Shown here: one piece after another, positions 1 through 64,000 of the stretch
Position numbering within the stretch: the stretch's first letter is position 1
How the letters are laid out: the number at the start of each line of letters is the position of its first letter
NCBI GenBank assembly: GCA_024281175.1
Contig: JAMJTW010000027.1
Location: 1 to 64,000, forward strand
DNA: 64,000 nt
Source: Candidatus Thiovulum imperiosus
GTDB taxonomy: Bacteria; Campylobacterota; Campylobacteria; Campylobacterales; Thiovulaceae
Reading direction: 5' to 3'
Program-made: the position numbers and the translations under genes
The notes under the pieces: model-generated
Database searches by the model: none
The model's input: the letters and a program-made list of their open reading frames with translations, nothing else
What the model was told of the DNA's origin: nothing

Positions 1-145
1 TAAGAGCTGAAAGCATCTAAGCTCGAAGCCATCTTCAAGATGAACTTTCCCTGAAGATAACTTGAAGACTACAAGTTCGATAGGCTGGACGTGTAAGCAT
101 AGTAATATGTTTAGCTGACCAGTACTAATCTATCGTTTGACTTTT
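1..145 (+). rRNA. 23S rRNA, 3' end (partial)
   Basis: The first bases match the conserved 3' end of bacterial 23S rRNA: the closing helix stretch with CTGACCAGTACTAATCTATCG, just before the processing region and the 5S gene. The 5' part lies outside the window. The exact 3' end is estimated from the position of the terminal helix. Apparent open frames antisense to this stretch are not genes. Confidence 0.93.
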
Positions 146-206
146 TCAACACTACTACCTCTCTGGTGAATTTATAAGAAGCTATAAAAACAACATTTCT
201 TCTTTT

Positions 207-321
207 GTTGGTGACAACAGAGGTGGGGATACACTCAGTTCCATTCCGAACCTGAAAGTTAAGCCCACCATCGCTGATAATACTGCCCACTACGTGGGTG
301 GGAATGTAGGTCGTCGCCAAC
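207..321 (+). rRNA. 5S rRNA
   Basis: Contains the hallmark 5S segments GAACCTGAAAGTTAAGCCC and ACTACGTGGGTGGGAATGTAGG. The terminal helix pairs GTTGGTGAC with GTCGTCGCCAAC. It lies about 60 bases after the 23S end, the normal order. A T-rich run follows at 321-330 and may serve in termination. Confidence 0.92.
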
Positions 322-360
322 TTTTTCTTTTAAAACTCAAAAAAATAAAAAATCTTTCTG

Positions 361-366
361 TATAAT
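361..366 (+). promoter_or_regulatory. sigma70 -10 box TATAAT before the lipoprotein gene
   Basis: TATAATTCC, preceded by a T-rich stretch as in epsilonproteobacterial sigma70 promoters, 28 bases before the ATG at 395. A strong ribosome site (AAAGGA) sits just before that ATG. The same TATAATTCC string recurs before mnmG and the tRNA pair. Confidence 0.6.
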
Positions 367-394
367 TCCAAGCAATAAATTTCAAAGGAAATAT

Positions 395-580
395 ATGAAA
401 AAATATTTGTTTTATCCCGTTCTCTCCTTAAGCATATTTGCTTTTTTTAATGGTTGTTCGTGTTGCACGACTCATAATGAAAACAAACCAGCAACAAGCG
501 AACTCAACAAGCGAACTCAACAAGCGAACTCAACAAGCGAACTCAAAACAAGTAGTTCAAGAAGAGCAGAAAAGTCTTAA
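395..580 (+). CDS. lipoprotein leader reading frame, out of frame with its body gene
   Basis: This frame has the promoter, the AAAGGA ribosome site and a typical lipoprotein signal peptide: MKK, a hydrophobic core, then a lipobox ending FNGC at residues 18-21. It runs into a 13-bp tandem repeat at 493-544 and stops at residue 61. The downstream body continues in another frame (438-1337), which alone has no signal peptide. Removing one 13-bp unit joins the leader cleanly to the body (…QQANSKQVVQEE…). I therefore read this as the true 5' end of one lipoprotein gene caught in an OFF state. A fixed frameshift or an assembly error in the repeat is the alternative. Confidence 0.7.
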   Translation: MKKYLFYPVLSLSIFAFFNGCSCCTTHNENKPATSELNKRTQQANSTSELKTSSSRRAEKS

Positions 581-1337
581 GTCTGATACTTGCACAAATA
601 ATAAAGCTCCAGAACCTAAAGAAGAAGTAGCTAAAAATCTGGTAAACCCTCTTCCTCCTAAATCCAATATTTGCAAAGGTATATCTAATTGTAGTTTTAT
701 TGGAGAAATTGTTAAAAAAATTCCAGAAATTGAAGTAAATACAAACTCAAAAGAACCTTGTGATGGGATTGTATCAACTTGTAATAATGTTTCTCGTACA
801 AAAGAATATCAGATTGTTTTAGAGATAAATACAAATTATATATCTGGTGAATATATAATTTCAGGTGAACAAGAAAAAAACGGAAAAGAAAAACTTGATA
901 AATTAAACGCAGATTTAAACACTATTTTAAATAGGGGAGGAATAATCGAATATGTTGCTTTATCTTTGAAAGGGACAGCTGATAATTTTTCGAAAGACTC
1001 TAAGAAACATTCTGTTTTGGACTATTCAGCAGATGTTAGAAGATTTGGAGATTATTTAGAAGTAAAAGATGTTAGCGTAATAGTTCCAGATAAGGAAAAG
1101 TCGTTTAATAAAAATTTTATAATTGACACAAAAGAAAATAAAGAGGTATCAAATAGAGAACTAGCTTTACTTAGGGCTTTGTCAATGGAAAACTTATTTG
1201 AAACCCATATTGTCTATACAACCATTACAAGTAGTACAAATAATATTAAGAAATATTTTCAAATTGAAGAAGTCGAGGGAAAAGGTAGGCAATATCGTCG
1301 AGGTAAACTTACTATTAAAATAGTACATGACCAATGA
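438..1337 (+). CDS. body of the putatively phase-variable lipoprotein, weakly OmpA-like
   Basis: The frame is open from 438 but its first residues look artefactual. The meaningful part begins after the 13-bp repeats (after about 545). The mature region is Lys/Asn rich. The C-terminal half weakly resembles an OmpA/MotB-type peptidoglycan-binding domain: a LDKLNADLNTILN helix followed by a strand and GTAD, then NRELALLRALSMENL, and RRGKLTIKIV near the end. An insertion lies between these parts. I do not recognise the family with confidence. The stop overlaps the next gene's start by four bases, so this gene and the lipoprotein protease behind it are probably co-translated. Confidence 0.6.
   Translation: MLFLMVVRVARLIMKTNQQQANSTSELNKRTQQANSKQVVQEEQKSLKSDTCTNNKAPEPKEEVAKNLVNPLPPKSNICKGISNCSFIGEIVKKIPEIEVNTNSKEPCDGIVSTCNNVSRTKEYQIVLEINTNYISGEYIISGEQEKNGKEKLDKLNADLNTILNRGGIIEYVALSLKGTADNFSKDSKKHSVLDYSADVRRFGDYLEVKDVSVIVPDKEKSFNKNFIIDTKENKEVSNRELALLRALSMENLFETHIVYTTITSSTNNIKKYFQIEEVEGKGRQYRRGKLTIKIVHDQ
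493..544 (+). repeat. 13-bp tandem repeat, four perfect copies, inside a reading frame
   Basis: The unit AACAAGCGAACTC occurs four times without mismatch, with a partial fifth start. Thirteen is not a multiple of three, so each unit gained or lost shifts the downstream frame. Three or six copies would fuse the signal peptide at 395 to the body frame; the four present do not. All three frames through the unit are open, as is common in contingency loci. Confidence 0.9.
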
Positions 1338-2287
1338 GACTTATTTTACTCTCTCTTCCCCTCCTCTTTCTTGTTGGAGGGTGTAAGAAACAAATACAGC
1401 CTGAAAACCCAAAAATACAGACTAAACAAAAAGCTTCAAACTTAGAAGATAAAATTAAGTCTTTAGAGAAGAAAGTAAAAATTCTTGAAAATAGACCAGT
1501 GACTCATTCAAAAAATGGTTATGAACCTAAGATAAAATCCTTAGAGAAAAAATTCACACTTCTTGAAAATAAATATCAAAACTTTATATTGGAAAAAGAA
1601 GCTGAATTGATACAAGAACAAAAGAAAGCAATTTCAAAGCTTAAAAAGTTTCGTGATAAACATCATATAGATTATGATGCAAAAAGTTTACCCCAAAACA
1701 ATGTTTTTCTTGTAAAAGTTATGAATGATAAAGGGATTAATTATGGGACAGCTTTTGCACTTAAAATTATTGATGGCAAAGATGAGTATATAGGTTTTTT
1801 TACAGCACAACACACTTTTGCTAACACAACAAAAAGTAGTTTAACAATAAAATTAAACAATATAAAAATACCAATTAAGAAAGAATACTTTTATTTTGAT
1901 AAAGAATTAGATTTTGCTGTTATTCACTCAAAAACTCTTTTTCAAGAAATAAAAAGACAACATAAAAGCATTCCAAAGCCAAATAAAAAAATCTATGGTA
2001 AAAATATATCAGTTTTTCAAGTTAATAAATTTGCTAGAAATTTTGAAACCTTAAAAAATAGAGGCTATATATTTTCAGAAGAGTCAAATATGATTTATGC
2101 TCCACCAATTAAAGCAGGAACTTCTGGTTCTCCAATTTTTCAAAGAGGAACTGTCGTTGGAATGATTGTAGCTGAATTGGGAGATGTAGAATTGGTTGGA
2201 AATGATATAGGATTATATATTTCAATTGAAAAAATTTTAGAAAAGTTCCCTCTCTACAAAAAGTGTTTACATAAAGTTCCTAACTAA
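1334..2287 (+). CDS. lipid-anchored trypsin-like serine protease
   Basis: The signal peptide ends in a lipobox with Cys17 (VGGC). Next comes a predicted coiled coil with two near-identical heptad blocks (KIKSLEKK…LLEN type, residues about 42-85). The C-terminal half is a trypsin-fold peptidase domain with an apparent full triad: His160 in TAQHTF, Asp193 in ELDFAV and Ser264 in GTSGSP. This suggests a surface or periplasmic protease held to the membrane by lipid and set off by a coiled-coil stalk. It overlaps the preceding lipoprotein gene by four bases (ATGA). Substrate is unknown; processing of the neighbouring lipoprotein or of other surface proteins is a guess. Confidence 0.8.
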   Translation: MRLILLSLPLLFLVGGCKKQIQPENPKIQTKQKASNLEDKIKSLEKKVKILENRPVTHSKNGYEPKIKSLEKKFTLLENKYQNFILEKEAELIQEQKKAISKLKKFRDKHHIDYDAKSLPQNNVFLVKVMNDKGINYGTAFALKIIDGKDEYIGFFTAQHTFANTTKSSLTIKLNNIKIPIKKEYFYFDKELDFAVIHSKTLFQEIKRQHKSIPKPNKKIYGKNISVFQVNKFARNFETLKNRGYIFSEESNMIYAPPIKAGTSGSPIFQRGTVVGMIVAELGDVELVGNDIGLYISIEKILEKFPLYKKCLHKVPN

Positions 2288-2458
2288 ATAGCAACACTTT
2301 GAGAAGGTAGGGCTACCGAAAAGTCTAAGAGACATTTTTTACACTTTACGAGGAGAAGTGTGAAGTCACCTATAATTTGATTAGTCGTGTCTTGTGGAAA
2401 ATATCCAATTTGAACTGTTGTTCCTCATTTTACTTCTCCATTTTCTGAAACTCTCTTG

Positions 2459-2464
2459 TATAAT
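2459..2464 (+). promoter_or_regulatory. -10 box TATAAT directly before mnmG
   Basis: TATAATTCC ends ten bases before the mnmG ATG at 2475, so transcription would start only a few bases upstream of the start codon. No Shine-Dalgarno sequence lies between. A second TATAAT at 2371-2376 could give a longer leader. Confidence 0.5.
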
Positions 2465-2474
2465 TCCAAAAAAA

Positions 2475-4328
2475 ATGAAATATGATGTAATCGTTGTTGG
2501 AGGGGGACATGCTGGAATTGAAGCGTCTCTCTCTTCAGCAAGAATGAATAAAAAAACTCTACTAATTTCTATGCTCTCTGAAAGAGTTGGAGCAACAAGT
2601 TGCAATCCAGCAGTTGGTGGACTTGCAAAAGGTCATCTTGTAAAAGAGGTTGATGCTCTTGGTGGAGAGATGGGAAAACTAACAGATAAGTGTGGTATCC
2701 AATTTCGAATTTTAAATGAGAATAAAGGTCCAGCGGTTCGAGGTAGCAGAGCTCAAATCGATATGGATAGATATACAGTTGAGGCTAGAAATACTATTCT
2801 AAATACTCCAAACTTGGAACTTGCTCAAGACACCGTAGAGGAACTTCTTGTAGAAGATGGAAAAGTTTTAGGAGTAAAAACAGAACTTCAAATAGAGTAT
2901 TTCGCTTCAAAAGTAATTGTTACAACTGGAACTTTTCTAAATGGTGTAACACATGTTGGAGAGATAAGGCAGGAGGCTGGAAGATATGGAGAGTTTGCTT
3001 CAAAAGGACTTGCCAAGAATTTACGAGATTTAGGTTTTCGAGTTGGAAGACTAAAAACTGGAACAACTCCAAGAATAGACGCAAGTAGCATAGATTTTTC
3101 TGTCATGGAAGTTCAAGGTGGTGATGAAGTTCCAAAACCTTTCTCTTTTCAGACCAAAGAAATCTCTTTAGAACAGCTTCCTTGCTACATTGCTTATACA
3201 AATGAGAGAACTCACAATATTATTGAAGGAAATTTCTATCGAGCTCCTCTTTTTACAGGACAGATAGAGGGTGTGGGACCTCGATACTGCCCAAGTATTG
3301 AAGATAAGATAGACCGATTTCGAGACCGAGAGCGACACCATCTTTTTATTGAACCTCAAACTCGAGAAGCTACGGAATATTATATAAATGGTATGTCCAC
3401 TTCTCTGCCTCCAGATGTTCAGAGGGAGATGCTTCACTCTGTTAAAGGGTTAGAAAACGCAAGAATTGTTAGATATGGTTACGCAATTGAGTATGACTAT
3501 ATCGACCCAACTGAACTCTATCACACATTAGAAACCAAAAAGATTTCTGGACTCTATTTTGCAGGACAGATAAATGGAACAACAGGTTATGAAGAGGCAG
3601 CAGCTCAAGGCTTAATGGCTGGAATAAATGCGGTTTTGAATTTGGAAGAGAAAGAGAGTTTGGTATTTCGGCGAGATGAGTCATATATTGGAGTTCTAAT
3701 TGATGACCTTGTTACAAAAGGGACAAAAGAGCCTTATCGAATGTTCACAAGTCGAGCCGAGTATCGTTTGCTACTTCGAGAAGATAATGCTCATCTTCGA
3801 CTCTCAAGATATGGATACCAGTTGGGTCTAATCTCAAAAGAGTTTCTAAACAGAGTAGATACTTTAGAAAAAGAGGTGTCTAAAAGAGTTTCTGAGCTTC
3901 AAGAAATTTATATGACTCCAAGCAAAGAGAGTTTAGCTTTTCTGGAGAGAATTGGACAAGACAAAATTAAAGACAGAGTTTCATATCTTCGAGTGATTGG
4001 ACGAAAAGGCTTTTCTAAAGAAAATCTGTTTGAACTTCTTCCAGAGTATAGAAGTTTGGATTTAGAAGTTGTAGAACAGGTTCTTATAGAGTGTAAATAC
4101 GCCTCATATATCAAAAAACAGAAAGAGCAGATTGAAAAGATAAAAGGTCTTTTGAAAACCAAAATTCCAAAAAATTTTGATTTCCGAAAAGTGAAAGGAC
4201 TCTCTACTGAAATAGTTGAAAAATTGGAGAAATTCACCCCACCAAATTTGGACTCCGCTTCAAGAATTCAAGGAATGACTCCAGCAGGAATTGATATTCT
4301 TCACATCTATCTGAAAAAAGAAAACTAG
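2475..4328 (+). CDS. mnmG: tRNA uridine-5-carboxymethylaminomethyl modification enzyme MnmG (GidA)
   Basis: FAD-binding protein of about 617 residues. Together with MnmE (also in this window at 59161) it installs the cmnm5 group on U34 of tRNAs. The N-terminus [17 protein letters not shown] carries the Rossmann FAD motif. Further family blocks are [30 protein letters not shown] and the [17 protein letters not shown] block near the middle, with the usual C-terminal helical domain. An upstream in-frame ATG at 2394 would add 27 atypical residues and is rejected, because the family starts at the FAD motif. The length is normal for the family. Confidence 0.96.
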
Positions 4329-4403
4329 TTAAGAAATAGGCATTAGTACACTCGTTTTCTCACGTATTTTTGGTAGTGCAGAGACTGGCGAGTATTTGTC
4401 TTT
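4329..4403 (-). repeat. copy A of a ~75-bp interspersed repeat
   Basis: Read on the minus strand, this stretch matches 23300-23372 closely: ACTCGC-AGTCTCTG, ACTACCAAAAATAC, GAGAAAACGAGT and TACTAATGCCTATT are shared. Over the readable core I count six differences, all transitions and none at a third codon position of the shared frame. That does not look like protein-coding constraint. An open minus-strand frame without an obvious start (4329-4535, 68 codons, ending …LMPIS) runs through it and could be a gene tail. It touches the mnmG stop codon. Confidence 0.6.
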
Positions 4404-4557
4404 TGACATGTAGCTTTGGGTAGGAGATAGAGGAAATATTGCGATTAACTTTTTTCTCATCTCCTCTTCGGACAATATTGGATCTTCAGAAAAGATCTTA
4501 AAAATACGGTCCTTAAAGTATTTTAGGTCGAGTGGTTACAACTTAGAAAATTCTATT

Positions 4558-5442
4558 TTATCCAGAAACTTTAGTTTTTTTACACTTCTTGTTTCTATAA
4601 ACCAAATAGAAAATAGAGAAAGATACAAATAGAATTGCTGTTCCAGAGAGTAGATATAGAGCATGTATCAAATCTTTGTGGTCTCCAATTGATATTTTGA
4701 AAACTATAAGAAGTGACTCTATCATAAGAGCAATGATAATTGAAACTGTAAAGTTCATCAAGGTTTTTGGTTTGAAAGTATCATTAATTCTATCACTGGA
4801 AAGAACCTCTTGTTCAAAAATTGTTTTTCCTAAATCAAAAATTGCCAATCCAAGTGTAAATGCGATAACAAGTTTAAAAATACCTTCAAGATTTAAGTTT
4901 TGAAGTCCATCTCCCAAAAAGTGAACTATTCCATATACCGCTAAAAATAGCGCTACACCTATTAGAGAAATAGATATAAATGAGTAGAATGTTTTAACTG
5001 CAAACTCAAAAGTCTTATTCTCTTCGTAAAGATGAAATCTTTTTAAGAGTCTTTCTAGTTGGAAATCGAAAAAGATAAAATCATCTTCTCTTTTCTGAAT
5101 TACTGTAATACAGAGATGACCAGAATGAGAACTAATATAAGGCTCTTTGATAATTGTATTTCCGTTTTCATAAGGAATTCCCTGCTTATCAAAAAGCAGA
5201 TAATCTCTTTTCACTCCAAGATGTTCACTCTTCTTTTTACCATCTCTCTCCATATTTGGACTTATCTGAACAAACTCCTTATCTGTAACATAGATAAGCT
5301 CAAGAGAAGGAAAAAGTTTATACATCTCATCGATATCTTTCTGCCCTATCTTTTCTTTTCTATTTAACCTTAGCAGAGTAGATTTTATAAATCTCTCCAA
5401 CATACTGTAATTCTCTTCATACACTTTAACTAAATGTTGCAT
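4558..5442 (-). CDS. membrane protein with N-terminal sensor-like region
   Basis: 294 residues. The first ~150 are soluble and resemble a small Cache/PDC-type ligand-binding region (…LELIYVTDKEFVQISPN…, …FDFQLERLLK). About four membrane helices follow (residues about 148-172, 183-203, 229-248 and 262-282) and a short basic tail. Proteins of this layout (PDC sensor plus PsiE-like helices) are familiar in epsilonproteobacteria, but their role is unknown to me. No output domain such as a kinase or methyl-acceptor is present. It reads away from mnmG and lies downstream of the BcsB-like gene, with a 35-base gap. Confidence 0.65.
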   Translation of the reverse strand: MQHLVKVYEENYSMLERFIKSTLLRLNRKEKIGQKDIDEMYKLFPSLELIYVTDKEFVQISPNMERDGKKKSEHLGVKRDYLLFDKQGIPYENGNTIIKEPYISSHSGHLCITVIQKREDDFIFFDFQLERLLKRFHLYEENKTFEFAVKTFYSFISISLIGVALFLAVYGIVHFLGDGLQNLNLEGIFKLVIAFTLGLAIFDLGKTIFEQEVLSSDRINDTFKPKTLMNFTVSIIIALMIESLLIVFKISIGDHKDLIHALYLLSGTAILFVSFSIFYLVYRNKKCKKTKVSG

Positions 5443-5477
5443 CTCTACTTATCCAATTTTTTTGGAATTCTAACAGT

Positions 5478-7649
5478 TTAAAAATAATCTACAATTTTAG
5501 AAACTTCTTTTTCAAACTCACTATCTTCATAACCATCAACCATCTCTTCAACAACATACTCTTTTCCTAATCTGTAAGAAAAACTCTTTTCAGTTTTTAC
5601 ATTGTAGAGCCAAACATCGCCTTGGAAATTTCCCATATTCTTTGCAAGAAGACCATCTTTTACTCCTGCAAAGAGAGTGTGTGGATTACTTGCTGTTAAA
5701 TCTAAAATTACTCTTTTTGGATTGAAAGGAGATTGATAACTTTGGGTAAAAAAGTAGTTGTCTAGTTTCATCTTTTCTGTTGTATCAATAACTTCATTAC
5801 TTTCATGAAACTTTTTTGAAAGATAGACTCTTTTTTGCAGTTCACCATTCTTAAATTTGAGAGAAGCATTTGAGTAGAGTGGAGAATAAACTTCGATATG
5901 TTTTCCAACAACAATAATATCTTTATCAAGAACTTTATTGATATCATAAGTTGTAGTGAGATAATATCCAGGATATCCAATTTTCTGCCCCAACTTGAAT
6001 GCCATTAACATAGCTGAAGCGATTGTTTTTGCATGAAAATCTGTAATTAGAATTGCACTATTTTGTAAATCTGGATAGATAGAGAAAGGAAAAGCTAAAT
6101 CTCCAAAATATTGTAATTCTGGTAATTCAACATGTCCATCTCCTTTTGGGATTATGAAATAGGAGTCATCTTTAATTGTTGCTTGAAGAGATGGTGGAGC
6201 ACAAATCTCATCAGAGTCTCGTGGAAAGACAGAGATATCAAGGCGAAAATAGTTTTTTCCTTTTTTAAGTGCTTCAGCTGTTACATTTTCTCGAATAGCA
6301 ACTTCAAATTTTTGACCAAGAAAACTATCAATAGGTTTACTATCAATTATCTGATGAGAAAACTCACCATTTACAAATAGATTTATGAGAGTTTTCAACT
6401 TAGAACTATTTGAATTTAGTCTATTTATTGCAAACACTATATTCTCATCTGAAAACTCTCTTGTTGGATAAGTTACAAAGTGGAAATAGATGCTATTTAC
6501 TCCAAAACCAGAAAAAGTTCTTGTCTGGAAATCTAAATCTGAAAATGGAATTTTCTCTCCAAATTGAATAAATTTAGGTGCTGTGTAGGGACGACTCTTT
6601 TTAGGTTTTGTCCTAGTTTTGACAACAAGATGATTTCCTCTTAGAGTTTTCATATCGCTATCTGTTAGGCGATAGATAGAAGAGAGAATTTCATCTTGAG
6701 TATCTCCTGTAATTACAAGAATACCTTTCTCTTCTCTATTTATATTTCTGATGAGGTTTATGTTTCCAGAAAGTTTTGAACTATCATACTCTTTAAAAAT
6801 TTCGTCCAATTTGTCTCTAGTAACTATCACAATATTGTTTGTATTGTTATCTATCTTTGTAGAGATAGTAATATCTAAATCTTTAAAGTCCATAATATTT
6901 CCAGCAATATTAGAAAGTAATCCATAGTTGTTGAAATCAGTCTCTGTTGGCAGTGTTGGAAATATGAAATTTACTCTATCTTTAGTTGAATTTTTATTAT
7001 CAAAAATGAATTTAAAAATTGAACTAATTCTCTCCTCAAATTTTTTCAATTTAAAATCAAATTCTATATAACTATTGTGTAAATCTATCTGAGTCCAGTA
7101 AGGAGATGGTGGAGTGCCACCACCTCCACCCCCTGAAGCAGCTAACTCTCCTATATTCATACAGCTATCAACTGTTGAGACTCCACTACCAACTCCACCA
7201 CCTCCAACAGATGGTTTTGGCTGTTGAGTAATTGCAACACAGATATCGTTATATCCATCATAGAGAAGAGGCAAGGGAATTTTAGTTTCTAACTCTATTC
7301 CTCTACCTAACATTCCTTGATGAGCAAGTTGATACTCTTTTATAAATTTGTTGTTTGCTTTTACAGAAATAGTTGAGCTATCACCATCAATATTTATAGA
7401 TGGTGTGTAGTGAATAACTTGCTTCATATCCAATATCTCAAATCTATCTGGAATTGGTAAGTTGAGTTTATGTTGAGAGTATTGAGAAACAAGAGTTGAA
7501 GTCGTTTTATATGGATTTTCAAAATTCATATAAATTCTCATTCTGTAACTCTTCTCTCCAATTTGAGAAACAACAATTCTCTTATCATCTAAAGGTGTTT
7601 TTGAGTAGAGAAACAGAGTTCCTAGAAACAGTAAGAAAATATATTTCAA
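5478..7649 (-). CDS. BcsB-like cellulose synthase regulatory subunit, orphan
   Basis: 723 residues with a signal peptide (MKYIFLLFLGTLFLYS). Several stretches follow the BcsB pattern: paired carbohydrate-binding and ferredoxin-like units, with PLLYDGYNDICVAI and then WTQIDLHNSYIEFDF resembling the region of BcsB that follows its first carbohydrate-binding domain. BcsB is the periplasmic partner of the BcsA synthase. Here no bcsA, bcsC or bcsZ lies nearby. The loop around residues 150-180 contains long glycine runs on both sides of a Cys-containing segment. I see no convincing C-terminal membrane helix, which BcsB normally uses to reach BcsA. It may serve another glycan system. Confidence 0.65.
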   Translation of the reverse strand: MKYIFLLFLGTLFLYSKTPLDDKRIVVSQIGEKSYRMRIYMNFENPYKTTSTLVSQYSQHKLNLPIPDRFEILDMKQVIHYTPSINIDGDSSTISVKANNKFIKEYQLAHQGMLGRGIELETKIPLPLLYDGYNDICVAITQQPKPSVGGGGVGSGVSTVDSCMNIGELAASGGGGGGTPPSPYWTQIDLHNSYIEFDFKLKKFEERISSIFKFIFDNKNSTKDRVNFIFPTLPTETDFNNYGLLSNIAGNIMDFKDLDITISTKIDNNTNNIVIVTRDKLDEIFKEYDSSKLSGNINLIRNINREEKGILVITGDTQDEILSSIYRLTDSDMKTLRGNHLVVKTRTKPKKSRPYTAPKFIQFGEKIPFSDLDFQTRTFSGFGVNSIYFHFVTYPTREFSDENIVFAINRLNSNSSKLKTLINLFVNGEFSHQIIDSKPIDSFLGQKFEVAIRENVTAEALKKGKNYFRLDISVFPRDSDEICAPPSLQATIKDDSYFIIPKGDGHVELPELQYFGDLAFPFSIYPDLQNSAILITDFHAKTIASAMLMAFKLGQKIGYPGYYLTTTYDINKVLDKDIIVVGKHIEVYSPLYSNASLKFKNGELQKRVYLSKKFHESNEVIDTTEKMKLDNYFFTQSYQSPFNPKRVILDLTASNPHTLFAGVKDGLLAKNMGNFQGDVWLYNVKTEKSFSYRLGKEYVVEEMVDGYEDSEFEKEVSKIVDYF

Positions 7650-7748
7650 GCATTTCCTTTTTAAGAAAGAATAATAGCAAAGAGTCCATTTTGTAAAAAT
7701 CTAAAAAAATGGGAGAGTTTATTAAGTAAATTTTAAGTATTTCTTTTC

Positions 7749-7754
7749 TATAAT
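7749..7754 (+). promoter_or_regulatory. -10 box TATAAT of the tRNA-Ile/tRNA-Ala unit
   Basis: TATAATTCC after a T-rich stretch, ending 17 bases before the tRNA-Ile 5' end. This is a suitable distance for a short precursor transcript. Confidence 0.65.
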
Positions 7755-7771
7755 TCCACTCACGAAAACGA

Positions 7772-7848
<77 letters not shown>

Positions 7849-7864
7849 TCGTTTCTATTCCTTT

Positions 7865-7940
7865 GGGGAATTAGCTCAGCTGGGAGAGCGCCTGCTTTGC
7901 ACGCAGGAGGTCAGCGGTTCGATCCCGCTATTCTCCACCA
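7865..7940 (+). tRNA. tRNA-Ala(UGC)
   Basis: A 76-base cloverleaf: acceptor GGGGAAT pairs with ATTCTCC, D-arm AGCTCAGCTGGGAGAGC, anticodon loop TTTGCAC with anticodon TGC, T-loop TTCGATC, encoded CCA. The Ile-Ala pair usually sits in the 16S-23S spacer. Here it stands alone between protein genes. Confidence 0.97.
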
Positions 7941-7988
7941 TTCAAAATATGATATCCTTATTTTAATCTTCAAACTCAAAGAGTCTTT

Positions 7989-10217
7989 ATGTTTAAAAAA
8001 ATTCTTCGCATAATGTTGTTTTCATTTGGAATTAGTTTTATACTTATTGCTATATATCTACTTTTTCCACAATATCACACCACTATTGAAAATAGAACAA
8101 AAGATATGTTCTTTCTTTTCAGAGACACCATAGAACCAAAGCAGAATATCTATATAGTAGATATAGATGAAAAGAGCTTGGCACACTTTGGACAATATCC
8201 TTGGGAACGAACTATATTGGCAGATATACTCAAAAAATTGACAAATGCTGGAGTCGGAATTATTGGACTTGATGTTATGTTTCCAGAAGAGGATAGAACT
8301 TCACCTCACAAATTTGCTGAAAAGTTTGGACTTTACGGTAGTTTTTCAAATTATGATGAGGTATTTGCAACAACCGTAGCTAATACGCCAACTATTCTTG
8401 GGTACACATTTGATTTAACAACAAAAGAGTTTGTTTATCGAGAAAACTCACCAATGATACCAGCATCATTTATTGAAGATGGTCTATCAGAACAGAATGA
8501 TTTTATGATAGTTGCAAATGATATTATTGTAAATATCCCAACAATTCAGGATAAGAGTTATAGTAGTGGTTTTTTCAACAACACTCCTGACCCATCTGGA
8601 ATTATTAGAACAGTACCTCTTGTTATAAAGTATGATGATGAGATATTTCCATCTCTCTCTTTTGAGATGTATAGAATTATTAAAGGTGCTGACGCTGTAT
8701 CAGTACATTATGGTTTAAACGGTATAGCTGGACTATCTTTAAAAGATATTTTTATTCCAACTGATAGATATGGTAGATTAACTTTAAACTTTAGAGGTCC
8801 AGGAAAAACTTTTGAATATATCTCTGCTTTAGATATCTACAATGAAGATTTTGATAAGGAGAAGCTGAAAGGTTCAATTGTTCTGGTTGGAACTTCAGCA
8901 GCAGGACTTCTCGATTTAAGAGCAACTCCATTTGACTCTATCTATCCTGGAGTTGAAATACACGCTACGGCAATTGACAATCTCCTTTCGGAAGATTTTC
9001 TTTCAAAACCGAGTTGGGTTGAAGGTCTTGATGTTGTTGTAATATTTGGACTTGTACTACTTCTCTCTATTCTATTCAACTTAGTTTCTGCAAACTTTGT
9101 TCTAATACTTCTTCCTTTTATCTTTGGAGGTACATTTTACGGACTCTACTATTACATATTTGAGAATGGAATTATGATAAATACTCTCTTCCCATTTATT
9201 GCAATTCTAACAACAACCATTGTTTTAATGATTGTAAATCTATTTTTTGAGCAGAACCAGAAAAAATTGATAAAAGGTAAGTTTGCAGCAAAGGTTTCTC
9301 CAGCAGTTATGGAAGACCTCATCAACTCAGAAGGTGATGTTATGGTTGGACATAGTAGAGAAATTACTGTAATGTTTTCCGATGTTCGAAATTTTACAAA
9401 CATTTCAGAAAGTATGCCTGATGCAAAAACTCTAATTGAGTTTCTAAATGAGTATATGGACCCGATGACTGAAATCATTATGAAGTATGAAGGTACAGTA
9501 GATAAATTTATTGGTGATGCAATCATGGCTTACTGGAATGCTCCAACAGATGTTGAAAATCATACTGATAAAGCAGTTGCGGCAACAATGGAACAGCTTC
9601 ACGCCTGTTTTGGAATTAATGAGAAAATTAAACAAGACCCTCGATTTACAAATACTGTTCGAATGGCAGCTGGAATGGGTAAAGAGCCTATTGAAATTGG
9701 TCTTGGACTCAATACAGGAGAAGCTGTTGTTGGTGAAATGGGTTCTTCTGGACGAAGCGATTACACTGCAATTGGAGACCCAATAAATCTTGGAGCAAGA
9801 CTTGAATCACTCTGTAAATACTATAACTCTCAATGTAATATCTCTAATTTTACAAAAGAGAGATTAGATGATGAAAAATACATCTTCAGATTTTTAGACC
9901 TTGTTACAGTAAAAGGAAAAAGTGAGCCTATCGAAATCTGGCAAATTCATGACTTTGATTCTGGTTTTGACGGTAGATATCTTTTTGAAGTATCAAAAGA
10001 GAGAATTTTAGAAGAGTTATATCTATACCACTCTGCAATTGATTTGTATAAAAATGCTCATTTCTCTGAAGCATTAGAGATATTTAAAGAGGTAAACTCT
10101 TGGGAAGATAAGACAAATAAAAATGTCTACGATATGTATATTGAAAGATGTGAACACTATATTGAAGAGCCACCAACAAACTTTGATGGTGTTTTCAAAC
10201 ATACAACAAAAGGGTAA
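7989..10217 (+). CDS. CHASE2-domain class III adenylate cyclase
   Basis: 742 residues. An N-terminal membrane helix (about 10-28) leads into an extracytoplasmic CHASE2 sensor (about 35-330, with IYIVDIDEKSLAHFGQYPWER), then three membrane helices (about 345-420). The cyclase domain follows. Metal-binding aspartates are Asp465 (FSDVRNFT) and Asp510 (IGDAIMAYW). Lys506 and Asp597 (YTAIGDPIN) form the adenine-recognising pair, and Asn600/Arg604 the transition-state pair. All catalytic positions are present, so it should make cAMP. The last ~80 residues look like a TPR-type helical tail. It starts 48 bases after tRNA-Ala and may depend partly on read-through from there. Confidence 0.92.
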   Translation: MFKKILRIMLFSFGISFILIAIYLLFPQYHTTIENRTKDMFFLFRDTIEPKQNIYIVDIDEKSLAHFGQYPWERTILADILKKLTNAGVGIIGLDVMFPEEDRTSPHKFAEKFGLYGSFSNYDEVFATTVANTPTILGYTFDLTTKEFVYRENSPMIPASFIEDGLSEQNDFMIVANDIIVNIPTIQDKSYSSGFFNNTPDPSGIIRTVPLVIKYDDEIFPSLSFEMYRIIKGADAVSVHYGLNGIAGLSLKDIFIPTDRYGRLTLNFRGPGKTFEYISALDIYNEDFDKEKLKGSIVLVGTSAAGLLDLRATPFDSIYPGVEIHATAIDNLLSEDFLSKPSWVEGLDVVVIFGLVLLLSILFNLVSANFVLILLPFIFGGTFYGLYYYIFENGIMINTLFPFIAILTTTIVLMIVNLFFEQNQKKLIKGKFAAKVSPAVMEDLINSEGDVMVGHSREITVMFSDVRNFTNISESMPDAKTLIEFLNEYMDPMTEIIMKYEGTVDKFIGDAIMAYWNAPTDVENHTDKAVAATMEQLHACFGINEKIKQDPRFTNTVRMAAGMGKEPIEIGLGLNTGEAVVGEMGSSGRSDYTAIGDPINLGARLESLCKYYNSQCNISNFTKERLDDEKYIFRFLDLVTVKGKSEPIEIWQIHDFDSGFDGRYLFEVSKERILEELYLYHSAIDLYKNAHFSEALEIFKEVNSWEDKTNKNVYDMYIERCEHYIEEPPTNFDGVFKHTTKG

Positions 10218-10244
10218 CTCCCCCTCTTTCTAAAGTATCTAGCT

Positions 10245-10270
10245 GAAGAGTCTATGATTTTAGACTCTTC
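10245..10270. terminator. strong hairpin between convergent genes
   Basis: GAAGAGTCTA, loop TGATTT, TAGACTCTTC: a perfect 10-bp stem between the cyclase (plus) and the 95-residue membrane gene (minus). No long T-run follows on either strand. A similar stem (GAAGAGTCT…AGACTCTTC) closes the trpD transcript at 30455. Confidence 0.6.
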
Positions 10271-10290
10271 ACTCAAAGAGGAAATCCTTA

Positions 10291-10578
10291 CTATTTCACC
10301 ATATAAAGAAGAAAATCTCGATAACTTTTTCCTTTATTTAGAAAATATACTTGAAGAACATAGACTCGCCAAAGAGTTAAAACTGCTTTTGCAAATGGAA
10401 TAACAAGAAGAACTCCAACATACCAAGGCTGTCTCTTTCCTCTAACAATTTTAACAACTTCTATAAATCCAACATTTTTATGAATTAAGACTCCAAACAT
10501 CATTGAAAATAGAAAGTTTGCCATTATTCCAAAAAGAACAATGGCGAAAATATCTTCTGGATAGAAGCCGAAACTCAA
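10291..10578 (-). CDS. small membrane protein of unknown function
   Basis: 95 residues with about three hydrophobic helices (roughly 11-33, 50-66 and 68-80), no signal peptide and no motif that I recognise. Its start overlaps the tkt stop by four bases, so it is translationally coupled to transketolase on the minus strand. The gene is real by position and by the tight overlap, but its function is open. Confidence 0.7.
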   Translation of the reverse strand: MSFGFYPEDIFAIVLFGIMANFLFSMMFGVLIHKNVGFIEVVKIVRGKRQPWYVGVLLVIPFAKAVLTLWRVYVLQVYFLNKGKSYRDFLLYMVK

Positions 10579-12503
10579 GAAATTCCCTTTTCAACTAACT
10601 CTACTACAGTTTCTACTGTGAAACCAAATTTCTTGAAAAGTTCTCCTGCAGGTGCTGAAGCTCCAAAACTCTCCATTCGGAGAACCTCATCAGCAAATCT
10701 ATACCACTCAAGACCACTTCCCATTTCTAAAGCAACTCGAAAAGAGCTTTTAGGAAAGAGGGAATTTAAATACTCTTTCTCTTGCTCCACAAGTAAATCG
10801 AAAGATGGAACTGAGACTACACGAGTAGAGATACCTTTCTCTTCTAAAACTTTAGAAGCCTCTATTCCTAAACTCACTTCACTTCCAGTTGCAATAAGTG
10901 TAACTTTTGGATTCTCTTTTTGAACAATTTGATATCCACCCTTTTCAAAGTTTATAGAATCTGAACCTAAATCTAAAACTGGAAGTTTTTGGCGACTTAG
11001 AACGAATCCACTTGGAGAATTTGTAAGTTTTAGAGCCTTTTTCCAAGCCAAGATATTTTCATTAGCATCAGCTGGTCGGAAAAGGTAGAAGTTTGGTAAA
11101 GCTCGAAATTGGGTGAGATGTTCAATAGGTTGGTGAGTTGGACCATCTTCTCCAACTCCGATAGAGTCGTGAGTCCAGATGAAAAAGTGTTGCAATTTTG
11201 AGAGACTTGCTACTCGAACAGCTGGTTTCACATAATCACTGAACACAAAGAAAGTGGAAGTGAAAGGTTTTAAGAGACCGTAAGCAGAGATTGCATTTCC
11301 AATTGCTCCCATTGAGAACTCTCGAATTCCAAAGTGGAAATTTTTCCCTTTTGGAAAGTCGCCCATTCCGATAAGTTCTGTCTTATTAGATGGTGCTAAA
11401 TCTGCACTACCACCAATAAAACTTGGAACTGCTTTTGCAATTGCATTTAAAATTTTTCCATTACTATCTCGAGTTGCTACACTACCTGAAAATTCTGGAT
11501 AGGAGATTTGGAACTCTTCACTTAAGAGTCTTTCTAATGCCTCATTCTGCTCTTGATAAGGTAACTGTTTCTGAAGTTGCTTCCACTCTTTTTCATAAAG
11601 CTCACCCATCTCAACGGCACTTCTAAACCGTGCAAGAACATCACTTGGGATATAGAACTTCTCATCTGGAAAACCAGCTTTCTCTTTTGAGAGTTTTATA
11701 TCTTCATCTCCAAGAGGTGAGCCGTGAGATTTATGACTTCCTTCAAATCCAACAGAACCTTTTCCAATTTTTGTATTTGCAATGATGAGGGTAGGTCTTT
11801 TAGAAACTTTTGCAAATTCTAAAGAGGCGTCTATTTCAGAAAAGTTATGTCCATCTATCTCCATAACTTCCCAACCTTGAGATTGAAATCGTCCTACAAT
11901 ATCTTCAGAAAGAGCGATAGAAGTATCTCCCTCAATTGTAATTTGGTTACTATCATAAATAAGAATTAGATTTTCAAGTTGGTGGTGTCCAGCAAGAGAA
12001 CACGCTTCATAACTAATTCCCTCTTGGAGGTCTCCATCACCGCAAAAGCAATATACCTTATGGTCGATGAGGTTTGCATTTTCTCGATTGAGTTGTTCTC
12101 CTAAATATCGACTTGCCATTGCAAAACCGACCGCATTTGCAACTCCTTGCCCAAGAGGTCCAGTTGTAATTTCAACTCCGTCAGTATGTCCAAATTCAGG
12201 GTGTCCAGCAGTTTTTGAGTCTAACTGCCTAAAGTTTTTTAAATCCTCAAGAGAGACATCATAACCCCAAAGATGTAGCAGTGAGTAGAGTAGTGAAGAT
12301 GCGTGTCCACCACTAAAAACAAGACGGTCTCGATTTAGCCATTTACTATTTTTTGGATTGTGTTTTAAATGTTTGCTTAAAATTACGGATATATCTGCCA
12401 ATCCCATTGGTGCTCCAGGGTGTCCGCTGTTTGCTCTTTGAACCATATCAGTAGCAAGAAACCTTAAGGTATCCGCCATTCTTTTTTCATCTCTATATTC
12501 CAA
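10575..12503 (-). CDS. tkt: transketolase
   Basis: 642 residues, the usual length. It moves two-carbon ketol units in the non-oxidative pentose phosphate pathway, with thiamine diphosphate. Visible blocks: NSGHPGAPMG near the N-terminus, GPLGQGVANAVGFA, the ThDP-binding GDGDLQEGISYEA, then TIEGDTS and the pyrimidine-domain signature HDSIGVGEDGPTHQPIEHL. Its stop overlaps the small membrane gene behind it. Confidence 0.97.
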   Translation of the reverse strand: MEYRDEKRMADTLRFLATDMVQRANSGHPGAPMGLADISVILSKHLKHNPKNSKWLNRDRLVFSGGHASSLLYSLLHLWGYDVSLEDLKNFRQLDSKTAGHPEFGHTDGVEITTGPLGQGVANAVGFAMASRYLGEQLNRENANLIDHKVYCFCGDGDLQEGISYEACSLAGHHQLENLILIYDSNQITIEGDTSIALSEDIVGRFQSQGWEVMEIDGHNFSEIDASLEFAKVSKRPTLIIANTKIGKGSVGFEGSHKSHGSPLGDEDIKLSKEKAGFPDEKFYIPSDVLARFRSAVEMGELYEKEWKQLQKQLPYQEQNEALERLLSEEFQISYPEFSGSVATRDSNGKILNAIAKAVPSFIGGSADLAPSNKTELIGMGDFPKGKNFHFGIREFSMGAIGNAISAYGLLKPFTSTFFVFSDYVKPAVRVASLSKLQHFFIWTHDSIGVGEDGPTHQPIEHLTQFRALPNFYLFRPADANENILAWKKALKLTNSPSGFVLSRQKLPVLDLGSDSINFEKGGYQIVQKENPKVTLIATGSEVSLGIEASKVLEEKGISTRVVSVPSFDLLVEQEKEYLNSLFPKSSFRVALEMGSGLEWYRFADEVLRMESFGASAPAGELFKKFGFTVETVVELVEKGIS

Positions 12504-12578
12504 TATATATCTCTTCCGCTTAAAAAATTATTGAAATTTTAACAATTTTTGGTTTTGAATTCTTTTTCTATCTTTGGA

Positions 12579-12584
12579 TACAAT
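12579..12584 (+). promoter_or_regulatory. -10-like box TACAAT before argF
   Basis: GGATACAATCCC lies 34 bases before the argF ATG. The ribosome site TAGGAG sits at normal spacing to the start codon. Confidence 0.4.
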
Positions 12585-12617
12585 CCCTCTTTCAAAAATT
12601 GGAGATAGGAGAATGTT

Positions 12618-13520
12618 ATGAAACACTTTCTCTCTTTTGATGAGTTCTCTAAAGAAGATATATTAGAGATAATTGAACTCTCGAAACAGATAAAACGGGA
12701 ATATTTAGAGGGTGTAAAAATTCCATATCTTGACAAAAAGATATTGGGAATGATATTTGAGAAGAGTAGTACAAGAACAAGAGTCTCTTTTGAGAGTGGG
12801 ATATTTCAACTGGGAGGAGATGGAATTTTTCTTTCAAGTCGAGATATTCAGATGGGTAGAGGTGAGCCTATTTCAGATACAGCAAAAGTAATAAGTTCTA
12901 TGGTAGACCTTATTATGGTTAGAACTTTTGAACATGAGAAGATAGAGGAGTTTGCCAGAAACTCAAAAACTCCTGTAATAAATGGACTTACAGATTTATG
13001 TCATCCAGTTCAAATTCTTGCTGATTATATGACAATTCTCGAAAGTGGAATTGAAAATCCAAAAATTGCTTATGTTGGTGATGGAAACAATATGGCAAAT
13101 AGTCTACTGCTCTTTTCAGCTAAAATGGGATTTGAAATAGGTATTGCTACTCCAAAAGGGTATGAACCAGATGCGGAAATTCTCTCTAAAAGTAGAGAAA
13201 TTTCAGAAAAGATATATATCTCTAACTCTCCTGATGAGGTAGTTTCTGGTGCTGATGTTATCATTACAGATACTTGGGTCTCTATGGGTGATGAAGCTGA
13301 AAAAGAGAAGAGAATTTCAGACTTTAATGGATATATTGTTGATGAAAAACTATTTTCCAAAGGTAGTGAAAATAGAATTTTTCTTCACTGTCTACCAGCA
13401 TATAGAGGATATGAAGTTTCTGAAGCTGTAATTGATGGTAGTAGAAGTAAAGTTTTTAAAGAGGCTGAAAATAGACTTCATGTTCAAAAAGGTCTTATGG
13501 TCTGGCTAATGACAAAATAG
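12618..13520 (+). CDS. argF: ornithine carbamoyltransferase
   Basis: 300 residues. It makes citrulline from ornithine and carbamoyl phosphate in arginine synthesis. The carbamoyl-phosphate site [12 protein letters not shown], the HPVQILAD block and the ornithine-loop motif [15 protein letters not shown] are all present. The start at [10 protein letters not shown] follows TAGGAGAATGTT. The last codons and the stop (ATGACAAAATAG) coincide with the terminal repeat of a MITE-like element, so the very C-terminus (MTK) seems to be supplied by the element. Confidence 0.96.
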
Positions 13521-13643
13521 GCACAAATCTATTTTGTCATTTCGATATGAGCGTAGCGATTGAGAAATCTTGGAAACTTATTGCTTTACTATATAAAAGA
13601 TTTCTCACCCGAAAGGGTTCGAAATGACATATAGGTTGTTAAG
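13511..13643 (+). mobile_element. MITE-like element, copy 1 (right end lost)
   Basis: It shares the core GTCATTTCGATATGAGCG…GAGAAATCTTGG…AGATTTCTCACCC…GGGTTCGAAATGACATATAGG with the complete copies at 42281 and 60543. The left terminal repeat is partly kept (ATGACAAAATAG) and lies in the argF end. The internal GCTTCTGCCTCTC block is missing, and similarity ends at GTTGTTAAGG. Confidence 0.7.
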
Positions 13644-13714
13644 GAGACCTCTGAATTTGAGTAATGAAAAATTGAGTTTTTTTGGAAAAACTTGTTTTTT
13701 AGAAAATTTTTAAC

Positions 13715-13720
13715 TATAAT
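13715..13720 (+). promoter_or_regulatory. -10 box TATAAT of the SRP RNA gene
   Basis: TATAATTGC lies about 10-14 bases before the inferred 5' end of the SRP RNA and follows a T-rich stretch. Confidence 0.6.
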
Positions 13721-13727
13721 TGCAGAA

Positions 13728-13832
13728 CTCTTTCAGACCTATGCAATGGTTTGGTTAGGCAATGTGTCAGGATGGGAACATAGCAGCACACTTAACCTTA
13801 ACATGTGCCGTAGGTATCTGGAGGGGTGTAAA
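13728..13832 (+). ncRNA. ffs: signal recognition particle RNA (4.5S type)
   Basis: The conserved SRP domain IV is readable: TGTCAGGATGGGAACATAGCAGCACA corresponds to the GTCAGG…GGAA tetraloop…AGCAGC core that binds Ffh. The flanks pair (CAGACCTA with TAGGTATCTG), giving one rod-like hairpin of about 100 bases. The ends are estimated. It lies between argF and purE, next to another structured RNA candidate. Confidence 0.85.
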
Positions 13833-13861
13833 CTTTGAAAATAAATGCTAGATAGTTCGAT

Positions 13862-14025
13862 ATACCAAAATTTGCGGTTCGAACAAAATATTTTTTGGTT
13901 AAAGTAGTAAAGATTGTGTGTCGGTGGCTCTGTTTGACTCTTTGGTTAAGATTAGGAGTTGTCGCCTAATGTTTTTCTCAAAACCAAGTTTAGTTTCGTT
14001 TTGCGAACTGAACTTATCTTGGAAC
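13862..14025 (+). ncRNA. ssrS: structured RNA, candidate 6S RNA
   Basis: The 240-base space between the SRP RNA and purE has no reading frame but folds into one long interrupted rod. CCAA…GTTCG (13865-13882) pairs with CGAAC…CTTGG (about 14003-14022). TTGGTT pairs with AACCAA, GGTGGC with GTCGCC, and there is a local hairpin ATTAGG…CCTAAT. Two arms closing around a large internal bubble are the architecture of 6S RNA, which binds RNA polymerase. I believe 6S RNA lies near purE in some relatives, but I cannot verify this. The ends are approximate, and a purE leader structure is the alternative. Confidence 0.45.
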
Positions 14026-14080
14026 GGCTATCTGGTTATCCTCTAAATCTGCTACAATTCACTAAAAATCAGGAAAAAGA

Positions 14081-14575
14081 ATGGATTTTGTCTCTATTAT
14101 TATGGGAAGTAAATCAGATTACAGTGTTATGAAAACTGCTTCTGAAACTCTTAAGAACTTTGGTGTTAAACACGAATTGATTATATCATCAGCTCATAGA
14201 AGTCCAGAGAGAACAAAAGAGTATATAAAAAGTGCTGAAGAGAAAGGTGCAAAAGTATTTATTGCAGCGGCTGGAATGGCAGCACATCTTGCTGGAGCAG
14301 TTGCTGCTACAACAACAAAACCTGTAATTGGAGTTCCAATGGACGCTTCTTCTCTACAAGGTAATGATGCTCTTCTCTCTACTGTTCAAATGCCTGGTGG
14401 AATGCCTGTTGCAACAGTTGCTATTGGTAAAGCTGGAGCTAAAAACAGTGCCTATCTTGCCATGCAAATTCTTGCTGTTTCAGATAAGGAACTTGCTGAA
14501 AAACTTCAAGAGGATAGAACTCTTCAGAAACAGAAAGTTGAAAATGACTCAAAAGAGATTGAGATAATTCTTTAG
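14081..14575 (+). CDS. purE: N5-carboxyaminoimidazole ribonucleotide mutase
   Basis: 164 residues, a class I PurE of purine synthesis. IIMGSKSDYSVM carries the phosphate-binding loop, SAHRSPERT the catalytic His, and the stretch from GVPMDASSLQG through STVQMPGGMPVATV is the usual substrate block. The ribosome site AGGAAAAAG precedes the ATG. The next gene starts at the base after the stop. Confidence 0.96.
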   Translation: MDFVSIIMGSKSDYSVMKTASETLKNFGVKHELIISSAHRSPERTKEYIKSAEEKGAKVFIAAAGMAAHLAGAVAATTTKPVIGVPMDASSLQGNDALLSTVQMPGGMPVATVAIGKAGAKNSAYLAMQILAVSDKELAEKLQEDRTLQKQKVENDSKEIEIIL

Positions 14576-15760
14576 ATGAAAAAGCATGTCACCCTCTTAA
14601 AAAAGAATAGAGTTTTTAAAATTCTAATTTTTGTACAATTTTTAAATTTTATGGGAGGGTGGCTAACAACAACTGCTATTTTCACTCTTTTAGTTCAGCT
14701 TGGAGCTTCACCTTTCTGGATTGGTCTGATTGGTGCTGCTCACTTTCTTGCTGGAATTTTTCAAGCTCCTTTCACAGGAGTTATTACAGACAGGGCAAAT
14801 CCAAAAAAGCTATTTCTTACAATAATTTTAGTTGAAATTTTTAGTACAACTCTACTTCTTTTTACAGATAGACCTGAACTAATTCCAGCCATATTTATCT
14901 TGGTTCTAATTAGAATGGGTTCGGCAAGTCTCTACTTCAACTTGAAAATGGTTGTTTTTCCAAAAATTGTAGAGAGAGATGAACTTCAAACAGCAAATGA
15001 GATAAGTACAATTAGTTGGTCTTTTACATATATTTTGGGTAATGCTTTAGGTGGTTTAGGAGTAGCATTTTTTGGAGTAACTCCAGTAATAGTTGCCGAT
15101 ATAGGACTCTATCTTATCTCTTTTCTAATTATGGTGAATGTGAAATTGGTATTGGAGGGTTCTAAAAGTTCTGAAAAATTTCTGGAGATGTTTCTTTCAG
15201 GATTTTCATATCTTTTCAGAAACAGAAAGATTTTACATCTTATAGCACTTCACAGTTTTGTAGGTTTAGCAACTTATGAAGTTATTATAACTCTCGCTTC
15301 TCAACACTACTTTTATACAGCTGTTCCAGTTGCAATTGGCATCGGTTTTACCCATGCAGTTAGAGCTTTTGCAATATTCTTGGGACCTCTAATTTTTGGA
15401 AGATTTGAGATAGAGAAAGTTCTACCATACCTTTTTCTCTTTCAAGGAATTTCCCTGTTTCTCTGGAGTTTTACAATAGAGAACTTCTACACAAACCTCA
15501 TCGGCTCTTTTTTAAGTGGAGTTGTTATTGGCTCAATCTGGTCTGGAACATTTACTCTTCTCCAAAAAGCAACAGATGAGAGATATTATGGTCGAATTAT
15601 CGCTTATAACGATATGCTATTTCTAACTATCTCAGTTTTCACTTCTATCTTTTCTGGACAACTCTTCTCTCTTGGAATTTCTCTCGAAACAATGCTTATT
15701 GGAATTGGTACAATTTTTATTTCTGGATTCTTATACTCAAAATGGATTTTAAAGAATTGA
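14576..15760 (+). CDS. major facilitator superfamily transporter
   Basis: 394 residues with about 12 hydrophobic helices and the MFS loop 2-3 signature in GVITDRANPKKL. The fold and FxGxxTDR-type motif resemble the drug-efflux-like branch (enterobactin exporter/MFS_3 type). The substrate cannot be read from sequence. It begins directly after the purE stop and is probably translated from the same message. Confidence 0.85.
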   Translation: MKKHVTLLKKNRVFKILIFVQFLNFMGGWLTTTAIFTLLVQLGASPFWIGLIGAAHFLAGIFQAPFTGVITDRANPKKLFLTIILVEIFSTTLLLFTDRPELIPAIFILVLIRMGSASLYFNLKMVVFPKIVERDELQTANEISTISWSFTYILGNALGGLGVAFFGVTPVIVADIGLYLISFLIMVNVKLVLEGSKSSEKFLEMFLSGFSYLFRNRKILHLIALHSFVGLATYEVIITLASQHYFYTAVPVAIGIGFTHAVRAFAIFLGPLIFGRFEIEKVLPYLFLFQGISLFLWSFTIENFYTNLIGSFLSGVVIGSIWSGTFTLLQKATDERYYGRIIAYNDMLFLTISVFTSIFSGQLFSLGISLETMLIGIGTIFISGFLYSKWILKN

Positions 15761-15786
15761 GAAAGATTATTTTTTTTATCTGATTT

Positions 15787-15792
15787 TATAAT
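15787..15792 (+). promoter_or_regulatory. -10 box TATAAT of the ABC/HlyD pair
   Basis: TTTTATAATTTTT lies about 43 bases before the ATG at 15835. The start itself has only a weak ribosome site. Confidence 0.5.
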
Positions 15793-15834
15793 TTTTATCG
15801 TAATATCACCTCAAAAAAGTAGTTTTGAAATTCT

Positions 15835-16806
15835 ATGAATGTAAAGAAGAAATTAAAGAGGAAAATCTTAAGAAATATATTTGAAATCATTACAAGTGAT
15901 AGAAAAAATATATTTTACTTAATATACTACTCAGCAATTGAGGCTATTTTGGTTTTAGCAATACCTTTAGCTTCTGTATTTATTATCAACAGCGTTTTAG
16001 CACATAGCTCAATTTCTGTATTTGTTTTAGGTTTTATTGTTGTTATTGTCTTTACACTTGTAACTATTTTACAAATAATTAAAGAGTATATTATCGAAAA
16101 GTTCCAACAGAAGATATTTGTTAAAACTGGAATTACAATATCTGAAATGGCGATAAAGTTACAGAGGGCTTCTTTAGAGACAAAACACTCTATGGATAAA
16201 CTTATGAACTACTTTTTTGATATCACTTCTATTCAAAAGGTTTTTCCAGTATTGCTTCTTGATGGAACAGGACTATTTATAAAAATTATTGTGAGTCTTT
16301 TACTTCTATTGGCATTCAACCCATATCTTTTTAGTATAGGTCTTGTTTTTTTTCTATTTTTCTTTGCTCTAATTCTACTACTTGGAAGAAATGGAATTAG
16401 TTATGCAATAGCTCGTTCTGATGCAAAGCACAATGCAATCTACTACCTTCAACATGTACCATATCATGAGGGAACACCTCAAGAAGTTTTAGGAGGTTTT
16501 GATGAACAGCTCAATATATTTGTTGAGTCAAGAGTAAATATGTTCCGAGTGATTATTAGACAACTCTCTATTACATTTGTGATGGAAGGACTTATATTTA
16601 GCCTTTTTCTAATTATGGGAGGATATCTTGTTGTGAATGGTGTTCTTCCACTTGGAGAATTTGTTGCTGCCGAAATCATCGTAGTTTCTATTGCAAATGC
16701 ACTCAAAGGTTTTGTAAAACAGATAGATTATATATATGATATAGTTGAAGGACTTTATAAGGTGAATAAACTTTCAGTATCTTTACAAGAGAAACAAGAT
16801 GGATAG
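15835..16806 (+). CDS. ABC exporter transmembrane domain without ATPase
   Basis: 323 residues. It matches the six-helix membrane domain of type 1 ABC exporters (helix pairs at about 22-70, 140-190 and 240-290, with cytoplasmic loops such as SEMAIKLQRASLETKHSM). It ends where the nucleotide-binding domain would begin; no Walker A, signature or Walker B motif is present here or next door. The stop overlaps the HlyD-type gene by eight bases. Either a separate ATPase is encoded elsewhere, or this is a distinct TMD-only family that travels with an adaptor. It is not an obvious truncation, because the frame ends cleanly within an operon overlap. Confidence 0.75.
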   Translation: MNVKKKLKRKILRNIFEIITSDRKNIFYLIYYSAIEAILVLAIPLASVFIINSVLAHSSISVFVLGFIVVIVFTLVTILQIIKEYIIEKFQQKIFVKTGITISEMAIKLQRASLETKHSMDKLMNYFFDITSIQKVFPVLLLDGTGLFIKIIVSLLLLLAFNPYLFSIGLVFFLFFFALILLLGRNGISYAIARSDAKHNAIYYLQHVPYHEGTPQEVLGGFDEQLNIFVESRVNMFRVIIRQLSITFVMEGLIFSLFLIMGGYLVVNGVLPLGEFVAAEIIVVSIANALKGFVKQIDYIYDIVEGLYKVNKLSVSLQEKQDG

Positions 16807-18073
16807 ATATATTTTTAAATCTTTAGATAAAGTTGAACCAAGCAAGATGGTTAGAAGAATTTGGTTTTTTAGCTTTTCAACTATTCTAATTTTAGTTTCA
16901 ATGCTATTTTTACCTTGGCAACAGACAGTTAAGGGAAAAGGTTCTGTTGTGGCGTTTGACCCAACAGAGAGAGATTACTCTATTTTAGCTCCAGTAGATG
17001 GTTTTATTGAAAGATTTTATGTTCATGAAAATCAGTTTGTCAAAAAAGGAGAGCCTCTTTTTAAAATGGTAGATTTGGACAACAACTATCTACTAAAATT
17101 GGAAAAAGTTGAAAAGGATTTGAAAGAGCAAATTCAAAATAGAGTTGATGAGGTTTCAAATTTAAAACAGCAGATTTTAGAAACAGAGAACTATTTAAAA
17201 AATGGAACTTTTGTTTATGAGCAGAAAATTTTACAAATAGAAGAGAAAATAGCGAGTTTAAATTTTAAAAGAGTATCTCTTCAAAAAAGTTATGAGATAG
17301 AGAAGAACAATTTTGAAAGAGTTTTAAATCTATACAATGAGGGAATTGAGTCGAAACGACAGTATGAACTTGTTGAGAATAGATATATAAAAGCTGAAGC
17401 AGAATTGGAAAAAATTAAAATTGATATCTCTGTTGAGAAGAGGAATATAGCTATTTCAGAAAAAGAGAAAATGAAATTTCTGAACGATACTAAAGCTAAA
17501 TTACACTCTCTAAATAGCAATATTTTAAATGTTCAAAATGGGATAAAACAACTTACTGTTCAGCTTCAAAATCAACTTGTAACAATTGAGAGATATCGAA
17601 ATAGCGAGATGGTTGCTCCTAAAGACGGTTATGTAATTCGTCTCTTTAAAAATGACCAAAATCGATATATTAAAAAAGGTGAAAAGATACTTCACTTTGC
17701 ACCAGAAGTTACAAAAAGAGCCATCTTATTAGAAGTTTCTGATTTCAATATGCCTCTAATTAAAGAGGGTTTACCAACAAGAATTATGTTTCATGGTTGG
17801 CCTGCTCTTCAAATTAGTGGTTGGCCAAAAATTCAATTTGGCTCTTTTGGTGGTGTTGTAGAGAAAGTAGAACACATTTCTCATAAAGAAGGATTTTACT
17901 ACGCTCTTGTCACAGAAGAGTCTGACGAGTGGCCAGAAAAAGAGCAACTTAGAATGGGTAGCAGAGCTTCTGTTTGGGTTAGACTCTCTACTGTTCCAAT
18001 CTGGTATCAACTCTGGAGATTTATGAATGCTATGCCTCCAAAAATGGTAACACCTGATAGAGAGAAGTATTAA
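16799..18073 (+). CDS. HlyD-family periplasmic adaptor (membrane fusion protein)
   Basis: 424 residues. A short cytoplasmic N-terminus and a membrane helix (about 22-41) are followed by a biotinyl-lipoyl-like half (APVDGFIERFYVHENQFVKKGEPLF), a long coiled-coil hairpin (about 100-255), the second lipoyl half (APKDGYVIRLFKNDQNRYIKKGE) and a beta-barrel region. It should link an inner-membrane exporter to a TolC-type outer channel, which is not in this window. It overlaps the TMD-only ABC gene, so the two probably form one exporter. Confidence 0.88.
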   Translation: MDRYIFKSLDKVEPSKMVRRIWFFSFSTILILVSMLFLPWQQTVKGKGSVVAFDPTERDYSILAPVDGFIERFYVHENQFVKKGEPLFKMVDLDNNYLLKLEKVEKDLKEQIQNRVDEVSNLKQQILETENYLKNGTFVYEQKILQIEEKIASLNFKRVSLQKSYEIEKNNFERVLNLYNEGIESKRQYELVENRYIKAEAELEKIKIDISVEKRNIAISEKEKMKFLNDTKAKLHSLNSNILNVQNGIKQLTVQLQNQLVTIERYRNSEMVAPKDGYVIRLFKNDQNRYIKKGEKILHFAPEVTKRAILLEVSDFNMPLIKEGLPTRIMFHGWPALQISGWPKIQFGSFGGVVEKVEHISHKEGFYYALVTEESDEWPEKEQLRMGSRASVWVRLSTVPIWYQLWRFMNAMPPKMVTPDREKY

Positions 18074-18098
18074 ATTTTTACTCTTCCTCCTCAACTTA

Positions 18099-18128
18099 GT
18101 TTTGTAGGAGGTCTACTCACTAAGTCTT
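18099..18128 (+). terminator. possible hairpin terminator after the HlyD gene
   Basis: ACTTAGT and ACTAAGT form an inverted repeat around a shorter CCTCCT/AGGAGG pairing, followed by CTTTAAAA. It lies just before the trpS promoter. The case is weak because two alternative stems compete. Confidence 0.35.
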
Positions 18129-18137
18129 TAAAAATGT

Positions 18138-18143
18138 TATAAT
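18138..18143 (+). promoter_or_regulatory. -10 box TATAAT before trpS
   Basis: AATGTTATAATTTG lies 27 bases before the trpS ATG. It is followed by a purine-rich ribosome site (AGAAG). Confidence 0.6.
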
Positions 18144-18169
18144 TTGTAAAGTTAAATTAGAAGATTTTT

Positions 18170-19150
18170 ATGAATATAGTTAGTGGTATGAGACCAACAG
18201 GTAGATTGCATTTAGGGCATTACCTTGGAGTTTTGAAAAATTGGGTTGAGTTACAAAAGGGGAATAGCGGATATTTTTTTGTTGCTGATTGGCATGCACT
18301 CTCAACAAGTTATGAAGATAAATTACATCTCAAAAATCTATCTATTGGATTGGCAAAAGATTGGTTAAGTGCTGGAATAGATCCAGAAAAAGCTACTATT
18401 TTTGTACAGAGTTCTGTAAAAGCTCATGCTGAACTTTTTGTAATTTTGAATATGATTACACCATTGGGTTGGCTTGAGAGAAATCCAACTTACAAAGACC
18501 AGATAGAGCAGTTACAGAAAGATGTAAATAGTGGAGGTTTTTTAACTTATCCAGTTTTACAAACTGCTGATATTCTACTTTATGATGCTGATGCAGTTCC
18601 AATTGGAGAGGACCAGAAACCTCATCTCGAAATTAGCAGAGAGATAGTTAGAAGATTTCACCATCTTTTTGGAGAAGATATTTTTCATGAACCAAAAGCA
18701 CTACTTTCAGAGACTCCAAAACTTCTTGGTCTTGATGGTAGAAAGATGAGTAAAAGTTATGGAAATTCCATCTATCTTACAGACTCTACTGATGAGGTTT
18801 GGCAGAAATTACGAACTGCAAAAACTGACACAAATCGAGTTCGAAAAACAGATAAAGGAAATCCAGAAGTTTGTCTAGTTTTTGATTATCATAAAGAGTT
18901 CTCGAAACCTGAAACTGTTTCTGAAATAGATGCTGAGTGTCGAGCTGGAACTATTGGGTGTGTTCAGTGTAAAAAGAGCTGTTTAAGTTCTATGGAGAGT
19001 GTTCTTTCTCCAATGAGAGAGCGGAGAGAGAAATTTTCAGACTCTGCTGTTTTAGAGATTTTAGAAGCTGGAAATCATAAAGCAAACCAGATAGCGACCG
19101 CTAAGATGGAAAAGGTAAATAGAGTTGTCTTTGAGAGAGTGGAAGTTTAG
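18170..19150 (+). CDS. trpS: tryptophanyl-tRNA synthetase
   Basis: 326 residues, a class I aminoacyl-tRNA synthetase. The HIGH-type motif is in TGRLHLGHYLG, and KMSKS at about residue 192 (GRKMSKSYGN). The tail region with CVQCKKSC carries several cysteines. The length is normal. The next gene begins inside its last 26 bases. Confidence 0.96.
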   Translation: MNIVSGMRPTGRLHLGHYLGVLKNWVELQKGNSGYFFVADWHALSTSYEDKLHLKNLSIGLAKDWLSAGIDPEKATIFVQSSVKAHAELFVILNMITPLGWLERNPTYKDQIEQLQKDVNSGGFLTYPVLQTADILLYDADAVPIGEDQKPHLEISREIVRRFHHLFGEDIFHEPKALLSETPKLLGLDGRKMSKSYGNSIYLTDSTDEVWQKLRTAKTDTNRVRKTDKGNPEVCLVFDYHKEFSKPETVSEIDAECRAGTIGCVQCKKSCLSSMESVLSPMRERREKFSDSAVLEILEAGNHKANQIATAKMEKVNRVVFERVEV

Positions 19151-19994
19151 AGGAGAGTATCTCCTCTTTCTATTTTTCCGTTTTGGAGTGAAATATCTTC
19201 CAAAAGATATTTTTCTCTCTCTTCTCTCTTCTCTTCTCTCAAAAATCTTGCCATATCGAAAAATTGTTAGAAAGAATTTGGAAATTGCTTTTGGAGAGAA
19301 TTTCTCAAAAGAGAACTGGAAAAGAGTTACCAAATCCTGTATTTTCAACTTACTTCACAATATAGCTACTGTGATAGAGAACTTAGATAGAAAACCTGAA
19401 GAGATAGGCAAACTTGTAGAGTTTGAGAATTTAGAAATTCTGGAAGAGGTTTTGAAAGAAGAAAAGAGTCTTATATTCTCCTCTGGTCACCTCTCAAATT
19501 GGGAACTTTTGGCTACTGCTGTTACTACACAGATAGCTTCTGGATATGGTGTTGTTGAAAAGATGAAAAATCCATATATGGAAAAACTTTTAAGTAGTAG
19601 TCGTCAAAGAATGGGAATTACAACTGTTCCAATGAAAGGAGCTTTAAGAAAACTGGTTAAAGCTATTCGTGAAAATAGAAATGTGATGATTTTGATAGAC
19701 CAGTCTCTAAATAGAGGTTATGGAAAAGAGTTTCCATTTTTTGGAAAAGAGGCAATTCATACAGAGACAAACCATTTTCTATCTAAAAAGTTTGACTTAT
19801 ATATTGTTCCAACTTACATAAGAAAAGGTGAAGAGAAACATATTATCTCTTTTGAAAAACCATTTAAGGCTTCTGAAGTAGAGAACCCTTTACAAACAGA
19901 GTTGGAGATACTTGAGAGTAAAATTGAGAGTGATTTAGGAAACTGGTTGTGGTGTCATAGAAGATGGAAAAACAACAAAGGAATTTACAATTGA
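19125..19994 (+). CDS. LpxL/HtrB-type lipid A acyltransferase
   Basis: 289 residues. It probably adds a secondary acyl chain to lipid A. The HX4E/D catalytic motif is visible in SGHLSNWELLA (about residues 119-129), followed by family blocks near VEKMKNPYMEKL and LIDQSLNRG. A hydrophobic N-terminus suits inner-membrane attachment. The start is uncertain: the chosen TTG follows AAAGGT and overlaps trpS by 26 bases; another TTG lies two codons on. It is followed by a heptosyltransferase in a four-base overlap, which supports an LPS role. Confidence 0.85.
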   Translation: MSLREWKFRGEYLLFLFFRFGVKYLPKDIFLSLLSSLLSKILPYRKIVRKNLEIAFGENFSKENWKRVTKSCIFNLLHNIATVIENLDRKPEEIGKLVEFENLEILEEVLKEEKSLIFSSGHLSNWELLATAVTTQIASGYGVVEKMKNPYMEKLLSSSRQRMGITTVPMKGALRKLVKAIRENRNVMILIDQSLNRGYGKEFPFFGKEAIHTETNHFLSKKFDLYIVPTYIRKGEEKHIISFEKPFKASEVENPLQTELEILESKIESDLGNWLWCHRRWKNNKGIYN

Positions 19995-20977
19995 AAATAT
20001 TAATTGTTCGTCTATCAGCTCTTGGAGATATAGTCCATTCAGCTGTTGTTTTAGAGTTTATTAAGAGATACAAGCCTGATGCTAAAATAGATTGGTTGGT
20101 TGATAAGAGATTTAAATCTATTTTAGAAAACAGTATATATATAGATAAGTTGTACAGTCTCGATTTAAAAGGAGAAGAGAGCAGTTTTGAGAAAATTTCA
20201 AATGTCATCAAAAAGAGTAAATTTCTAAAAAGTAAAAAGTATGACTATATAATAGATATGCAAGGTCTTCTAAAATCTAGTATTCTTGCCAGACTTATTG
20301 GAAAAAATACTTATGGTTTCTCTTGGAAATCAGCTAGAGAAGGTGCTTCATCTCTACTTTATAAAAAAAAGAGTGTTTCAAATTACAATGAAAACAAAAT
20401 ACTGCGAAATGTTCAACTTATAAATGATGCTTTAAATTTAAAAATCTCTAAAGATGAGGTTTTAAATAAGAGACAACATCTCTTCTACTCAGATACAACT
20501 TTTTCATCAAATGAGAAAGTTCTATTTGTAGTTGGCTCAAGTATGGCTCAAAAGAACTATCCGAAAGAGAAGTTTTTGGAGTTGGCACAACTTTTAGATA
20601 GACAAATCTCAATTATTTGGGGTAGTTTAGAAGAGAGAAAACTTGCTGTCTGGATTGCAAATAGATGTAGTAATGTGGAACTTGCTCCAAAGATGAATTT
20701 AGACCAATTGAAACACTATATTTTCACCTCATCGTTAGTAATTGGAAATGATAGTGGTCCAACACATATAGCTTGGGCAATGAATATACCGTCAATAGTT
20801 CTCTTTGGAATGACACCTCCAGAACAGATGTTGGTTACAGAGATAAATAGATATTTGAAATCAGATAGTGTTGTAAATCCTTCAAAATTACAAAAGAGTG
20901 ACTTCTCAATTGGAGATATAAAAGCAGAAGATATTATGGAAATAGTGAAAGAGTTAGATGAAAAAAAGGGTAGTTGA
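19991..20977 (+). CDS. waaC: ADP-heptose:LPS heptosyltransferase I
   Basis: About 328 residues, glycosyltransferase family 9. It adds the first heptose to Kdo in the LPS inner core. Visible blocks: KILIVRLSALGDIVHSAVVLEF at the N-terminus, DYIIDMQGLLKSS, and IGNDSGPTHIAWAMNIPSIVLFG near the C-terminus. I choose the TTG at 19991 because AAAGGA lies nine bases upstream and the family starts at this KIL motif. An ATG at 19964 would add nine unrelated residues. The start overlaps the acyltransferase stop. Confidence 0.9.
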   Translation: MKILIVRLSALGDIVHSAVVLEFIKRYKPDAKIDWLVDKRFKSILENSIYIDKLYSLDLKGEESSFEKISNVIKKSKFLKSKKYDYIIDMQGLLKSSILARLIGKNTYGFSWKSAREGASSLLYKKKSVSNYNENKILRNVQLINDALNLKISKDEVLNKRQHLFYSDTTFSSNEKVLFVVGSSMAQKNYPKEKFLELAQLLDRQISIIWGSLEERKLAVWIANRCSNVELAPKMNLDQLKHYIFTSSLVIGNDSGPTHIAWAMNIPSIVLFGMTPPEQMLVTEINRYLKSDSVVNPSKLQKSDFSIGDIKAEDIMEIVKELDEKKGS

Positions 20978-22085
20978 AAAGGGGATAGTAGAATATATAG
21001 ACCCAAAAGCGAAAAAGCTTCAAGAGAAATTAAAAAGAGCTGAAAAAAAGTTTGCAAAAAAAGAGGATAAGTTCCGAGAGCTATCAGATTTTTTAAACGA
21101 GTTTGATAGATTTCTCTTTTCTAGGTTGAAAAAAAAGGTAGAAAAACTCGAGAAGTTGGAAGAGGAGTTTAGCTCTTTACAATTCAAATCTGAAGAGAGT
21201 CCAGATATAGATTTTGAAGAGATATTTAGACAATTTGGTGAAAGTTTCAAAAATAAAGAGAGTGTAGAACTTTCAGATACAGAAAAAGAGGAGAGAGCTG
21301 AACTCAAATCTATATTTAAAAAGACAAGCAAACTTATTCACCCAGATATAGTTTCCGAAGAGGATAGAGATAGAGCCACAGAAATATTTCAAGAGTTGAA
21401 TAACCACTATAAAGAGGGTAATCTACTCAAAGTTCGAGAGATATATCGTCGAGTTTCAGAAAATGAGCCTCTGAAAAGTGTTGCTGAACAGAAATTGGAT
21501 ATGAAACTTCTTAAAAAAGAGATAGATACTTTAGAGGATAAGATAAATGATTTAGAATTTCATATCACTATTTTGGAACACAAAATAGATGAAATTCCAG
21601 AAGAGGAGTGGGAAGATATCGCTATAAATTCTGAAAAAGAGCTTGATAGTGCAATTGAAGAGATAAATTTCAAAATTAGAAAATTTAAGAGAGAGTTAAG
21701 TGGAAACTTTAGAATTCCACAAGATAGAAGAGAGAAATTTAGAGAGATAGTGGAGATTACAGACTCTGTTGCAGAAGAGTTTTTTGACGAGGAGTATAAA
21801 TTTCTATTTAAGAAACTTTCAGCACAAATTTCGAGAAAAAGAGATAAACCAACTTTAAAAGGAACTTCAAAGAGTTGGGGAGTTGGAGTTGTAATAGCAG
21901 TTTTAGAGATAAATGAAAAGAGAGGCTATTTGGGAAAGATTTCAAATTTCTTAGAAGTTAGTCAGACAACAAGAAAGACATATGCAAACAGAGTTTTGGA
22001 ACTTTCAAAAAAGAGTCATTACGACTATATGCACTCTTCAACGATTTCTAACTCTTCAGGCTTCTTTTTTAAATTTGGAGAGTAG
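20958..22085 (+). CDS. J-domain-like protein with C-terminal DUF6398-like domain
   Basis: 375 residues, no signal or membrane helix. The first ~100 are charged coiled coil. Residues about 112-155 look like a J-domain core: a basic helix, HPD at 128-130, and a following helix (ATEIFQELNNHYKEG). A second coiled coil follows. The C-terminal ~110 residues match my memory of DUF6398, a TFIIB-cyclin-like fold: IPQDRREKFREIVEITDSVAEEF, then RKRDKPTLKGTSKSWGVGVVIAVLEIN, then a helix-turn-helix-like VSQTTRKTYANRVLEL. This could be an Hsp70 co-chaperone with a nucleic-acid or partner-binding end. It overlaps waaC by 20 bases. Function unknown. Confidence 0.65.
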   Translation: MKKRVVEKGIVEYIDPKAKKLQEKLKRAEKKFAKKEDKFRELSDFLNEFDRFLFSRLKKKVEKLEKLEEEFSSLQFKSEESPDIDFEEIFRQFGESFKNKESVELSDTEKEERAELKSIFKKTSKLIHPDIVSEEDRDRATEIFQELNNHYKEGNLLKVREIYRRVSENEPLKSVAEQKLDMKLLKKEIDTLEDKINDLEFHITILEHKIDEIPEEEWEDIAINSEKELDSAIEEINFKIRKFKRELSGNFRIPQDRREKFREIVEITDSVAEEFFDEEYKFLFKKLSAQISRKRDKPTLKGTSKSWGVGVVIAVLEINEKRGYLGKISNFLEVSQTTRKTYANRVLELSKKSHYDYMHSSTISNSSGFFFKFGE

Positions 22086-22814
22086 ATGAGGTATCTTTTA
22101 ATTTTACTACTTTTTGTAGGTTGTTCAGATAGCGATAGAAAAGTTGTAAATGTTGCTGTTGCTTCAAATGTGAGTTATGTAGTTCAAGAACTCAAATCAG
22201 AATTTGAGAAACTCTATCCAGATACAGAAATTCGAATTACAATTGGAAGTAGCGGAAAACTGACTGCTCAAATTATGAATGAAGCACCTTACCATATTTT
22301 TATGAGTGCTGATGTCTCCTATCCAGAAACTCTTTTTGAAAAAGGATTTGCTACCTCATCACCAATTGTTTATGCAAAAGGTGAACTTGCTCTACTCTCA
22401 TCAAAAGAGAGAAATTTGAGTCTGGAAACTCTATTTTCTGATGACATTTCTAAAATTGCTGTCGCAAATCCAAAAATAGCACCTTATGGTAAAGCCTCTT
22501 TTGAAGTTTTGGAAAAGTTGGATAGAAATATCTCAGATAAACTTGTTTTTGGCGAGTCTATCTCTCAAACTCTATCTTATACTTTAACTGTAGCTGATAT
22601 CGGTTTTGTAGCAAAGTCTGCTCTATACTCCCCAAAATTGGCACACCTTAGTAAGAATTGGATAGAGATACCGAAAGAGATGTACTTTCCAATCAAACAG
22701 GGTGTTGTAATTCTTGAAAATGGTAAAGATGTAGTTGAAGTTGAAAACTTCTTTGAATTTCTTTTAAATGAGAATGGGCAAAATATCTTCAAAAAGTTTG
22801 GCTACGGTGAATAG
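22086..22814 (+). CDS. modA: molybdate ABC transporter substrate-binding lipoprotein
   Basis: 242 residues. A lipobox (LLFVGC, Cys13) marks it as a lipoprotein, usual for ModA-like binding proteins anchored in the membrane. Visible family blocks: VAVASNVSYVVQEL, ITIGSSGKLTAQI, IFMSADVSYPETL and the PKIAPYGKAS block. The start codon itself lies inside a copy of the octamer GATGAGGT. The usual partners modB and modC do not follow; only a TOBE-domain gene does. Confidence 0.9.
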   Translation: MRYLLILLLFVGCSDSDRKVVNVAVASNVSYVVQELKSEFEKLYPDTEIRITIGSSGKLTAQIMNEAPYHIFMSADVSYPETLFEKGFATSSPIVYAKGELALLSSKERNLSLETLFSDDISKIAVANPKIAPYGKASFEVLEKLDRNISDKLVFGESISQTLSYTLTVADIGFVAKSALYSPKLAHLSKNWIEIPKEMYFPIKQGVVILENGKDVVEVENFFEFLLNENGQNIFKKFGYGE

Positions 22815-23175
22815 AATTAGAGCTTCTCTTTTAAATGTTACAAAAGTTGAACAGTTGCATCTTTTAGAGTTTGACTTTTCTGGAAACTCTCTCTTTGTAG
22901 CAACTTTGGAACTACCAAAAATAGAAAACACCGTAACACTCTCTATAAATCCTCATCAAATCTCAATTGGAAAAAATCTCTCTGGTGAGATAAGCTGTAT
23001 AAATAGATTTCCTGCAAAAGTTTCTAGTTTGGAATCTGGCAAAATATTTTCAATTCTAAAATTGGAAATTGGAGAAACAGTTTTAGAATCAACAGTTTTA
23101 AAAAATATGAATTTAAAAATTGGTGATGAGGTGGAAATCCTTATAAAAGCGACAGATATCTCAATAGATTTTTGA
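22768..23175 (+). CDS. TOBE-domain (molybdate-binding) protein
   Basis: About 135 residues with two TOBE/Mop-like units. The first begins at RIRASLLNVTKVEQ and the second near NRFPAKVSSLESGKIFSILKLEIG, ending with GDEVEILIKATDISI, the typical TOBE end. It probably binds molybdate or tungstate as a storage or regulatory protein. It overlaps modA by 47 bases; starts at 22774 (ATG) or 22807 (GTG) are also possible. After the TGA the same frame stays open for 64 codons. Confidence 0.8.
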   Translation: MRMGKISSKSLATVNRIRASLLNVTKVEQLHLLEFDFSGNSLFVATLELPKIENTVTLSINPHQISIGKNLSGEISCINRFPAKVSSLESGKIFSILKLEIGETVLESTVLKNMNLKIGDEVEILIKATDISIDF

Positions 23176-23370
23176 CAAGATTTAAAAAACAAAGAGCTTT
23201 CGAGAATACTCGGAAACCCACTCTTTGAAAGTTATCAAGAGCTTGTAAATCCAAAAATAAATATTTCAACTCAAACTCTTATCGCCTTTCCAACTGAAGA
23301 AAAACACTCGCTAGTCTCTGTACTACCAAAAATACATGAGAAAACGAGTATACTAATGCCTATTCCTTAA
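23176..23370 (+). other. open-frame remnant after the TOBE gene, contains repeat copy B
   Basis: Directly after the TOBE stop TGA, in the same frame, 64 sense codons run to a TAA (…LVSVLPKIHEKTSILMPIP). There is no good start codon with a ribosome site. Its last ~73 bases are the inverted copy of the repeat at 4329-4403, where a comparable frame ends …VSALPKIREKTSVLMPIS. This could be the tail of a decayed gene, or chance coding in a repeat. I do not recognise the protein. Confidence 0.45.
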
Positions 23371-23372
23371 CT
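23300..23372 (+). repeat. copy B of the ~75-bp interspersed repeat
   Basis: Plus-strand match to the minus strand of 4329-4403. ACTCG and CGAGT at either side could close a stem of five base pairs. Differences between the copies are all C/T or G/A. Confidence 0.6.
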
Positions 23373-23405
23373 TGATGGCAATGCGAGTAGCTTGAAATGA
23401 CAAAC
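23365..23405 (+). repeat. short interspersed fragment, related to 35455-35516
   Basis: CCTTAACTTG, then AATG, then GAGTAGCTTGAAATGAC is shared in order with 35455-35516 (TTAACTTG…AATGG…GAGTAGCTCGAAATGAC). The TCGAAATGAC end matches the core of the MITE family, so these may be decayed members. Confidence 0.4.
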
Positions 23406-23439
23406 TCCCAATACCTGAGTAATTACCGTAAGTTAAATT

Positions 23440-23970
23440 TTAAAGATATGTATTTTTGAACTTTACATATCTTTCAGCAGAGTTGTAGAGTTCTTGAACC
23501 TCATCATCACTCAACTCTCGAACAGCTTTTGCTGGAGAACCGATGATAAGAGTTCTAGGAGGGAATTTTTTTCCTTTTGTTACAAGAGAACCAGCACCAA
23601 CAATACTCTCTTTTCCAATAACAGCACCATCAAGAATTGTTGCACTCATTCCTATAAGACAAGCATCTTCAATTGTACAGCCATGAAGCATAACTCTATG
23701 ACCAACTGTTACATCATTTCCAATAATTGTTGGGTTTCCATCACTCATATCTCGCTCACTACCTTTGTGATGAGTCGTATGAACCATAGAGAGGTCTTGG
23801 ATATTTGTTCTATCTCCAATTCGGATTGAGTGAACATCTCCTCTAATCACTGCTCCAAACCAGATAGCTGACTCTTTTCCAATCTCCACATCTCCTATTA
23901 CTGATGAGGTCTCGGCAACCCAAGCCCCATCACAAATTTTTGGAGAGTACTCTAAGTAGTCTTTAACCAC
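23440..23970 (-). CDS. gamma-carbonic-anhydrase-like hexapeptide protein (YrdA/PaaY type)
   Basis: 176 residues of left-handed beta-helix repeats ([LIV]-G-x4: SSVIGDVEIGKESAIWFGAVIRGDV). The metal-site histidines of gamma carbonic anhydrases can be placed in VHTTHHKG and in VGHRVMLHGC. A C-terminal helix (SDDEVQELYNSAERYV) closes the trimer. It may hydrate CO2 or act as an unassigned YrdA-like enzyme. It directly follows the Dsb-type gene on the minus strand (no gap). Confidence 0.87.
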   Translation of the reverse strand: MVKDYLEYSPKICDGAWVAETSSVIGDVEIGKESAIWFGAVIRGDVHSIRIGDRTNIQDLSMVHTTHHKGSERDMSDGNPTIIGNDVTVGHRVMLHGCTIEDACLIGMSATILDGAVIGKESIVGAGSLVTKGKKFPPRTLIIGSPAKAVRELSDDEVQELYNSAERYVKFKNTYL

Positions 23971-24831
23971 CTATTTCTCTACCTTCTCTATTGTTTCATA
24001 GAAATTTCCATAAACCTTTTTCCCATCTAAATAGATAGTTGGAGTTCCCCTAACATCTAATTCTGAAGCAACATCTCTGTCGTGATTTACAGATTTCACA
24101 GCCAATGGGTTTTCAGCATATTGTGTTGTGAATTGTAATCCCGTAGCTTTATTGAACGCTTCAACTATCTTATTGACATCTCTCTCTCTTGCACTAACAT
24201 CTGAATTGTAGGCTTTTGAGATTGCATCAAATTTTCCTTGAACTTGAGCCATATACATAAGTCGAGTCAATTCTACTGCAGCAGGGTGAATTGAGTCAAG
24301 TGGTAAATGGTAGTAGTAAACAGCAAAAGTTTGAGGATACTGTTTTACATAATCAAGCATTGGAGGAACATTCATTTTACAGTAAGGACATAGTGGGTCA
24401 CTAAAAACAACTATCTTATGTTTTGAAGAGATAGTTCCTGAAATAAGATGGTTTTGAGAATAGTGTTTCTGCTCAATTTTCGGTTCAAAAAGTGATGCCC
24501 AATCCTCTCCATCTAAACTTGAAAGAGTGTTTGTAAAGTTACACCCATCTGTAAAAAAGATATTAGGCTCAGAGAATGGAACTATTTTCCCTTTATGTTT
24601 TGCTTGTCCAGAGAGTTTGACTTTAACTCCTTTCCAAAGACCATAAGAGTTTGGAACAACTTTTGAATCTAAAACAGAAATATCTAATTTCAAAATGTGA
24701 GGTAGATTTTCATATTTCTTTTGAAGAAATTGAGAGAGTTTCTCTTCATGGTCTACAAAACAAGCAGAAAATAGAGAAGTTGAGAATAGGGAGGACAGAA
24801 ATAGAATAGAGAACTTTTTTGATAAGTTCAT
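23971..24831 (-). CDS. periplasmic thiol:disulfide interchange protein (DsbA/DsbC-like)
   Basis: 286 residues with a signal peptide (cleaved near SLFSACF). The thioredoxin-fold half starts at about 130 with the active site CPYC at 148-151 (FSDPLCPYCKMNVPP) and the cis-proline in RGTPTIYLDG. The N-terminal ~120 residues resemble the dimerisation arm of DsbC/DsbG-like isomerases. It probably forms or corrects disulfides in exported proteins such as LptD, which has several cysteines. Confidence 0.85.
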   Translation of the reverse strand: MNLSKKFSILFLSSLFSTSLFSACFVDHEEKLSQFLQKKYENLPHILKLDISVLDSKVVPNSYGLWKGVKVKLSGQAKHKGKIVPFSEPNIFFTDGCNFTNTLSSLDGEDWASLFEPKIEQKHYSQNHLISGTISSKHKIVVFSDPLCPYCKMNVPPMLDYVKQYPQTFAVYYYHLPLDSIHPAAVELTRLMYMAQVQGKFDAISKAYNSDVSARERDVNKIVEAFNKATGLQFTTQYAENPLAVKSVNHDRDVASELDVRGTPTIYLDGKKVYGNFYETIEKVEK

Positions 24832-24858
24832 AAAAACTCCTGTTTAATTTTAACTTAA

Positions 24859-24864
24859 ATTATA
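24859..24864 (-). promoter_or_regulatory. -10 box TATAAT (minus) before the Dsb-type gene
   Basis: GGTATAATTT on the minus strand lies 28 bases before the start at 24831, within a 150-base divergent spacer shared with the glutamate dehydrogenase gene. Confidence 0.55.
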
Positions 24865-24947
24865 CCAAGAAGTTAGAAGATTTGCTCTATATAAATTTTA
24901 AATATATTTTTTATTTTAACTAATAATTTAGAGAACTGTAAGAATGT

Positions 24948-24953
24948 TATAAT
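24948..24953 (+). promoter_or_regulatory. -10 box TATAAT before glutamate dehydrogenase
   Basis: AATGTTATAATTC lies 28 bases before the ATG at 24982. It has the same AATGTTATAATTx string as the trpS promoter. Confidence 0.6.
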
Positions 24954-24981
24954 TCAAACAATTAAAATTGGAGTAATATTG

Positions 24982-27225
24982 ATGGATAGTATATTTAACA
25001 CAGGTAGCTGTGTACTTTGCAAACTAAATGATGATTACGGTTTTCTTATTAAAGAGGTAATGCTATTTAGGGCTATCAGTGAATATATTGACCAGATAGA
25101 TCTAAGTGTGGATTTTGGGATTGTAACAAATCTCTTTGCTATTCATCCAAACTTTTCCCTAGCACTAAAAGATTATTTTATAGCGAAATTTTCTCCAGAT
25201 ATTAAAGAGGGTAGAGAAGAGCTAATTGCCAAAGCAGAAGCTGATATAGAGACTTCTTCTGTAAATGGAGAGTTATCTGCTTTAGCTATTGCAGTATTTA
25301 AAAGTATTGAGAGAACAAACTACTTTTTAGATAAAGAGAGTATAGCAATTAAGATAAATTTAAAACCTATACATCATCTTTTAAGAGGTTTACAGCCAAA
25401 TTACGAAATTTTTGTGTATCACCCTGAATTTATGGGATTACATTTGAGAATGACTCGGGTTAGTCGAGGTGGACTTCGATGGAGTGAAAGAGCAGATTTT
25501 CGAGAAGAGATAAAATCTCTTATGATAACTCAAGATGGAAAGAACTCTATCATTGTTCCAGCTGGAGCAAAAGGTGGATTTTATATAAATCGAGAGAGAG
25601 ATAAAATTACAAAAGAGATATTTCAAGATTTCTACTCAAAATTTATTCACAATCTTCTTGACATGGTAGATAACAGAGTTGGAAATAAGATTACAAATAG
25701 AAGTAGAGTTTTAAAATATGATGAAGATGACACCTATTTTGTAGTTGCTGCTGATAAGGGAACAGCACAAATGAGTGATGTTGCCAATGAGATTGCAATT
25801 TCTAGGGAGTTCTGGCTTGGAGACGCTTTTGCAAGTGGTGGAAGCAATGGCTATTCACATAAAGATTTAGGAATTACTGCAAAAGGTGCTTTTGTTTCTA
25901 CTGAGAGATTTTTCATTGAAAAGGGTTTCAACTTCTATGAGACTCCTATTTCAGTTGTTGGTATTGGCTCTATGAATGGTGATGTTTTTGGAAATGGAAT
26001 TCAACTTAGTGAGAAGTTTCGTCTGCTTGGAGCTTTTTCACACAAAGAGATTTTCATCGACCCAAATCCAAGCAAAGATGCTCATCTGGAGAGAAAGAGA
26101 CTCTTCTACTCTAATAACGGTTCTTGGAGTCAATATGATAAGAACCTCATCTCCAAAGGTGGAGGAGTCTTCAGCAGAAAAGATGAGAAAATTCTTGTAA
26201 CTCCAGAAATGAAAGAGATTTTTGGAATTTCTGAAGAGATTGTTTCCGGAGAAGAATTAATTCGATATCTTTTAACTGCAAAAGTGGATTTACTATTCAA
26301 TGGTGGGGTTGGAACTTATGTAAAATCTTCTAAAGAGAGTAATAATGCAGTTGGAGACTATGGAAATTTTAATGTTCGGGTTGATGCAAAAGAACTTAAA
26401 GCATTTGCTGTTTGTGAGGGAGGAAACTTAGGTTTCACTCAAGAAGGTAGAGTTGAGTATGCTCTGAATGGAGGAAGAATAAATCTTGATGGTATCGACA
26501 ATTCTGCTGGTGTAAATATTTCTGACCATGAAGTAAATATGAAAATTCTTTTAACTCTTTTTCAAAATTCAGAAGAGGAGAAGAGAGAACTTCTTAGAGA
26601 TGCAACAACAGATATTGTAAATTTAGTTTTGGAGTCAAACTACAATCAAGCCCTTGCAATTTCATTAGATGAGACTAGAAATCAGAGAGATGAACTACTA
26701 TCTGTAATAGAGCTTCTTGAAGAGAAACTTCCACAATTCAAGAGAAAGTATTTTGCAATATCAGATAATAAGGATTTTGAAATCAACAGACCAAATCTCT
26801 CTTTTCTAATCTCCTACTCAAAGATACTTCTGAAAATGGTTCTAATTAAGGATAAGTCTGAAAAGAACCTTCTTGATAGTTTTTTTGCAAAAAAGTATCT
26901 TTTGGACTATTTTCCACCTAAGTTTAAAAAGTCTTATGATACTGTACAGCAACACCCACTTTCAAGAGAGATAATTGGAACTGTAATTTCGGATAAAGTT
27001 ATCAATACTCAAGGTGTAACAATTCTAAATTTCTTACCAGAACTTGGAGAAGATGAGTTTAGAAAACTAATTGAGAGATATTTGAAACTAGAGCAGTTAG
27101 CTAATGCTGATGAGGTTCGAAGTAGACTTGGAAAGTCAAAAGAGAACTACTCAAAACTTATAGAGTATGAAAAGAGACTTCTCTCTTATGAAGAGAGTTT
27201 TAGAGAATTTGAAAAGAGCTATTAG
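24982..27225 (+). CDS. compact NAD-specific glutamate dehydrogenase (large-GDH family)
   Basis: About 747 residues. It deaminates glutamate to 2-oxoglutarate. The catalytic core of the 180-kDa bacterial NAD-GDH family is clear: HLRMTRVSRGGLRWSERADFREE, the catalytic-lysine region VPAGAKGGF, ADKGTAQMSDVANEIA, and the NAD domain with VVGIGSMNGDVFGNG, RIFIDPNPS-like and LLFNGGVGTYVK blocks. Family members usually have about 1,600 residues. Here nearly all of the N-terminal ACT-like/regulatory half and part of the C-terminus are absent. The start is ATG 24982 after GGAG; a TTG one codon earlier is possible. Confidence 0.88.
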   Translation: MDSIFNTGSCVLCKLNDDYGFLIKEVMLFRAISEYIDQIDLSVDFGIVTNLFAIHPNFSLALKDYFIAKFSPDIKEGREELIAKAEADIETSSVNGELSALAIAVFKSIERTNYFLDKESIAIKINLKPIHHLLRGLQPNYEIFVYHPEFMGLHLRMTRVSRGGLRWSERADFREEIKSLMITQDGKNSIIVPAGAKGGFYINRERDKITKEIFQDFYSKFIHNLLDMVDNRVGNKITNRSRVLKYDEDDTYFVVAADKGTAQMSDVANEIAISREFWLGDAFASGGSNGYSHKDLGITAKGAFVSTERFFIEKGFNFYETPISVVGIGSMNGDVFGNGIQLSEKFRLLGAFSHKEIFIDPNPSKDAHLERKRLFYSNNGSWSQYDKNLISKGGGVFSRKDEKILVTPEMKEIFGISEEIVSGEELIRYLLTAKVDLLFNGGVGTYVKSSKESNNAVGDYGNFNVRVDAKELKAFAVCEGGNLGFTQEGRVEYALNGGRINLDGIDNSAGVNISDHEVNMKILLTLFQNSEEEKRELLRDATTDIVNLVLESNYNQALAISLDETRNQRDELLSVIELLEEKLPQFKRKYFAISDNKDFEINRPNLSFLISYSKILLKMVLIKDKSEKNLLDSFFAKKYLLDYFPPKFKKSYDTVQQHPLSREIIGTVISDKVINTQGVTILNFLPELGEDEFRKLIERYLKLEQLANADEVRSRLGKSKENYSKLIEYEKRLLSYEESFREFEKSY

Positions 27226-27972
27226 ATGAAAAAATATCTATTATCTCTATTTGCAATACCTCTTTTTGCAATAAAGCCAATTAGCATCTACCAAATTGGA
27301 GAGAAAGATGTCGGTTTTTATGGAGATTTTGATGTATCCTTTTTAACTTTAAGAGGAAATACAGAGACAGAGACTTACTCTGTTTCTGCTTCTCTTCAGA
27401 GATTTAATGAAGCGAGTATCTGGTTTCTAAATGGTAGTCACACCTTTTCCCAAAGTTTAGGAGAGACAACAGCCGATAGCACTTTTGCACACCTTAGGAA
27501 TATTAGAGAAGTTGTAAAAGATTTGAAAAGTTATGGTGAGATAGATTGGGAAACTTTTGGACAGATAGAGAAAGATAAGTTTCAGAAGTTGGCTTCAAGA
27601 ACACTACTTGGTAGCGGATTTAGATTTAAACCTTATGAAGAGTACTACATCTTTTTTGGAATATCACCAATGTATGTTAAAGAGACCTATTTGGACAATA
27701 CAAACTCTGAGCAGAGTTTTAGAGGAAATTTTTATGTAAATTTCAAAAGAGATTTAACTGAACTAACTTCTGTATCTTACACTGGATATTATCAACCAAA
27801 ACTTGGATACTCTAATGATTATGATATGACCCATAGTTTCCTATTTAAAAATAGAGTTACAGAAGAGCTATCTATAATTTTTCAAATATCTCATGATTAT
27901 GACTCTCACCCAATTGAAAATGTTAAACGGTATGATATGGAGCAGAAAACATCATTCACTTATGAATTTTAG
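27226..27972 (+). CDS. DUF481-type outer membrane beta-barrel protein
   Basis: 248 residues. Signal peptide (MKKYLLSLFAIPLFA), then alternating strands: GDFDVSFLTLRGNTETETYSVSASL and TLLGSGFRFKPYEEYYIFFGISPMYVKE are typical of DUF481/YdiY-like barrels, and it ends in Phe as outer membrane proteins do. Role unknown. It starts right at the glutamate dehydrogenase stop. Confidence 0.78.
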   Translation: MKKYLLSLFAIPLFAIKPISIYQIGEKDVGFYGDFDVSFLTLRGNTETETYSVSASLQRFNEASIWFLNGSHTFSQSLGETTADSTFAHLRNIREVVKDLKSYGEIDWETFGQIEKDKFQKLASRTLLGSGFRFKPYEEYYIFFGISPMYVKETYLDNTNSEQSFRGNFYVNFKRDLTELTSVSYTGYYQPKLGYSNDYDMTHSFLFKNRVTEELSIIFQISHDYDSHPIENVKRYDMEQKTSFTYEF

Positions 27973-27979
27973 GATATAA

Positions 27980-28543
27980 ATGAGAAATTTTATTTCAAAA
28001 CAGATAAGAGATTCAATAGAGATAAAAAGAGAACTTTCAGAAGATACAATTTTAGAGATTTCTGAAAAAGCAGTAGAAATATATAGAGATGGGAAAAAGA
28101 CTCTTATTGCAGGAAATGGTGGTAGTGCAGCAGATGCTCAACACATTGCGGGAGAGTTTGTAAGTCGTTTCTATTTCGACCGTCCAGCACTACCTTCAGT
28201 TGCATTAACTACGGATACTTCAATTCTTACAGCAGTTGGAAATGATTATGGTTATGAAGATATCTTCTCTCGACAGATAGAAGCAAATGGAGTTGAGGGA
28301 GATATGTTTATTGCTATCTCTACAAGTGGAAACTCAAAAAATATTTTGAAAGCTCTAAAAGTTGCAAAAGAGAAAAACCTCATCACTGTTGGGTTTACAG
28401 GAAGTAGTGGAGGAGAGATGGAAGAACTTTGTGACTACATTTTGAAAGTTCCATCATCAGATACTCCAAGAGTTCAAGAGTCTCACATTTTAGCTGGACA
28501 TATTATTTGTGCTGTTGTAGAAAAGGAACTTTTTGGAAAATAG
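27980..28543 (+). CDS. gmhA: sedoheptulose-7-phosphate isomerase
   Basis: 187 residues. First step of ADP-heptose synthesis for LPS. The SIS-domain phosphate site AGNGGSAADAQHIAGEF, then STSGNSKNI and the C-terminal QESHILAGHIIC block are all present. It works upstream of the heptosyltransferase WaaC at 19991. Confidence 0.96.
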   Translation: MRNFISKQIRDSIEIKRELSEDTILEISEKAVEIYRDGKKTLIAGNGGSAADAQHIAGEFVSRFYFDRPALPSVALTTDTSILTAVGNDYGYEDIFSRQIEANGVEGDMFIAISTSGNSKNILKALKVAKEKNLITVGFTGSSGGEMEELCDYILKVPSSDTPRVQESHILAGHIICAVVEKELFGK

Positions 28544-29459
28544 ATATTTAATTACTGGAGTGGCTGGTTTTATCGGTTCCCACATTGCAGAAGAGTTATT
28601 AAAAGCTGGAGAAACTGTAATAGGAGTAGACAACTTTTATAGTGGAAAAATAGAAAATATAGAATTTTTAAAAGGGTTGGGAGATTTCAAATTTCTAGAA
28701 CTAGATATAAGAGATTTTGAAAAAATGGAAAAGTTCTTTGAGATAGAGAAACCAACTCATATTTTTCATTTAGCAGCAGTTGCTTCTGTTCAGAAGTCGA
28801 TAGAAGAACCACTTTTTACAAATGAAGTAAATATTGTAGGAACTCTAAATCTTCTGGAATTATCTAAAAGATTTGAAGTTCGTAGATTAGTTTTCTCAAG
28901 TAGTGCTGCTGTTTATGGAGATGAACCAACTCTGCCAAAAGATGAGAATTCACCAATAAGTCCAATCTCACCTTATGGATTTGAGAAACTTATGGGTGAA
29001 AATTATATGAAGATATACAACTCTCTATACGGTCTCGAAACAGTTTCACTACGATATTTCAATGTTTATGGAGAGAGACAAGACCCAAGTAGCGAATACT
29101 CTGGAGTTATCTCAATTTTCGAAGATAAGATTTCTAAAGGGGAAGCTCCAAATATATATGGTGATGGAACTCAATTTCGAGATTTTATCTATGTAAAAGA
29201 TATTGTGAAAATAAATCTTTTAGCAATGTCAAAACCTAAAGCAGTTGGAGAGATTTTCTCTTGTGGTACAGGAGAAACAACAACAATTCTTGAACTTTTT
29301 GAAACTGTAAAAGAGAAATATAAGATAGATATCTCTCCAAAATTTTGTGAAGCGAGAAATGGAGATATTAGAGAATCTGTCTGCCGAAACTCAAAAATAG
29401 AAGAGATTCTTGGAATTTCAGAATTTACAAAATTTGAAGATGGAATTGCAAAATTATAG
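28533..29459 (+). CDS. NAD-dependent sugar epimerase/dehydratase
   Basis: 308 residues, extended short-chain dehydrogenase. TGVAGFIGSHIAEELL binds NAD. The catalytic set is SSSAAVYG plus YGFEK (Tyr-x3-Lys). Sequence blocks (GVDNFYSGK, RYFNVYGERQDPSSEYSGV, DGTQFRDFIYVKDIV) resemble UDP-glucose/UDP-GlcNAc 4-epimerases more than heptose epimerases. The start is TTG after AAAAGGAA and overlaps gmhA by 11 bases. It probably supplies a sugar nucleotide for LPS or other surface glycans. Confidence 0.85.
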   Translation: MENRYLITGVAGFIGSHIAEELLKAGETVIGVDNFYSGKIENIEFLKGLGDFKFLELDIRDFEKMEKFFEIEKPTHIFHLAAVASVQKSIEEPLFTNEVNIVGTLNLLELSKRFEVRRLVFSSSAAVYGDEPTLPKDENSPISPISPYGFEKLMGENYMKIYNSLYGLETVSLRYFNVYGERQDPSSEYSGVISIFEDKISKGEAPNIYGDGTQFRDFIYVKDIVKINLLAMSKPKAVGEIFSCGTGETTTILELFETVKEKYKIDISPKFCEARNGDIRESVCRNSKIEEILGISEFTKFEDGIAKL

Positions 29460-29466
29460 GAGAATT

Positions 29467-30447
29467 ATGAATTATAAAGAGAGTAGAGATAAATTTAATA
29501 AAGTTTTTAAAAGAGAGTTAGGAGAGAGTGAAATTAGAGAACTTCTACTCTACCTACATAAGAAAGGGGAGAGTTCCGAAGAGATTGCTGGAGCAATGGA
29601 GGCTATGAAGAGTCACTCTGTCAAAGTTATAGTTGATGAGGAATTTCGAGATTTACTTATGGATAACTGCGGAACTGGTGGAGATAAAAGTGGTAGTTTC
29701 AACATCTCAACAACAACTTCTTTTGTTTTAGCTGGAGCTGGAAGTTATGTGGCAAAACATGGAAATAGGAGTATCACAAGTCGTTCAGGTAGTGCTGATG
29801 TTCTTGAAAAGTTAGGTTTCAACTTTAATTTATCTCCAATTCAACACGCTATTTTACTTCAAAGTAGTAGATTTACTTTTATGTTTGCACAGAACCATCA
29901 CCCCGCAATGAAATATATAATGCCGATTAGAAAATCGATACCTCATCGAACAATTTTCAATATTTTAGGTCCATTAACAAATCCAGCAGATGTGAAAAAA
30001 CAGCTTGTTGGTGTATTTTCAAAAGAGTTTCTGAAATCTGTTGGAGATGCACTTCAGATATCTGGCACTGATAGCTTTGTTGTCTCAAGTAGAGATGGTC
30101 TTGATGAGGTTTCAATTTCTGATATCACATACTTCTACAAAGTGATAGATGGTAAAAAAGAGGAGGGTGAAATTGACCCTGAAAAGTATGGATTTCACAA
30201 AAGAGATATCTCTGAAATTAGAGGTGGTGATGCAAAAGAGAATGCAGAAACCATTCTTGGAATTTTAGAAAATAGAATTTTTGGAGCTAAAAGAGATATT
30301 GTAATTTTAAACTCTGCTGTTGCTCTTATTGCTGATAAAAAAGCGAGAGATATTCAAGATGGTATTGAGATGGCAAAAGACTCTATCGAGTCTGGAAAAG
30401 CTCTTCGTCAAATGAAACTATCTATCGATATGTCAAGAAGACTTTAA
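29467..30447 (+). CDS. trpD: anthranilate phosphoribosyltransferase
   Basis: 326 residues. Tryptophan synthesis: joins anthranilate to PRPP. The PRPP site DNCGTGGDKSGSFNISTTT, the KHGNRSITSRSGSADVLEKLG block and the NPADVKKQLVGVF block are present. The start at ATG 29467 follows TAGGAG; an upstream in-frame ATG at 29410 lies inside the epimerase gene and is rejected. No other trp synthesis gene is in the window. Confidence 0.95.
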   Translation: MNYKESRDKFNKVFKRELGESEIRELLLYLHKKGESSEEIAGAMEAMKSHSVKVIVDEEFRDLLMDNCGTGGDKSGSFNISTTTSFVLAGAGSYVAKHGNRSITSRSGSADVLEKLGFNFNLSPIQHAILLQSSRFTFMFAQNHHPAMKYIMPIRKSIPHRTIFNILGPLTNPADVKKQLVGVFSKEFLKSVGDALQISGTDSFVVSSRDGLDEVSISDITYFYKVIDGKKEEGEIDPEKYGFHKRDISEIRGGDAKENAETILGILENRIFGAKRDIVILNSAVALIADKKARDIQDGIEMAKDSIESGKALRQMKLSIDMSRRL

Positions 30448-30454
30448 AAAATGC

Positions 30455-30477
30455 GAAGAGTCTTTTTGAGACTCTTC
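30455..30477 (+). terminator. hairpin terminator after trpD
   Basis: GAAGAGTCT, loop TTTTG, AGACTCTTC: a perfect 9-bp stem followed by TATTTA. It lies between convergent trpD and the Sel1 gene, so it may stop both. The stem is nearly the same as at 10245. Confidence 0.65.
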
Positions 30478-30484
30478 TATTTAC

Positions 30485-31180
30485 TTAGAATGCGAATTCT
30501 CCTGCATCTCTCAATTTATCAAGCATCTCATTTGCTTTCTCATTTCCAAGAGATGCAGACTTTCGAAGTTGCTCAAGAGCCAAATCACTATTTTGTTCAA
30601 CTCCCAAACCGTTGTCGTAACAGTATCCTAAATTGTACATAGCTTGGCTATTCCCCATATCTGAAGCCCTTTTGAAAAGGTGAGCTGCTTTTTCATAACT
30701 CTGTTCAACTCCAAGACCATCTCGAAAGAGAACTCCAAGATTGTTGAAAGACTCAATATTCCCTCTTTTTGCACCCTCTTCATACCAGAAAGCTGACTCC
30801 GAATAGTTCTGCTCACAGCCGATACCATTCTCAAGCATATAAGCTGTTTCAAACTGGGCATGAGGAACTTCTAAAATTGCAGATTTAAGAAATAGTTGAA
30901 AAGCTACTCTTTCATCAGGTAGAGTTCCAAGACCATTCAAATAGAGAACAGCAAGATTGTGTAGGGCAAATGGGTATTCAAACTTTACGGCTTCCTCATA
31001 CCAAACTTTCGCCTTTGCAAAATCCTGCTCAACACCCTCTCCATTTTGATACATATATCCAATACTTGTTTGAGCTTTTGGGTCTCCATTTTTTGCTAAA
31101 TTCTCATATATCTCAAATGCCTCTTTGAAACTACCTTTACTATACAGCAGTTCAGCGATTTTATGCTCTTCTTCGTTCAA
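30485..31180 (-). CDS. Sel1-repeat protein
   Basis: 231 residues made of about six Sel1/TPR-like repeats of 36 residues. The consensus (AQTSIGYMYQNGEGVEQDFAKAKVWYEEA) recurs with GxGVEQ turns. No signal peptide is visible, unlike many secreted Sel1 proteins. It probably mediates protein contacts. The gene overlaps the FixH-like gene by four bases, so it belongs to that minus-strand operon. Confidence 0.85.
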   Translation of the reverse strand: MNEEEHKIAELLYSKGSFKEAFEIYENLAKNGDPKAQTSIGYMYQNGEGVEQDFAKAKVWYEEAVKFEYPFALHNLAVLYLNGLGTLPDERVAFQLFLKSAILEVPHAQFETAYMLENGIGCEQNYSESAFWYEEGAKRGNIESFNNLGVLFRDGLGVEQSYEKAAHLFKRASDMGNSQAMYNLGYCYDNGLGVEQNSDLALEQLRKSASLGNEKANEMLDKLRDAGEFAF

Positions 31181-31722
31181 TATCTCTCCTCTCCAATCAG
31201 TTCTTGAATTCTCTTTTGTCTCATCTCCTCAATTCTCTCTACTCTTTTTTGAGAAACAAAAGGGTCTAGTAGAATTAGTTCCTCTTTTTCTCTATCAACT
31301 TCAAAATAGAAATATGCTGTAATATCTTCAATTGAAACTTTTAGATGAATTTTCCATCTACCCTCTTTTGGAAACTCAAAAGAGAAATCTGGAGTCTTAA
31401 AAACCTCATCAAAACCTACTGTTTCTGGTCGAGTCATTAAAATCTCAAATTCACTATTTTCACTTTCAAGAATCTCAGCATGAAAATCTAACTTCTCTTT
31501 TGAAACAACACTTTTAGAAACATCTAAACTATATTTTGAAGAGAAGAGAGCTTGTTCATAAAGAATCTCATTTATATTTTTATCTGTAATGTGATAATTT
31601 TGAAGAAAAAGATTTGAATCTTGAACTGGATTCTCTAAAGCTATTACTATTGTTTTAAGAGAAGCTACAATTGCACCTATTATCATTGCAACAATTACGT
31701 AAGGCCAAAGATTTATTCTCAT
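31177..31722 (-). CDS. FixH/CcoH-like membrane protein
   Basis: 181 residues. One N-terminal membrane helix (about 7-28), then a periplasmic immunoglobulin-like region (FSFEFPKEGRWKIHLKVSIEDITAYFYFEV) as in FixH/CcoH proteins that help assemble cbb3 cytochrome oxidase. The long charged tail is unusual. No cco genes lie in this window. It overlaps the genes on both sides by four bases. Confidence 0.6.
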   Translation of the reverse strand: MRINLWPYVIVAMIIGAIVASLKTIVIALENPVQDSNLFLQNYHITDKNINEILYEQALFSSKYSLDVSKSVVSKEKLDFHAEILESENSEFEILMTRPETVGFDEVFKTPDFSFEFPKEGRWKIHLKVSIEDITAYFYFEVDREKEELILLDPFVSQKRVERIEEMRQKRIQELIGEERY

Positions 31723-32294
31723 TTTTTAAGTACCTTTTTGTAAATTATATAAAATAGAGCAAGAAGCAGAATTCCGTAAAATAGGAGTCGAAGAGAGTTT
31801 ATAACAATTTTATTAGCACTACCAACAGCACTATCTAAAGTGATATTGAGAGTATCTGCACTCTGTTCAACAATATCAGCATAGCCGTTGAATATTGCTA
31901 CACTATATTTCTCTCTTGGGTCACCTTTTGTCTTTTCACCAAGAATTGGGAGAATTGTTCCACTCCAAGGATATGGACTTAAAATTTGCTCTTTATCAAA
32001 GAGGTATTCAACATCAGAGATGATGTCTACTTTCTTTTCCAATTCAGAAAAGGTTAATAGTGTACTATTTTTTGGCAATGTTTTAAAATAGTCCAATCCA
32101 ACTTTAGAAAGGCTTTCACCATTTGTTGAGTGCAACATTAAAATATATACACCAACTCCACTAAGTTCAAAAAGCTCTTTTCCCATAATATTCACCTCAT
32201 CGTGAAACTCAACTTTCATTCCCAACTCATCTTTTAAAATGAAACTTGCTAAAAGTGGAATTTCAAAAAATAGAAGCAGTAAGAGAAATCTCAT
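31719..32294 (-). CDS. exported protein with C-terminal membrane anchor
   Basis: 191 residues: N-terminal signal peptide, a ~140-residue periplasmic region and a C-terminal helix (about 167-186) followed by KKVLKK. The periplasmic part (…LPKNSTLLTFSELEKKVDIIS…) may be TPM/YgcG-like, but the match is weak. It is the first gene of a three-gene operon with the FixH-like and Sel1 genes. Confidence 0.6.
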   Translation of the reverse strand: MRFLLLLLFFEIPLLASFILKDELGMKVEFHDEVNIMGKELFELSGVGVYILMLHSTNGESLSKVGLDYFKTLPKNSTLLTFSELEKKVDIISDVEYLFDKEQILSPYPWSGTILPILGEKTKGDPREKYSVAIFNGYADIVEQSADTLNITLDSAVGSANKIVINSLRLLFYGILLLALFYIIYKKVLKK

Positions 32295-32317
32295 ATAAAA
32301 ATCTACCTTTTTTTAGG

Positions 32318-32480
32318 GGAGTAACCAAATAGAGTATTTTTACGCTTTAACAACCCATATGTCATTTCGAACCCTTTCGGGTGAGAAATCTTTTAGTAAA
32401 ACGATAAGTTTCCAAGATTTCTCAATCGCTACGCTTATATCGAAATGACAAGAGAGGCAGAAGCCTATTTGGTAACTCCC
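32318..32480 (-). mobile_element. MITE-like element, copy 2 (inverted)
   Basis: 163 bases. Ends GGGAGTAACCAAATAG and CTATTTGGTAACTCCC are inverted repeats with one mismatch. Read on the minus strand it has the same order as the copies at 42281 and 60543: GCTTCTGCCTCTC next to the left end, and the TCATTTCGA…TCGAAATGA core. It lies in the promoter region between the exported-protein operon and metF. Confidence 0.85.
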
Positions 32481-32573
32481 TTTTTTAGAAATGATAACAA
32501 ATTCACTATTTGTTTAGAGTTACTCTCTTTTTGGTAAAATTTAAAATTAACTCCAAATCAGTAACGGGATAAC

Positions 32574-33497
32574 ATGTTTGAAGAATTGATAAAAAAATTA
32601 AAAGATAAAGACCACAGATACATTACTCTTGAGACAACTCCAACTCATTCAGCAAATATAGACTCACTAATTCAGAAAATAGAAAAGAGTGGTGTTGTAG
32701 ATTTTATTGATGGATTTTCAACTACCGACAATCCCTTAGCAAAGTTGAAATATAGTGCAATTCTTGGAGCAGTTAAAATTCAGAATAGATTTCAGAAACC
32801 CGTTATCGCTACTGTTTCAATGAGAGATAGAAATAAGATAGCTTTACAATCAGACCTTTTAGGGGCAAACGATTTTGATATCAGAACAGTATTGGCATTG
32901 ACAGGAGATAGTGCAAAAATCTCCGACCAACCAAATAGCAAAGGTGTTTTTGAGGGTGATAGTTCACTACTTTTAGATATAGTTGAGTGTTTCAATACAG
33001 GCATAAATTATGCTGGAAAGCCGTTTCCAGAAAATGGAAGACCGAAAACTATCTACCCATTTTCAGTTATCAATTCAGTAGCAAAAAATCCGAAAACTTT
33101 AATAAAAAAGATGGTTAAAAAGATAGAACACCACTCTGTTGGTCTAATTTCACAACCTGTATACAGTTTGGAACAGGCTGAAAATTTACTAGCTCTTTTT
33201 GAAGATGCGAAAAGAGTTTGTAGATGTCCAAATCCAACAGCACAACTAATATTTGGATTTTTCCCTTTAACAAGATTTAGAACAGCACAATTCTTATCAG
33301 TTCATGTTCCTGGAATTGAAGTTCCAAAAGAGTGGCTTAATGCTCTGAGAATTGCTTCAAGAGTTGGAGAAGAGGAAGAAGAGAGAGTTGGATTAGAGAT
33401 GAGCAGAGAACTTTTTGAGAAACTTTTAAACTTTCACCCAAAAATACATATAATGACAGCTAATAAATTTGAGATAGCAAAAAAGATGTGGGAGTGA
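32574..33497 (+). CDS. metF: methylenetetrahydrofolate reductase family protein
   Basis: 307 residues. TIM-barrel with the FAD-linked reductase pattern: TLETTPTHS near the start, VIATVSMRDRNKIALQSDL, LALTGD, and GLISQPVYSLEQAENLL followed by LIFGFFPLTRF. Should reduce methylene-THF to methyl-THF for methionine synthesis. It is somewhat divergent from E. coli MetF, so a paralogous one-carbon role is possible. Confidence 0.82.
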   Translation: MFEELIKKLKDKDHRYITLETTPTHSANIDSLIQKIEKSGVVDFIDGFSTTDNPLAKLKYSAILGAVKIQNRFQKPVIATVSMRDRNKIALQSDLLGANDFDIRTVLALTGDSAKISDQPNSKGVFEGDSSLLLDIVECFNTGINYAGKPFPENGRPKTIYPFSVINSVAKNPKTLIKKMVKKIEHHSVGLISQPVYSLEQAENLLALFEDAKRVCRCPNPTAQLIFGFFPLTRFRTAQFLSVHVPGIEVPKEWLNALRIASRVGEEEEERVGLEMSRELFEKLLNFHPKIHIMTANKFEIAKKMWE

Positions 33498-33501
33498 TTT
33501 T

Positions 33502-34209
33502 ATGGTAGAGTTTATTGAAGAAAACGAAGACATCATTACAGGAATAGCAAAAATATCACACTCTCTTAATATCAGTTTTTCAGCACAAAATGATATTTTA
33601 AACTCTATCTTCTCAACACTGGAAATAATAAAAAGAGAGTTAGATTTAGATTTTTCAAATAGAGAGAGAGAGTTTCGAGAATTAGAGCATATTAGCAGAG
33701 ATATAAAAGATAATTTTACATTTACACTTTCTATTGCTGATGAGGTGAAAAGTATTGATGAAGTTCTTCAAAAGATAAATAGGGAGACTCTAAATTTAAC
33801 TCTAAAATCAAAAGATGAAAATGTCTCAAATAGCTCAAAATCCGTTCGAGAATTTAGTGATGAAATTAAAGAAGTTGTAAATAAAATTTTTACAAAAGAG
33901 ATAAGAAATAAGACTTTTGGAGAACACAACAGATATATTAGAAACTCTGTTGTTCACCGTATTGATGATGAACTTTCAAGTTTAAAAAAATATATAGAGA
34001 GTAAAGATGGTCATCTTAAAAAGTTAGCAAAAATAGAGCGATATGTAAACTCTTTTAGTGAAGTTATTTCTCAAAATATGGCGATGGCAAAAGGGATAGA
34101 ACGACTTTTAGATGCTCTTACAGTAGATGGAGAGAAATTTGATTTTCAATCTGAAAAGAGTGAAGAGAATGGTAAAAAAATAAATAGAGAGACAAAAGGG
34201 AAATTTTGA
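33502..34209 (+). CDS. coiled-coil protein of unknown function, next to cheD
   Basis: 235 residues, mostly acidic/basic helix with heptad patterns, no membrane helix or signal peptide. A middle segment (NKTFGEHNRYIRNSVVHRIDDELSSL) and the end (ISQNMAMAKGIERLLDAL) are the least repetitive. The stop overlaps the TTG start of the CheD homologue by three bases, so a shared function with it is likely. I do not recognise the family; it is not a methyl-accepting protein. Confidence 0.6.
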   Translation: MVEFIEENEDIITGIAKISHSLNISFSAQNDILNSIFSTLEIIKRELDLDFSNREREFRELEHISRDIKDNFTFTLSIADEVKSIDEVLQKINRETLNLTLKSKDENVSNSSKSVREFSDEIKEVVNKIFTKEIRNKTFGEHNRYIRNSVVHRIDDELSSLKKYIESKDGHLKKLAKIERYVNSFSEVISQNMAMAKGIERLLDALTVDGEKFDFQSEKSEENGKKINRETKGKF

Positions 34210-34649
34210 ATAAGATAATTGTTACATCAGAACAGGTGGTCTTTTTTGAAGAAGAGAGTGAAATCATTACTGTTGTTGGCTCATCTTTAGCAGTTACTCT
34301 ATATGATAGAGTGAAAGAGATTGGTGGATTACTTCACTTTCTTGAACCGAAATGGAATGGAATAGGAGTCAAAAGCTGTCGGTACGGAGATATTGGAACA
34401 GAGGAGCTTATTGAAAAATTTCTGAAAAGTGGTAGTAAAAAAGAGGATATTGTTGCAAATATAGTTGGTGGAGCAATTATTGGTGAGTATAGTGATGATT
34501 TACCTATTGGTCTTAAAAATGTGAAATCAGCAAAAGATACTCTTGGAAAATTTGGCATCGCTATCGATACAGTTGATGTTGGAAAGGAGCTTGGACGATT
34601 TCTCTCTTTCAACTCTAAAAGTGGAATTTTGAATATTAGAAAGAGATAG
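34206..34649 (+). CDS. cheD: CheD-family protein lacking the catalytic cysteine
   Basis: 147 residues. CheD normally deamidates glutamines on chemoreceptors. The fold signature is there: TVVGSSLAVTLYDRVKEIGGLLHFLEP. In active CheD the GSC motif carries the nucleophile; here position 27 is Ser (GSS). The catalytic His44 and a Thr at 22 are kept. It is likely a pseudo-enzyme or acts by another chemistry, perhaps as a CheC-type partner or structural binder. TTG start after AAAGGGA. It lies between the coiled-coil gene and panC. Confidence 0.85.
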   Translation: MNKIIVTSEQVVFFEEESEIITVVGSSLAVTLYDRVKEIGGLLHFLEPKWNGIGVKSCRYGDIGTEELIEKFLKSGSKKEDIVANIVGGAIIGEYSDDLPIGLKNVKSAKDTLGKFGIAIDTVDVGKELGRFLSFNSKSGILNIRKR

Positions 34650-34650
34650 T

Positions 34651-35451
34651 GTGAAAATAGTCAAAGAGTTTGAAAATTTAGAGAGTCGTTCTATCGGTTT
34701 TGTTCCAACAATGGGAGCATTGCATGATGGACACAGAGAGTTATTGAAAAGAGGTAGAGCGGAAAATGAACTTCTGGTTCTCTCTATTTTTGTAAATCCA
34801 ACTCAATTTTTAGAAGGTGAAGATTTCTCAAAATATCCGAGAACTTTAGAAGAGGATATAAAAATTGCAAAAGAGATTGGAGTCGATATTCTTTTTCTTC
34901 CAGATGTAGAAACTCTGTACAGTGGTGATGAGGTCTCTATTTTAGCACCAAAAATTCGAGGTTTTATTTTAGAGGGAAAAGGTAGAGTTGGACATTTTAA
35001 CGGTGTTCTTCAGGTTGTTTTAAAACTATTTAACATTGTCAAGCCTCATAAAGCATATTTTGGAAAGAAAGATGCTCAACAACTCATTCTCATAGAAAGT
35101 ATGGTAAAAAATCTATTTTTAGATATCGAAATAGTTCCAGTAGATATAGTGCGAGACTTTGATGGTGTTGCACTCTCTAGTCGAAATCGATATCTCTCAA
35201 AAGAGGAACGAAAACTTGCTATCAAAATACCTAAAGCTCTAACAACTGGAGAAACTCTTTTAAAATCTGGAAACTCTCTCCAAAGTACAAAGAGGGCTAT
35301 GCTTTCTGCTTTAGAAGATTTAGAAATTGGATATGTGGAAATTCGAGATAGAAATCTGAATTTACTTCAAAAATTTGAAAAGGAAAATACAATAATTCTC
35401 ATTGCTGTAAAAGTTGGAAAGACCCGACTTATAGATAATATCTGGCTATAA
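34651..35451 (+). CDS. panC: pantothenate synthetase
   Basis: 266 residues. Joins pantoate and beta-alanine using ATP. PTMGALHDGH at the N-terminus holds the HIGH-like ATP site, FVNPTQF and YFGKKDAQQL the substrate residues, and LSSRNRYLS the KMSKS-like loop. GTG start one base after the CheD stop. Confidence 0.95.
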   Translation: MKIVKEFENLESRSIGFVPTMGALHDGHRELLKRGRAENELLVLSIFVNPTQFLEGEDFSKYPRTLEEDIKIAKEIGVDILFLPDVETLYSGDEVSILAPKIRGFILEGKGRVGHFNGVLQVVLKLFNIVKPHKAYFGKKDAQQLILIESMVKNLFLDIEIVPVDIVRDFDGVALSSRNRYLSKEERKLAIKIPKALTTGETLLKSGNSLQSTKRAMLSALEDLEIGYVEIRDRNLNLLQKFEKENTIILIAVKVGKTRLIDNIWL

Positions 35452-35454
35452 GTT

Positions 35455-35516
35455 ACCTTAACTTGGGCGGAATGGAGAGGTCTCCTTTCCAAGATTTCTT
35501 GAGTAGCTCGAAATGA
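35455..35516 (+). repeat. decayed interspersed fragment related to 23365 and the MITE core
   Basis: TTAACTTGGGCGGAATGG, then TTTCCAAGATTTCTTGAGTAGCTCGAAATGAC. The CCAAGATTTCT and TCGAAATGAC strings are MITE core words. It lies between convergent panC and tpiA. Confidence 0.4.
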
Positions 35517-35518
35517 CG

Positions 35519-36217
35519 CTATTTTTGAACCTCATCAGCAATTGAAACCATTTTTGCAAAATCTAAAGGTTCTAAACTAGCACCTCCAACTAAAACACCA
35601 TCACAATTTGGTAGAGAGAGTATCTCCACACTGTTTGATAGTTTTACACTACCCCCGTAAAGCACTTTTTTTCCAGACAGTTTATGAAGTTTCTCTAAAA
35701 TAGAGTCTATCTCTTGTAGAGTTGGTGTAATTCCAGTACCAATTGCCCATATCGGCTCATAAGCAATTACAAAATCTTTAGAGAGGTCTATCTTTTCTAG
35801 CTGTCTATTTAAAAATTCTAAAACTTTCTCTTCTCCCTCTCTTCTAATTTCTAAACTCTCTCCAATACAGAGAATTACTTTAAAACTGTTTTCTGTAAAA
35901 AAGTCAAATTTCTCAGCTATAAATTTATCTCTCTCTTTTAAAATCTCTCTTCTTTCAGAGTGTCCGATAAGAATATATTTAGTTTGAAACTCTTCTAACT
36001 GCTCTAAACCTATCTCTCCTGTAAAAGCACCATTTTCTGTTGGATAGGCATTTTGTGTTCCAACCGATACTTTTCCTTTCCAAGATTGTAGTGCTGTTGA
36101 TGGTGGAAAGATAACAACTTCAGAAGAGGAGTTTAAAACTTCAGCTTCCAATTTCTCTAAATACTCTTTTGTTCCCTCTCTCGTTTTAAAACTTTTAAAG
36201 TTTCCCGCTATAATCAA
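35519..36217 (-). CDS. tpiA: triosephosphate isomerase
   Basis: 232 residues, short as in epsilonproteobacteria. AGNFKSF holds the substrate lysine, IGHSERRE the catalytic His, and YEPIWAIGTG the catalytic Glu. VLYGGSVKLSN binds phosphate. It follows fliH on the minus strand with a nine-base gap. Confidence 0.95.
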   Translation of the reverse strand: MIIAGNFKSFKTREGTKEYLEKLEAEVLNSSSEVVIFPPSTALQSWKGKVSVGTQNAYPTENGAFTGEIGLEQLEEFQTKYILIGHSERREILKERDKFIAEKFDFFTENSFKVILCIGESLEIRREGEEKVLEFLNRQLEKIDLSKDFVIAYEPIWAIGTGITPTLQEIDSILEKLHKLSGKKVLYGGSVKLSNSVEILSLPNCDGVLVGGASLEPLDFAKMVSIADEVQK

Positions 36218-36226
36218 ATCTCTTCC

Positions 36227-37012
36227 TTAAATTTTTGAGAGAATATCATTTTTAACAATTCTAAGTCTTTCCATAATAGTTCCCTCTATTGTTCCCACAT
36301 CACTAACTATTATGACACCACCTTGAGATACAGCTATGTCTGATATAACTTTCAAGTTTGAAATATCTGAAAGACCATTTTTAACAATTTCTAAATCGCT
36401 ACTATTGACATGAATTGTTATATCTTTCGCTTCAGAGAGATTTTTGAGTAGAGACTTTGTAAGATTTATTGCAACCTGTCCGCTGTTGTAAGTTATCTCA
36501 TTTGTAATAACCTCTTTTGCAATTGCAACAGATGTGTGAACAAGCTCTTTTTCAACTGATTGCATCATACTAGAAAAACTTTTACCTAACTCTTCCAATT
36601 TCTGAATAGAGTTTGAGAGATGATTTAAAGAAGTTCTATACTCCTCTTGAGCCTCTCCTTTTGCATGAGAGAGTCCATCTCTTGCACCTCGTTCATACTC
36701 TTCTCTCTTCATCTTTTCAAGTTCATTTTGAAAAAGCATCTCTTGATTTGAGAGTTTATTTTGAAGGTTCTGTATCTCAGAAGTAAGAATATCACCTTTG
36801 TCTAAAAGAGCTGTAATTATCTCATCTCTTTTGCTCTCTTTTTCACTACTTTTCTTTTCCGAAACCTCTTGTTTTGACTCTACACTCTTTCCAACTTCTT
36901 TAGGAATAAAAGGTTGAAAATCATCATTTTCTCCATAAAGATTTAGCTCTCCAAATAGAAATGGAGAGATATCATGTTTATCTCTCTCATCATCTTTAAT
37001 GATACCAGTCAT
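36227..37012 (-). CDS. fliH: flagellar assembly protein FliH
   Basis: 261 residues. FliH regulates the FliI export ATPase. A disordered acidic N-terminus and a coiled coil (about 75-150, containing REEYERGARDGLSHAKGEAQ) precede a C-terminal domain (AIAKEVITNEITYNSG, ITIHVNSSDLEIVK, SQGGVIIVSDVGTIEGTIMERL) that matches FliH/HrpE/V-type ATPase subunit E proteins. No other flagellar structural gene lies nearby. Overlaps the YceI-like gene by one base. Confidence 0.88.
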   Translation of the reverse strand: MTGIIKDDERDKHDISPFLFGELNLYGENDDFQPFIPKEVGKSVESKQEVSEKKSSEKESKRDEIITALLDKGDILTSEIQNLQNKLSNQEMLFQNELEKMKREEYERGARDGLSHAKGEAQEEYRTSLNHLSNSIQKLEELGKSFSSMMQSVEKELVHTSVAIAKEVITNEITYNSGQVAINLTKSLLKNLSEAKDITIHVNSSDLEIVKNGLSDISNLKVISDIAVSQGGVIIVSDVGTIEGTIMERLRIVKNDILSKI

Positions 37013-37509
37013 TACAATCCTCTTATCTCAAATCCAATGTTCACATCTTGCCAAGTCTTTCCTGCATGTAGATAGTAACAAGCACTATTTATAGATTTTA
37101 GAGATGGCAACATATTGAAATCTGAAAGGTCTATTTTTCCATTTCCAGAAAGAGTATCTCCAACTTTAGAAGTTTTTACTAACATCTCTTTTGAAATACC
37201 ATTCATAGATATTTCTAATTTCATATACTTTTTGTAAACTTCTAAAACTTTGGCTTCTATTTTAGATACGCCTTGAACTTTCCAAAAGAACTCTACAAGA
37301 GTGATATCTCTACCTAAATTATTTGAATTGATTGATGAGGTTTTTATAGATAAATTTAAATTTTCTAATTTGTCTCCATGTACAGAAACGGCTCGAAAAT
37401 CTCCAGAAACTCCAACTTTTGCTGGTGTCTTAAATGCTGTCCATTTAACATCTACCTCAACTGCTAAAATAGTAGAAACTACTGATAAAAATAGAAGAAA
37501 CGATTTCAT
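37012..37509 (-). CDS. YceI-like exported protein
   Basis: 165 residues. Signal peptide (to about residue 16), then an all-beta lipocalin-like domain: VKWTAFKTPAKVGVSGDFRAVSV near the start and WQDVNIGFEIRGL at the end fit the YceI pattern of isoprenoid-binding periplasmic proteins. Two short regions look shortened compared with the usual ~190-residue members. The ligand is unknown. Confidence 0.75.
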   Translation of the reverse strand: MKSFLLFLSVVSTILAVEVDVKWTAFKTPAKVGVSGDFRAVSVHGDKLENLNLSIKTSSINSNNLGRDITLVEFFWKVQGVSKIEAKVLEVYKKYMKLEISMNGISKEMLVKTSKVGDTLSGNGKIDLSDFNMLPSLKSINSACYYLHAGKTWQDVNIGFEIRGL

Positions 37510-37591
37510 AAAATCCCTTAAATATTGTTTTCTGAATTATAGCTAGAATTAGGAAATAGGAGTTTCCCCAAAAGGGGGGAGGGAGGAGATT

Positions 37592-37750
37592 TTAATGTCC
37601 TTTTGCAAGAACTTTAATAATTTGAAGATTATATCTAGCAAATTTAAATAGTTGCCAAATTACACAAGTTCTTGTAAATCTAGCAAAACTTTGAGGCTCC
37701 ATCCAAGCATCACCCAATTGTGAATATGGAACAAATTTAACTTTTTTCAT
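37592..37750 (-). CDS. 52-residue protein downstream of sqr
   Basis: Reads MKKVKFVPYSQLGDAWMEP at the start and ends …VLAKGH. A strong ribosome site (AAAGGATAGAA) precedes the ATG, and it starts 16 bases after the sqr stop, so the two are one operon. It is basic, with aromatic residues and one Cys (CVIW), and no clear membrane helix; an amphipathic helix around residues 23-48 could touch the membrane. I do not recognise it. The coupling to sulfide oxidation comes from position only. Confidence 0.65.
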   Translation of the reverse strand: MKKVKFVPYSQLGDAWMEPQSFARFTRTCVIWQLFKFARYNLQIIKVLAKGH

Positions 37751-37766
37751 TTCTATCCTTTATATC

Positions 37767-39206
37767 TTAATCTGGAATTAACCACCAACCAAATTTACCT
37801 TTCATTTTGTAAATGAATAGGTGGTGAAGAAGAGCTTTTAGCCAATGTCCAGCAAGACCTTGGTCTCCAAATGTTGCGTCCATATCTCTACCATACTCAT
37901 ATTTCTCATAGTTTGGAACAACTGGATACATAGCAATTACTGCTGCACTACCTCTAGTCATAGATTTACCCATAGAAGCAACACAAGCTGCACCAAAATC
38001 ACCCATAGAAGCTGTATGCTCAGGTTCAGAAGATTTTCCATTTACAATATCAGCAACAGACATTGCAACAACATGACCGATGATACCAGCAGCCATACCT
38101 GTTCTTGGAGGAGAAGCTACAATTGGAGTACCATCTGGAGAAGCAGCAGGTTTAGAGATTGGGTGTGGAGGAGCAAAAGAAATTCCAGCAGCATAAATAT
38201 TTTTATAAGTCTGATTTTGATAAGTTAAAGGCCAATCCTCTTTTCTCCAATTGTCAAAACCTCTTGGTGCTGAAGAGTAGTCAGCATCAACTTTAAGCAT
38301 ACCATTTGGAGCACAGAGGTCACCTGTAATATCAGAACCATCTTTTGTAATATATTTGATTGGAACACCAGCAAATGCAGGAATTAGCATTGCAAAATCG
38401 AACTCTTCTGTTTGAACTTCTGAAGACTCGACAGTTTTATAGTGAGCTTTTCCTGCTTCTACTTTTGTTACAGCAGCACCAGTTATCCACTCAATACCTT
38501 GTTCCATAAAAGATGCTTCAGCGAAAATTTTTCCAGAAACAATATGTCCAGCCTTACCAATAACCATTCCACCAACACCAAAGTCTCCTAACATTCTTTC
38601 GTTAGAAATCCATTTGATTTGAGCTTTATCAAGAAGTCCTCTCTGCTCAAGGTCAAAAGCGATATTGTGAATGTACTCAAATCCAGCACCTTGACAAGTT
38701 GCCATACCGTGACCTGTTCCGATAAGCATCTTAACAGTTTCACCTTTTTCCATTCTCTCAACCATTTTGAGATACTCTTCTCCAGCTTCAGCAGCATGGT
38801 TTGGAGTACAGATAGAAACAGTATGTCCATGGTCAGGTCCAAGCCCTTCTGTCATATCATAAGCTAATCTTGGTCCAGTAGCATTGATAAGGTAATCATA
38901 CTCTACTTTCTCACTTCCACCATCTAAAAGGTCTACTGTAACAAATTGCTCTTCAACATGAACCTCTTTAGCAAGACCATTCACATAATTTATTCCCTTT
39001 TTCTTATAAACAGGTGCTAAATCAAATTGAGTTTCACTAACGTCCATTTTTCCGACACCAACCCAAACCCAAGATGGAACATATCCAAACTTCTTGTTAG
39101 GTGTGATGACAGTAACTTCATGGTCTTTCTTCTTAAGACTTTTTCTAAGGTTGAGAGCAGCAGTTTGACCAGCAAACCCCGAACCTAAAACAACTACTTT
39201 TGCCAT
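37767..39206 (-). CDS. sqr: sulfide:quinone oxidoreductase
   Basis: 479 residues of the FCSD/SQR flavoprotein family. VVVLGSGFAGQTAAL binds FAD; YDYLINATGP and GTGHGMATCQG follow. Candidate redox cysteines are at 133, 171, 298 and 408. The C-terminal ~60 residues are amphipathic with many aromatic and basic residues (LLHHLFIYKMKGKFGWWLIP), suitable for membrane binding. It oxidises sulfide and passes electrons to the quinone pool. The length and cysteine spacing point to one of the longer SQR types; I cannot assign the type. It is preceded by a 275-base spacer with its own promoter region. Confidence 0.87.
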   Translation of the reverse strand: MAKVVVLGSGFAGQTAALNLRKSLKKKDHEVTVITPNKKFGYVPSWVWVGVGKMDVSETQFDLAPVYKKKGINYVNGLAKEVHVEEQFVTVDLLDGGSEKVEYDYLINATGPRLAYDMTEGLGPDHGHTVSICTPNHAAEAGEEYLKMVERMEKGETVKMLIGTGHGMATCQGAGFEYIHNIAFDLEQRGLLDKAQIKWISNERMLGDFGVGGMVIGKAGHIVSGKIFAEASFMEQGIEWITGAAVTKVEAGKAHYKTVESSEVQTEEFDFAMLIPAFAGVPIKYITKDGSDITGDLCAPNGMLKVDADYSSAPRGFDNWRKEDWPLTYQNQTYKNIYAAGISFAPPHPISKPAASPDGTPIVASPPRTGMAAGIIGHVVAMSVADIVNGKSSEPEHTASMGDFGAACVASMGKSMTRGSAAVIAMYPVVPNYEKYEYGRDMDATFGDQGLAGHWLKALLHHLFIYKMKGKFGWWLIPD

Positions 39207-39220
39207 TAAATACTACCTTA

Positions 39221-39233
39221 TAACTTTAAGTTA
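39221..39233. promoter_or_regulatory. palindrome TAACTTTAAGTTA upstream of sqr
   Basis: A perfect inverted repeat with six-base arms around one T, centred about 20 bases before the sqr start codon. It could be an operator. The rest of the spacer 39207-39481 is AT-rich with no reading frame; a similar word (AAACAGCTTAAG) farther up is not a clear second site. Confidence 0.35.
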
Positions 39234-39481
39234 TGAAACTTATCATTTTAATAAAACCATAAGCTGATAAATTAAGTAAACAGCTTAAGTGTATTAGTTT
39301 ATATCTTAATTTACAATAAATAGAATTTATACTAAATAGTTAAAAACTTCTAATATCTCGGTTGTATCGTATTTTACATGCTGTTTTGAAACTAAAATTT
39401 TTAAGCCAATTAGAGACAAAAAAATCATTTAGTAAATAAAACATTTGGAAACAGAATTTGAATTCCAAATATTTTTTAAAT

Positions 39482-39991
39482 TTAAACTCTTTTGAGAATA
39501 TTTTTGAAAACTTTTTTAGATTCTAAAATGTAATCAGCCAAATCTCGAAAAGCACCTTCACCACCTTTTGAAGGTGTGACATAATCAACACTATTTTTGA
39601 TGTAATATCTTGAGTCAGATGGTGTAACAGAGAGACCAACATGTTCTAAAATTGGCAAATCATTAATATCATCTCCAATATAGGCAACTTGGGAAGTTTT
39701 CAATCCATACTTTTGAAGAAATCTTTTTAACTCAAGAAGTTTGTTATCAACTCCCTTTCTATAAAAATCTATTTCAAGTTCTTCAATTCGTCTATCAACA
39801 CTTTTTGAGTCTCTACCAGTAATAACACCGACAACAATACCAACATCTTTAAGATGTTTGATTATTTGACCATCTTTTACATTAAATTTTTTAAACTCAT
39901 TTCCACTATTATCATAGTAGATACCGCCATCTGTTAGGACACCATCAACATCTGTTAAGATTGCTGTTATCTGTTCTGCTTTAACTTTCAA
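39482..39991 (-). CDS. kdsC: 3-deoxy-D-manno-octulosonate 8-phosphate phosphatase
   Basis: 169 residues, HAD family without cap. DVDGVLTDG (nucleophile Asp), VITGRDSKSVDRR, and YIGDDINDLPIL are present. Makes Kdo for the LPS inner core, matching waaC and gmhA in this window. It follows glnD on the minus strand with a short gap. Confidence 0.93.
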   Translation of the reverse strand: MKVKAEQITAILTDVDGVLTDGGIYYDNSGNEFKKFNVKDGQIIKHLKDVGIVVGVITGRDSKSVDRRIEELEIDFYRKGVDNKLLELKRFLQKYGLKTSQVAYIGDDINDLPILEHVGLSVTPSDSRYYIKNSVDYVTPSKGGEGAFRDLADYILESKKVFKNILKRV

Positions 39992-40014
39992 CTATTCACC
40001 TTACTTATCTACAT

Positions 40015-42267
40015 TTACAACATCTTATCAAAAAGTTCTCTATATAAATTACAATCTCTATCTTTCTCAATTAGAAACATATCTCTAACTTTAACTTTAA
40101 AAGTTTGGGTTTTTGAAGAGACAACTTTTAAATTTTCATCTTCAAAGAATTTGAAAAGATAAGCAAGAAGACCATTCTGGTTCTCTGTATTTAGAGAGAG
40201 TTTTAAATAGTGTTGTGTATATTCGCAATCAAATTTCACCTCATCACCACCTATTTTTGGAACTATCTTTTTGAAAACTTTTCTTGTTTCGGAAAAGGAA
40301 TCCTCAATAATAAATTTAACAAATTCAACATCTCCCTCTTCAACACTATTCTGAAAATCGATTTGAAAATATTTGATCCCATCAAAAAGCTCAAAAATAT
40401 CAAGAGATATAACAGAAAGAAAATCAACCTTATTTAGAAAATAGGCTATATCAAAATTTAAATTCTCTCTTCTCAAAATTCTTACAGAGAGAAAAGGAGT
40501 ATTTAAAACCTCAAAACTGAAATTCTCCAACTCTTTTGCCCTTTTTGAGAGTTTTAAAATCGATAAAGAATCTAATTTGAAAAATAGTTGATTCGATTTA
40601 ATTCTAAAAATTGCTCTTTTGAGAGGTTTTGGAGCTTCGAGATTCTTAATCTGCTTTTCAACTTTTTCTCTCTTTTTACTTTCTCGTATCATTTCTGAGT
40701 TATTTAAAACCAAGAGGCTATTTTGATAGAGTTTAAAAAGTAGAGCTTTATTGTAGGAGTTGTAAGTTTCGGCACCAACAGATTTAACATCTGCATAAGT
40801 TAAAATGTAGAGAAGTTTTAGAGTTTTTTCATCTTGAACTTTGGAGAGAAAAGAGAAAATTACTTTCTCATTGTGAATATCTTCATGGTAAGCGATATCA
40901 GTCATAAGAGTATGGTTTCTGATGAGGTGTGATACTTTTTCTATAATATCTTCAGGAAACTCATTCTTTTGAAGAAAAGATTTTGTAACTTTTGAACCAA
41001 CTCTGCTATGGTCTTCAACTCTACCTTTTCCAATATCATGAAATAGAGAAGCTATTTTTAAAATCTCTCTCTCTTTTGAAGATAGGGTTTCAAAAAGCCC
41101 TTTTAAAAATTTGTCTTCTATTTTTTCCAATTCTCGAACTGTATATAGAGAGTGAACATCTACTGTGTGGTAGTGATATCCATCAAATTGTGGTAGCAAG
41201 TAGACCTTTTCAAAAAGAGGTATATGATTTTGAAGAGTTCCGTTACGCCAAAGATTTAGTATGGTTGGAAAAGCATTCTCTTTTTTAAAAATCTTATGTA
41301 AATCAAACTTTTCTTCAAAATTTAGATACTCCAACTCTCTAATCTCTAATACTTTTTCAATAACTCTTGCTGTAAAGAGATGAACTACTTTCATTGCAGA
41401 GAGAATTTTTTGTAGAGTTTGAAACTGGTTTTGAGAAAAAAGTTCTGAAAGATATGGAACATCCTCTAAAACAACTTTATCTCTCTTCTTTTTTAGTGAG
41501 AAGTGGAGATAGGTTCTCACTGAAAATAGTAAATCTAAAGCGATAGAGAATTTTCGAAACTCCTCTTCTGAAAATAGCTCTCCTGAAAATTCTCGAATAG
41601 AGGTTGTTTTAAATTTTACATTTAAAATCCAAAAAAGAAGATTTGCATCTCTAAAACCTCCAACTCCCTCTTTTAAATTTGGAGTCATAGAGTCAAAAGG
41701 ATATCTCTTATATCTACCATCTCTTTCAAGAAGTTTCTCTTTGAAAAAATCTTCTTGGTTTGTATCTCTAATATAATTTAACTTCTGCTCAACAGTACCC
41801 CAAATAAAAGATGAACCTATAACTTTTCGTCCTTCAATTAGAGCAGTCTTGATTGTAATATCACTTTTGGCAACCTCTTCAAGTTCAGATATTTCATGAA
41901 CTCTATGTCCCAATTTTAGACCTGCGTCCCAAAGAGAGTAGACAAATTTCTCTATTATCTCTTCTGAATTGTAACCAGCTATCTTTTTGTAAGATATCAT
42001 CAAATCGATATCACTATGAATATTTAACTCTTCCCTACCGTAACTACCAAGAGCAACAACAACAACTGGAATTGAATTTCTCATTGGAAGATAATCATTA
42101 AACATCTCTTCTAAAACCATTTTGTAAATTTTAGAGATGATTTCATCGTAAAATTTCGTATATCTAACTAAAAAGTTTTTCCCCTTTTTCGAATTCAAAA
42201 ACAGCTCTTTTAAAGAACTCTTTCGTTCTGCTATTTCCGACTTTATTTCTAATAACTCTTCTTTCAT
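40015..42267 (-). CDS. glnD: [protein-PII] uridylyltransferase/uridylyl-removing enzyme
   Basis: 750 residues. Nucleotidyltransferase motif GSYGREELNIHSDIDL (Gly74-Ser75, Asp86, Asp88), an HD hydrolase domain (FHDIGKGRVEDHS, about residue 415), and a weak C-terminal ACT-like end. Enterobacterial GlnD is nearer 890 residues; one of the two ACT domains looks poorly conserved. Senses glutamine and modifies PII. No glnB or glnK is in view. Confidence 0.9.
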   Translation of the reverse strand: MKEELLEIKSEIAERKSSLKELFLNSKKGKNFLVRYTKFYDEIISKIYKMVLEEMFNDYLPMRNSIPVVVVALGSYGREELNIHSDIDLMISYKKIAGYNSEEIIEKFVYSLWDAGLKLGHRVHEISELEEVAKSDITIKTALIEGRKVIGSSFIWGTVEQKLNYIRDTNQEDFFKEKLLERDGRYKRYPFDSMTPNLKEGVGGFRDANLLFWILNVKFKTTSIREFSGELFSEEEFRKFSIALDLLFSVRTYLHFSLKKKRDKVVLEDVPYLSELFSQNQFQTLQKILSAMKVVHLFTARVIEKVLEIRELEYLNFEEKFDLHKIFKKENAFPTILNLWRNGTLQNHIPLFEKVYLLPQFDGYHYHTVDVHSLYTVRELEKIEDKFLKGLFETLSSKEREILKIASLFHDIGKGRVEDHSRVGSKVTKSFLQKNEFPEDIIEKVSHLIRNHTLMTDIAYHEDIHNEKVIFSFLSKVQDEKTLKLLYILTYADVKSVGAETYNSYNKALLFKLYQNSLLVLNNSEMIRESKKREKVEKQIKNLEAPKPLKRAIFRIKSNQLFFKLDSLSILKLSKRAKELENFSFEVLNTPFLSVRILRRENLNFDIAYFLNKVDFLSVISLDIFELFDGIKYFQIDFQNSVEEGDVEFVKFIIEDSFSETRKVFKKIVPKIGGDEVKFDCEYTQHYLKLSLNTENQNGLLAYLFKFFEDENLKVVSSKTQTFKVKVRDMFLIEKDRDCNLYRELFDKML

Positions 42268-42280
42268 AAACTCTCTTTTT

Positions 42281-42455
42281 GGGAGTGACCAAATAGGCTT
42301 CTGCCTCTCTCGTCATTTCGATATGAACGAAGTGATTGAGAAATCTCGGAAACTTATCGTTTTAATCGAAGTGATGTAAAAGATTTCTCACCGTAAAGGG
42401 TTTGAAATGATATGTGGGTTGTTAAAGCGTAAAAATACTCTATTTGGTCACTCCC
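42281..42455 (+). mobile_element. MITE-like element, copy 3 (complete)
   Basis: 175 bases with perfect 16-bp terminal inverted repeats, GGGAGTGACCAAATAG and CTATTTGGTCACTCCC. The inner core is also palindromic (TCATTTCGA…GAGAAATCT / AGATTTCTCA…TTTGAAATGA). No reading frame. It lies between the start of glnD (minus) and cobB (plus), where it may affect either promoter. Confidence 0.9.
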
Positions 42456-42514
42456 CTCTTTTTTACTATTTGAAAATATATTACACTATTTTTATGCTCT
42501 GGCAGTTTTGTTGA

Positions 42515-42520
42515 TATACT
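42515..42520 (+). promoter_or_regulatory. -10 box TATACT before cobB
   Basis: TTGATATACTTTTTG lies 27 bases before the ATG at 42547; AAAGGA supplies the ribosome site. Confidence 0.5.
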
Positions 42521-42546
42521 TTTTGCTATTTTACAAAGGATTTAAA

Positions 42547-43242
42547 ATGATGTGGAGTGTAATGATACTTTCGGGTGCTGGACTTTCAGCAGAAAGTGGT
42601 TTAAAAACTTTTCGAGATAGTGATGGACTTTGGGAAGAGTATGATGTTATGGAGGTCTGTTCGGTAGAAGGTTTTGCAAAAGACCCTAAAAAAGTTGGAG
42701 ACTTCTATGATGCTAGAAGAGCGCAGTTGGAAAGAGTAGAACCAAATTTTGCTCACAAAAAAATTGCTGAGTTGAAAGAGAAGTATCCAAGAGAGATTTC
42801 AGTTGTAACTCAAAATGTAGATGATTTACTTGAGAGAGCTGGTTGTAAAGAGGTGATACATCTTCATGGAACTTTAACAGATTTAAGATGTGAAGTTTGT
42901 GGAAATATCTGGAAAGTTGGATACGAGTCTCAAGAGGGAAAAAGTTGCCAAAAGTGTGGTAGCAAAAAGATACGACACAATGTTGTAATGTTTGGAGAAC
43001 CAGCACCAATGTATGGATATCTTGATGATGTTTTCTCTAGTATAGAACTATTTATTGTTATCGGCTCTTCTGGAAATGTTCTTCCTTTAAAAAGCATGGC
43101 AAAATATAAGGAGAAGAGTGTTTTAAATAATTTACACCCTGAACCAGATTTAGACAGAAGTTTTCAAACTGTAATTCATAAAAAGGCTTCTGAAGGAATT
43201 TTGGAAATTGAAAAGATGGTGAAAGATTTCTTATGCGAATAG
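42547..43242 (+). CDS. cobB: NAD-dependent protein deacylase (sirtuin)
   Basis: 231 residues. Removes acyl groups from lysines using NAD. GAGLSAESGLKTFRDSDGLW and TQNVDDLLERAG bind NAD; the catalytic His is in HLHGTL; CEVC and CQKC form the zinc site. DFYDARRAQL has the Tyr-x2-Arg pair of the desuccinylase (SIRT5-like) class. The start follows AAAGGATTTAAA; a TTG/ATG 13 codons upstream is not supported. Confidence 0.94.
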   Translation: MMWSVMILSGAGLSAESGLKTFRDSDGLWEEYDVMEVCSVEGFAKDPKKVGDFYDARRAQLERVEPNFAHKKIAELKEKYPREISVVTQNVDDLLERAGCKEVIHLHGTLTDLRCEVCGNIWKVGYESQEGKSCQKCGSKKIRHNVVMFGEPAPMYGYLDDVFSSIELFIVIGSSGNVLPLKSMAKYKEKSVLNNLHPEPDLDRSFQTVIHKKASEGILEIEKMVKDFLCE

Positions 43243-44027
43243 GATTTATTGGAGATATAGTTGGTCGGGCTGGGAGATTTATGGTTCGAGACCACTTAGA
43301 AAGAGTTAGAGAAGAGTTTAAATTGGATTTTGTGATTGCAAATGTAGAGAATGCTTCTCACGGTTTTGGAATTACTAAAAAGAATGCGAATGAACTATTT
43401 TCTTACGGAATAGACCTTTTTACAGGTGGAAACCACTCTTTTGATAGAGATGATATTCATGAACTTATTCGGACTTCTCCAACTTTGGTTCCGATGAACT
43501 ATCCTAAAAAAGAGGAGTTTGGATATAGAGTTGTAGAGGTTGGAGGTAAGAAATTGGCAGTGATAAACCTCATCGGCTCAGATTTTATGCCAACAGCAAC
43601 AGGAAACCCATTTGTAGCTATTTCAGAACTTTTAGAAAATTTAGAAGCTGATGAGGTTTTTGTCGATTTTCATGCTGAAACAACAGCTGAAAAGAGAACT
43701 CTTTTTGAATTTCTAAAAGGAAAAATCTCTATGATGGTTGGAACTCACACTCATATCGCTACTGATGATTTCCAACTTTCAAGTGGAACTTTCTATATTA
43801 CAGATGTTGGACTATCAGGCTGTTTTGATGGAGTTATTGGAATGAAATCTGAAAGTCCCATTCATAGAGCTTTAACAGGTGAAAAGAGCCATCTAAAAGT
43901 TCCTGAACCAAAAGAGTGTTTTAAAATTCTGCAAGTAGTAATTGCAGATTTAAAAGAGAAAAGTGGTTTCACTTATAAAGTTCTTGAAAATGGTCAAGTG
44001 TTGCAAAGAGAGGTCATTTCTCTTTAG
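43233..44027 (+). CDS. ymdB: YmdB-type metallophosphoesterase
   Basis: 264 residues of the TIGR00282 family, 2',3'-cyclic-nucleotide phosphodiesterase-like. Metal ligands are visible in FIGDIVGRAG, NVENASHGFG, GGNHSFD, DFHAETTAEK and GTHTHIATDD. It overlaps cobB by 10 bases. In other bacteria YmdB is linked to RNA turnover and surface behaviour; here the role is inferred from family only. Confidence 0.92.
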   Translation: MRIGFIGDIVGRAGRFMVRDHLERVREEFKLDFVIANVENASHGFGITKKNANELFSYGIDLFTGGNHSFDRDDIHELIRTSPTLVPMNYPKKEEFGYRVVEVGGKKLAVINLIGSDFMPTATGNPFVAISELLENLEADEVFVDFHAETTAEKRTLFEFLKGKISMMVGTHTHIATDDFQLSSGTFYITDVGLSGCFDGVIGMKSESPIHRALTGEKSHLKVPEPKECFKILQVVIADLKEKSGFTYKVLENGQVLQREVISL

Positions 44028-44028
44028 T

Positions 44029-44034
44029 TATAAT
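44029..44034 (+). promoter_or_regulatory. -10 box TATAAT of the export operon
   Basis: TTATAATTCGG begins two bases after the ymdB stop and ends 20 bases before the TTG start at 44055. A ribosome site AATGGAG follows. Confidence 0.55.
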
Positions 44035-44054
44035 TCGGAGAAAATGGAGTTGTA

Positions 44055-45116
44055 TTGAAAAAATACCTACTTTTTTTTCCCTCCCTACTACTCTCATATC
44101 AAGTTATGAATTATGGAGTTTTAAACAATCATGCATTTACAATGCCTGAAGGACAAGTTTCAGTAGAGGCTTCATATTTACGAACAAATGATGAATTAGA
44201 TATTTTCAATATTAGAGATAGTGAACTTGGAACACTTTCAAAATATGGCTCTTCTATTGGAGATATGAGTGGATTTGAAACTGAATTTGGAGTTGGAATT
44301 TCAGAAAGAGACTCTCTCTTTTTCAATTTTCAAATCTGGAATTTAGATTATGCCAGTTCAAGTTTGAAAAATAGTCAAATAGAGTTGTGGAACAGATATC
44401 AACTTAGAAGAAATAGAAATGCTTTTATAGACTCTATCTCTTTTGATATTGGGTATAAGAGAAATTGGGCTGAAGATATCTCTGTCTCAAATCCAACAGT
44501 TATAAACTCGATGATAAAAAAGATTTCTCCAAACTCATCTTACTCCATAGAGGAAGATGGCAGTATAAAAGATGGAGATACAGAAATTATGCTTTTTGAT
44601 GATTTTGGAAATAGAGTCTCTCCAGAAGTAAATATAGAAGATACGGCTTCAGATAGCATATATCTAAAATTTCTCTTTGGAAAGAGAGTTTTGAGAAGAA
44701 CTGTAATAGATTTCTATACAGCTTTCGCATATCAAAATATTTCTACCAAGATAGATGTTTTTCCAAGCTCCATAGTACCAAACTCTTTAGAAACAGATTT
44801 AGATAGAGATGAGAGTGTTGGAACTCTTGGTTTCTCTCTAATTTCTGAATTCACTTCTACTATTTTGGAGTTGAATTATGAATATAGCAAAATCTGGAGA
44901 GAAGATTTGAGTTATGAAAACAGCAGTAACTCTCTTGAAGCCTCTCTTCTCTTTCCTTTTTCAAAAAGTTTTGTAGCCTTTTTGGGAGGAAAACTTATGT
45001 TTCAACAACTGAATACAGAAATACCATATCTTTACAACAGATATACAGAAACTCAATTTGATAAGAAATATGGTTTTGCTAAATTTGGTCTAATTTATAA
45101 AATAGGAGCATTTTAA
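44055..45116 (+). CDS. outer membrane beta-barrel protein of the export locus
   Basis: 353 residues. TTG start, signal peptide (MKKYLLFFPSLLLSYQ), then many alternating strands and a terminal Phe (LIYKIGAF) typical of an outer membrane barrel. Blocks such as GVGISERDSLFFNFQIWNLDYASS give no family I can name. It is the first gene before the SLBB and Wzz-like genes (two-base gaps), so it probably assists surface polysaccharide export. Confidence 0.7.
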   Translation: MKKYLLFFPSLLLSYQVMNYGVLNNHAFTMPEGQVSVEASYLRTNDELDIFNIRDSELGTLSKYGSSIGDMSGFETEFGVGISERDSLFFNFQIWNLDYASSSLKNSQIELWNRYQLRRNRNAFIDSISFDIGYKRNWAEDISVSNPTVINSMIKKISPNSSYSIEEDGSIKDGDTEIMLFDDFGNRVSPEVNIEDTASDSIYLKFLFGKRVLRRTVIDFYTAFAYQNISTKIDVFPSSIVPNSLETDLDRDESVGTLGFSLISEFTSTILELNYEYSKIWREDLSYENSSNSLEASLLFPFSKSFVAFLGGKLMFQQLNTEIPYLYNRYTETQFDKKYGFAKFGLIYKIGAF

Positions 45117-45118
45117 AT

Positions 45119-47788
45119 TTGAAACTTCTTATATATCTTACAATTTTCTCTACTCTACTATACTCTGTTACTCTAAATGATTTACAAAAAATTGGCTCTT
45201 CAGCAGAGCTACAAAAAAAATTAGAGAACATGAAAAGTGAAAGTAACTATAAAGCTGAAATTCATGATGTTCCAGTTGAGAATAGGATTATCAAAATTGC
45301 TCCAGTTCCAAAAACTATATCTCAAGCTGATGAGAAATTGAAAAAAAATATATTTAGCTATAAAAGTGATAGTAGTATTGTTGAAGAGAGAAATGATGGT
45401 CATCTTAAATTGGAGCAGACAGAAATATTTCGATATGGTGACTCCTTTTTCCAAAATAGAAATCTTCAAAGAACTAATTCTCTCTCTATACCAAATGAGT
45501 ACCAAATCAATATAGGAGATATTATCTCTATCTGGCTTTATGGGGCTAGAAATAGTAATCAAGAACTTGAAGTTGATAGAAATGGAAATATAAATATTGG
45601 TGGTGTTGGTCCTCTCTACATATACAGTATGGAATTTAAAACCTTAAAAGAGATTTTAATATCTAAATATGAAGCTTTATATAAAAATACTAAAATACAT
45701 GTTGATATTATAAAAACAACACCAATACAAGTTGTAATTACAGGTGAAGTTGAGAGTCCAGGCATTTACAATATTCCAGCACTCTCAACAATCAAAGAGG
45801 CTCTTATCTCTGCTAACGGAATTTCCAATTTAGGCTCTTATCGAGATATCAAACTTTATAGAAGTGGAAAGCTAATCAAAAGATTTGATATATATAAATT
45901 TATTCAAAAAGGAGAGACCTCTTATCTTAATTTCAATTTGAAAAATGGAGATACCATCTTTGTTCCAAAAGTAAAAAAGAGAGTAGTATTAGATGGAAAG
46001 GTAAATAGAAAGGGGATTTATCAACTTAAAAGCAGTGAAAACTTACACTCTCTACTCTCTTATGCTCAAGGTATCTCTTTTTCTGGAAGCAATCGAAAAG
46101 CTAAATTGAAGAGATTTGATAAAAATGAGAAACAGATTGTAATAGATTTGGATCCAAGAAAAGAGTTTCCTCTTCAAGATGGAGATAGAGTTACTATCTA
46201 TCCTATAAATAGTAAAAGCGATAGTATTTACATATACGGTAATGTTGTTCATGCAGGAGAGAGAGGATTTTATAAGGGTCTTACCCTATATGACTTCTTT
46301 TATAAAGAGATAAAATTGAATGGACTGGAAAATGTATTTCTTGAAAATGTAGAGATGAATTACTCTGTAATAAAGAGATATAACTACCTTACATATTCTG
46401 ATGAGATACTTCAATTCTCTTTAGCTGAAGTTCTTGCTGGAAAAGAGAGTCTTGAACTTAAAAGGGGTGATGAGATATATATCTTCAATAGAGCTGAGTT
46501 GAAAGAAAATCCATACATATATATTCGAGGTAGTGTAATTACAACTCCAGGAAAATATCAATACTTTGATAATATCACTCTTGGAGATATTTCAAACTTT
46601 GTAAAATTTAAGAGCGAAGATTTTATTGATGGAAATAGAGTTTTTCTTAAGGTTTCAAAAGAGGTGAAATTACTTCGAAATATTCGAGAAAAGTTGAAGA
46701 TACACTTTTTAGATTTAGATAAAAACTCAAGTTTCCAAATTCAACCTCTTGATGAAATAGTATTTTTTGACCAACTTGAAAGAGAAAAACCGAAATTAGC
46801 TTCGATAAAAGGAGAGGTTTTATCTGGCGGAAATTTTAGGATAGATGAGAGTACAGATATAAATAAACTTATCCAACTTGCAAAAGGTTTAACAAAAAAA
46901 GCCTATTTAGAGAAATTTGAGGTTGTTAGATACAGAATAGAAGATGGAGAGAGAAAATATGAGATTTTAAGAGAGTCCTTAAAAGAGGCGATGGAACAGA
47001 ATTTTAAAATTTTAGAGTTTGATGAGGTGACAATTTTTAAAGTTCCAAAATGGAATGATATGAAAAGTGTACAGATATATGGAGAGGTGAAATTTCCTGG
47101 AAATTACTCTATTGAAGCTGGTGATACATTTCAAGATGTTGTGAATAGAGCAGGAGGATATCTTGATACAGCATTTTTCAGAGGAGCTGTTTTTACTAGA
47201 GAATCGATAAAATCTTTACAAAAAAAGAGATTGGAAGAGAGTATTCAAAAACTTAAAAAAGATTCTATTTATCTCCTCTCATCACCCTCTTCTTTTGGAG
47301 AAAATAGTTCAGATAAAGAGATGCTTTTAAAAATGATAGATTCTCTAATTGCCGACTTGAGAGATTTTACTCCAAATGGTCGAGTTTCTGTAAATATTTT
47401 AGAGAAAGATTTTCTTTTAGAAGATGGAGATAGAATATATATTCCAACTATAAATGAGACGGTTTCTGTAATAGGAGAGGTCTTAAATCCGAGTACTTTC
47501 TTTTACAGAGAGGGAGAAGATGTTGAGTTTTACTTAGAAAAGTCTGGTGGTTTAAATCATAAAGCAGATATTGATAATATCTATATTGTTCATCCAAACG
47601 GTGAAGCTGAAAGATATGAGAGTGGATTTCTATTTGGTTTTGGTTTAGAGATTGAGACGGGAGATACAATAGTTGTTCCTTTTAAAGTTGAAACCTCATC
47701 ATTCTCATTTATAGCTAAAGATGTAACTCAAATTTTATACCAACTAGCAATAACTGCTGTATCACTTAAAACCGTAGGAGTTTTCTAA
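45119..47788 (+). CDS. polysaccharide export protein with SLBB repeats (Wza/KpsD-like)
   Basis: 889 residues. TTG start after TAGGAG; signal peptide. A poly-export domain lies at about residues 135-210 (YQINIGDIISIWLYGARNSNQELEVDRNGNINI). Several SLBB domains follow: VVITGEVESPGIYNIPALSTIKEAL, RVVLDGKVNRKGIYQLK, ASIKGEVLSGGNF, VQIYGEVKFPGNYSIEAGDTF, SVIGEVLNPSTFFYREGE. A C-terminal stretch resembles an anchor. It forms the outer-membrane conduit for a capsule or exopolysaccharide. More SLBB units than in Wza, as in other long members. Confidence 0.88.
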   Translation: MKLLIYLTIFSTLLYSVTLNDLQKIGSSAELQKKLENMKSESNYKAEIHDVPVENRIIKIAPVPKTISQADEKLKKNIFSYKSDSSIVEERNDGHLKLEQTEIFRYGDSFFQNRNLQRTNSLSIPNEYQINIGDIISIWLYGARNSNQELEVDRNGNINIGGVGPLYIYSMEFKTLKEILISKYEALYKNTKIHVDIIKTTPIQVVITGEVESPGIYNIPALSTIKEALISANGISNLGSYRDIKLYRSGKLIKRFDIYKFIQKGETSYLNFNLKNGDTIFVPKVKKRVVLDGKVNRKGIYQLKSSENLHSLLSYAQGISFSGSNRKAKLKRFDKNEKQIVIDLDPRKEFPLQDGDRVTIYPINSKSDSIYIYGNVVHAGERGFYKGLTLYDFFYKEIKLNGLENVFLENVEMNYSVIKRYNYLTYSDEILQFSLAEVLAGKESLELKRGDEIYIFNRAELKENPYIYIRGSVITTPGKYQYFDNITLGDISNFVKFKSEDFIDGNRVFLKVSKEVKLLRNIREKLKIHFLDLDKNSSFQIQPLDEIVFFDQLEREKPKLASIKGEVLSGGNFRIDESTDINKLIQLAKGLTKKAYLEKFEVVRYRIEDGERKYEILRESLKEAMEQNFKILEFDEVTIFKVPKWNDMKSVQIYGEVKFPGNYSIEAGDTFQDVVNRAGGYLDTAFFRGAVFTRESIKSLQKKRLEESIQKLKKDSIYLLSSPSSFGENSSDKEMLLKMIDSLIADLRDFTPNGRVSVNILEKDFLLEDGDRIYIPTINETVSVIGEVLNPSTFFYREGEDVEFYLEKSGGLNHKADIDNIYIVHPNGEAERYESGFLFGFGLEIETGDTIVVPFKVETSSFSFIAKDVTQILYQLAITAVSLKTVGVF

Positions 47789-47789
47789 A

Positions 47790-48647
47790 TTGGAAAAAGA
47801 CGAAATAGATTTAAAAGAACTCTTTTCACAAATTTGGAGTAGAAAATGGAAAATAGCGATTTTCTCTTTTTTAGTTACTACTTTAGTTACAACTATTCTT
47901 ATTATGACTCCAAACTCTTATCGCTCCTATATCACTCTACTTCCACAAGGTGAACAATCTTCAAGTGGTGATTTTGAAGCATTGGCAGGTCTTGCTGGTA
48001 TTCGTGTTGGAGCTGCTACTGTATCCCCTTACAATACTATGAGTTCTATTTTAAAAGATGACTCTCTACATGAATATATTGTTCAAAAATATGCTCTTTT
48101 AGAGAGAGTTGAGAACCAAGAGAACTTAGTTTTTCCTTTTGAATTACAGTTTGAAAATAGTAAAGATATAGATATTTCCGAAGCTGAGAGACTTTTTGAT
48201 ATATACAAATATCTTTCTGAAACAGTCTCTCTTTCCGAAGATACAAAAAGTGGAATAATTACACTTTCAGTAGAGATGCAAGATAGATTTCTTACAAAAG
48301 AGTTGGCAGATATATATCTTTTTGAAATTACAGATAGAGTTAGAAAGTTAGATATGAAAGATTTGGAGAAGAAAATATCTTTTTATGAAAATGAACTTCT
48401 CTATATAGAAAATATCGAGCTTCAAGCAACAATCACAAAACTTATATCAACTCTAATTCAGAAAAAAGTTTTGGCAAAAGCTAGTGAGTATTATCTAGTT
48501 CAGAAAGCAACAGAAAGTAGAGTTGCTTTTATAAAAGATAAGGTAAAACCAAAAAGAGCAATTATCATTGTTGTCTCTTTTATAGCTTCTATCATCTTGG
48601 CAATATTTTTTATACTTTTTATTGATGTCTTTCGAAATCCTAAATAG
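47790..48647 (+). CDS. Wzz/KpsE-like chain-length or export co-polymerase
   Basis: 285 residues. TTG start. Two membrane helices near the ends (about 22-41 and 258-279) flank a mostly helical periplasmic domain with coiled coil, the Wzz/PCP layout. KPKRAIIIVVSFI before the second helix carries the usual basic-proline pattern. No tyrosine kinase domain is fused. Works with the SLBB protein in front. No glycosyltransferase or ABC exporter gene follows. Confidence 0.85.
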   Translation: MEKDEIDLKELFSQIWSRKWKIAIFSFLVTTLVTTILIMTPNSYRSYITLLPQGEQSSSGDFEALAGLAGIRVGAATVSPYNTMSSILKDDSLHEYIVQKYALLERVENQENLVFPFELQFENSKDIDISEAERLFDIYKYLSETVSLSEDTKSGIITLSVEMQDRFLTKELADIYLFEITDRVRKLDMKDLEKKISFYENELLYIENIELQATITKLISTLIQKKVLAKASEYYLVQKATESRVAFIKDKVKPKRAIIIVVSFIASIILAIFFILFIDVFRNPK

Positions 48648-48957
48648 CTTTTTCAGGATAAAACACTCTGAGGGAGGTTCTTTCAGAACTGACCGAAGAG
48701 TTTGCAATTTGAGATAGGGGGTGACCAAATAGGCTTCTGCCTCTCTTGTCATTTCGAACCCTTTAGGGTGAGAAATCTTTATAAAAAGTTGTATCAAGAG
48801 CTATCTTCGCTCTAGTCGAGGTGACAGAAAAACTAGAAACTTTGTCAGCTTTGAACTAAAAATTCAAGTTTTAGGTTTTGTAGACTTTCATTGTAACTAT
48901 AGAGTCATCTCCTAACTCATAATTGTAAAATATAAAAATAGTTTTAGGAGAATAGGT
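48648..48957. other. intergenic region with MITE remnant
   Basis: About 310 bases with no supported gene. It contains a MITE fragment (48717-48832). Near the end, ATAATTGTAAAATATAAAA is promoter-like before the GTG start at 48958, which has a TTAGGAG ribosome site. I see no structured RNA. Confidence 0.5.
48717..48832 (+). mobile_element. MITE-like element, copy 4 (rearranged)
   Basis: The left end GGGTGACCAAATAGGCTTCTGCCTCTC is intact-like, but the core behind it (TCATTTCGAACCCTTTAGGGTGAGAAATC) runs in the opposite orientation to that of the complete copies. The right end is lost (…GAGGTGACA). Recombination between the two palindromic arms of the core would explain this. Confidence 0.75.
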
Positions 48958-49311
48958 GTGGAAGATTTAACAAGTATGAGACAATCTATCAAAAGTGAGA
49001 TAGAAAAGACAAAAGAAGCTCTGCTTCAGAGCAATGATAAGAGAGCAATTCGCTTTTTTTTAGACTCTATACATGATGATATTAGACTTATGATTAATGA
49101 GGGTTTTAGTTATAAACAGCAGTTGGAAATTATCAATAAATCTACTAATAAAAATATAAAGTATAATACTTATCTCCGCTACGTCAAAAAGTACTTAAAT
49201 TTAGCTGGTTCAAAAAGAAAAGAGTTAAACGAGAGTAAAATGAGTCGAGAAAAAGGGAGAGATTTTGGCTTCACCCATGAAGCAGTTCCAGATATGGAAG
49301 AACTTTATTAG
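48958..49311 (+). CDS. small helical protein, C-terminal tag family, member 1
   Basis: 117 residues, GTG start after TTAGGAG. The middle (DDIRLMINEGFSYKQQLEIIN, then NIKYNTYLRYVKKYL) looks like a helix-turn-helix unit and is clearly shared with the third gene of this trio. The last 17 residues, RDFGFTHEAVPDMEELY, belong to a tag found at the exact C-terminus of all three genes. No signal peptide. It may bind DNA; the family is unknown to me. Confidence 0.72.
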   Translation: MEDLTSMRQSIKSEIEKTKEALLQSNDKRAIRFFLDSIHDDIRLMINEGFSYKQQLEIINKSTNKNIKYNTYLRYVKKYLNLAGSKRKELNESKMSREKGRDFGFTHEAVPDMEELY

Positions 49312-49320
49312 GAAAATATT

Positions 49321-49455
49321 ATGTGGAAATTTTTAAAAAAACTATTTGGCTTCTTATTTTTCAGATCATCAAAAAAGAGTGAGTTTCGAGAAAGAGAATT
49401 GAGCAATCGAACTTTCAAGCATGAACCTGTTCCAGACAAAGATGAACTTTATTAA
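49321..49455 (+). CDS. 44-residue protein, C-terminal tag family, member 2
   Basis: Ten bases after member 1. The N-terminus MWKFLKKLFGFLFFR is a strongly amphipathic or membrane-touching helix, followed by a short charged linker and the tag NRTFKHEPVPDKDELY at the end. It lacks the helix-turn-helix-like unit, so the tag is the only part shared with its neighbours. The ribosome site is modest. The conserved tag and spacing show that it is a real gene. Confidence 0.68.
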   Translation: MWKFLKKLFGFLFFRSSKKSEFRERELSNRTFKHEPVPDKDELY

Positions 49456-49463
49456 GGATTAGT

Positions 49464-50024
49464 ATGTTTTGTATGTTGAAAATAGCACAAATGGTGTTTG
49501 TAAATCAGAAGAGTGAAAAACGGGATAAAGAGTTAGATTTTTTCATGAAATCAATTAGTGACGAGACTTATCTTGACTTGATAAGAGCAAGAGTAGAGTA
49601 TCTAATTGATGAGGGTTTTAAATATAGTGAGCAACTTGAAATTATCAACAGAGAGTCTGGCAGAAATATAAGTTACAACACTTATACAAATTTTGTGAAA
49701 CTTTTCATTTTGGAAAATCCAGAAAACCTATTTCAGATGAGGGAGTTTTATAAACAGTATAAAGGATTTTATCCACAACTTGAAGCTCCAGAAAAACCAG
49801 CTCCAAAAATTCAAGAAGTTAAACCTATTCTTGAAACCGAAGTTGTTTCAAAACCAAAACCTAAGAAAAAGAGTCCTCCACCTCTAAAACCTACGGGAAC
49901 TACAGAAGATTATAAATCTAAAGTGAAAATAGAGCCTCTCAAAAAGCCTAAAGTGAACAAAGCCCCTGAAAGAGATATCGGCTTTAAACACGAAGCCATG
50001 CCAAATGTGGACGAATTATATTAA
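49464..50024 (+). CDS. small helical protein, C-terminal tag family, member 3
   Basis: 186 residues; AAGGATTAGT precedes the ATG. Residues about 40-75 (ARVEYLIDEGFKYSEQLEIIN, then NISYNTYTNFVKLFI) match member 1. A long Pro/Lys-rich linker (about 105-165) separates this unit from the C-terminal tag RDIGFKHEAMPNVDELY. Likely a DNA- or partner-binding domain tethered by a flexible arm to a docking tag. Confidence 0.72.
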   Translation: MFCMLKIAQMVFVNQKSEKRDKELDFFMKSISDETYLDLIRARVEYLIDEGFKYSEQLEIINRESGRNISYNTYTNFVKLFILENPENLFQMREFYKQYKGFYPQLEAPEKPAPKIQEVKPILETEVVSKPKPKKKSPPPLKPTGTTEDYKSKVKIEPLKKPKVNKAPERDIGFKHEAMPNVDELY

Positions 50025-50066
50025 TTTGTGGTAAATTTAGAAAAGTAATTTCTTAAGGGGGTTTAT

Positions 50067-50522
50067 ATGGACATTGAGTTGGAGGAGAGATTGTATAAAA
50101 AGAGAATAGAGTTAGCTTCAGTTGAAAAGAGAGTTTTAGCACATCTTATTGATGACTTGGTCTTAGCTCTACTTCTTTTTGTTATTTTATCAGATGCAAT
50201 TAGCAATACAACTAGTGCAAGTGAAAGATTAGTTTTAATAAATTCTCTTGTTTTAGAATTCATGTTTGTTAAATTTCTCTATCAAGCTATATTTACAACA
50301 CTGTATGGTGGTTCTATTGGCAAAATACTCCTTAAAATTAAAGTTGTTGGAGTAGAAGATTTTTCAGAAATCGGAATATTTGAAGCGATGAACCGCTCAT
50401 TTGTTCGACTCGGTAGCGAAGCTATCTTCTACTTAGGTTTTCTATGGGCAATTTTTGACTATAATCGTCAAGGTTGGCATGACAAGTCGGCAAGAACTAT
50501 TGTAATTAATGCAAAAAAATAG
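50067..50522 (+). CDS. RDD-family membrane protein
   Basis: 151 residues with three or so helices. The RDD pattern is readable: VEKRVLAHLIDDLVLALLL (Arg…Asp-Asp), GGSIGKILLKIKVV, and QGWHDKSARTIVI at the end. Members are small polytopic proteins of unclear transport function. Its last bases overlap the lptD start. Confidence 0.85.
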   Translation: MDIELEERLYKKRIELASVEKRVLAHLIDDLVLALLLFVILSDAISNTTSASERLVLINSLVLEFMFVKFLYQAIFTTLYGGSIGKILLKIKVVGVEDFSEIGIFEAMNRSFVRLGSEAIFYLGFLWAIFDYNRQGWHDKSARTIVINAKK

Positions 50523-52590
50523 TCTCTTCTTTCTACTACTTTTCTATCTTCCTCTATTTGGGGAAGAACGACTCTATTTTCTTTCAGATAGAGTCTCCGT
50601 TTCAGATGAAAAAGTTACAGCTTATCGAGATGCAACTATCATATTCAAAAATAAATATATGAGAGCTGAACAGATACTCTACAATGAAGAGGCTGGTTTT
50701 ATTGAACTTTTTGGTGATATTACTCTTGTAGAAAATGGCATCTATTTTTTTGTTGGAGATTATGCAAAAGTATCCATAGATGGTAAAAAAGTTAATTTAG
50801 ACAATATGTTTTTGTATCACAAACCAAGACATATATGGATATACTCAAGTGAAGCCAACTCAACAAATAATGAGTACATTTTAGAAGATACTTTTCTATC
50901 GAGTTGTAGGAGTGAAGACCCTGATTGGGGATTTTATGTGAATAGTGGAGTGTTTGATAAAAATGAAGAACTTTTTGAACTCTATAATATCATTTTATAC
51001 GCTTCTGATATTCCAGTATTCTACATACCCTACTTAAATTTCTCAATTAAGAGAGAGCGAAAAAGTGGTCTTCTTGTTCCACAGTTTGGTTTATCTGTTG
51101 ATGAGGGTTTCTATATCTCTCAACCAATATATCTTGTTCCAAATGAGTGGTCAGATTTTGAAATATCTCCACAAGTTAGGACACAACGGGGGAATGGAGG
51201 ATATCTCAAGTACCGATTTACAGACTCTTTTTTCTCAAAAGGGGAGGTGACAGCTGGTTACTTTAGAGAGAAGAATGCCTATTTTGAACAAGAGAACTTG
51301 GCAAACCAAGAGCATTATGGAGTGGAGTTTTTATATAGAAGGAACTCTCTTTTAAGAGATTTTGATGATGGACTCTATGTAGATTTAAAATATCTGAATG
51401 ATATCGATTACATGAACTTAAAACCGAAATATAAGAATGAAAATCGAGAAACAACAAACCTCATCGACTCTAGGGTAAACTACTATATCTCTAAAGATGA
51501 ACACTCTCTCGGTTTATATAGTAGATACACAATAGATACATCAAAAGACTCAAATAGAGATACTCTGCAAATAACACCTCATATCCAATACCACTACGAT
51601 ATATCACCATTTTTAAATAATTTTCTCTACTCTTTTGATTACAACTTTAAAAATTTCAAAAGAGAAGTTGGAGCAACTGCAACTCAACATGAAGTTACAG
51701 TTCCAATTATATTTTACACATCATTTTATGATGACTATTGGAGATTTAGAGTTACTGAACACCTTTACGGTAGTCAGATAGACTTTTATCAAACAGATAA
51801 ATTTAGAGACTCTAGTAATTTATATATGAGATATTATCATCAGATAGAACTCTTTTCAGATTTATCTAAAAAATATGAAGGTAGTTTTCACTCAATAAAT
51901 TTTGGACTAAATTTGATATTGCCAGACCATGAACACAAAAAAGGTTTCTACTCTCCAGAAGAGGTAAACAATGAAGAGTGCATGGCTGGAAATCCTTGTG
52001 AATTTCAAACAGAGAATAGAGTAGAGAGTAAGTTGGAATTCAAATTTTCTCAATATCTTCACCAACTATCTGGTGATGAGGTTCTCTATCACAAAATCAT
52101 TCAACCTGTAAATATTGAAAATAGAGAAATTTTAGGTTTAGGACTTTTTGAAAATGAGTTTCGATGGCAATTTGACAAAAGTTTCTCTTTATATAACAAC
52201 TTTATTTATTCAGTAGATGATACTATCATAACGCAAGTTTCATCTATTGCTCAATATAAACTTGAAGATTACTCTCTTGATGTTTCCCATTTTGCAAAGA
52301 ATGATAAATTTGCTGATGATTTAGAGTTTGTCTCTTCTGAGTTTTCAACAGTTTTAAATGATAAATATTCATTCTCTGGACACTACTCCTACGATTTAAT
52401 CGACCAATCAACAAGAAGTTGGGGAGTTGGTTATGAGATGAAAAAAAGATGTTGGAATTATAAGGTAGACTACAAATATGAATATCTACCCAATATGACA
52501 AAGAGTGGAACTTCAACACAAGAGAATAGTACATTCTATTTTCTAATAGAGCTTTACCCTTTGGGTGGATTTGAATATGGAGTAAAATAG
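50509..52590 (+). CDS. lptD: LPS-assembly outer membrane protein LptD
   Basis: 693 residues. Inserts LPS into the outer leaflet. Signal peptide (about 1-18), an OstA/LptA-like periplasmic part (about 19-190) with Cys133 in LSSCRSEDPDW, then the barrel with the family stretch VFYIPYLNFSIKRERKSGLLVPQFGL. More cysteines are in EECMAGNPCE and RCWNYK, so inter-domain disulfides are plausible. Followed directly by mlaD. Confidence 0.92.
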   Translation: MQKNSLFFLLLFYLPLFGEERLYFLSDRVSVSDEKVTAYRDATIIFKNKYMRAEQILYNEEAGFIELFGDITLVENGIYFFVGDYAKVSIDGKKVNLDNMFLYHKPRHIWIYSSEANSTNNEYILEDTFLSSCRSEDPDWGFYVNSGVFDKNEELFELYNIILYASDIPVFYIPYLNFSIKRERKSGLLVPQFGLSVDEGFYISQPIYLVPNEWSDFEISPQVRTQRGNGGYLKYRFTDSFFSKGEVTAGYFREKNAYFEQENLANQEHYGVEFLYRRNSLLRDFDDGLYVDLKYLNDIDYMNLKPKYKNENRETTNLIDSRVNYYISKDEHSLGLYSRYTIDTSKDSNRDTLQITPHIQYHYDISPFLNNFLYSFDYNFKNFKREVGATATQHEVTVPIIFYTSFYDDYWRFRVTEHLYGSQIDFYQTDKFRDSSNLYMRYYHQIELFSDLSKKYEGSFHSINFGLNLILPDHEHKKGFYSPEEVNNEECMAGNPCEFQTENRVESKLEFKFSQYLHQLSGDEVLYHKIIQPVNIENREILGLGLFENEFRWQFDKSFSLYNNFIYSVDDTIITQVSSIAQYKLEDYSLDVSHFAKNDKFADDLEFVSSEFSTVLNDKYSFSGHYSYDLIDQSTRSWGVGYEMKKRCWNYKVDYKYEYLPNMTKSGTSTQENSTFYFLIELYPLGGFEYGVK

Positions 52591-53964
52591 ATGACAACAG
52601 AAGCGAAAGTCGGTTTTTTTATAATTTTTGGATTAGTAATGCTTTTCTTACTTACAACTCAAGTAAATAATTTTAGAAATGTAAAATCTAATGGCTATAC
52701 ACTAGAAGTATATATTGATGACTCAACTGGTTTATCAAAAAATACAAAAGTTAAAATGAATGGAATTAATGTTGGCTGGATAAAAAATTTAAAGATAGCT
52801 GAAGATTTTGTAGTTTTAGAGATTTTTATAAAAGATGGGTATAAAGTTCCAAGAGACTCTGAAGTTTTACTTGTTCAGGAAAATCTACTTGGTAGTAGAA
52901 TTGTTCTTATTCGAAGAGGCGATAGCAGAGAGTATCTCTCTGAAGGAGATTTCATAAAGAAATATAAGGTTTACGCCTCTTTTGAAGAGACAAGTGATAG
53001 CATATATCAAACTTCTGAACAGTTTGGGAAACTTGCAAGAGAGTTACGAGAAACTATGAATATGGAGAGAAGAGCAGATGTTCAAAATGCAATTATCGAT
53101 TTAAGTGAAATTCTCCTTGAAGTGAAAGAGATTTTAAAAGAGAACAGAGGAGATTTCAGAGCTACTATGTACAATGTACGGTCAGCAACAGATAGATTGC
53201 CTTATGTTGTCTCTACTCTTGAAAAAACTTTAAAGAGATATGATACTGTTGGAGTAACTATAAATAGAGAAGTTGAAGATGTTGCAATGTATGCCAAATC
53301 TCTAATTCAAGAACTTAACAATACAGTTGGAGATAATGGTGATAGTCTTGGAGATACTCTTGAGTCAGTAGACTCATTTTTCACAGCAGGAGAAGAGTCT
53401 TTAGAAAAGTTAGACAAAATTCTGGCTTCTATGACAGAGTCAGAACTTCAATTTGCAATGAGAGTTGAGAGTCATGGTAGAGATGATATGGTTAAAACTT
53501 ATGTAGATATAAATTATTTACCAAATCCAAACACATACTATCTCTTTTCAATGGTATCTTCACCAAATTTTGAAGAGAAAAGAGAAGATGGAACTTTTGA
53601 AAACACTCTACACACTGAAGATGAGACATACTTCTCAATTCAGTATGGAAAGAGATATGGAGATTGGCTCTTTAGAGCTGGACTTATCGAAAGTAGAGGT
53701 GGTATTGGAGTAGATTATTTTTCTATGGAAGATGACTTAAAAGTATCTCTGGAAGTTTCAGATTTTAGTGCCATAAATGATATTCGAAATGAGTACGGAA
53801 ATGTCAAATCAACTGTGCGATATAGAATTTATGACCATATTGACTTTTTTGCTGGAGGTGACAACCTCATCAACGAAGATAGAAGACTATTTTTTGGAGT
53901 TGGTTTCTATTTCATAGATAATGACTTGAAAACTCTTGTTGGAATGGCAGGAAGTGCTTTATAG
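52591..53964 (+). CDS. mlaD: MlaD/MCE-domain lipid transport protein
   Basis: 457 residues. One N-terminal membrane helix (about 7-25), then the MCE domain (about 36-115: DDSTGLSKNTKVKMNGINVGWIKNL, with LLGSRIVLI), then coiled coil, and a long C-terminal extension that looks like beta-strands (RYGDWLFRAGLIESRGGIGVDY, ending …GMAGSAL). It belongs to an inter-membrane phospholipid pathway. The partner permease and ATPase are not adjacent. The beta-rich tail is longer than in enterobacterial MlaD. Confidence 0.87.
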   Translation: MTTEAKVGFFIIFGLVMLFLLTTQVNNFRNVKSNGYTLEVYIDDSTGLSKNTKVKMNGINVGWIKNLKIAEDFVVLEIFIKDGYKVPRDSEVLLVQENLLGSRIVLIRRGDSREYLSEGDFIKKYKVYASFEETSDSIYQTSEQFGKLARELRETMNMERRADVQNAIIDLSEILLEVKEILKENRGDFRATMYNVRSATDRLPYVVSTLEKTLKRYDTVGVTINREVEDVAMYAKSLIQELNNTVGDNGDSLGDTLESVDSFFTAGEESLEKLDKILASMTESELQFAMRVESHGRDDMVKTYVDINYLPNPNTYYLFSMVSSPNFEEKREDGTFENTLHTEDETYFSIQYGKRYGDWLFRAGLIESRGGIGVDYFSMEDDLKVSLEVSDFSAINDIRNEYGNVKSTVRYRIYDHIDFFAGGDNLINEDRRLFFGVGFYFIDNDLKTLVGMAGSAL

Positions 53965-53967
53965 AAG

Positions 53968-54747
53968 ATGGTGGAAGAAGTAACACTAGAGAATATTGAT
54001 AAATATATAGAGGAGAAGAGTTCTCTTTTTGTTCCTCCATCAATGAAAGATGCAAAAGAGACTCTTCTTGAAATTGTCTACTCAAATGAGAGAGGGGTCT
54101 ATATCATTTATGGAGAACAGGATATTGGAAAGAGCCGTTTAATAAATTCTATAAAAGAGGAGATAGAAAATGATATTTTCATTATCTCTAAACCTTATCA
54201 AACAGAGAGAGAGACTCTTGACGAACTTTATAGACAACTTCGAGGAAAACAGTTTGCTGAAAGTGTAAAACTTTATGAAGTGAAAATTAGAGTTAATGAC
54301 GCTTTTAAGAAAGTTAGTCACACTATCATAATAGATAATACTTCTGAGTTTTCAAAAAATGTTTTAATAGAACTCTTGAGATTTGCAATTGAGGCAGTTG
54401 ATTTGAAAGTTCTATTTGTCTTTAGTAATAATTGGAGAGATTTAGAACTTGATGTTACTCCAAAATTTGAGATAAAACTTCACAAAATGGTTGAAAAAGA
54501 TATTGGGAACTATTTAGATTTTCTTTTTTTAGATACAGAGTTTGAGAGTGAATTGAAAGAGTTTAAAAAACATATTCATTTCATTTTTGAGACTTCAAAA
54601 GGAAATTTTACATCTATGATGGCTCTTATTTCTGGTGTTTTTGAAATCATAGGTTTTGCCAAAAAAGAGGAGTTGGAAAAACATCAGAAAGTAAATGAGT
54701 GCCTTATAGTTATGAGTGCTTTTCATAAAGAGTTGATTGATGGATAA
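53968..54747 (+). CDS. AAA-type ATPase, ExeA/MshM-like
   Basis: 259 residues. SLFVPPSMKDAKETLLEIVYSNERGVYIIYGEQDIGKSRL contains the N-terminal entry and Walker A (GEQDIGKS); Walker B is HTIIIDNTSEF. The layout follows ExeA/GspA-type ATPases that work with a membrane partner at the cell wall. The next gene, overlapping by eight bases, is such a single-pass membrane protein. Target unknown. Confidence 0.72.
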   Translation: MVEEVTLENIDKYIEEKSSLFVPPSMKDAKETLLEIVYSNERGVYIIYGEQDIGKSRLINSIKEEIENDIFIISKPYQTERETLDELYRQLRGKQFAESVKLYEVKIRVNDAFKKVSHTIIIDNTSEFSKNVLIELLRFAIEAVDLKVLFVFSNNWRDLELDVTPKFEIKLHKMVEKDIGNYLDFLFLDTEFESELKEFKKHIHFIFETSKGNFTSMMALISGVFEIIGFAKKEELEKHQKVNECLIVMSAFHKELIDG

Positions 54748-57190
54748 AACCAAACTATTACAACTTGAACTTAAATGTAAACAGTATCAGAAGAGTAGAG
54801 GTGGTCTCTTCTCGAAATTCAAAGACTTAAAATTTCCAAAAATATCTTTTCCTAAAAGTTTTCCAAAATTTTCGAAGAAAATTGTAATTGCTATTCTAAT
54901 TCTCATTCTTATTACAATTTCATTTTTCTTTGGAGAAAAAGCTATAAATCGGTTTGCAGATAGCAACATCTCTTTACAATTTGATTTCAATTTTTCAAGT
55001 TGGCTTCCAGACATGAATTTCTCTTTTTTTGAAGATACAAACTTTTCTGCTAAAGATATTTTAGAGCATATAGAGACAAATAGTTCAGTTTGGAAAGATT
55101 TACTTCCTGAAGATAATGGCTCTTTTGAGTATGAAATCAACAATACTCTAATTGAGAAAAAAGAGATAACAGAAGTTGATAGCAGTGATGAGATGATAGA
55201 TTTTAAGAACTATATTCTGCTTGACTACCGAGAAGTTCGAGAAAATGAAATTGAAGATTTAGTTCATATTGAGATGGAAGAGGAGATAGTTCTTATCGGA
55301 GAACCTGATGATAGCTATCATATATTTGAAGAGGAAATTAAAAAAGAGGTTGTAAAAAAGGTAGAAGTTTATAAAGAAGAGTTCGTATTTGAACCAACTC
55401 CACCAACTGAAATAGTCTATGTTGCTGAAGTTCAACTAGTTGGTGAAGAGTTTGTTCTTACTAATATCGAAAAAGAGCAACCAAAAATAGAGTGGGACGA
55501 TATTTACATCTTTGATGAGAACATCTCTCCGCAAAATATGAAGTCAAGTAAAGATGATGATTTTGATGTTATAGTAGATAGAAGAGATTTAGAATTAAAA
55601 GAGGTAGAGAAAAAAAATCGAGAAAATTTAGATGGTATTGAAAATATGGCAATCATTGTTAATGATATGGAAGCTGAAAATTCAATTCCTCTAAACCCAA
55701 TAGATGAGGTTATGGAGATAGAACCTATCGCCTCTTTAAAACCTCAAAAAATAGAAGAAGAGATAGCTTCTCAAAACGAAGCTCCACCATTACCAGATAG
55801 CTGGGGTGATTTTCGACTTTTTCCAACTGTTCCTGAACCAACTAAAATTGAGGAAGATACTGTTACTTTAAAAGAGGAACTTCCAAAACAGGTCGAAAAA
55901 CCTCAAGTTTTCACAGAAATTCCAAAACCAAAACTTGAAGAAGAGAAAGTTGAAGTAGAAGAGTTGCCACTACCAAAAGATTGGGAAAACTTCAAACTAT
56001 TTCCAAGTATAGATGCACAAGTAGAAGTTGTAGAAGAAAAGGAAGTTGTTGCAAAAGAGGAGCTTCCAAAAGATTGGGAAAACTTCAAACTATTTCCAAG
56101 TATAGATGCACAAGTAGAAGTTGTAGAAGAAAAAGAAGTTGTTGTAAAAGAGGAACTTCCGAAAGATTGGGAAAACTTCAAACTCTTTCCAAGTGTAGAT
56201 GCACAAGTAGAAGTTGTAGAAGAAAAAGAAGTTGTTGTAAAAGAGGAATTACCAAAAGATTGGGAAAACTTCAAACTCTTTCCTGATAGAGAAGCTGAAA
56301 TTAGAGAAGATGAAAAAGAGGTTGTTGCAAAAGAGGAGCTACCGAAAGATTGGGAAAACTTCAAACTCTTTCCTGATAGGGAAGCTGAAATAGTTGAAAG
56401 AGCAAAAAAGGAGATAGAGATAGTCCCATCTAGTGAAAAGTGGGACGGATATCAACTTTTTGTAGATATAAATAAGAGCGTTAAAATTGAAGAAGTTGTT
56501 GAAGAGAAAGAAGAGGCTCTTGAAAAGGAGGAGCTTCCAAAAGATTGGGAAAATTTCAAGCTCTTTTCTGATAGAAATAGAAGTACTGACATAGTTGAGG
56601 CAGGAGAGAAAGAAGTTGAGATAATTCCTCTATCTGAAGCCGTAGAGCTACCAAATTTTGAGACTGTTCAGCCAGAAATTGTAGAAAAAGAGATACATGA
56701 AATTAGTGAAGTGGAAGAAGATTTACCTCTACCTCAAGATTGGGAAAACTTTGAACTTTTTCCAGAGACAAACAGAAGTATAAATATAGTTGAAGTTGCT
56801 GAAGAAGAGGAGATAGAAGAGAGTATGCCAGAAGAGACAGTAGAACCATCTTTAGAAATTCCTTCGATATCTTTTCCAAATTTAGAAGATAGCGACACCT
56901 CCTTTGAAGATAATGAACTTGAAGAATATGTTGATGAGGTTTCAGAAATTCCAGAAAAGAGATTTGAAATTCCTGAGATTCCAGAAAAGAAATTTGAAGT
57001 TCCAAAAACTCCTGAGATTCCAGAAAAGAAATTTGAAGTTCCAGAAACTCCTGAGATTCCAGAAAAGAAACCTGAAGTTTCTGAACAGAAGAGAACAGCA
57101 CCTTCAAATGACATTCCTCCAGCAGAAGAGATACCAATTCGAGAATATAATACAATTTTTATTTCACCAACTGTTGTGTTTCCAAAGTAA
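54740..57190 (+). CDS. repeat-rich single-pass membrane protein
   Basis: About 816 residues. A basic cytoplasmic start (…KFPKISFPKSFPKFSKK) and one membrane helix (about 49-67) precede a very acidic periplasmic region. The motif LP-x-DWENF-x-LFP occurs at least seven times, mostly in 31-residue units (PKDWENFKLFPSIDAQVEVVEEKEVV-type). Near the end, EIPEKKFEVP units repeat. Such acidic, proline-containing repeats suggest an extended arm through the periplasm. The ATPase before it may be its partner, as in GspA/GspB pairs, but this is inference. ATG 54740 is chosen; a TTG one codon earlier is possible. Confidence 0.75.
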   Translation: MDKTKLLQLELKCKQYQKSRGGLFSKFKDLKFPKISFPKSFPKFSKKIVIAILILILITISFFFGEKAINRFADSNISLQFDFNFSSWLPDMNFSFFEDTNFSAKDILEHIETNSSVWKDLLPEDNGSFEYEINNTLIEKKEITEVDSSDEMIDFKNYILLDYREVRENEIEDLVHIEMEEEIVLIGEPDDSYHIFEEEIKKEVVKKVEVYKEEFVFEPTPPTEIVYVAEVQLVGEEFVLTNIEKEQPKIEWDDIYIFDENISPQNMKSSKDDDFDVIVDRRDLELKEVEKKNRENLDGIENMAIIVNDMEAENSIPLNPIDEVMEIEPIASLKPQKIEEEIASQNEAPPLPDSWGDFRLFPTVPEPTKIEEDTVTLKEELPKQVEKPQVFTEIPKPKLEEEKVEVEELPLPKDWENFKLFPSIDAQVEVVEEKEVVAKEELPKDWENFKLFPSIDAQVEVVEEKEVVVKEELPKDWENFKLFPSVDAQVEVVEEKEVVVKEELPKDWENFKLFPDREAEIREDEKEVVAKEELPKDWENFKLFPDREAEIVERAKKEIEIVPSSEKWDGYQLFVDINKSVKIEEVVEEKEEALEKEELPKDWENFKLFSDRNRSTDIVEAGEKEVEIIPLSEAVELPNFETVQPEIVEKEIHEISEVEEDLPLPQDWENFELFPETNRSINIVEVAEEEEIEESMPEETVEPSLEIPSISFPNLEDSDTSFEDNELEEYVDEVSEIPEKRFEIPEIPEKKFEVPKTPEIPEKKFEVPETPEIPEKKPEVSEQKRTAPSNDIPPAEEIPIREYNTIFISPTVVFPK
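55971..56375 (+). repeat. 93-bp coding tandem repeats
   Basis: The anchor TTGGGAAAACTTCAAACT starts at 55981, 56074, 56167, 56260 and 56350: spacing 93, 93, 93 and 90 bases. More diverged copies follow at 56545 and 56740, each 195 bases on. The unit is a multiple of three, so copy number can change without breaking the frame. Confidence 0.92.
56948..57085 (+). repeat. 39-bp coding repeats near the C-terminus
   Basis: ATTCCAGAAAAGA begins at 56948, 56978, 57017 and 57056 (spacing 30, 39, 39). It encodes EIPEKKFEVPKT-type units. Confidence 0.88.
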
Positions 57191-57200
57191 AAGGAGTTAT

Positions 57201-57662
57201 TTGATTAAATTATATTGGATAGGAAAAGAGGAAAAAGATAGTTATTCTGAAATTGAGAAGAGATTCTTAAAAATCTCTTCAAAATATGCAAAAGTGGAGT
57301 CAAACCCAGTTTGGAATAGAGATATTCAGAAACAGCAGAATAGCGGAAATGTAGTGGAGATAGAGAACTCTTACAGAAATATGTTAGAAAAGTATCTTCA
57401 GAAAGATAGCTACAACATAGTTTTAGACCCTCTTGGAAAAGAGTTAGATACAGTAGAGTTTTCTAAAATCCTAAAAGAGAATTCAAAAGTCTCATTTTTT
57501 ATTGGAGGAGCTTATGGATTTAATGATAAATTTCGCAAAGAGGGTGATTTACTTCTCAGAGTTTCAAAACTTACAATGAGTCATAAAGTCGCTAGAGTTG
57601 TTCTTTTAGAACAGATATATCGAGGTTTAACTATAAATAGTAATCACCCTTATCACAAATAG
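57201..57662 (+). CDS. rlmH: 23S rRNA (pseudouridine1915-N3)-methyltransferase RlmH
   Basis: 153 residues. SPOUT-class methyltransferase. IKLYWIGKEEKDSYSEIEKRF at the start, LDPLGKELDTVEFSKIL, the SAM-loop stretch FFIGGAYGFND and VVLLEQIYRGLTINSNHPYHK at the end match RlmH. The start is TTG, ten bases after AAGGAG, and gives the family length. A longer frame from 56904 runs through the repeat gene out of frame and is not real. Confidence 0.93.
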   Translation: MIKLYWIGKEEKDSYSEIEKRFLKISSKYAKVESNPVWNRDIQKQQNSGNVVEIENSYRNMLEKYLQKDSYNIVLDPLGKELDTVEFSKILKENSKVSFFIGGAYGFNDKFRKEGDLLLRVSKLTMSHKVARVVLLEQIYRGLTINSNHPYHK

Positions 57663-57700
57663 TATTTTAAATTTTCAATAGTTTATAAGCTATATGTAGT

Positions 57701-57706
57701 GATAAT
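57701..57706 (+). promoter_or_regulatory. -10-like box GATAAT before atpC
   Basis: ATGTAGTGATAATCACG lies 41 bases before the atpC ATG in an 85-base spacer. GTGATAATCAC is also a small inverted repeat. This supports separate transcription of atpC here. Confidence 0.4.
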
Positions 57707-57747
57707 CACGAAATTAAGAAAATTCTAAAGTAACAATAAGGAAAAAA

Positions 57748-58119
57748 ATGGCAAACTTAAATTTAGAGATAATTACTCCAAATGGTCTAATATTTTCAGG
57801 TGGAGTTAAAGATGTTGTTCTTCCTGGCGAAGAGGGTGAATTTGGAGTTCTTCCTGAACATGTTGGACTATTTACTCTATTAAATGCTGGAGTTATAGAG
57901 TTTACAAAAGAGAGTGGTGATGTTGATGCTGTCGTTATCTCTTCTGGAAATGTAACAGTTGAAAGCAATTCTGTTATTGCTCTTGTAGAGGGTGCAGTTT
58001 CACTTGAAGGAAAAGGTGATGGAGATATTGCAAAAGCTCTTGATGGAGTAAAAGACCTTCTACAAGATGTTACTGACTCTCAAAATATTTTAGCTTCTGT
58101 TGAAGCAAGAATGAGATGA
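57748..58119 (+). CDS. atpC: ATP synthase F1 epsilon subunit
   Basis: 123 residues. LEIITPNGLIFSGGVKDVVLPGEEGEFGVLPEHVGLFTLL is the conserved epsilon barrel. The helical end is short. Normally it follows atpD in the F1 operon; here rlmH stands in front and no other atp gene is present. The genes behind it (tolQ, tolR) are the usual epsilonproteobacterial followers. It overlaps tolQ by four bases. Confidence 0.94.
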   Translation: MANLNLEIITPNGLIFSGGVKDVVLPGEEGEFGVLPEHVGLFTLLNAGVIEFTKESGDVDAVVISSGNVTVESNSVIALVEGAVSLEGKGDGDIAKALDGVKDLLQDVTDSQNILASVEARMR

Positions 58120-58724
58120 TAGATTTACTCTACAACTTTTATGAGGAGAGTAGTGTAATAACATTTGTTGTTATTGGGCTACTAAGCCTCTACTTTATAG
58201 GAATAAATTGGCTATTCCTCTATCGAATGGTAATCATTAAAGATAATATTAAAAATGAGAGCCGAGCCTACCAATCTATTTTAACAGGTGGAGAGAGAAT
58301 ATCAGAATTTTCTCTAATTCGTAAATATGTTTTAGCAAAACAGAAAAATGAGAAACTTATTTCCGAAAATCTGCTAAAAGTTATCAAATTTACTGTAACA
58401 AAAGACGCTTCAAAAGGGCTTCATATCTTAAGTATAGTAGCTTCAACTTCTCCATTTATTGGACTTTTTGGTACAGTTGTCTCAATTTTGGAAACATTTT
58501 CAACTTTAGGAAATTCTGAATTGGGTGCTATCTCTGTTATTGCACAGGGTGTTTCTGAAGCACTTATTGCTACAGCTGTTGGTATTTTTGTAGCAACTTT
58601 TGCCTACACTTATCACCAGATTTTAAAAAGAAGAGCTTATGAACTTGTTGAAATAGTTGGAATGGAAGCAGAACTAATTCTCTTTGGAAATCGAGAAATA
58701 AAAGTGGAGCAAGAAAGTGTATGA
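58116..58724 (+). CDS. tolQ: TolQ/ExbB/MotA-type proton channel
   Basis: 202 residues with three membrane helices (about 15-35, 105-125 and 145-170). LSIVASTSPFIGLFGTVVSILETF and GVSEALIATAVGIFVATFAYTYHQ are the family blocks. With the TolR-like gene it couples proton flow to work at the outer membrane. Assignment to TolQ rather than ExbB rests on context. Confidence 0.88.
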   Translation: MIDLLYNFYEESSVITFVVIGLLSLYFIGINWLFLYRMVIIKDNIKNESRAYQSILTGGERISEFSLIRKYVLAKQKNEKLISENLLKVIKFTVTKDASKGLHILSIVASTSPFIGLFGTVVSILETFSTLGNSELGAISVIAQGVSEALIATAVGIFVATFAYTYHQILKRRAYELVEIVGMEAELILFGNREIKVEQESV

Positions 58725-59106
58725 TTGGGACGAAAAGCCTGAATTAAATATCACTCCTCTTGTTGATGTTATGCTTGTTCTTCTTGCAATTTTGATGGTG
58801 ACAGCACCAACAATGGTTTATGAAGAGCTTATCCAATTACCAAAAGGTTCTAAAACAGATCCTCTTAAAAAAGCGTATTCCATAGAGATAAGAGTTACAA
58901 AAAGTAAAGATGTAACTATTGAAAAGGTGAATTACGATTTTGATAAGTTTCCCGATGAATTTATTCTTTTTGCTCAAAATAAGGATAAAGGTACTCCTGT
59001 AACAATTAGTGCAGATGAGAGAATACTTTATAAAGATGTTATGCACATCTTAAAAAGCGTTAAAATGGCTGGATTTACTCAAGTCTCTCTAAGCACAAAT
59101 GGATAG
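58717..59106 (+). CDS. tolR: TolR/ExbD-type protein
   Basis: 129 residues, GTG start overlapping tolQ by eight bases. ELNITPLVDVMLVLLAILMV is the single membrane helix with the conserved Asp, then the periplasmic domain (VTISADERILYKDVMHILKSVKMAG). TolA/TonB, TolB and Pal are not in this stretch. Confidence 0.9.
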   Translation: MYDWDEKPELNITPLVDVMLVLLAILMVTAPTMVYEELIQLPKGSKTDPLKKAYSIEIRVTKSKDVTIEKVNYDFDKFPDEFILFAQNKDKGTPVTISADERILYKDVMHILKSVKMAGFTQVSLSTNG

Positions 59107-59130
59107 AGAAGTAGCAATAAGCTATTTCTC
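59106..59130 (+). terminator. hairpin after tolR
   Basis: GAGAAGTAGC, loop AATAA, GCTATTTCTC: a 10-bp stem with one G-T pair, followed by TTTCTCC. It ends the atpC-tolQ-tolR unit just before mnmE. Confidence 0.6.
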
Positions 59131-59160
59131 TTTCTCCAAAAAATTCTTTCAAGGTTTTCA

Positions 59161-60504
59161 ATGTATGAAGATACAATTTCAGCAATAGCTACACCTCATG
59201 GTGTTGGTGCTATCTCTATCATTAGAGTAAGTGGAGATAAGGCTTTAGAAGTTGGTGCAAAAGTTTGTAACTTGAAACAGAACAGTTTTAAACCGAGATA
59301 TGCTCACTTAAAAACTCTATATGATAAACGAGGGAAAGAGATTGATAAAGCAATTGTCATCTACTTTCCAGCACCAAACTCTTTTACAGGTGAAGATATT
59401 TTTGAGTTTCAAATTCATGGTGGAGTTGTTCTTTCTCAAATGGTTTTGGAGACTACTCTATATTTTGGTTCTCGATTAGCAAGAGGTGGAGAATTTTCCA
59501 AAAGAGCATTTTTAAATGGAAAGGTGGATTTGAGTGAAGCTGAAGCTATTGGAAAGATAATTGAAGCTAAAAGTGAAGAAGCAGTACATCAACTATCAAA
59601 ACAGCTTCATGGAGAACTTAGAACTCTTACAGATAGAATTCGTTCAGAACTACTAAATATTTTAGCTCACTCCGAAGTTACCATAGATTATGCAGAAGAG
59701 GATTTACCATCAGATATTGAAGAGACAATAGAAGAAAAATTGGAAGATTTAGAAGCTGAACTTCAAAATCTTTTAAAAAGTAGTAAAACTCGAAATAGGA
59801 TTTTTGAGGGATTTAAGATTTCAATAATTGGAAGACCAAATGTTGGAAAGAGTTCATTACTAAATTCACTACTAAATTATGAGAGAGCAATTGTTAGTAA
59901 CATAGCTGGAACAACGAGAGATAGTGTTGAAGAGTATCTTACTGTTGGAACTCATCTTGTTAAAATTGTTGATACAGCTGGAATTAGAGAGAGTGGCGAT
60001 GAGGTTGAGAAAATTGGAATTGAGCGAAGTTTAAAAGCGATTTCTGAAAGTGACATAGTTTTAGCACTTTTTGACTCTTCTGAAAAGTTACAAGTAGAGG
60101 ATTTCCAAATTCTGAAAACTTTAGAGAAAGAGGATAGAGAAATTTTGGTAGTTTTCTCAAAAAGTGATTTGAAAAGAGAAATTGAAGAGATTTCAGGTTT
60201 CGATTCTGTTTCTGTTTCAAAAAAAGAGACTTTTAAACTTCTTGAAAAATTAGAAGAGATTCTAAATTCTCAAAACATCTCATCAGAAGGTGGTGTAATT
60301 CTCTCATCTTTAAAACAGATAGAAGAGGTTGAAAATGGAGTTTCAAATATTTTGGAAGCAAAAGAGTTTCTGAAAAGTGGTGAGTTAGAACTATTTTCAC
60401 TTCATATTGAAAGTGCGATACAAAACATATCTTCTATTTCAAAACCTTATGAATATTCTGAGATGCTAGATGAGATGTTTGGAAGTTTCTGTTTAGGAAA
60501 ATAG
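59161..60504 (+). CDS. mnmE: tRNA modification GTPase MnmE (TrmE)
   Basis: 447 residues. N-terminal folate-binding part (TISAIATPHGVGAISIIRVSG), helical middle, G domain with GRPNVGKSSLLNSLL, the TTR switch, DTAGIRES, and the C-terminal CLGK with the catalytic Cys. Partner of MnmG, encoded at 2475. Confidence 0.96.
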   Translation: MYEDTISAIATPHGVGAISIIRVSGDKALEVGAKVCNLKQNSFKPRYAHLKTLYDKRGKEIDKAIVIYFPAPNSFTGEDIFEFQIHGGVVLSQMVLETTLYFGSRLARGGEFSKRAFLNGKVDLSEAEAIGKIIEAKSEEAVHQLSKQLHGELRTLTDRIRSELLNILAHSEVTIDYAEEDLPSDIEETIEEKLEDLEAELQNLLKSSKTRNRIFEGFKISIIGRPNVGKSSLLNSLLNYERAIVSNIAGTTRDSVEEYLTVGTHLVKIVDTAGIRESGDEVEKIGIERSLKAISESDIVLALFDSSEKLQVEDFQILKTLEKEDREILVVFSKSDLKREIEEISGFDSVSVSKKETFKLLEKLEEILNSQNISSEGGVILSSLKQIEEVENGVSNILEAKEFLKSGELELFSLHIESAIQNISSISKPYEYSEMLDEMFGSFCLGK

Positions 60505-60526
60505 AGGAGTTTTCAGTTCCTCTATT
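60500..60526 (+). terminator. hairpin at the mnmE stop
   Basis: AATAGAGGA…TCCTCTATT forms a 9-bp stem whose left arm includes the mnmE stop codon. TTGTCACGCCTTTTTT follows. Confidence 0.6.
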
Positions 60527-60542
60527 TTGTCACGCCTTTTTT

Positions 60543-60717
60543 GGGAGTGACAAAATAGGCTTCTGCCTCTCTTGTCATTTCGATATGAGCGTAGCGATTG
60601 AGAAATCTTGGAAATTTATCGTTTTGTTCGAAGTGATGATAAAGATTTCTCACCCAAAAGGGTTCGAAATGACATATAGGTTGTTAAGGTGTAAAAATAC
60701 TCTATTTGGTCACTCCC
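60543..60717 (+). mobile_element. MITE-like element, copy 5 (complete)
   Basis: 175 bases, the same length as copy 3. Ends GGGAGTGACAAAATAG and CTATTTGGTCACTCCC pair with one mismatch. The GCTTCTGCCTCTC block and the double-palindromic core are present. Its right end overlaps the 3' end of the NfeD-type gene, supplying the TGA and the last codons. Confidence 0.9.
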
Positions 60718-61102
60718 CCTTTTTTATAGATAGAGTATTTCCATCTTTTGAAAGAACTATGACCTCATCACCATCTGAGAAATTATCTTCACTTCTATAA
60801 GACCAGAGAGTTCCTTCAAAAGAGACCTTATCACCTTGAATAGTTCCAAAGCTACTCTTCTCTTTCTCTTCAAGTTTCTCTTTTCTTTTTGCAAAATAGA
60901 AGAAACCAATTAGAGTCACTATGGAAACTATTGTAATTTGGTGAAACAGAGTTGGAAACTCAAAAAAGTAGGAGAGAACTCCCACTCCTACTGTTGCTAC
61001 TCCAAACCAGAGAGCAAACATAGTTCCTGAAACTATCTCAAGTCCAATCAAAATTAGACCAATTGAGATAAGCCAAAGAGGTGAAATTGCTGAAAAATCC
61101 AC
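60710..61102 (-). CDS. NfeD-like membrane protein
   Basis: 130 residues: about three helices (9-30, 32-50 and 55-72) and a C-terminal OB-fold-like part (GDKVSFEGTLWSYRSEDNFSDGDEVIVLSKDGNTLSIKK), the short NfeD1b type that pairs with stomatins. Its stop codon lies inside the MITE terminal repeat. It begins one base into the stop of the stomatin gene. Confidence 0.88.
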   Translation of the reverse strand: MDFSAISPLWLISIGLILIGLEIVSGTMFALWFGVATVGVGVLSYFFEFPTLFHQITIVSIVTLIGFFYFAKRKEKLEEKEKSSFGTIQGDKVSFEGTLWSYRSEDNFSDGDEVIVLSKDGNTLSIKKGE

Positions 61103-61995
61103 TATTTGCTACCCAAATTTTCAGCAAGAATAGAGAGTGAACCGACAAGTTGAGTAGTTTCATAAGGAACAACAACTTTATCTTTTGAACTACTTTTTGC
61201 CAACTCTTCAAATGCTTTAACTCTATCTTTTGCAAGTAGGAACTCACCAGCTTGAGAGTTTTGAGACAGAGCCTCGTTCAATAGTTCCATCGCTTTTTTC
61301 TGACCTTCGGCTACTTTCTCTTGCTCATATTTTTTAGCATCAGCCATTCTCTCAATCGCTTCAGCATTTAAAACCTCTTTCTGTTTTGAGGCTTCAGCAT
61401 CTCTAATTACAGCCTCTTTTTCAGCCATAGCTTTAAGTTCAATTGCTCTCTTCTCTCTTTCCGCTTTCATCTGCATATTCATAGCTTCCTCAATCTCTAA
61501 AGGAACTGCTATATCTTTGATTTCAACTCTCATTGTTTTCATTCCCCAAGAGTTTGAAGCATCATCTAAAACTTCAAGAATTGTTGCATTCAGTCGGCTT
61601 CTATTTGAGAGAGTCTCATCAAGTGCAAGTTGTCCAACTTCATTTCTTAATGTTGTCATCGCAAGATTTGAAACAGCCTCTTTAAAATCTACAACATTGT
61701 AAGTTGCATCTTTTGGTTCTTGAACTTTTGCAAAAACCAAACCATCAATTCGAATATTTACATTATCTTTTGTGATTACAGATTGACTTTCAATATCAAT
61801 TATCTGTTCTCGATAAGTCAATTTTGCTCGAATTCTATCAACTGTTGGGATAATAACATGCAGTCCACCATCAAGAGTTGTATGGAACTTTCCTAGCCTC
61901 TCAACAACCCAAACATCTGATTGAGGAACAATTTTAATTCCCATAATTACAATTGCAACAACTACTCCAAGTAGTGCTAAGCTAAACATTTCCAT
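61102..61995 (-). CDS. SPFH/stomatin-type membrane protein (QmcA-like)
   Basis: 297 residues. An N-terminal membrane helix, then the band-7 domain (VWVVERLGKFHTTLDGGLHVIIPTVDRI, IDIESQSVITKDNVNIRIDGLVF), and a long coiled coil rich in Ala/Glu (about 180-245). It forms large membrane rings with its NfeD partner downstream. Linked to membrane organisation and protein quality control. Confidence 0.92.
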   Translation of the reverse strand: MEMFSLALLGVVVAIVIMGIKIVPQSDVWVVERLGKFHTTLDGGLHVIIPTVDRIRAKLTYREQIIDIESQSVITKDNVNIRIDGLVFAKVQEPKDATYNVVDFKEAVSNLAMTTLRNEVGQLALDETLSNRSRLNATILEVLDDASNSWGMKTMRVEIKDIAVPLEIEEAMNMQMKAEREKRAIELKAMAEKEAVIRDAEASKQKEVLNAEAIERMADAKKYEQEKVAEGQKKAMELLNEALSQNSQAGEFLLAKDRVKAFEELAKSSSKDKVVVPYETTQLVGSLSILAENLGSK

Positions 61996-62050
61996 TTAGA
62001 AACTCCTAAAACCTAAGGTGGAGAATTTCTCTACCACTCTTTTTGAAAAA

Positions 62051-63349
62051 TTATATCTTTTTAAAAAATTTATAGAAAAAATCTTTGATAATTCTTATAT
62101 TTGCTCTACTAATTGCTAGAGAACCTTTTCTGATTTCGCTATTTGCTGGTACAGTTGTTCCAGCTCCTATCATAACATCATCTTCTACTGTTACAGGTGC
62201 TATCAGTTGTGAGTCACTACCAACAAAAACATTCTTTCCAATTCGAGTCTTATATTTATTTTTACCATCATAGTTTGCTGTAATTACTCCAGCACCAATA
62301 TTTGTTCCATCGCAAATCTCAGCATCACCAAGATATGCAAGATGTCCAGCTTTTACACCATGTAGAGAGGATTTTTTAACTTCAACAAAGTTACCTATTT
62401 TGCTTCCAGTGATGTAAGATTTTGGACGAATATGAGCCATAACACCAATAGTCGAGTCTCTAATGATAGAGTCTTCAATTACACTTCCAGCTTTGATATG
62501 AGAATTCTCAATAGTTGTGTTTCCATAGATAGAGACATTCTGTTCAATTTCACACTCTCCGATAAATTCAACACTATCTTCGATATAGACTGTTTCTGGA
62601 AGATGTATTGTAGTTCCATCAACCATCACTCTCTCTTTTACTCTTTTAAGGTATTTCTCTTCAGCTTGAGAAAGTTGCAGTTTAGAGTTTACACCCATAA
62701 AACTCTCTTCAGAAACATCTATGGAGCGGACAGCTTCTCCAGTTTCTACGGCAATTTGAACTATATCTGTAAGGTAATACTCTTTTTGTGCATTCTCATT
62801 TGAGAGTTTTGATATTGCAAAATTTAGAAATTCTGAATTTACTAAATATACTCCAGCATTTACAGATTTTGTTTTTCTCTCTATTTCAGAACAATCTTTC
62901 TCTTCGACTATTTTTAGAACCTCATCACCATCTACAATCACTCTACCATAACCAGTTGGATTTTCAAGTAGAATAGAACTCATTACAACTGAAGCATCGA
63001 TTTCTAAAAATTTTAGAAGTTCTTCACCCTGAATTAGAGGCATATCTCCATTTAGGATTAGAACCTTTTCAGATTTTGATACATACTCTTTTAAAGCTCC
63101 TCCAGTTCCAGGAAATTTTTCAGTATCTTGCTTTAAAAAAGAGATATTTTTAAACTCTTTTTCAACCTCTTTCTGAACCTTCTCAGCTTGATGTCCAATA
63201 ACAACAGTTATATCATTGGAAATCTTTTTTGCTTCTCTTATGATATGAAAGAGAATTGGCTTTCCAGCCATTTTATGAAGAACTTTTGCCTTTTTGGACT
63301 TCATTCGAGTCCCTTTTCCAGCTGAAAGAATTACAACAGAAACTGACAT
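62051..63349 (-). CDS. glmU: bifunctional GlmU uridylyltransferase/acetyltransferase
   Basis: 432 residues. Makes UDP-GlcNAc for wall and LPS. LSAGKGTRMKSKKAKVLHKMAGKP binds nucleotide; LNGDMPLI follows; the C-terminal half is a hexapeptide beta-helix with FVEVKKSSLHGVKAGHLAYLGD and GAGVITANYDGKNKYKT. Slightly short, as usual in this phylum. Directly follows gmk. Confidence 0.95.
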   Translation of the reverse strand: MSVSVVILSAGKGTRMKSKKAKVLHKMAGKPILFHIIREAKKISNDITVVIGHQAEKVQKEVEKEFKNISFLKQDTEKFPGTGGALKEYVSKSEKVLILNGDMPLIQGEELLKFLEIDASVVMSSILLENPTGYGRVIVDGDEVLKIVEEKDCSEIERKTKSVNAGVYLVNSEFLNFAISKLSNENAQKEYYLTDIVQIAVETGEAVRSIDVSEESFMGVNSKLQLSQAEEKYLKRVKERVMVDGTTIHLPETVYIEDSVEFIGECEIEQNVSIYGNTTIENSHIKAGSVIEDSIIRDSTIGVMAHIRPKSYITGSKIGNFVEVKKSSLHGVKAGHLAYLGDAEICDGTNIGAGVITANYDGKNKYKTRIGKNVFVGSDSQLIAPVTVEDDVMIGAGTTVPANSEIRKGSLAISRANIRIIKDFFYKFFKKI

Positions 63350-63961
63350 CTACATCTCCCAAAGTTCTAACATAGCAGTTGAAAGTGATATAGTTGGTTT
63401 TAAAGCTGATAGAGTTGCAACTTGAATAGCTTCCTCTTTTGCTCTATCCAAATCATCATTTACTATAAAGTAGTCGAAATTTTTCATCTCTCTCATCTCT
63501 TCAATAGCATTTTGAAGTCTCTTTTGAACTTGCTCTTCTGTTTCAGTTCCTCTACCTCGTAATCTCTCTTCTAAAATCTCTCTTGAAGGAGTCGTCACAA
63601 ATAGAGTTACTGCTATGTCTGAATAGAATTTCATAATTGACTCTCTACCCCTTGTATCCACATCAAATACAAGAAGTTTCCCAAATTCCAGAGCCTCTTC
63701 TACAAACTCTCTATCTGTACCATAAAAATTTCCATGTACGCTTTCATACTCTAAAAATCTTTTCTCTTCTATCATATTTTGAAACTCATCTTTTGTTACA
63801 AAGTTGTAATCCATTCCATCTATCTCTCCATCTCTGATATCTCGTGATGTTGTTGAAATAGAGAGTGTTGAGTTATCCACTTCCGAAAGAATATAGTTTA
63901 TTATTGAACTCTTTCCAGAACCACTTGGTCCTGAAATAATTAAAATCCGTCCTCTATTCAT
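63350..63961 (-). CDS. gmk: guanylate kinase
   Basis: 203 residues. GPSGSGKSSIINYI is the P-loop, STTSRDIRDGEIDGMDYNFV the GMP site, and DVDTRGRESIM lies in the CORE. Phosphorylates GMP. First gene of a minus-strand pair with glmU. Confidence 0.95.
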   Translation of the reverse strand: MNRGRILIISGPSGSGKSSIINYILSEVDNSTLSISTTSRDIRDGEIDGMDYNFVTKDEFQNMIEEKRFLEYESVHGNFYGTDREFVEEALEFGKLLVFDVDTRGRESIMKFYSDIAVTLFVTTPSREILEERLRGRGTETEEQVQKRLQNAIEEMREMKNFDYFIVNDDLDRAKEEAIQVATLSALKPTISLSTAMLELWEM

Positions 63962-63980
63962 CTAATTTACCTTTGTTTAA

Positions 63981-63986
63981 ATTATA
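63981..63986 (-). promoter_or_regulatory. -10 box TATAAT (minus) before gmk
   Basis: GGTATAATTTAAAC on the minus strand lies 20 bases before the gmk start. It is the same GGTATAATTT string as before the Dsb-type gene. Confidence 0.55.
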
Positions 63987-64000
63987 CCAATCTAGGCATT

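Follow-up and report, generated by a model that had tools for sequence, protein, structure and literature searches.

An octamer enriched throughout the Thiovulum family, with orientation-dependent spacing, as a candidate self-recognition word of natural transformation

Thiovulum-type bacteria are giant-celled sulfur bacteria, and a 64,000-nt window from one of them, Candidatus Thiovulum imperiosus (JAMJTW010000027.1, positions 1-64,000; GCA_024281175.1), raises the question of why a single octamer, GATGAGGT, recurs in it so often and what might read it. The word is non-palindromic, and one of its strands is C-free and G-rich. An earlier note on this DNA had reported at least 40 copies in about 54 kb (8355-62926), described the word as hugely over-represented and balanced between the strands, and favoured an uptake signal selected as a DNA word; it proposed genome-wide 8-mer counts, polarity relative to origin and terminus, spacing, an extended consensus, related genomes and competence pilus genes as checks. 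The window holds 42 copies, 22 on the plus and 20 on the minus strand, for which dinucleotide shuffles give an expectation of 1.68 and a maximum of 6 in 100 shuffles. Positions 8355-62926 account for 41 of them, and a further copy lies to the left, at 6750. The copies of GATGAGGT in the window, with strand and frame relative to the gene, are as follows:

6750..6757, plus, antisense in gene (NLI)
8355..8362, plus, sense (DEV)
9316..9323, minus, antisense (DLI)
10684..10691, minus, sense (DEV)
12066..12073, plus, antisense (NLI)
13233..13240, plus, sense (DEV)
15495..15502, minus, antisense (NLI)
17147..17154, plus, sense (DEV)
18619..18626, minus, antisense frame 2 (KPHL)
18791..18798, plus, sense (DEV)
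20453..20460, plus, sense (DEV)
20726..20733, minus, antisense (TSS)
22085..22092, plus, spans start codon at 22086 (gene edge)
22353..22360, minus, antisense (TSS)
23125..23132, plus, sense (DEV)
23498..23505, minus, sense (DEV)
23903..23910, plus, antisense (TSS)
26144..26151, minus, antisense (NLI)
27109..27116, plus, sense (DEV)
28377..28384, minus, antisense (NLI)
29940..29947, minus, antisense frame 2 (IPHR)
30103..30110, plus, sense (DEV)
31403..31410, minus, sense (DEV)
32194..32201, minus, sense (DEV)
33739..33746, plus, sense (DEV)
34927..34934, plus, sense (DEV)
35529..35536, minus, sense (DEV)
37334..37341, plus, antisense (TSS)
40238..40245, minus, sense (DEV)
40921..40928, plus, antisense (HLI)
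43567..43574, minus, antisense (NLI)
43650..43657, plus, sense (DEV)
47021..47028, plus, sense (DEV)
47693..47700, minus, antisense (TSS)
51458..51465, minus, antisense (NLI)
52075..52082, plus, sense (DEV)
53864..53871, minus, antisense (NLI)
55703..55710, plus, sense (DEV)
56933..56940, plus, sense (DEV)
59998..60005, plus, sense (DEV)
60762..60769, minus, sense (DEV)
62919..62926, minus, sense (DEV)

Over the 2,199,814 bases of the whole genome the word occurs 1,565 times (782 forward, 783 reverse), or about once per 1.4 kb, and its reversed form 204 times (103 and 101). When all 8-mers were counted in 829 kb sampled from the genome, GATGAGGT ranked first with 564 copies, a 26-fold excess over a background model built with the word masked; the masked-word excess in three species of the Thiovulum family is 26-, 35- and 43-fold. 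Octamers differing from it by one mismatch lie at background in three species (ratios of 0.97, 1.09 and 0.85). The enrichment itself is not in doubt; its mechanism we infer. With the strands balanced overall and no strand drift along a relative assembled as one contig (G004), polarity with respect to replication is absent, and a replication-polar signal such as KOPS, which has strict polarity towards the terminus, was rejected. In T. imperiosus the word is less frequent in intergenic DNA than in genes, a point against an uptake role, and the opposite holds in G004.

About half of the copies lie in the frame that reads Asp-Glu-Val (DEV), as would be expected if the word were due simply to a preference for certain codons or peptides (Asp-Glu-Val, Leu-Ile). 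However, a codon-preserving shuffle of 740 coding stretches yielded 126 +/- 9 copies against 543 observed. The excess was found in the DEV frame (297 observed, 117 expected), in the antisense frames (225 versus 8.7) and in sense frame 2 (21 versus 0.6); the sixth frame is impossible because it contains TGA, and the word thus exceeds the codon null in all five permitted frames. This null is rejected in relatives too, and the flanks of the word are constrained whatever the frame. In the proteome DEV is the most over-represented tripeptide (335 observed, 101 expected), and 89% of DEV tripeptides, rather than the expected 33%, are encoded by GATGAGGT. The shuffle counts refute codon or peptide bias, to which we give next to no chance. 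Because all five permitted frames are in excess of the codon-preserving null, selection acts on GATGAGGT as a DNA word, independent of codons, as the earlier note had claimed from its occurrence in several frames; neither of the outcomes that it had named against itself, counts near the codon null or enrichment in the DEV frame only, occurred.

Strong enrichment is confined to one family. All five genomes of the Thiovulum family that we examined carry the word in excess (733-1,565 copies), and each of 294 other genomes of the order has at most 503; two of these counts, 451 and 503 in the f19 genomes G114 and G126, come at 54-56% GC and are partly explained by codons. An order-wide word was accordingly rejected. 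The octamer core is constant across species and the flanking letters are species-specific; in T. imperiosus the extended, looser motif is roughly T-G-n-Y-GATGAGGT-T, borne identically by sense and antisense copies. Only 9 of 66 sites are retained at orthologous positions in G004, where the density is nonetheless kept. Inverted, hairpin-like intergenic pairs of the word are many in G004 and almost absent from T. imperiosus. A Mu-like prophage stretch, a single example, contains no copy where 5.2 were expected, which speaks for an uptake role; restriction-modification genes, which are also mobile, show no such depletion (35 versus 26 expected), which speaks against one. Taken together, the family limits, the flank dialects, the lack of polarity and the selection at the level of the word fit a signal of the uptake type.

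The arrangement of the copies was analyzed in samples of 829 kb from T. imperiosus, 820 kb from G004 and 500 kb from a further relative, G001. Copies in the same orientation avoid each other at distances below about 1 kb and copies in opposite orientation do not, so that neighbouring copies alternate: adjacent copies were of alternating rather than same orientation in a ratio of 348:175, a result replicated in two relatives, and pairs closer than 1 kb in T. imperiosus divide 69:206 between same and opposite orientation. The earlier note was right about the strand balance and overlooked this alternation. Seventeen control octamers of like abundance gave same-orientation ratios of at least 1.1 and alternation below 0.50. 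Close hairpins were rejected as the cause, since the exclusion extends to roughly 1-1.5 kb and pairs of opposite orientation are about as frequent as expected. Exclusion is strong inside genes and between co-directional genes. It looks weaker across oppositely directed genes, the arrangement that would best tell whether it goes with the DNA strand, where an underpowered and ambiguous count gave 31 same-strand pairs against 33.1 expected and 43 opposite pairs against 34.9, and one sense and one antisense copy occur within the same gene more often than by chance. Both observations would suit some other orientation-specific role inside the cell that is unrelated to transformation, such as a transcript-level element, strand marking for repair or chromosome organisation. 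We regard such a role as distinctly unlikely: given the identical motif in both senses, an RNA signal would have to work in both complementary forms, and the fast positional turnover and the absence of replication polarity also speak against it.

This spacing points to a step at which the word is recognised on single-stranded DNA, either in transformation or in a Chi-like process. Our preferred reading, to which we assign a probability of roughly 0.55, is that members of the Thiovulum family use GATGAGGT to recognise DNA of their own kind in natural transformation. Free DNA containing the word would be preferred at some step between binding and recombination, and alleles bearing it would spread in the population, so that the word would accumulate. 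Since a copy keeps others of its own orientation, but not those of the opposite one, at a distance of about 1 kb, it is probably a single strand that is read at the decisive step, for example the one that would enter via ComEC and be passed to DprA and RecA; with such a reading, each strand of a roughly kilobase fragment would require its own copy. That the word acts in transformation, that a single strand is read and that the word is driven to spread we infer from these patterns. ComEC, DprA, T2SSE ATPases and type IV pilin-like proteins are encoded in all five family genomes; ComEC is present also in sister families that lack the word and is thus not specific.

Like the DUS of Neisseriaceae, GATGAGGT is an abundant, short, non-palindromic and non-polar word with a conserved core and species dialects, accompanied by encoded competence machinery and, in G004, by inverted intergenic pairs, which all genomes with DUS dialects contain (PMC3630211). 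Unlike DUS, with which it shares no sequence, it shows strong same-orientation exclusion, which is largely lacking in the DUS that we sampled (159 same, 189 opposite below 1 kb), and the portion of the T. imperiosus genome that we sampled yielded no basic ComP-like (minor) pilin that could correspond to the DUS receptor. With the USS of Pasteurellaceae, which are spaced at about 1 kb (PMC7811141), it has in common a density of roughly one per kb, a chiefly intragenic location and balanced strands. One-mismatch forms of USS and DUS are enriched (PMC1939737), unlike those of GATGAGGT, and sampled USS pairs (48 same, 40 opposite) show no same-orientation exclusion. For these controls we used prophage-bearing contigs that had been selected by one close inverted pair; that pair was not counted, and pairs below 40 bp were excluded. 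The uptake interpretation of the earlier note therefore gains from the non-polarity, word-level selection, family conservation, dialects, competence genes and G004 pairs, and loses from the unenriched one-mismatch forms and from the lack of exclusion in sampled DUS and USS. Cyanobacterial HIP1 is comparable in its very strong genome-wide enrichment on the octamer scale, but is palindromic.

A Chi-like hotspot would also be read on one strand. A helicase-nuclease of the AddAB/RecBCD type, proceeding from a DNA end, would recognize the word and switch to RecA loading, with about one copy per kb in each orientation serving two-ended break repair. Such an enzyme would predict the orientation-specific redundancy seen here, and an AddB-like PDDEXK_1 protein is encoded in all five family genomes, although also in sister families without the word. 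Many Chi sequences are C-free and G-rich on one strand, as is GATGAGGT, and Chi of E. coli, GCTGGTGG, is likewise an octamer with one G-rich strand and an orientation-specific logic. However, most known Chi are co-oriented with replication, which GATGAGGT is not, and species-specific flank preferences would be unexpected. In a 400-kb E. coli sample (102 sites), Chi pairs below 1 kb numbered 12 same and 9 opposite, without same-orientation exclusion, and Chi is enriched only about 6.7-fold by base composition in E. coli (PMC1939737), compared with 26- to 43-fold for GATGAGGT. On balance we judge a Chi-like role rather unlikely.

Similarly, a methyltransferase might modify the octamer on one strand, so that the modified word marks self DNA for uptake or acts as an epigenetic mark. 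Campylobacterota offer a precedent in Campylobacter jejuni, where CtsM-methylated sites mark self DNA for uptake (PMC8468864). The all-or-none octamer, with its unenriched near-misses, resembles methyltransferase specificity, and methyltransferase and restriction genes are unusually numerous in the Thiovulum family. Among these many candidates, though, we could follow none as an intact orthologue through all five genomes: a Type ISP gene is disrupted in G004 and was not found in G003, and N6_N4 methylases were not found in G002. The extended flank preference would be unexpected of a methylase, and restriction sites are usually avoided rather than enriched. The CtsM motif would share with GATGAGGT self-DNA discrimination at uptake, within the same phylum, but is a short motif that occurs often by chance and is recognised in its methylated form (PMC8468864). 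We consider a methylation-dependent mark unlikely.

More tentatively, we think it possible that GATGAGGT represents a new class of per-strand genome word, in which each strand has its own series of copies, at intervals of roughly one kilobase or longer, and is read in single-stranded form in the course of transformation or recombination. Such a class would differ from DUS/USS, which are blind to orientation at uptake, and from Chi, which is weakly enriched and polar with respect to replication. To our knowledge, strongly enriched uptake words are known only from Neisseriaceae and Pasteurellaceae, and we found no report of an uptake-like word in Campylobacterota. If GATGAGGT is an uptake word, it would be a third, independent case, in Campylobacterota, and such self-recognition would evolve repeatedly; it would also show how far a proteome can be rewritten, with 829 kb containing about 230 Asp-Glu-Val tripeptides more than expected. 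The spacing by orientation can be measured, and it raises the question of where in transformation or recombination the word is read, which the distributions of DUS and USS have left unsettled; the five species with their distinct flank dialects permit a search for the recognising protein by covariation.

The octamer GATGAGGT occurs in 42 exact copies in the window (22 plus, 20 minus) against 1.7 expected, which bears out the heavy over-representation claimed for it in an earlier note. Across the source genome (36 contigs, 2.2 Mb) there are 1,565 copies, 782 and 783 in the two orientations, and 204 copies of the reversed word. The analysis used sampled stretches: 829 kb of the source genome, 820 kb of G004, a one-contig relative, 500 kb of G001, a congener, and shorter stretches of other genomes. 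The excess over a background model with the word masked out beforehand was 26-, 35- and 43-fold in the source genome, G004 and G001, respectively. The 24 one-mismatch neighbours, pooled, showed no excess (0.97, 1.09 and 0.85 of expectation in the same order). Flanking letters in the source genome are T at -4, G at -3, T or C (G almost never) at -1 and T at +1, and in G001 they are C at -1 and +1 and G at +2; the constraint is alike across different reading frames. Since the flanks are constrained and differ by species, the recognised motif spans about 12-14 letters, an invariant octamer with a species dialect. As a separate observation, 47 copies of the 10-mer GTCATTTCGA were counted in 429 kb of the source genome versus 0.5 expected (for example near 35510 of the window, minus strand); it is probably a dispersed intergenic repeat element. 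Contigs C1-C5 (L036-L040) of G002, another family member, carry a CRISPR-like array in which a unit of roughly 25 bases, with CACAAAGTGG and AACATATTCC inside it, recurs about 16 times.

Codon usage was ruled out as the source of the excess: shuffling synonymous codons inside each of 740 coding stretches left 126 +/- 9 of the 543 copies observed. The excess over this codon-preserving null extends to several frames, as expected from the earlier proposal of selection on the DNA word: 297 versus 117 in the Asp-Glu-Val frame, 225 versus 8.7 in the three antisense frames together and 21 versus 0.6 in sense frame 2, the last sense frame being barred because TGA would be read in it. Of all tripeptides in the sampled proteome, Asp-Glu-Val is also the one in greatest excess (335 versus 101 expected), and 89% of its occurrences are spelled with the octamer (33% expected), as are 53% of Thr-Ser-Ser (0.8% expected) and 40% of [Asn/Asp/Tyr/His]-Leu-Ile (about 0.35% expected). 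Results for the relatives resemble these, and the signal itself is a direct observation.

Among 299 genomes of the order Campylobacterales, the five of the Thiovulum family carry 733-1,565 copies each, and most of the remainder lie near the reversed-word control. Next after the family come two high-GC genomes, G114 and G126 (family f19, genus g22), with 451 and 503 copies, about 4x that control. The Leu-Ile antisense frame holds most of these, and either codon context or a weakly related form of the Thiovulum signal may be the explanation. In G012, G031 and G059 (family f9, genus g12) the word is rare and nearly strictly strand-polar, its orientation flipping about half-way along the chromosome. 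For a protein of the window, the best named-genome matches (50-54% identity) lie in a Campylobacterales MAG and Candidatus Thiovulum karukerense, and both matched short contigs also bear the octamer. No uptake word for Campylobacterota turned up in the open literature that we searched.

Only 9 of 66 source-genome copies in orthologous coding DNA are kept in G004, and the share of arbitrary octamers that are identical is 8%; positions turn over and density is maintained. G004 has many intergenic inverted pairs with hairpin potential, like those reported for all genomes with DUS (Neisseriaceae DNA uptake sequence) dialects (PMC3630211); the source genome has almost none, and there the word is scarcer in intergenic DNA than in genes. 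A Mu-like prophage fragment of the source genome (L030:6480-14200, contig C34) has 0 copies versus 5.2 expected; it encodes portal and F-like proteins and an adenine methylase. Restriction-modification genes, which are usually mobile, hold the word at normal density (35 versus 26 expected).

Replication polarity is absent, again in line with the earlier note, the orientations being balanced overall without drift along G004. The orientation-resolved spacing of the copies, in contrast, is an unexpected property. For pairs of the same orientation, the observed-to-expected ratio is 0.21-0.34 when they lie less than 500 bp apart; it rises to 0.49 between 0.5 and 1 kb and to 0.77 between 1 and 1.5 kb, and is about 1 at greater distances. 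Opposite pairs are near 1x at every distance. Neighbouring copies consequently alternate (348:175 in the source genome, p = 3e-14; 286:141 in G004, p = 2e-12; 239:107 in G001, p = 1e-12). Seventeen other abundant source-genome octamers are without this exclusion, their tendency, if any, being opposite. Within one gene the exclusion is strong (0.30 of expectation), as it is between adjacent same-direction genes (0.39). It is weaker between oppositely directed genes (same strand 31 versus 33.1 expected, opposite strand 43 versus 34.9), and all pairs spanning a direction switch number 30 same strand to 47 opposite; these few pairs may fit a rule tied to the strand of the DNA or one tied to the way the genes are transcribed.

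Pairs closer than 1 kb number 69 same versus 206 opposite in the source genome, 23 versus 61 in the first 420 kb of G004 and 11 versus 33 in the first 100 kb of G001. Known words differ: the genuine Neisseria DUS (565 distinct sites) gave 159 same and 189 opposite, and the Pasteurellaceae uptake signal sequence (USS) 48 and 40. These controls, like that for Chi, are samples, DUS and USS coming from prophage-bearing contigs, so a weak short-range exclusion in DUS is possible (62 versus 90 below 500 bp). A Chi-like enzyme reading the octamer would predict the same orientation-resolved spacing, yet the E. coli Chi sample does not show it (12 same, 9 opposite). The Thiovulum word is also non-polar, strongly enriched and split into dialects, all of which speaks against such an enzyme, and we consider this reading rather unlikely.

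The competence pilus genes that the earlier note had suggested looking for are present: all five family genomes encode ComEC, DprA, T2SSE-type ATPases and type IV pilin-like proteins, ComEC being found in sister families too. AddB-like proteins are present both in the family and in its sister families. In the sampled part of the source genome, no strongly basic pilin turned up. Type IV pili were reported for all strains in a Thiovulum genome study, a text search of which for competence or transformation returned nothing (PMC9938260). Because DNA uptake in C. jejuni requires CtsM-methylated sites (PMC8468864), a shared methylase was sought. Methyltransferase and restriction genes, among them Type ISP and MmeI types, abound in the family: each genome has 6-12 Eco57I-domain matches, versus 1 in several sister families. 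Examples of the Eco57I-domain restriction-modification genes of the Thiovulum family are:

L020:2507-5449, Eco57I-domain restriction-modification gene
L121:15288-19022, Eco57I-domain restriction-modification gene
L124:12207-14960, Eco57I-domain restriction-modification gene

No methylase could be traced as an intact orthologue through all five genomes, and we regard a methylation mark as improbable. At L124:10341-14960 (source genome, contig C34), the gene immediately downstream of an MshEN-domain type II/IV secretion (pilus) ATPase is a restriction-modification gene of the MmeI type.

From these properties we infer what the word does, giving a role in uptake or transformation a probability of roughly 55%; other roles share the little that the Chi-like and methylation readings leave. 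The magnitude, frame independence, lack of polarity, family limits, dialects, turnover and hairpin pairs, on which the uptake proposal stands, are typical of a word of the uptake type that transformation maintains. Two features do not belong to such a word and count against the proposal: near-misses are not enriched, and the spacing depends on orientation. The missing one-mismatch enrichment would follow from recognition that is strictly all-or-none. The spacing would be accounted for if only one strand of the word were read while pieces of about a kilobase enter the cell or recombine: every strand would then need a copy to itself, to which another on that strand would add little, and one on the opposite strand would not count.

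Follow-up and report, generated by a model that had tools for sequence, protein, structure and literature searches.

Thiovulum is a giant sulfur oxidizer, and the window analyzed here is a stretch of 64,000 nucleotides from Candidatus Thiovulum imperiosus. On contig C27 of its 2.2-Mb genome (G000) lies a row of three genes, A, m2, and B, encoding proteins of 117, 44, and 186 residues, each with the tail HE-x-[VM]-P-x-x-x-ELY at its C terminus (Table 1). Gaps of 9 nt separate A from m2 and 8 nt m2 from B, and a purine-rich stretch resembling a ribosome-binding site lies ahead of each start. An earlier note on this DNA had described three adjacent proteins of these lengths with a common tag at the exact C terminus, and the open reading frames and their ends are as it described. 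No putative DNA-binding repeats or direct repeats were found upstream of A.

Table 1. Features of the A/m2/B row, with positions in the window
Feature	Position	Strand	Description and basis
Protein A, 117 aa	48958..49311	+	N-terminal helix, TraK/DUF5338 domain, short basic linker, tail; GTG start
DUF5338 (TraK-type, HTH-like) domain of A, residues 10-79	48985..49194	+	Pfam match; AlphaFold2 helices
Tail of A, FTHEAVPDMEELY	49270..49308	+	Alignment, plasmid-tail matrix; low confidence (disordered) in AlphaFold2 model
m2, 44 aa	49321..49455	+	Short hydrophobic cationic head MWKFLKKLFGFLFFR, linker, tail
Tail of m2, FKHEPVPDKDELY	49414..49452	+	Plasmid-tail matrix; 33/42 nt identical to tail of A
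Protein B, 186 aa	49464..50024	+	Hydrophobic N-terminal segment, DUF5338, long P/K-rich linker, tail
DUF5338 (TraK-type) domain of B, residues 35-80	49566..49703	+	Pfam match, alignment
Tail of B, FKHEAMPNVDELY	49983..50021	+	Alignment, plasmid-tail matrix

Both A (E = 2e-18, 66.7 bits) and B (E = 1.8e-7, 31.6 bits) match the DUF5338 model PF17273 above its curated cutoff of 25.9, which bears out the suggestion that the first and third members share a helix-turn-helix-like unit. The AlphaFold2 model of A places helices at residues 39 to 47, 52 to 63, and 69 to 79 with a pLDDT of about 85 to 91, and gives the linker and tail about 43 to 57. For m2, profile searches and searches of defense-system and phage-protein libraries returned no domain or family match. 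Its residues 1 to 18 are hydrophobic and cationic (+5), with a hydrophobic moment of 0.33 against an average of 0.29 for window proteins; of the membrane-type amphipathic helix previously proposed for m2, the membrane-type character is plausible and the amphipathic character is not well supported. The defense-system and phage-protein libraries gave no match in general, the viral contigs searched held no relative, and comparison with the PDB by sequence and by fold found no significant match, with weak winged-helix matches only. In four of the five genomes of the Thiovulum family, B begins with M-[LFV]-C followed by hydrophobic residues (positions 49464 to 49510 of the window and orthologues), and this N terminus is possibly a conserved membrane-contacting segment.

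By profile comparison, DUF5338 is the domain of IncP/RP4 TraK: the annotated TraK of the IncP plasmid pBP136 matches PF17273 with E = 5.7e-29 and ends in GFTFDATPKKEDLL, compared with GFTHEAVPDMEELY in the window. In a sample of 14 plasmid TraKs spread over a range of similarity, 12 carry a full-length tail, approximately F-x-[FYH]-[DN]-x-x-P-x-K-x-[DE]-L-[LIFV], at the very C terminus after long, unalignable P/A/K-rich linkers; the other two (L111 and L112) have the first half of the tail only, and traL is still present. A scoring matrix built from nine plasmid TraK tails, with no Thiovulum sequences, put the ten Thiovulum tails at ranks 1 to 10 among 2,346 distinct ORF C termini, and among 2 million random 13-mers, 13 scored as high as the tail of m2, 33 as high as that of A, and 225 as high as that of B. 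Because plasmid TraKs with DUF5338 carry a matching tail and the plasmid-derived matrix ranks the Thiovulum tails first, the tag is not new, as had been supposed when no described system with it was known; judged from these sequences, A and B belong to the TraK family, a known protein class, and the tag is its C-terminal tail. The link is visible at the profile level only, which accounts for the blank tblastn search of A and B against plasmids.

The likeness to IncP/RP4 TraK (PF17273) extends to the whole layout, with a DNA-binding domain, a variable P/K-rich linker, and the tail F-x-[FH]-[DE/N]-[AP]-x-P-x-x-x-[DE]-L-hydrophobic. The Thiovulum tail differs in ending in Tyr and in having mostly His/Glu where plasmid TraK tails have Phe/Asp or Asn. 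The genes differ in setting as well: plasmid traK adjoins traJ and traI, whereas those of Thiovulum are chromosomal, form two paralogues, and lie neither directly upstream of traL nor beside traJ-oriT or a relaxase gene. The novelty lies in recognizing that the tail of TraK is conserved on plasmids and chromosomes alike; a search of the open-access literature found no paper describing it.

The Thiovulum-family set comprised five genomes (G000, the window genome, to G004), three of which correspond to Ca. Thiovulum stygium (CP091137, 1,724,914 bp), Ca. Thiovulum karukerense (JAMJTX010000126), and the Campylobacterales MAG UWMA-0117 (DTUW01000107). A genome-wide scan with a DNA pattern, allowing up to two mismatches, found perfect tag matches in the window genome in A, m2, and B only and in its relatives in A and B orthologues only. 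The pattern search of related genomes proposed in the earlier note thus recovers the tag in sister genomes, with A orthologues in G001, G003, and G004 and B orthologues in G001 to G004; B alone was found in G002, and the other four genomes have both tailed TraK paralogues. In the sister genomes A and B mostly occupy separate loci, near 1,598,110 and 708,900, respectively, on the closed Ca. T. stygium chromosome, and the side-by-side order is therefore specific to the window genome.

Conservation within the proteins is concentrated at the end. When A and B are aligned, the linkers are unalignable, and few columns are invariant, those of the tail among them. Between A and its G001 orthologue, the closest pair, 5 of the 13 tail codons differ with one amino acid change, and the 26 codons before the tail hold 17 amino acid changes; changes to tail codons in close pairs are mostly silent. 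The prospect, raised at the outset, that the tag is absent elsewhere and the genes are recent, unconserved duplicates therefore does not hold for A and B, given their sister orthologues. For m2 the outcome is different, since pattern scans of the five family genomes found it in the window genome only and its tail is, at the DNA level, nearest that of A (33/42 nt), nearer than either is to B, so that m2 may be a partial duplicate.

RP4 has traK, traL, and traM in that order, and traL encodes a member of the ParA/MinD superfamily of ATPases (PMC3098194). A single-copy, full-length TraL orthologue is present in all five family genomes, with 43 to 48% identity to RP4 TraL (204 to 221 bits) and an intact P-loop of the KGGxGK class; its match to the NCBIfam TraL model NF010461 (E = 9.5e-76, 254 bits) lies below the curated cutoff of 360. 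The Thiovulum proteins cluster together on short branches of the TraL tree, and other strong TraL matches among 150 Campylobacterales fall in a conjugative element (G097), in T4SS-type plasmid regions (G129), and in two members of another genus, g8. All five genomes also encode a TraM-like membrane protein with an alignable N terminus containing a DDP[IV] motif and a hydrophobic segment at the C terminus. This protein is beyond the reach of the Pfam TraM model, and its homology to TraM thus rests on alignment and gene order: the traM-like gene adjoins traL in G000 and G004, and an N-terminal piece of it does so in G003. The earlier note had proposed looking for a conserved neighbor that could bind the tag; TraL is conserved in every tag-bearing family genome, and in g8 and most of the sampled plasmids it lies next to the tail proteins, but it is not beside A/m2/B, as traL and traM lie on contig C31 of the window genome.

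Compared with the TraKLM/StbABC leading-region operon of RP4 and R388, the Thiovulum genes encode the same apparent complement of a DNA-binding protein, a ParA/MinD-like ATPase of the KGGVGK class to which RP4 TraL belongs, and a small protein whose C terminus forms a membrane helix. Unlike that operon, they are dispersed, with traL and traM adjacent in some genomes and traK-type genes elsewhere; they include an extra tail-only protein; and the TraM-like protein has 247 residues rather than 145. A search for the PF03432 relaxase family found none in the five genomes, and no other transfer genes were seen at the loci read. Also new is the finding, as read from these sequences, that the Thiovulum family has TraKLM genes on the chromosome and lacks a PF03432 relaxase.

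The association of tail and TraL can also be approached from the plasmid side. Plasmid loci were picked by traL alone and the upstream gene was read, giving nine TraK-position proteins; left out, for want of a TraK-like gene directly upstream, were Advenella (L151), whose traL-upstream gene has no tail, an IncU plasmid (ssb), and a C. jejuni plasmid (coupling protein). A relaxed tail core, hydrophobic-x-[FHYW]-[NDESK]-[PASG] within the last 25 residues, occurs in seven of the nine and in 15 of 372 control ORFs, and the resulting p of 3e-8 overstates the case because the pattern was written and relaxed after inspection of these sequences and loci without an upstream TraK-like gene were omitted. 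The same core is found in none of three StbA proteins paired with StbB of the SGxxGK class. StbA of R388, R46, and R721 had been candidate tail carriers and were rejected, the tail being missing. TraK-like proteins of another type, in G129 and other conjugative elements (L063, L138), have the conserved tail GPI[IV]LDP....K..Y.GSTKNI.RDEI, with a shorter form in L069; in G129 this tail occurs with a divergent TraL (about 30% identical), so that tail type may track ATPase type.

A tail on a different head is found in g8, another genus of the Campylobacterota (L129, L130). Directly upstream of traL-traM, which is surrounded by ordinary chromosomal genes, g8 encodes an amphipathic-helix protein of 93 or 94 residues ending in FKHSAIVDKDIWE or FEHSAIVDKNIWE, that is, F-[EK]-H-S-A-I-V-D-K-[ND]-I-W-E, the only such end in each g8 genome. 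The N-terminal helix has a hydrophobic moment of 0.63 to 0.68, against a 95th percentile of 0.55 for window proteins, and is followed by a K/P-rich linker; no DUF5338 match is listed in either genome. The protein resembles m2 in architecture and stands in the traK position, and the likeness of its tail is visible to inspection and weak by the plasmid-tail matrix (scores of 4.4 and -1.3). Such tail-only proteins with heads predicted not to bind DNA are new. The giant-bacteria actin Bbp was also considered as a partner of the tail and dropped, as Thiovulum is reported to lack it (PMC10580974).

In the explanation that we consider probable, the tail-bearing proteins A, m2, and B belong to a Stb-like TraK-TraL-TraM module that positions DNA and is encoded on the chromosome, its TraK-type members and a membrane-helix variant being docked to TraL through the tail. 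The module would have been acquired from the operon found in the leading region of MOBP conjugative plasmids or would share its origin. A and B would act as TraK-family DNA-binding proteins that mark DNA, and the tail, a flexible, solvent-exposed docking peptide on a disordered linker, would be TraK's handle for TraL, the most likely receptor, with binding dependent on ATP. TraM, and possibly tail-only proteins with membrane heads such as m2, may hold TraL near the membrane, so that DNA marked by A and B, presumably chromosome copies, would be placed or tethered. With a PF03432 relaxase absent, the cargo is probably the chromosome, possibly multicopy, rather than a plasmid. ParABS and Noc offer a possible mode of action, as a DNA-binding adaptor with a Walker ATPase or as DNA brought to the membrane, but no ParB or Noc domain was found in A or B, and the candidate adaptor here belongs to the TraK type and would dock through a terminal peptide. 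The earlier idea of a docking signal read by a common partner gains from the different heads on one tag, a DNA-binding-like module and a plausible membrane head, and from TraL as a candidate partner; the direct binding we infer.

Within the same module, the tail could instead dock TraM or a host protein. TraM co-occurs with tails as widely as TraL, and in one small mobilizable plasmid (L108) the 5.4 kb read around the gene for a tailed TraK contains no gene annotated as traL or traM; against this, TraL is far better conserved than TraM, and StbA paired with the other StbB class has no tail, points that separate TraL from TraM weakly and leave a different receptor, in our view, unlikely. The plasmid L108, with no annotated traL nearby, also leaves room for a relaxosome partner (TraI or TraJ), and the gene order of plasmids, where TraK is beside TraJ and TraI, together with the HTH-like fold of DUF5338, would suit a tail that serves TraK in the relaxosome or in autoregulation by contacting those proteins, its own DNA-binding domain, or DNA, with the Thiovulum genes acting as transcription regulators. 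Retention of the tail where no PF03432 relaxase is found in any of the five genomes argues against relaxosome contacts, and self-contact would not lead one to expect the tail on non-HTH heads (m2 and the g8 protein), which makes this reading improbable.

Decay presents another alternative, as TraK, TraL, and TraM are plasmid genes elsewhere and the dispersed Thiovulum loci could be leftovers of an integrated plasmid. Yet TraL is kept in all five genomes with an intact P-loop and short branches, two tailed TraK paralogues persist in four of them with mostly silent tail changes in close pairs, and the loci read hold no further transfer genes, so that a decaying conjugative element is very hard to credit. 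A doubt that carries more weight concerns m2, which could be a nonfunctional partial copy of A, duplicated from its 3' end, an outcome compatible with docking of A and B to TraL. The closeness of the two tails at the DNA level and the restriction of m2 to the window genome point that way; its open frame, with an RBS-like sequence and a start codon of its own, and its tight operon-like spacing, as well as the similar kind of protein upstream of traL in the independent genus g8, point the other way, and we lean modestly against duplication while regarding it as a serious contender.

In R388, StbB carries plasmid copies to the poles of the cell, and StbA works through DNA repeats (PMC3098194). 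How an StbB/TraL ATPase finds its DNA-binding partner was left unresolved in that work, direct StbA-StbB contact being a proposal only (PMC3098194), and a tail of 13 to 14 residues common to plasmid TraKs and chromosomal proteins makes an answer directly testable in RP4, a plasmid in standard laboratory use. The Thiovulum data suggest that giant bacteria of this family, whose cells, at tens of micrometers across, would have to place their DNA, incorporated a plasmid DNA-positioning system into the chromosome. Somewhat short of an even chance, in our estimate, is the fuller proposal that a docking peptide read by TraL sits on swappable DNA- and membrane-binding heads and was converted to organize or tether the giant Thiovulum chromosome, the same peptide linking TraK to TraL in IncP-type plasmids.

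Two further features of the window were observed. The interval between wzz and A (48740 to 48835) is palindrome rich, with TCATTTCGAACCCTTTAGGGTGAGAAATCTTT ... GTCGAGGTGACA, and looks like a REP/MITE-type repeat. Farther along, at 54737 to 57190, an 817-residue membrane-anchored protein with LPKDWENFKLFP repeats of about 35 residues adjoins an ATPase-like gene at 53968 to 54747.
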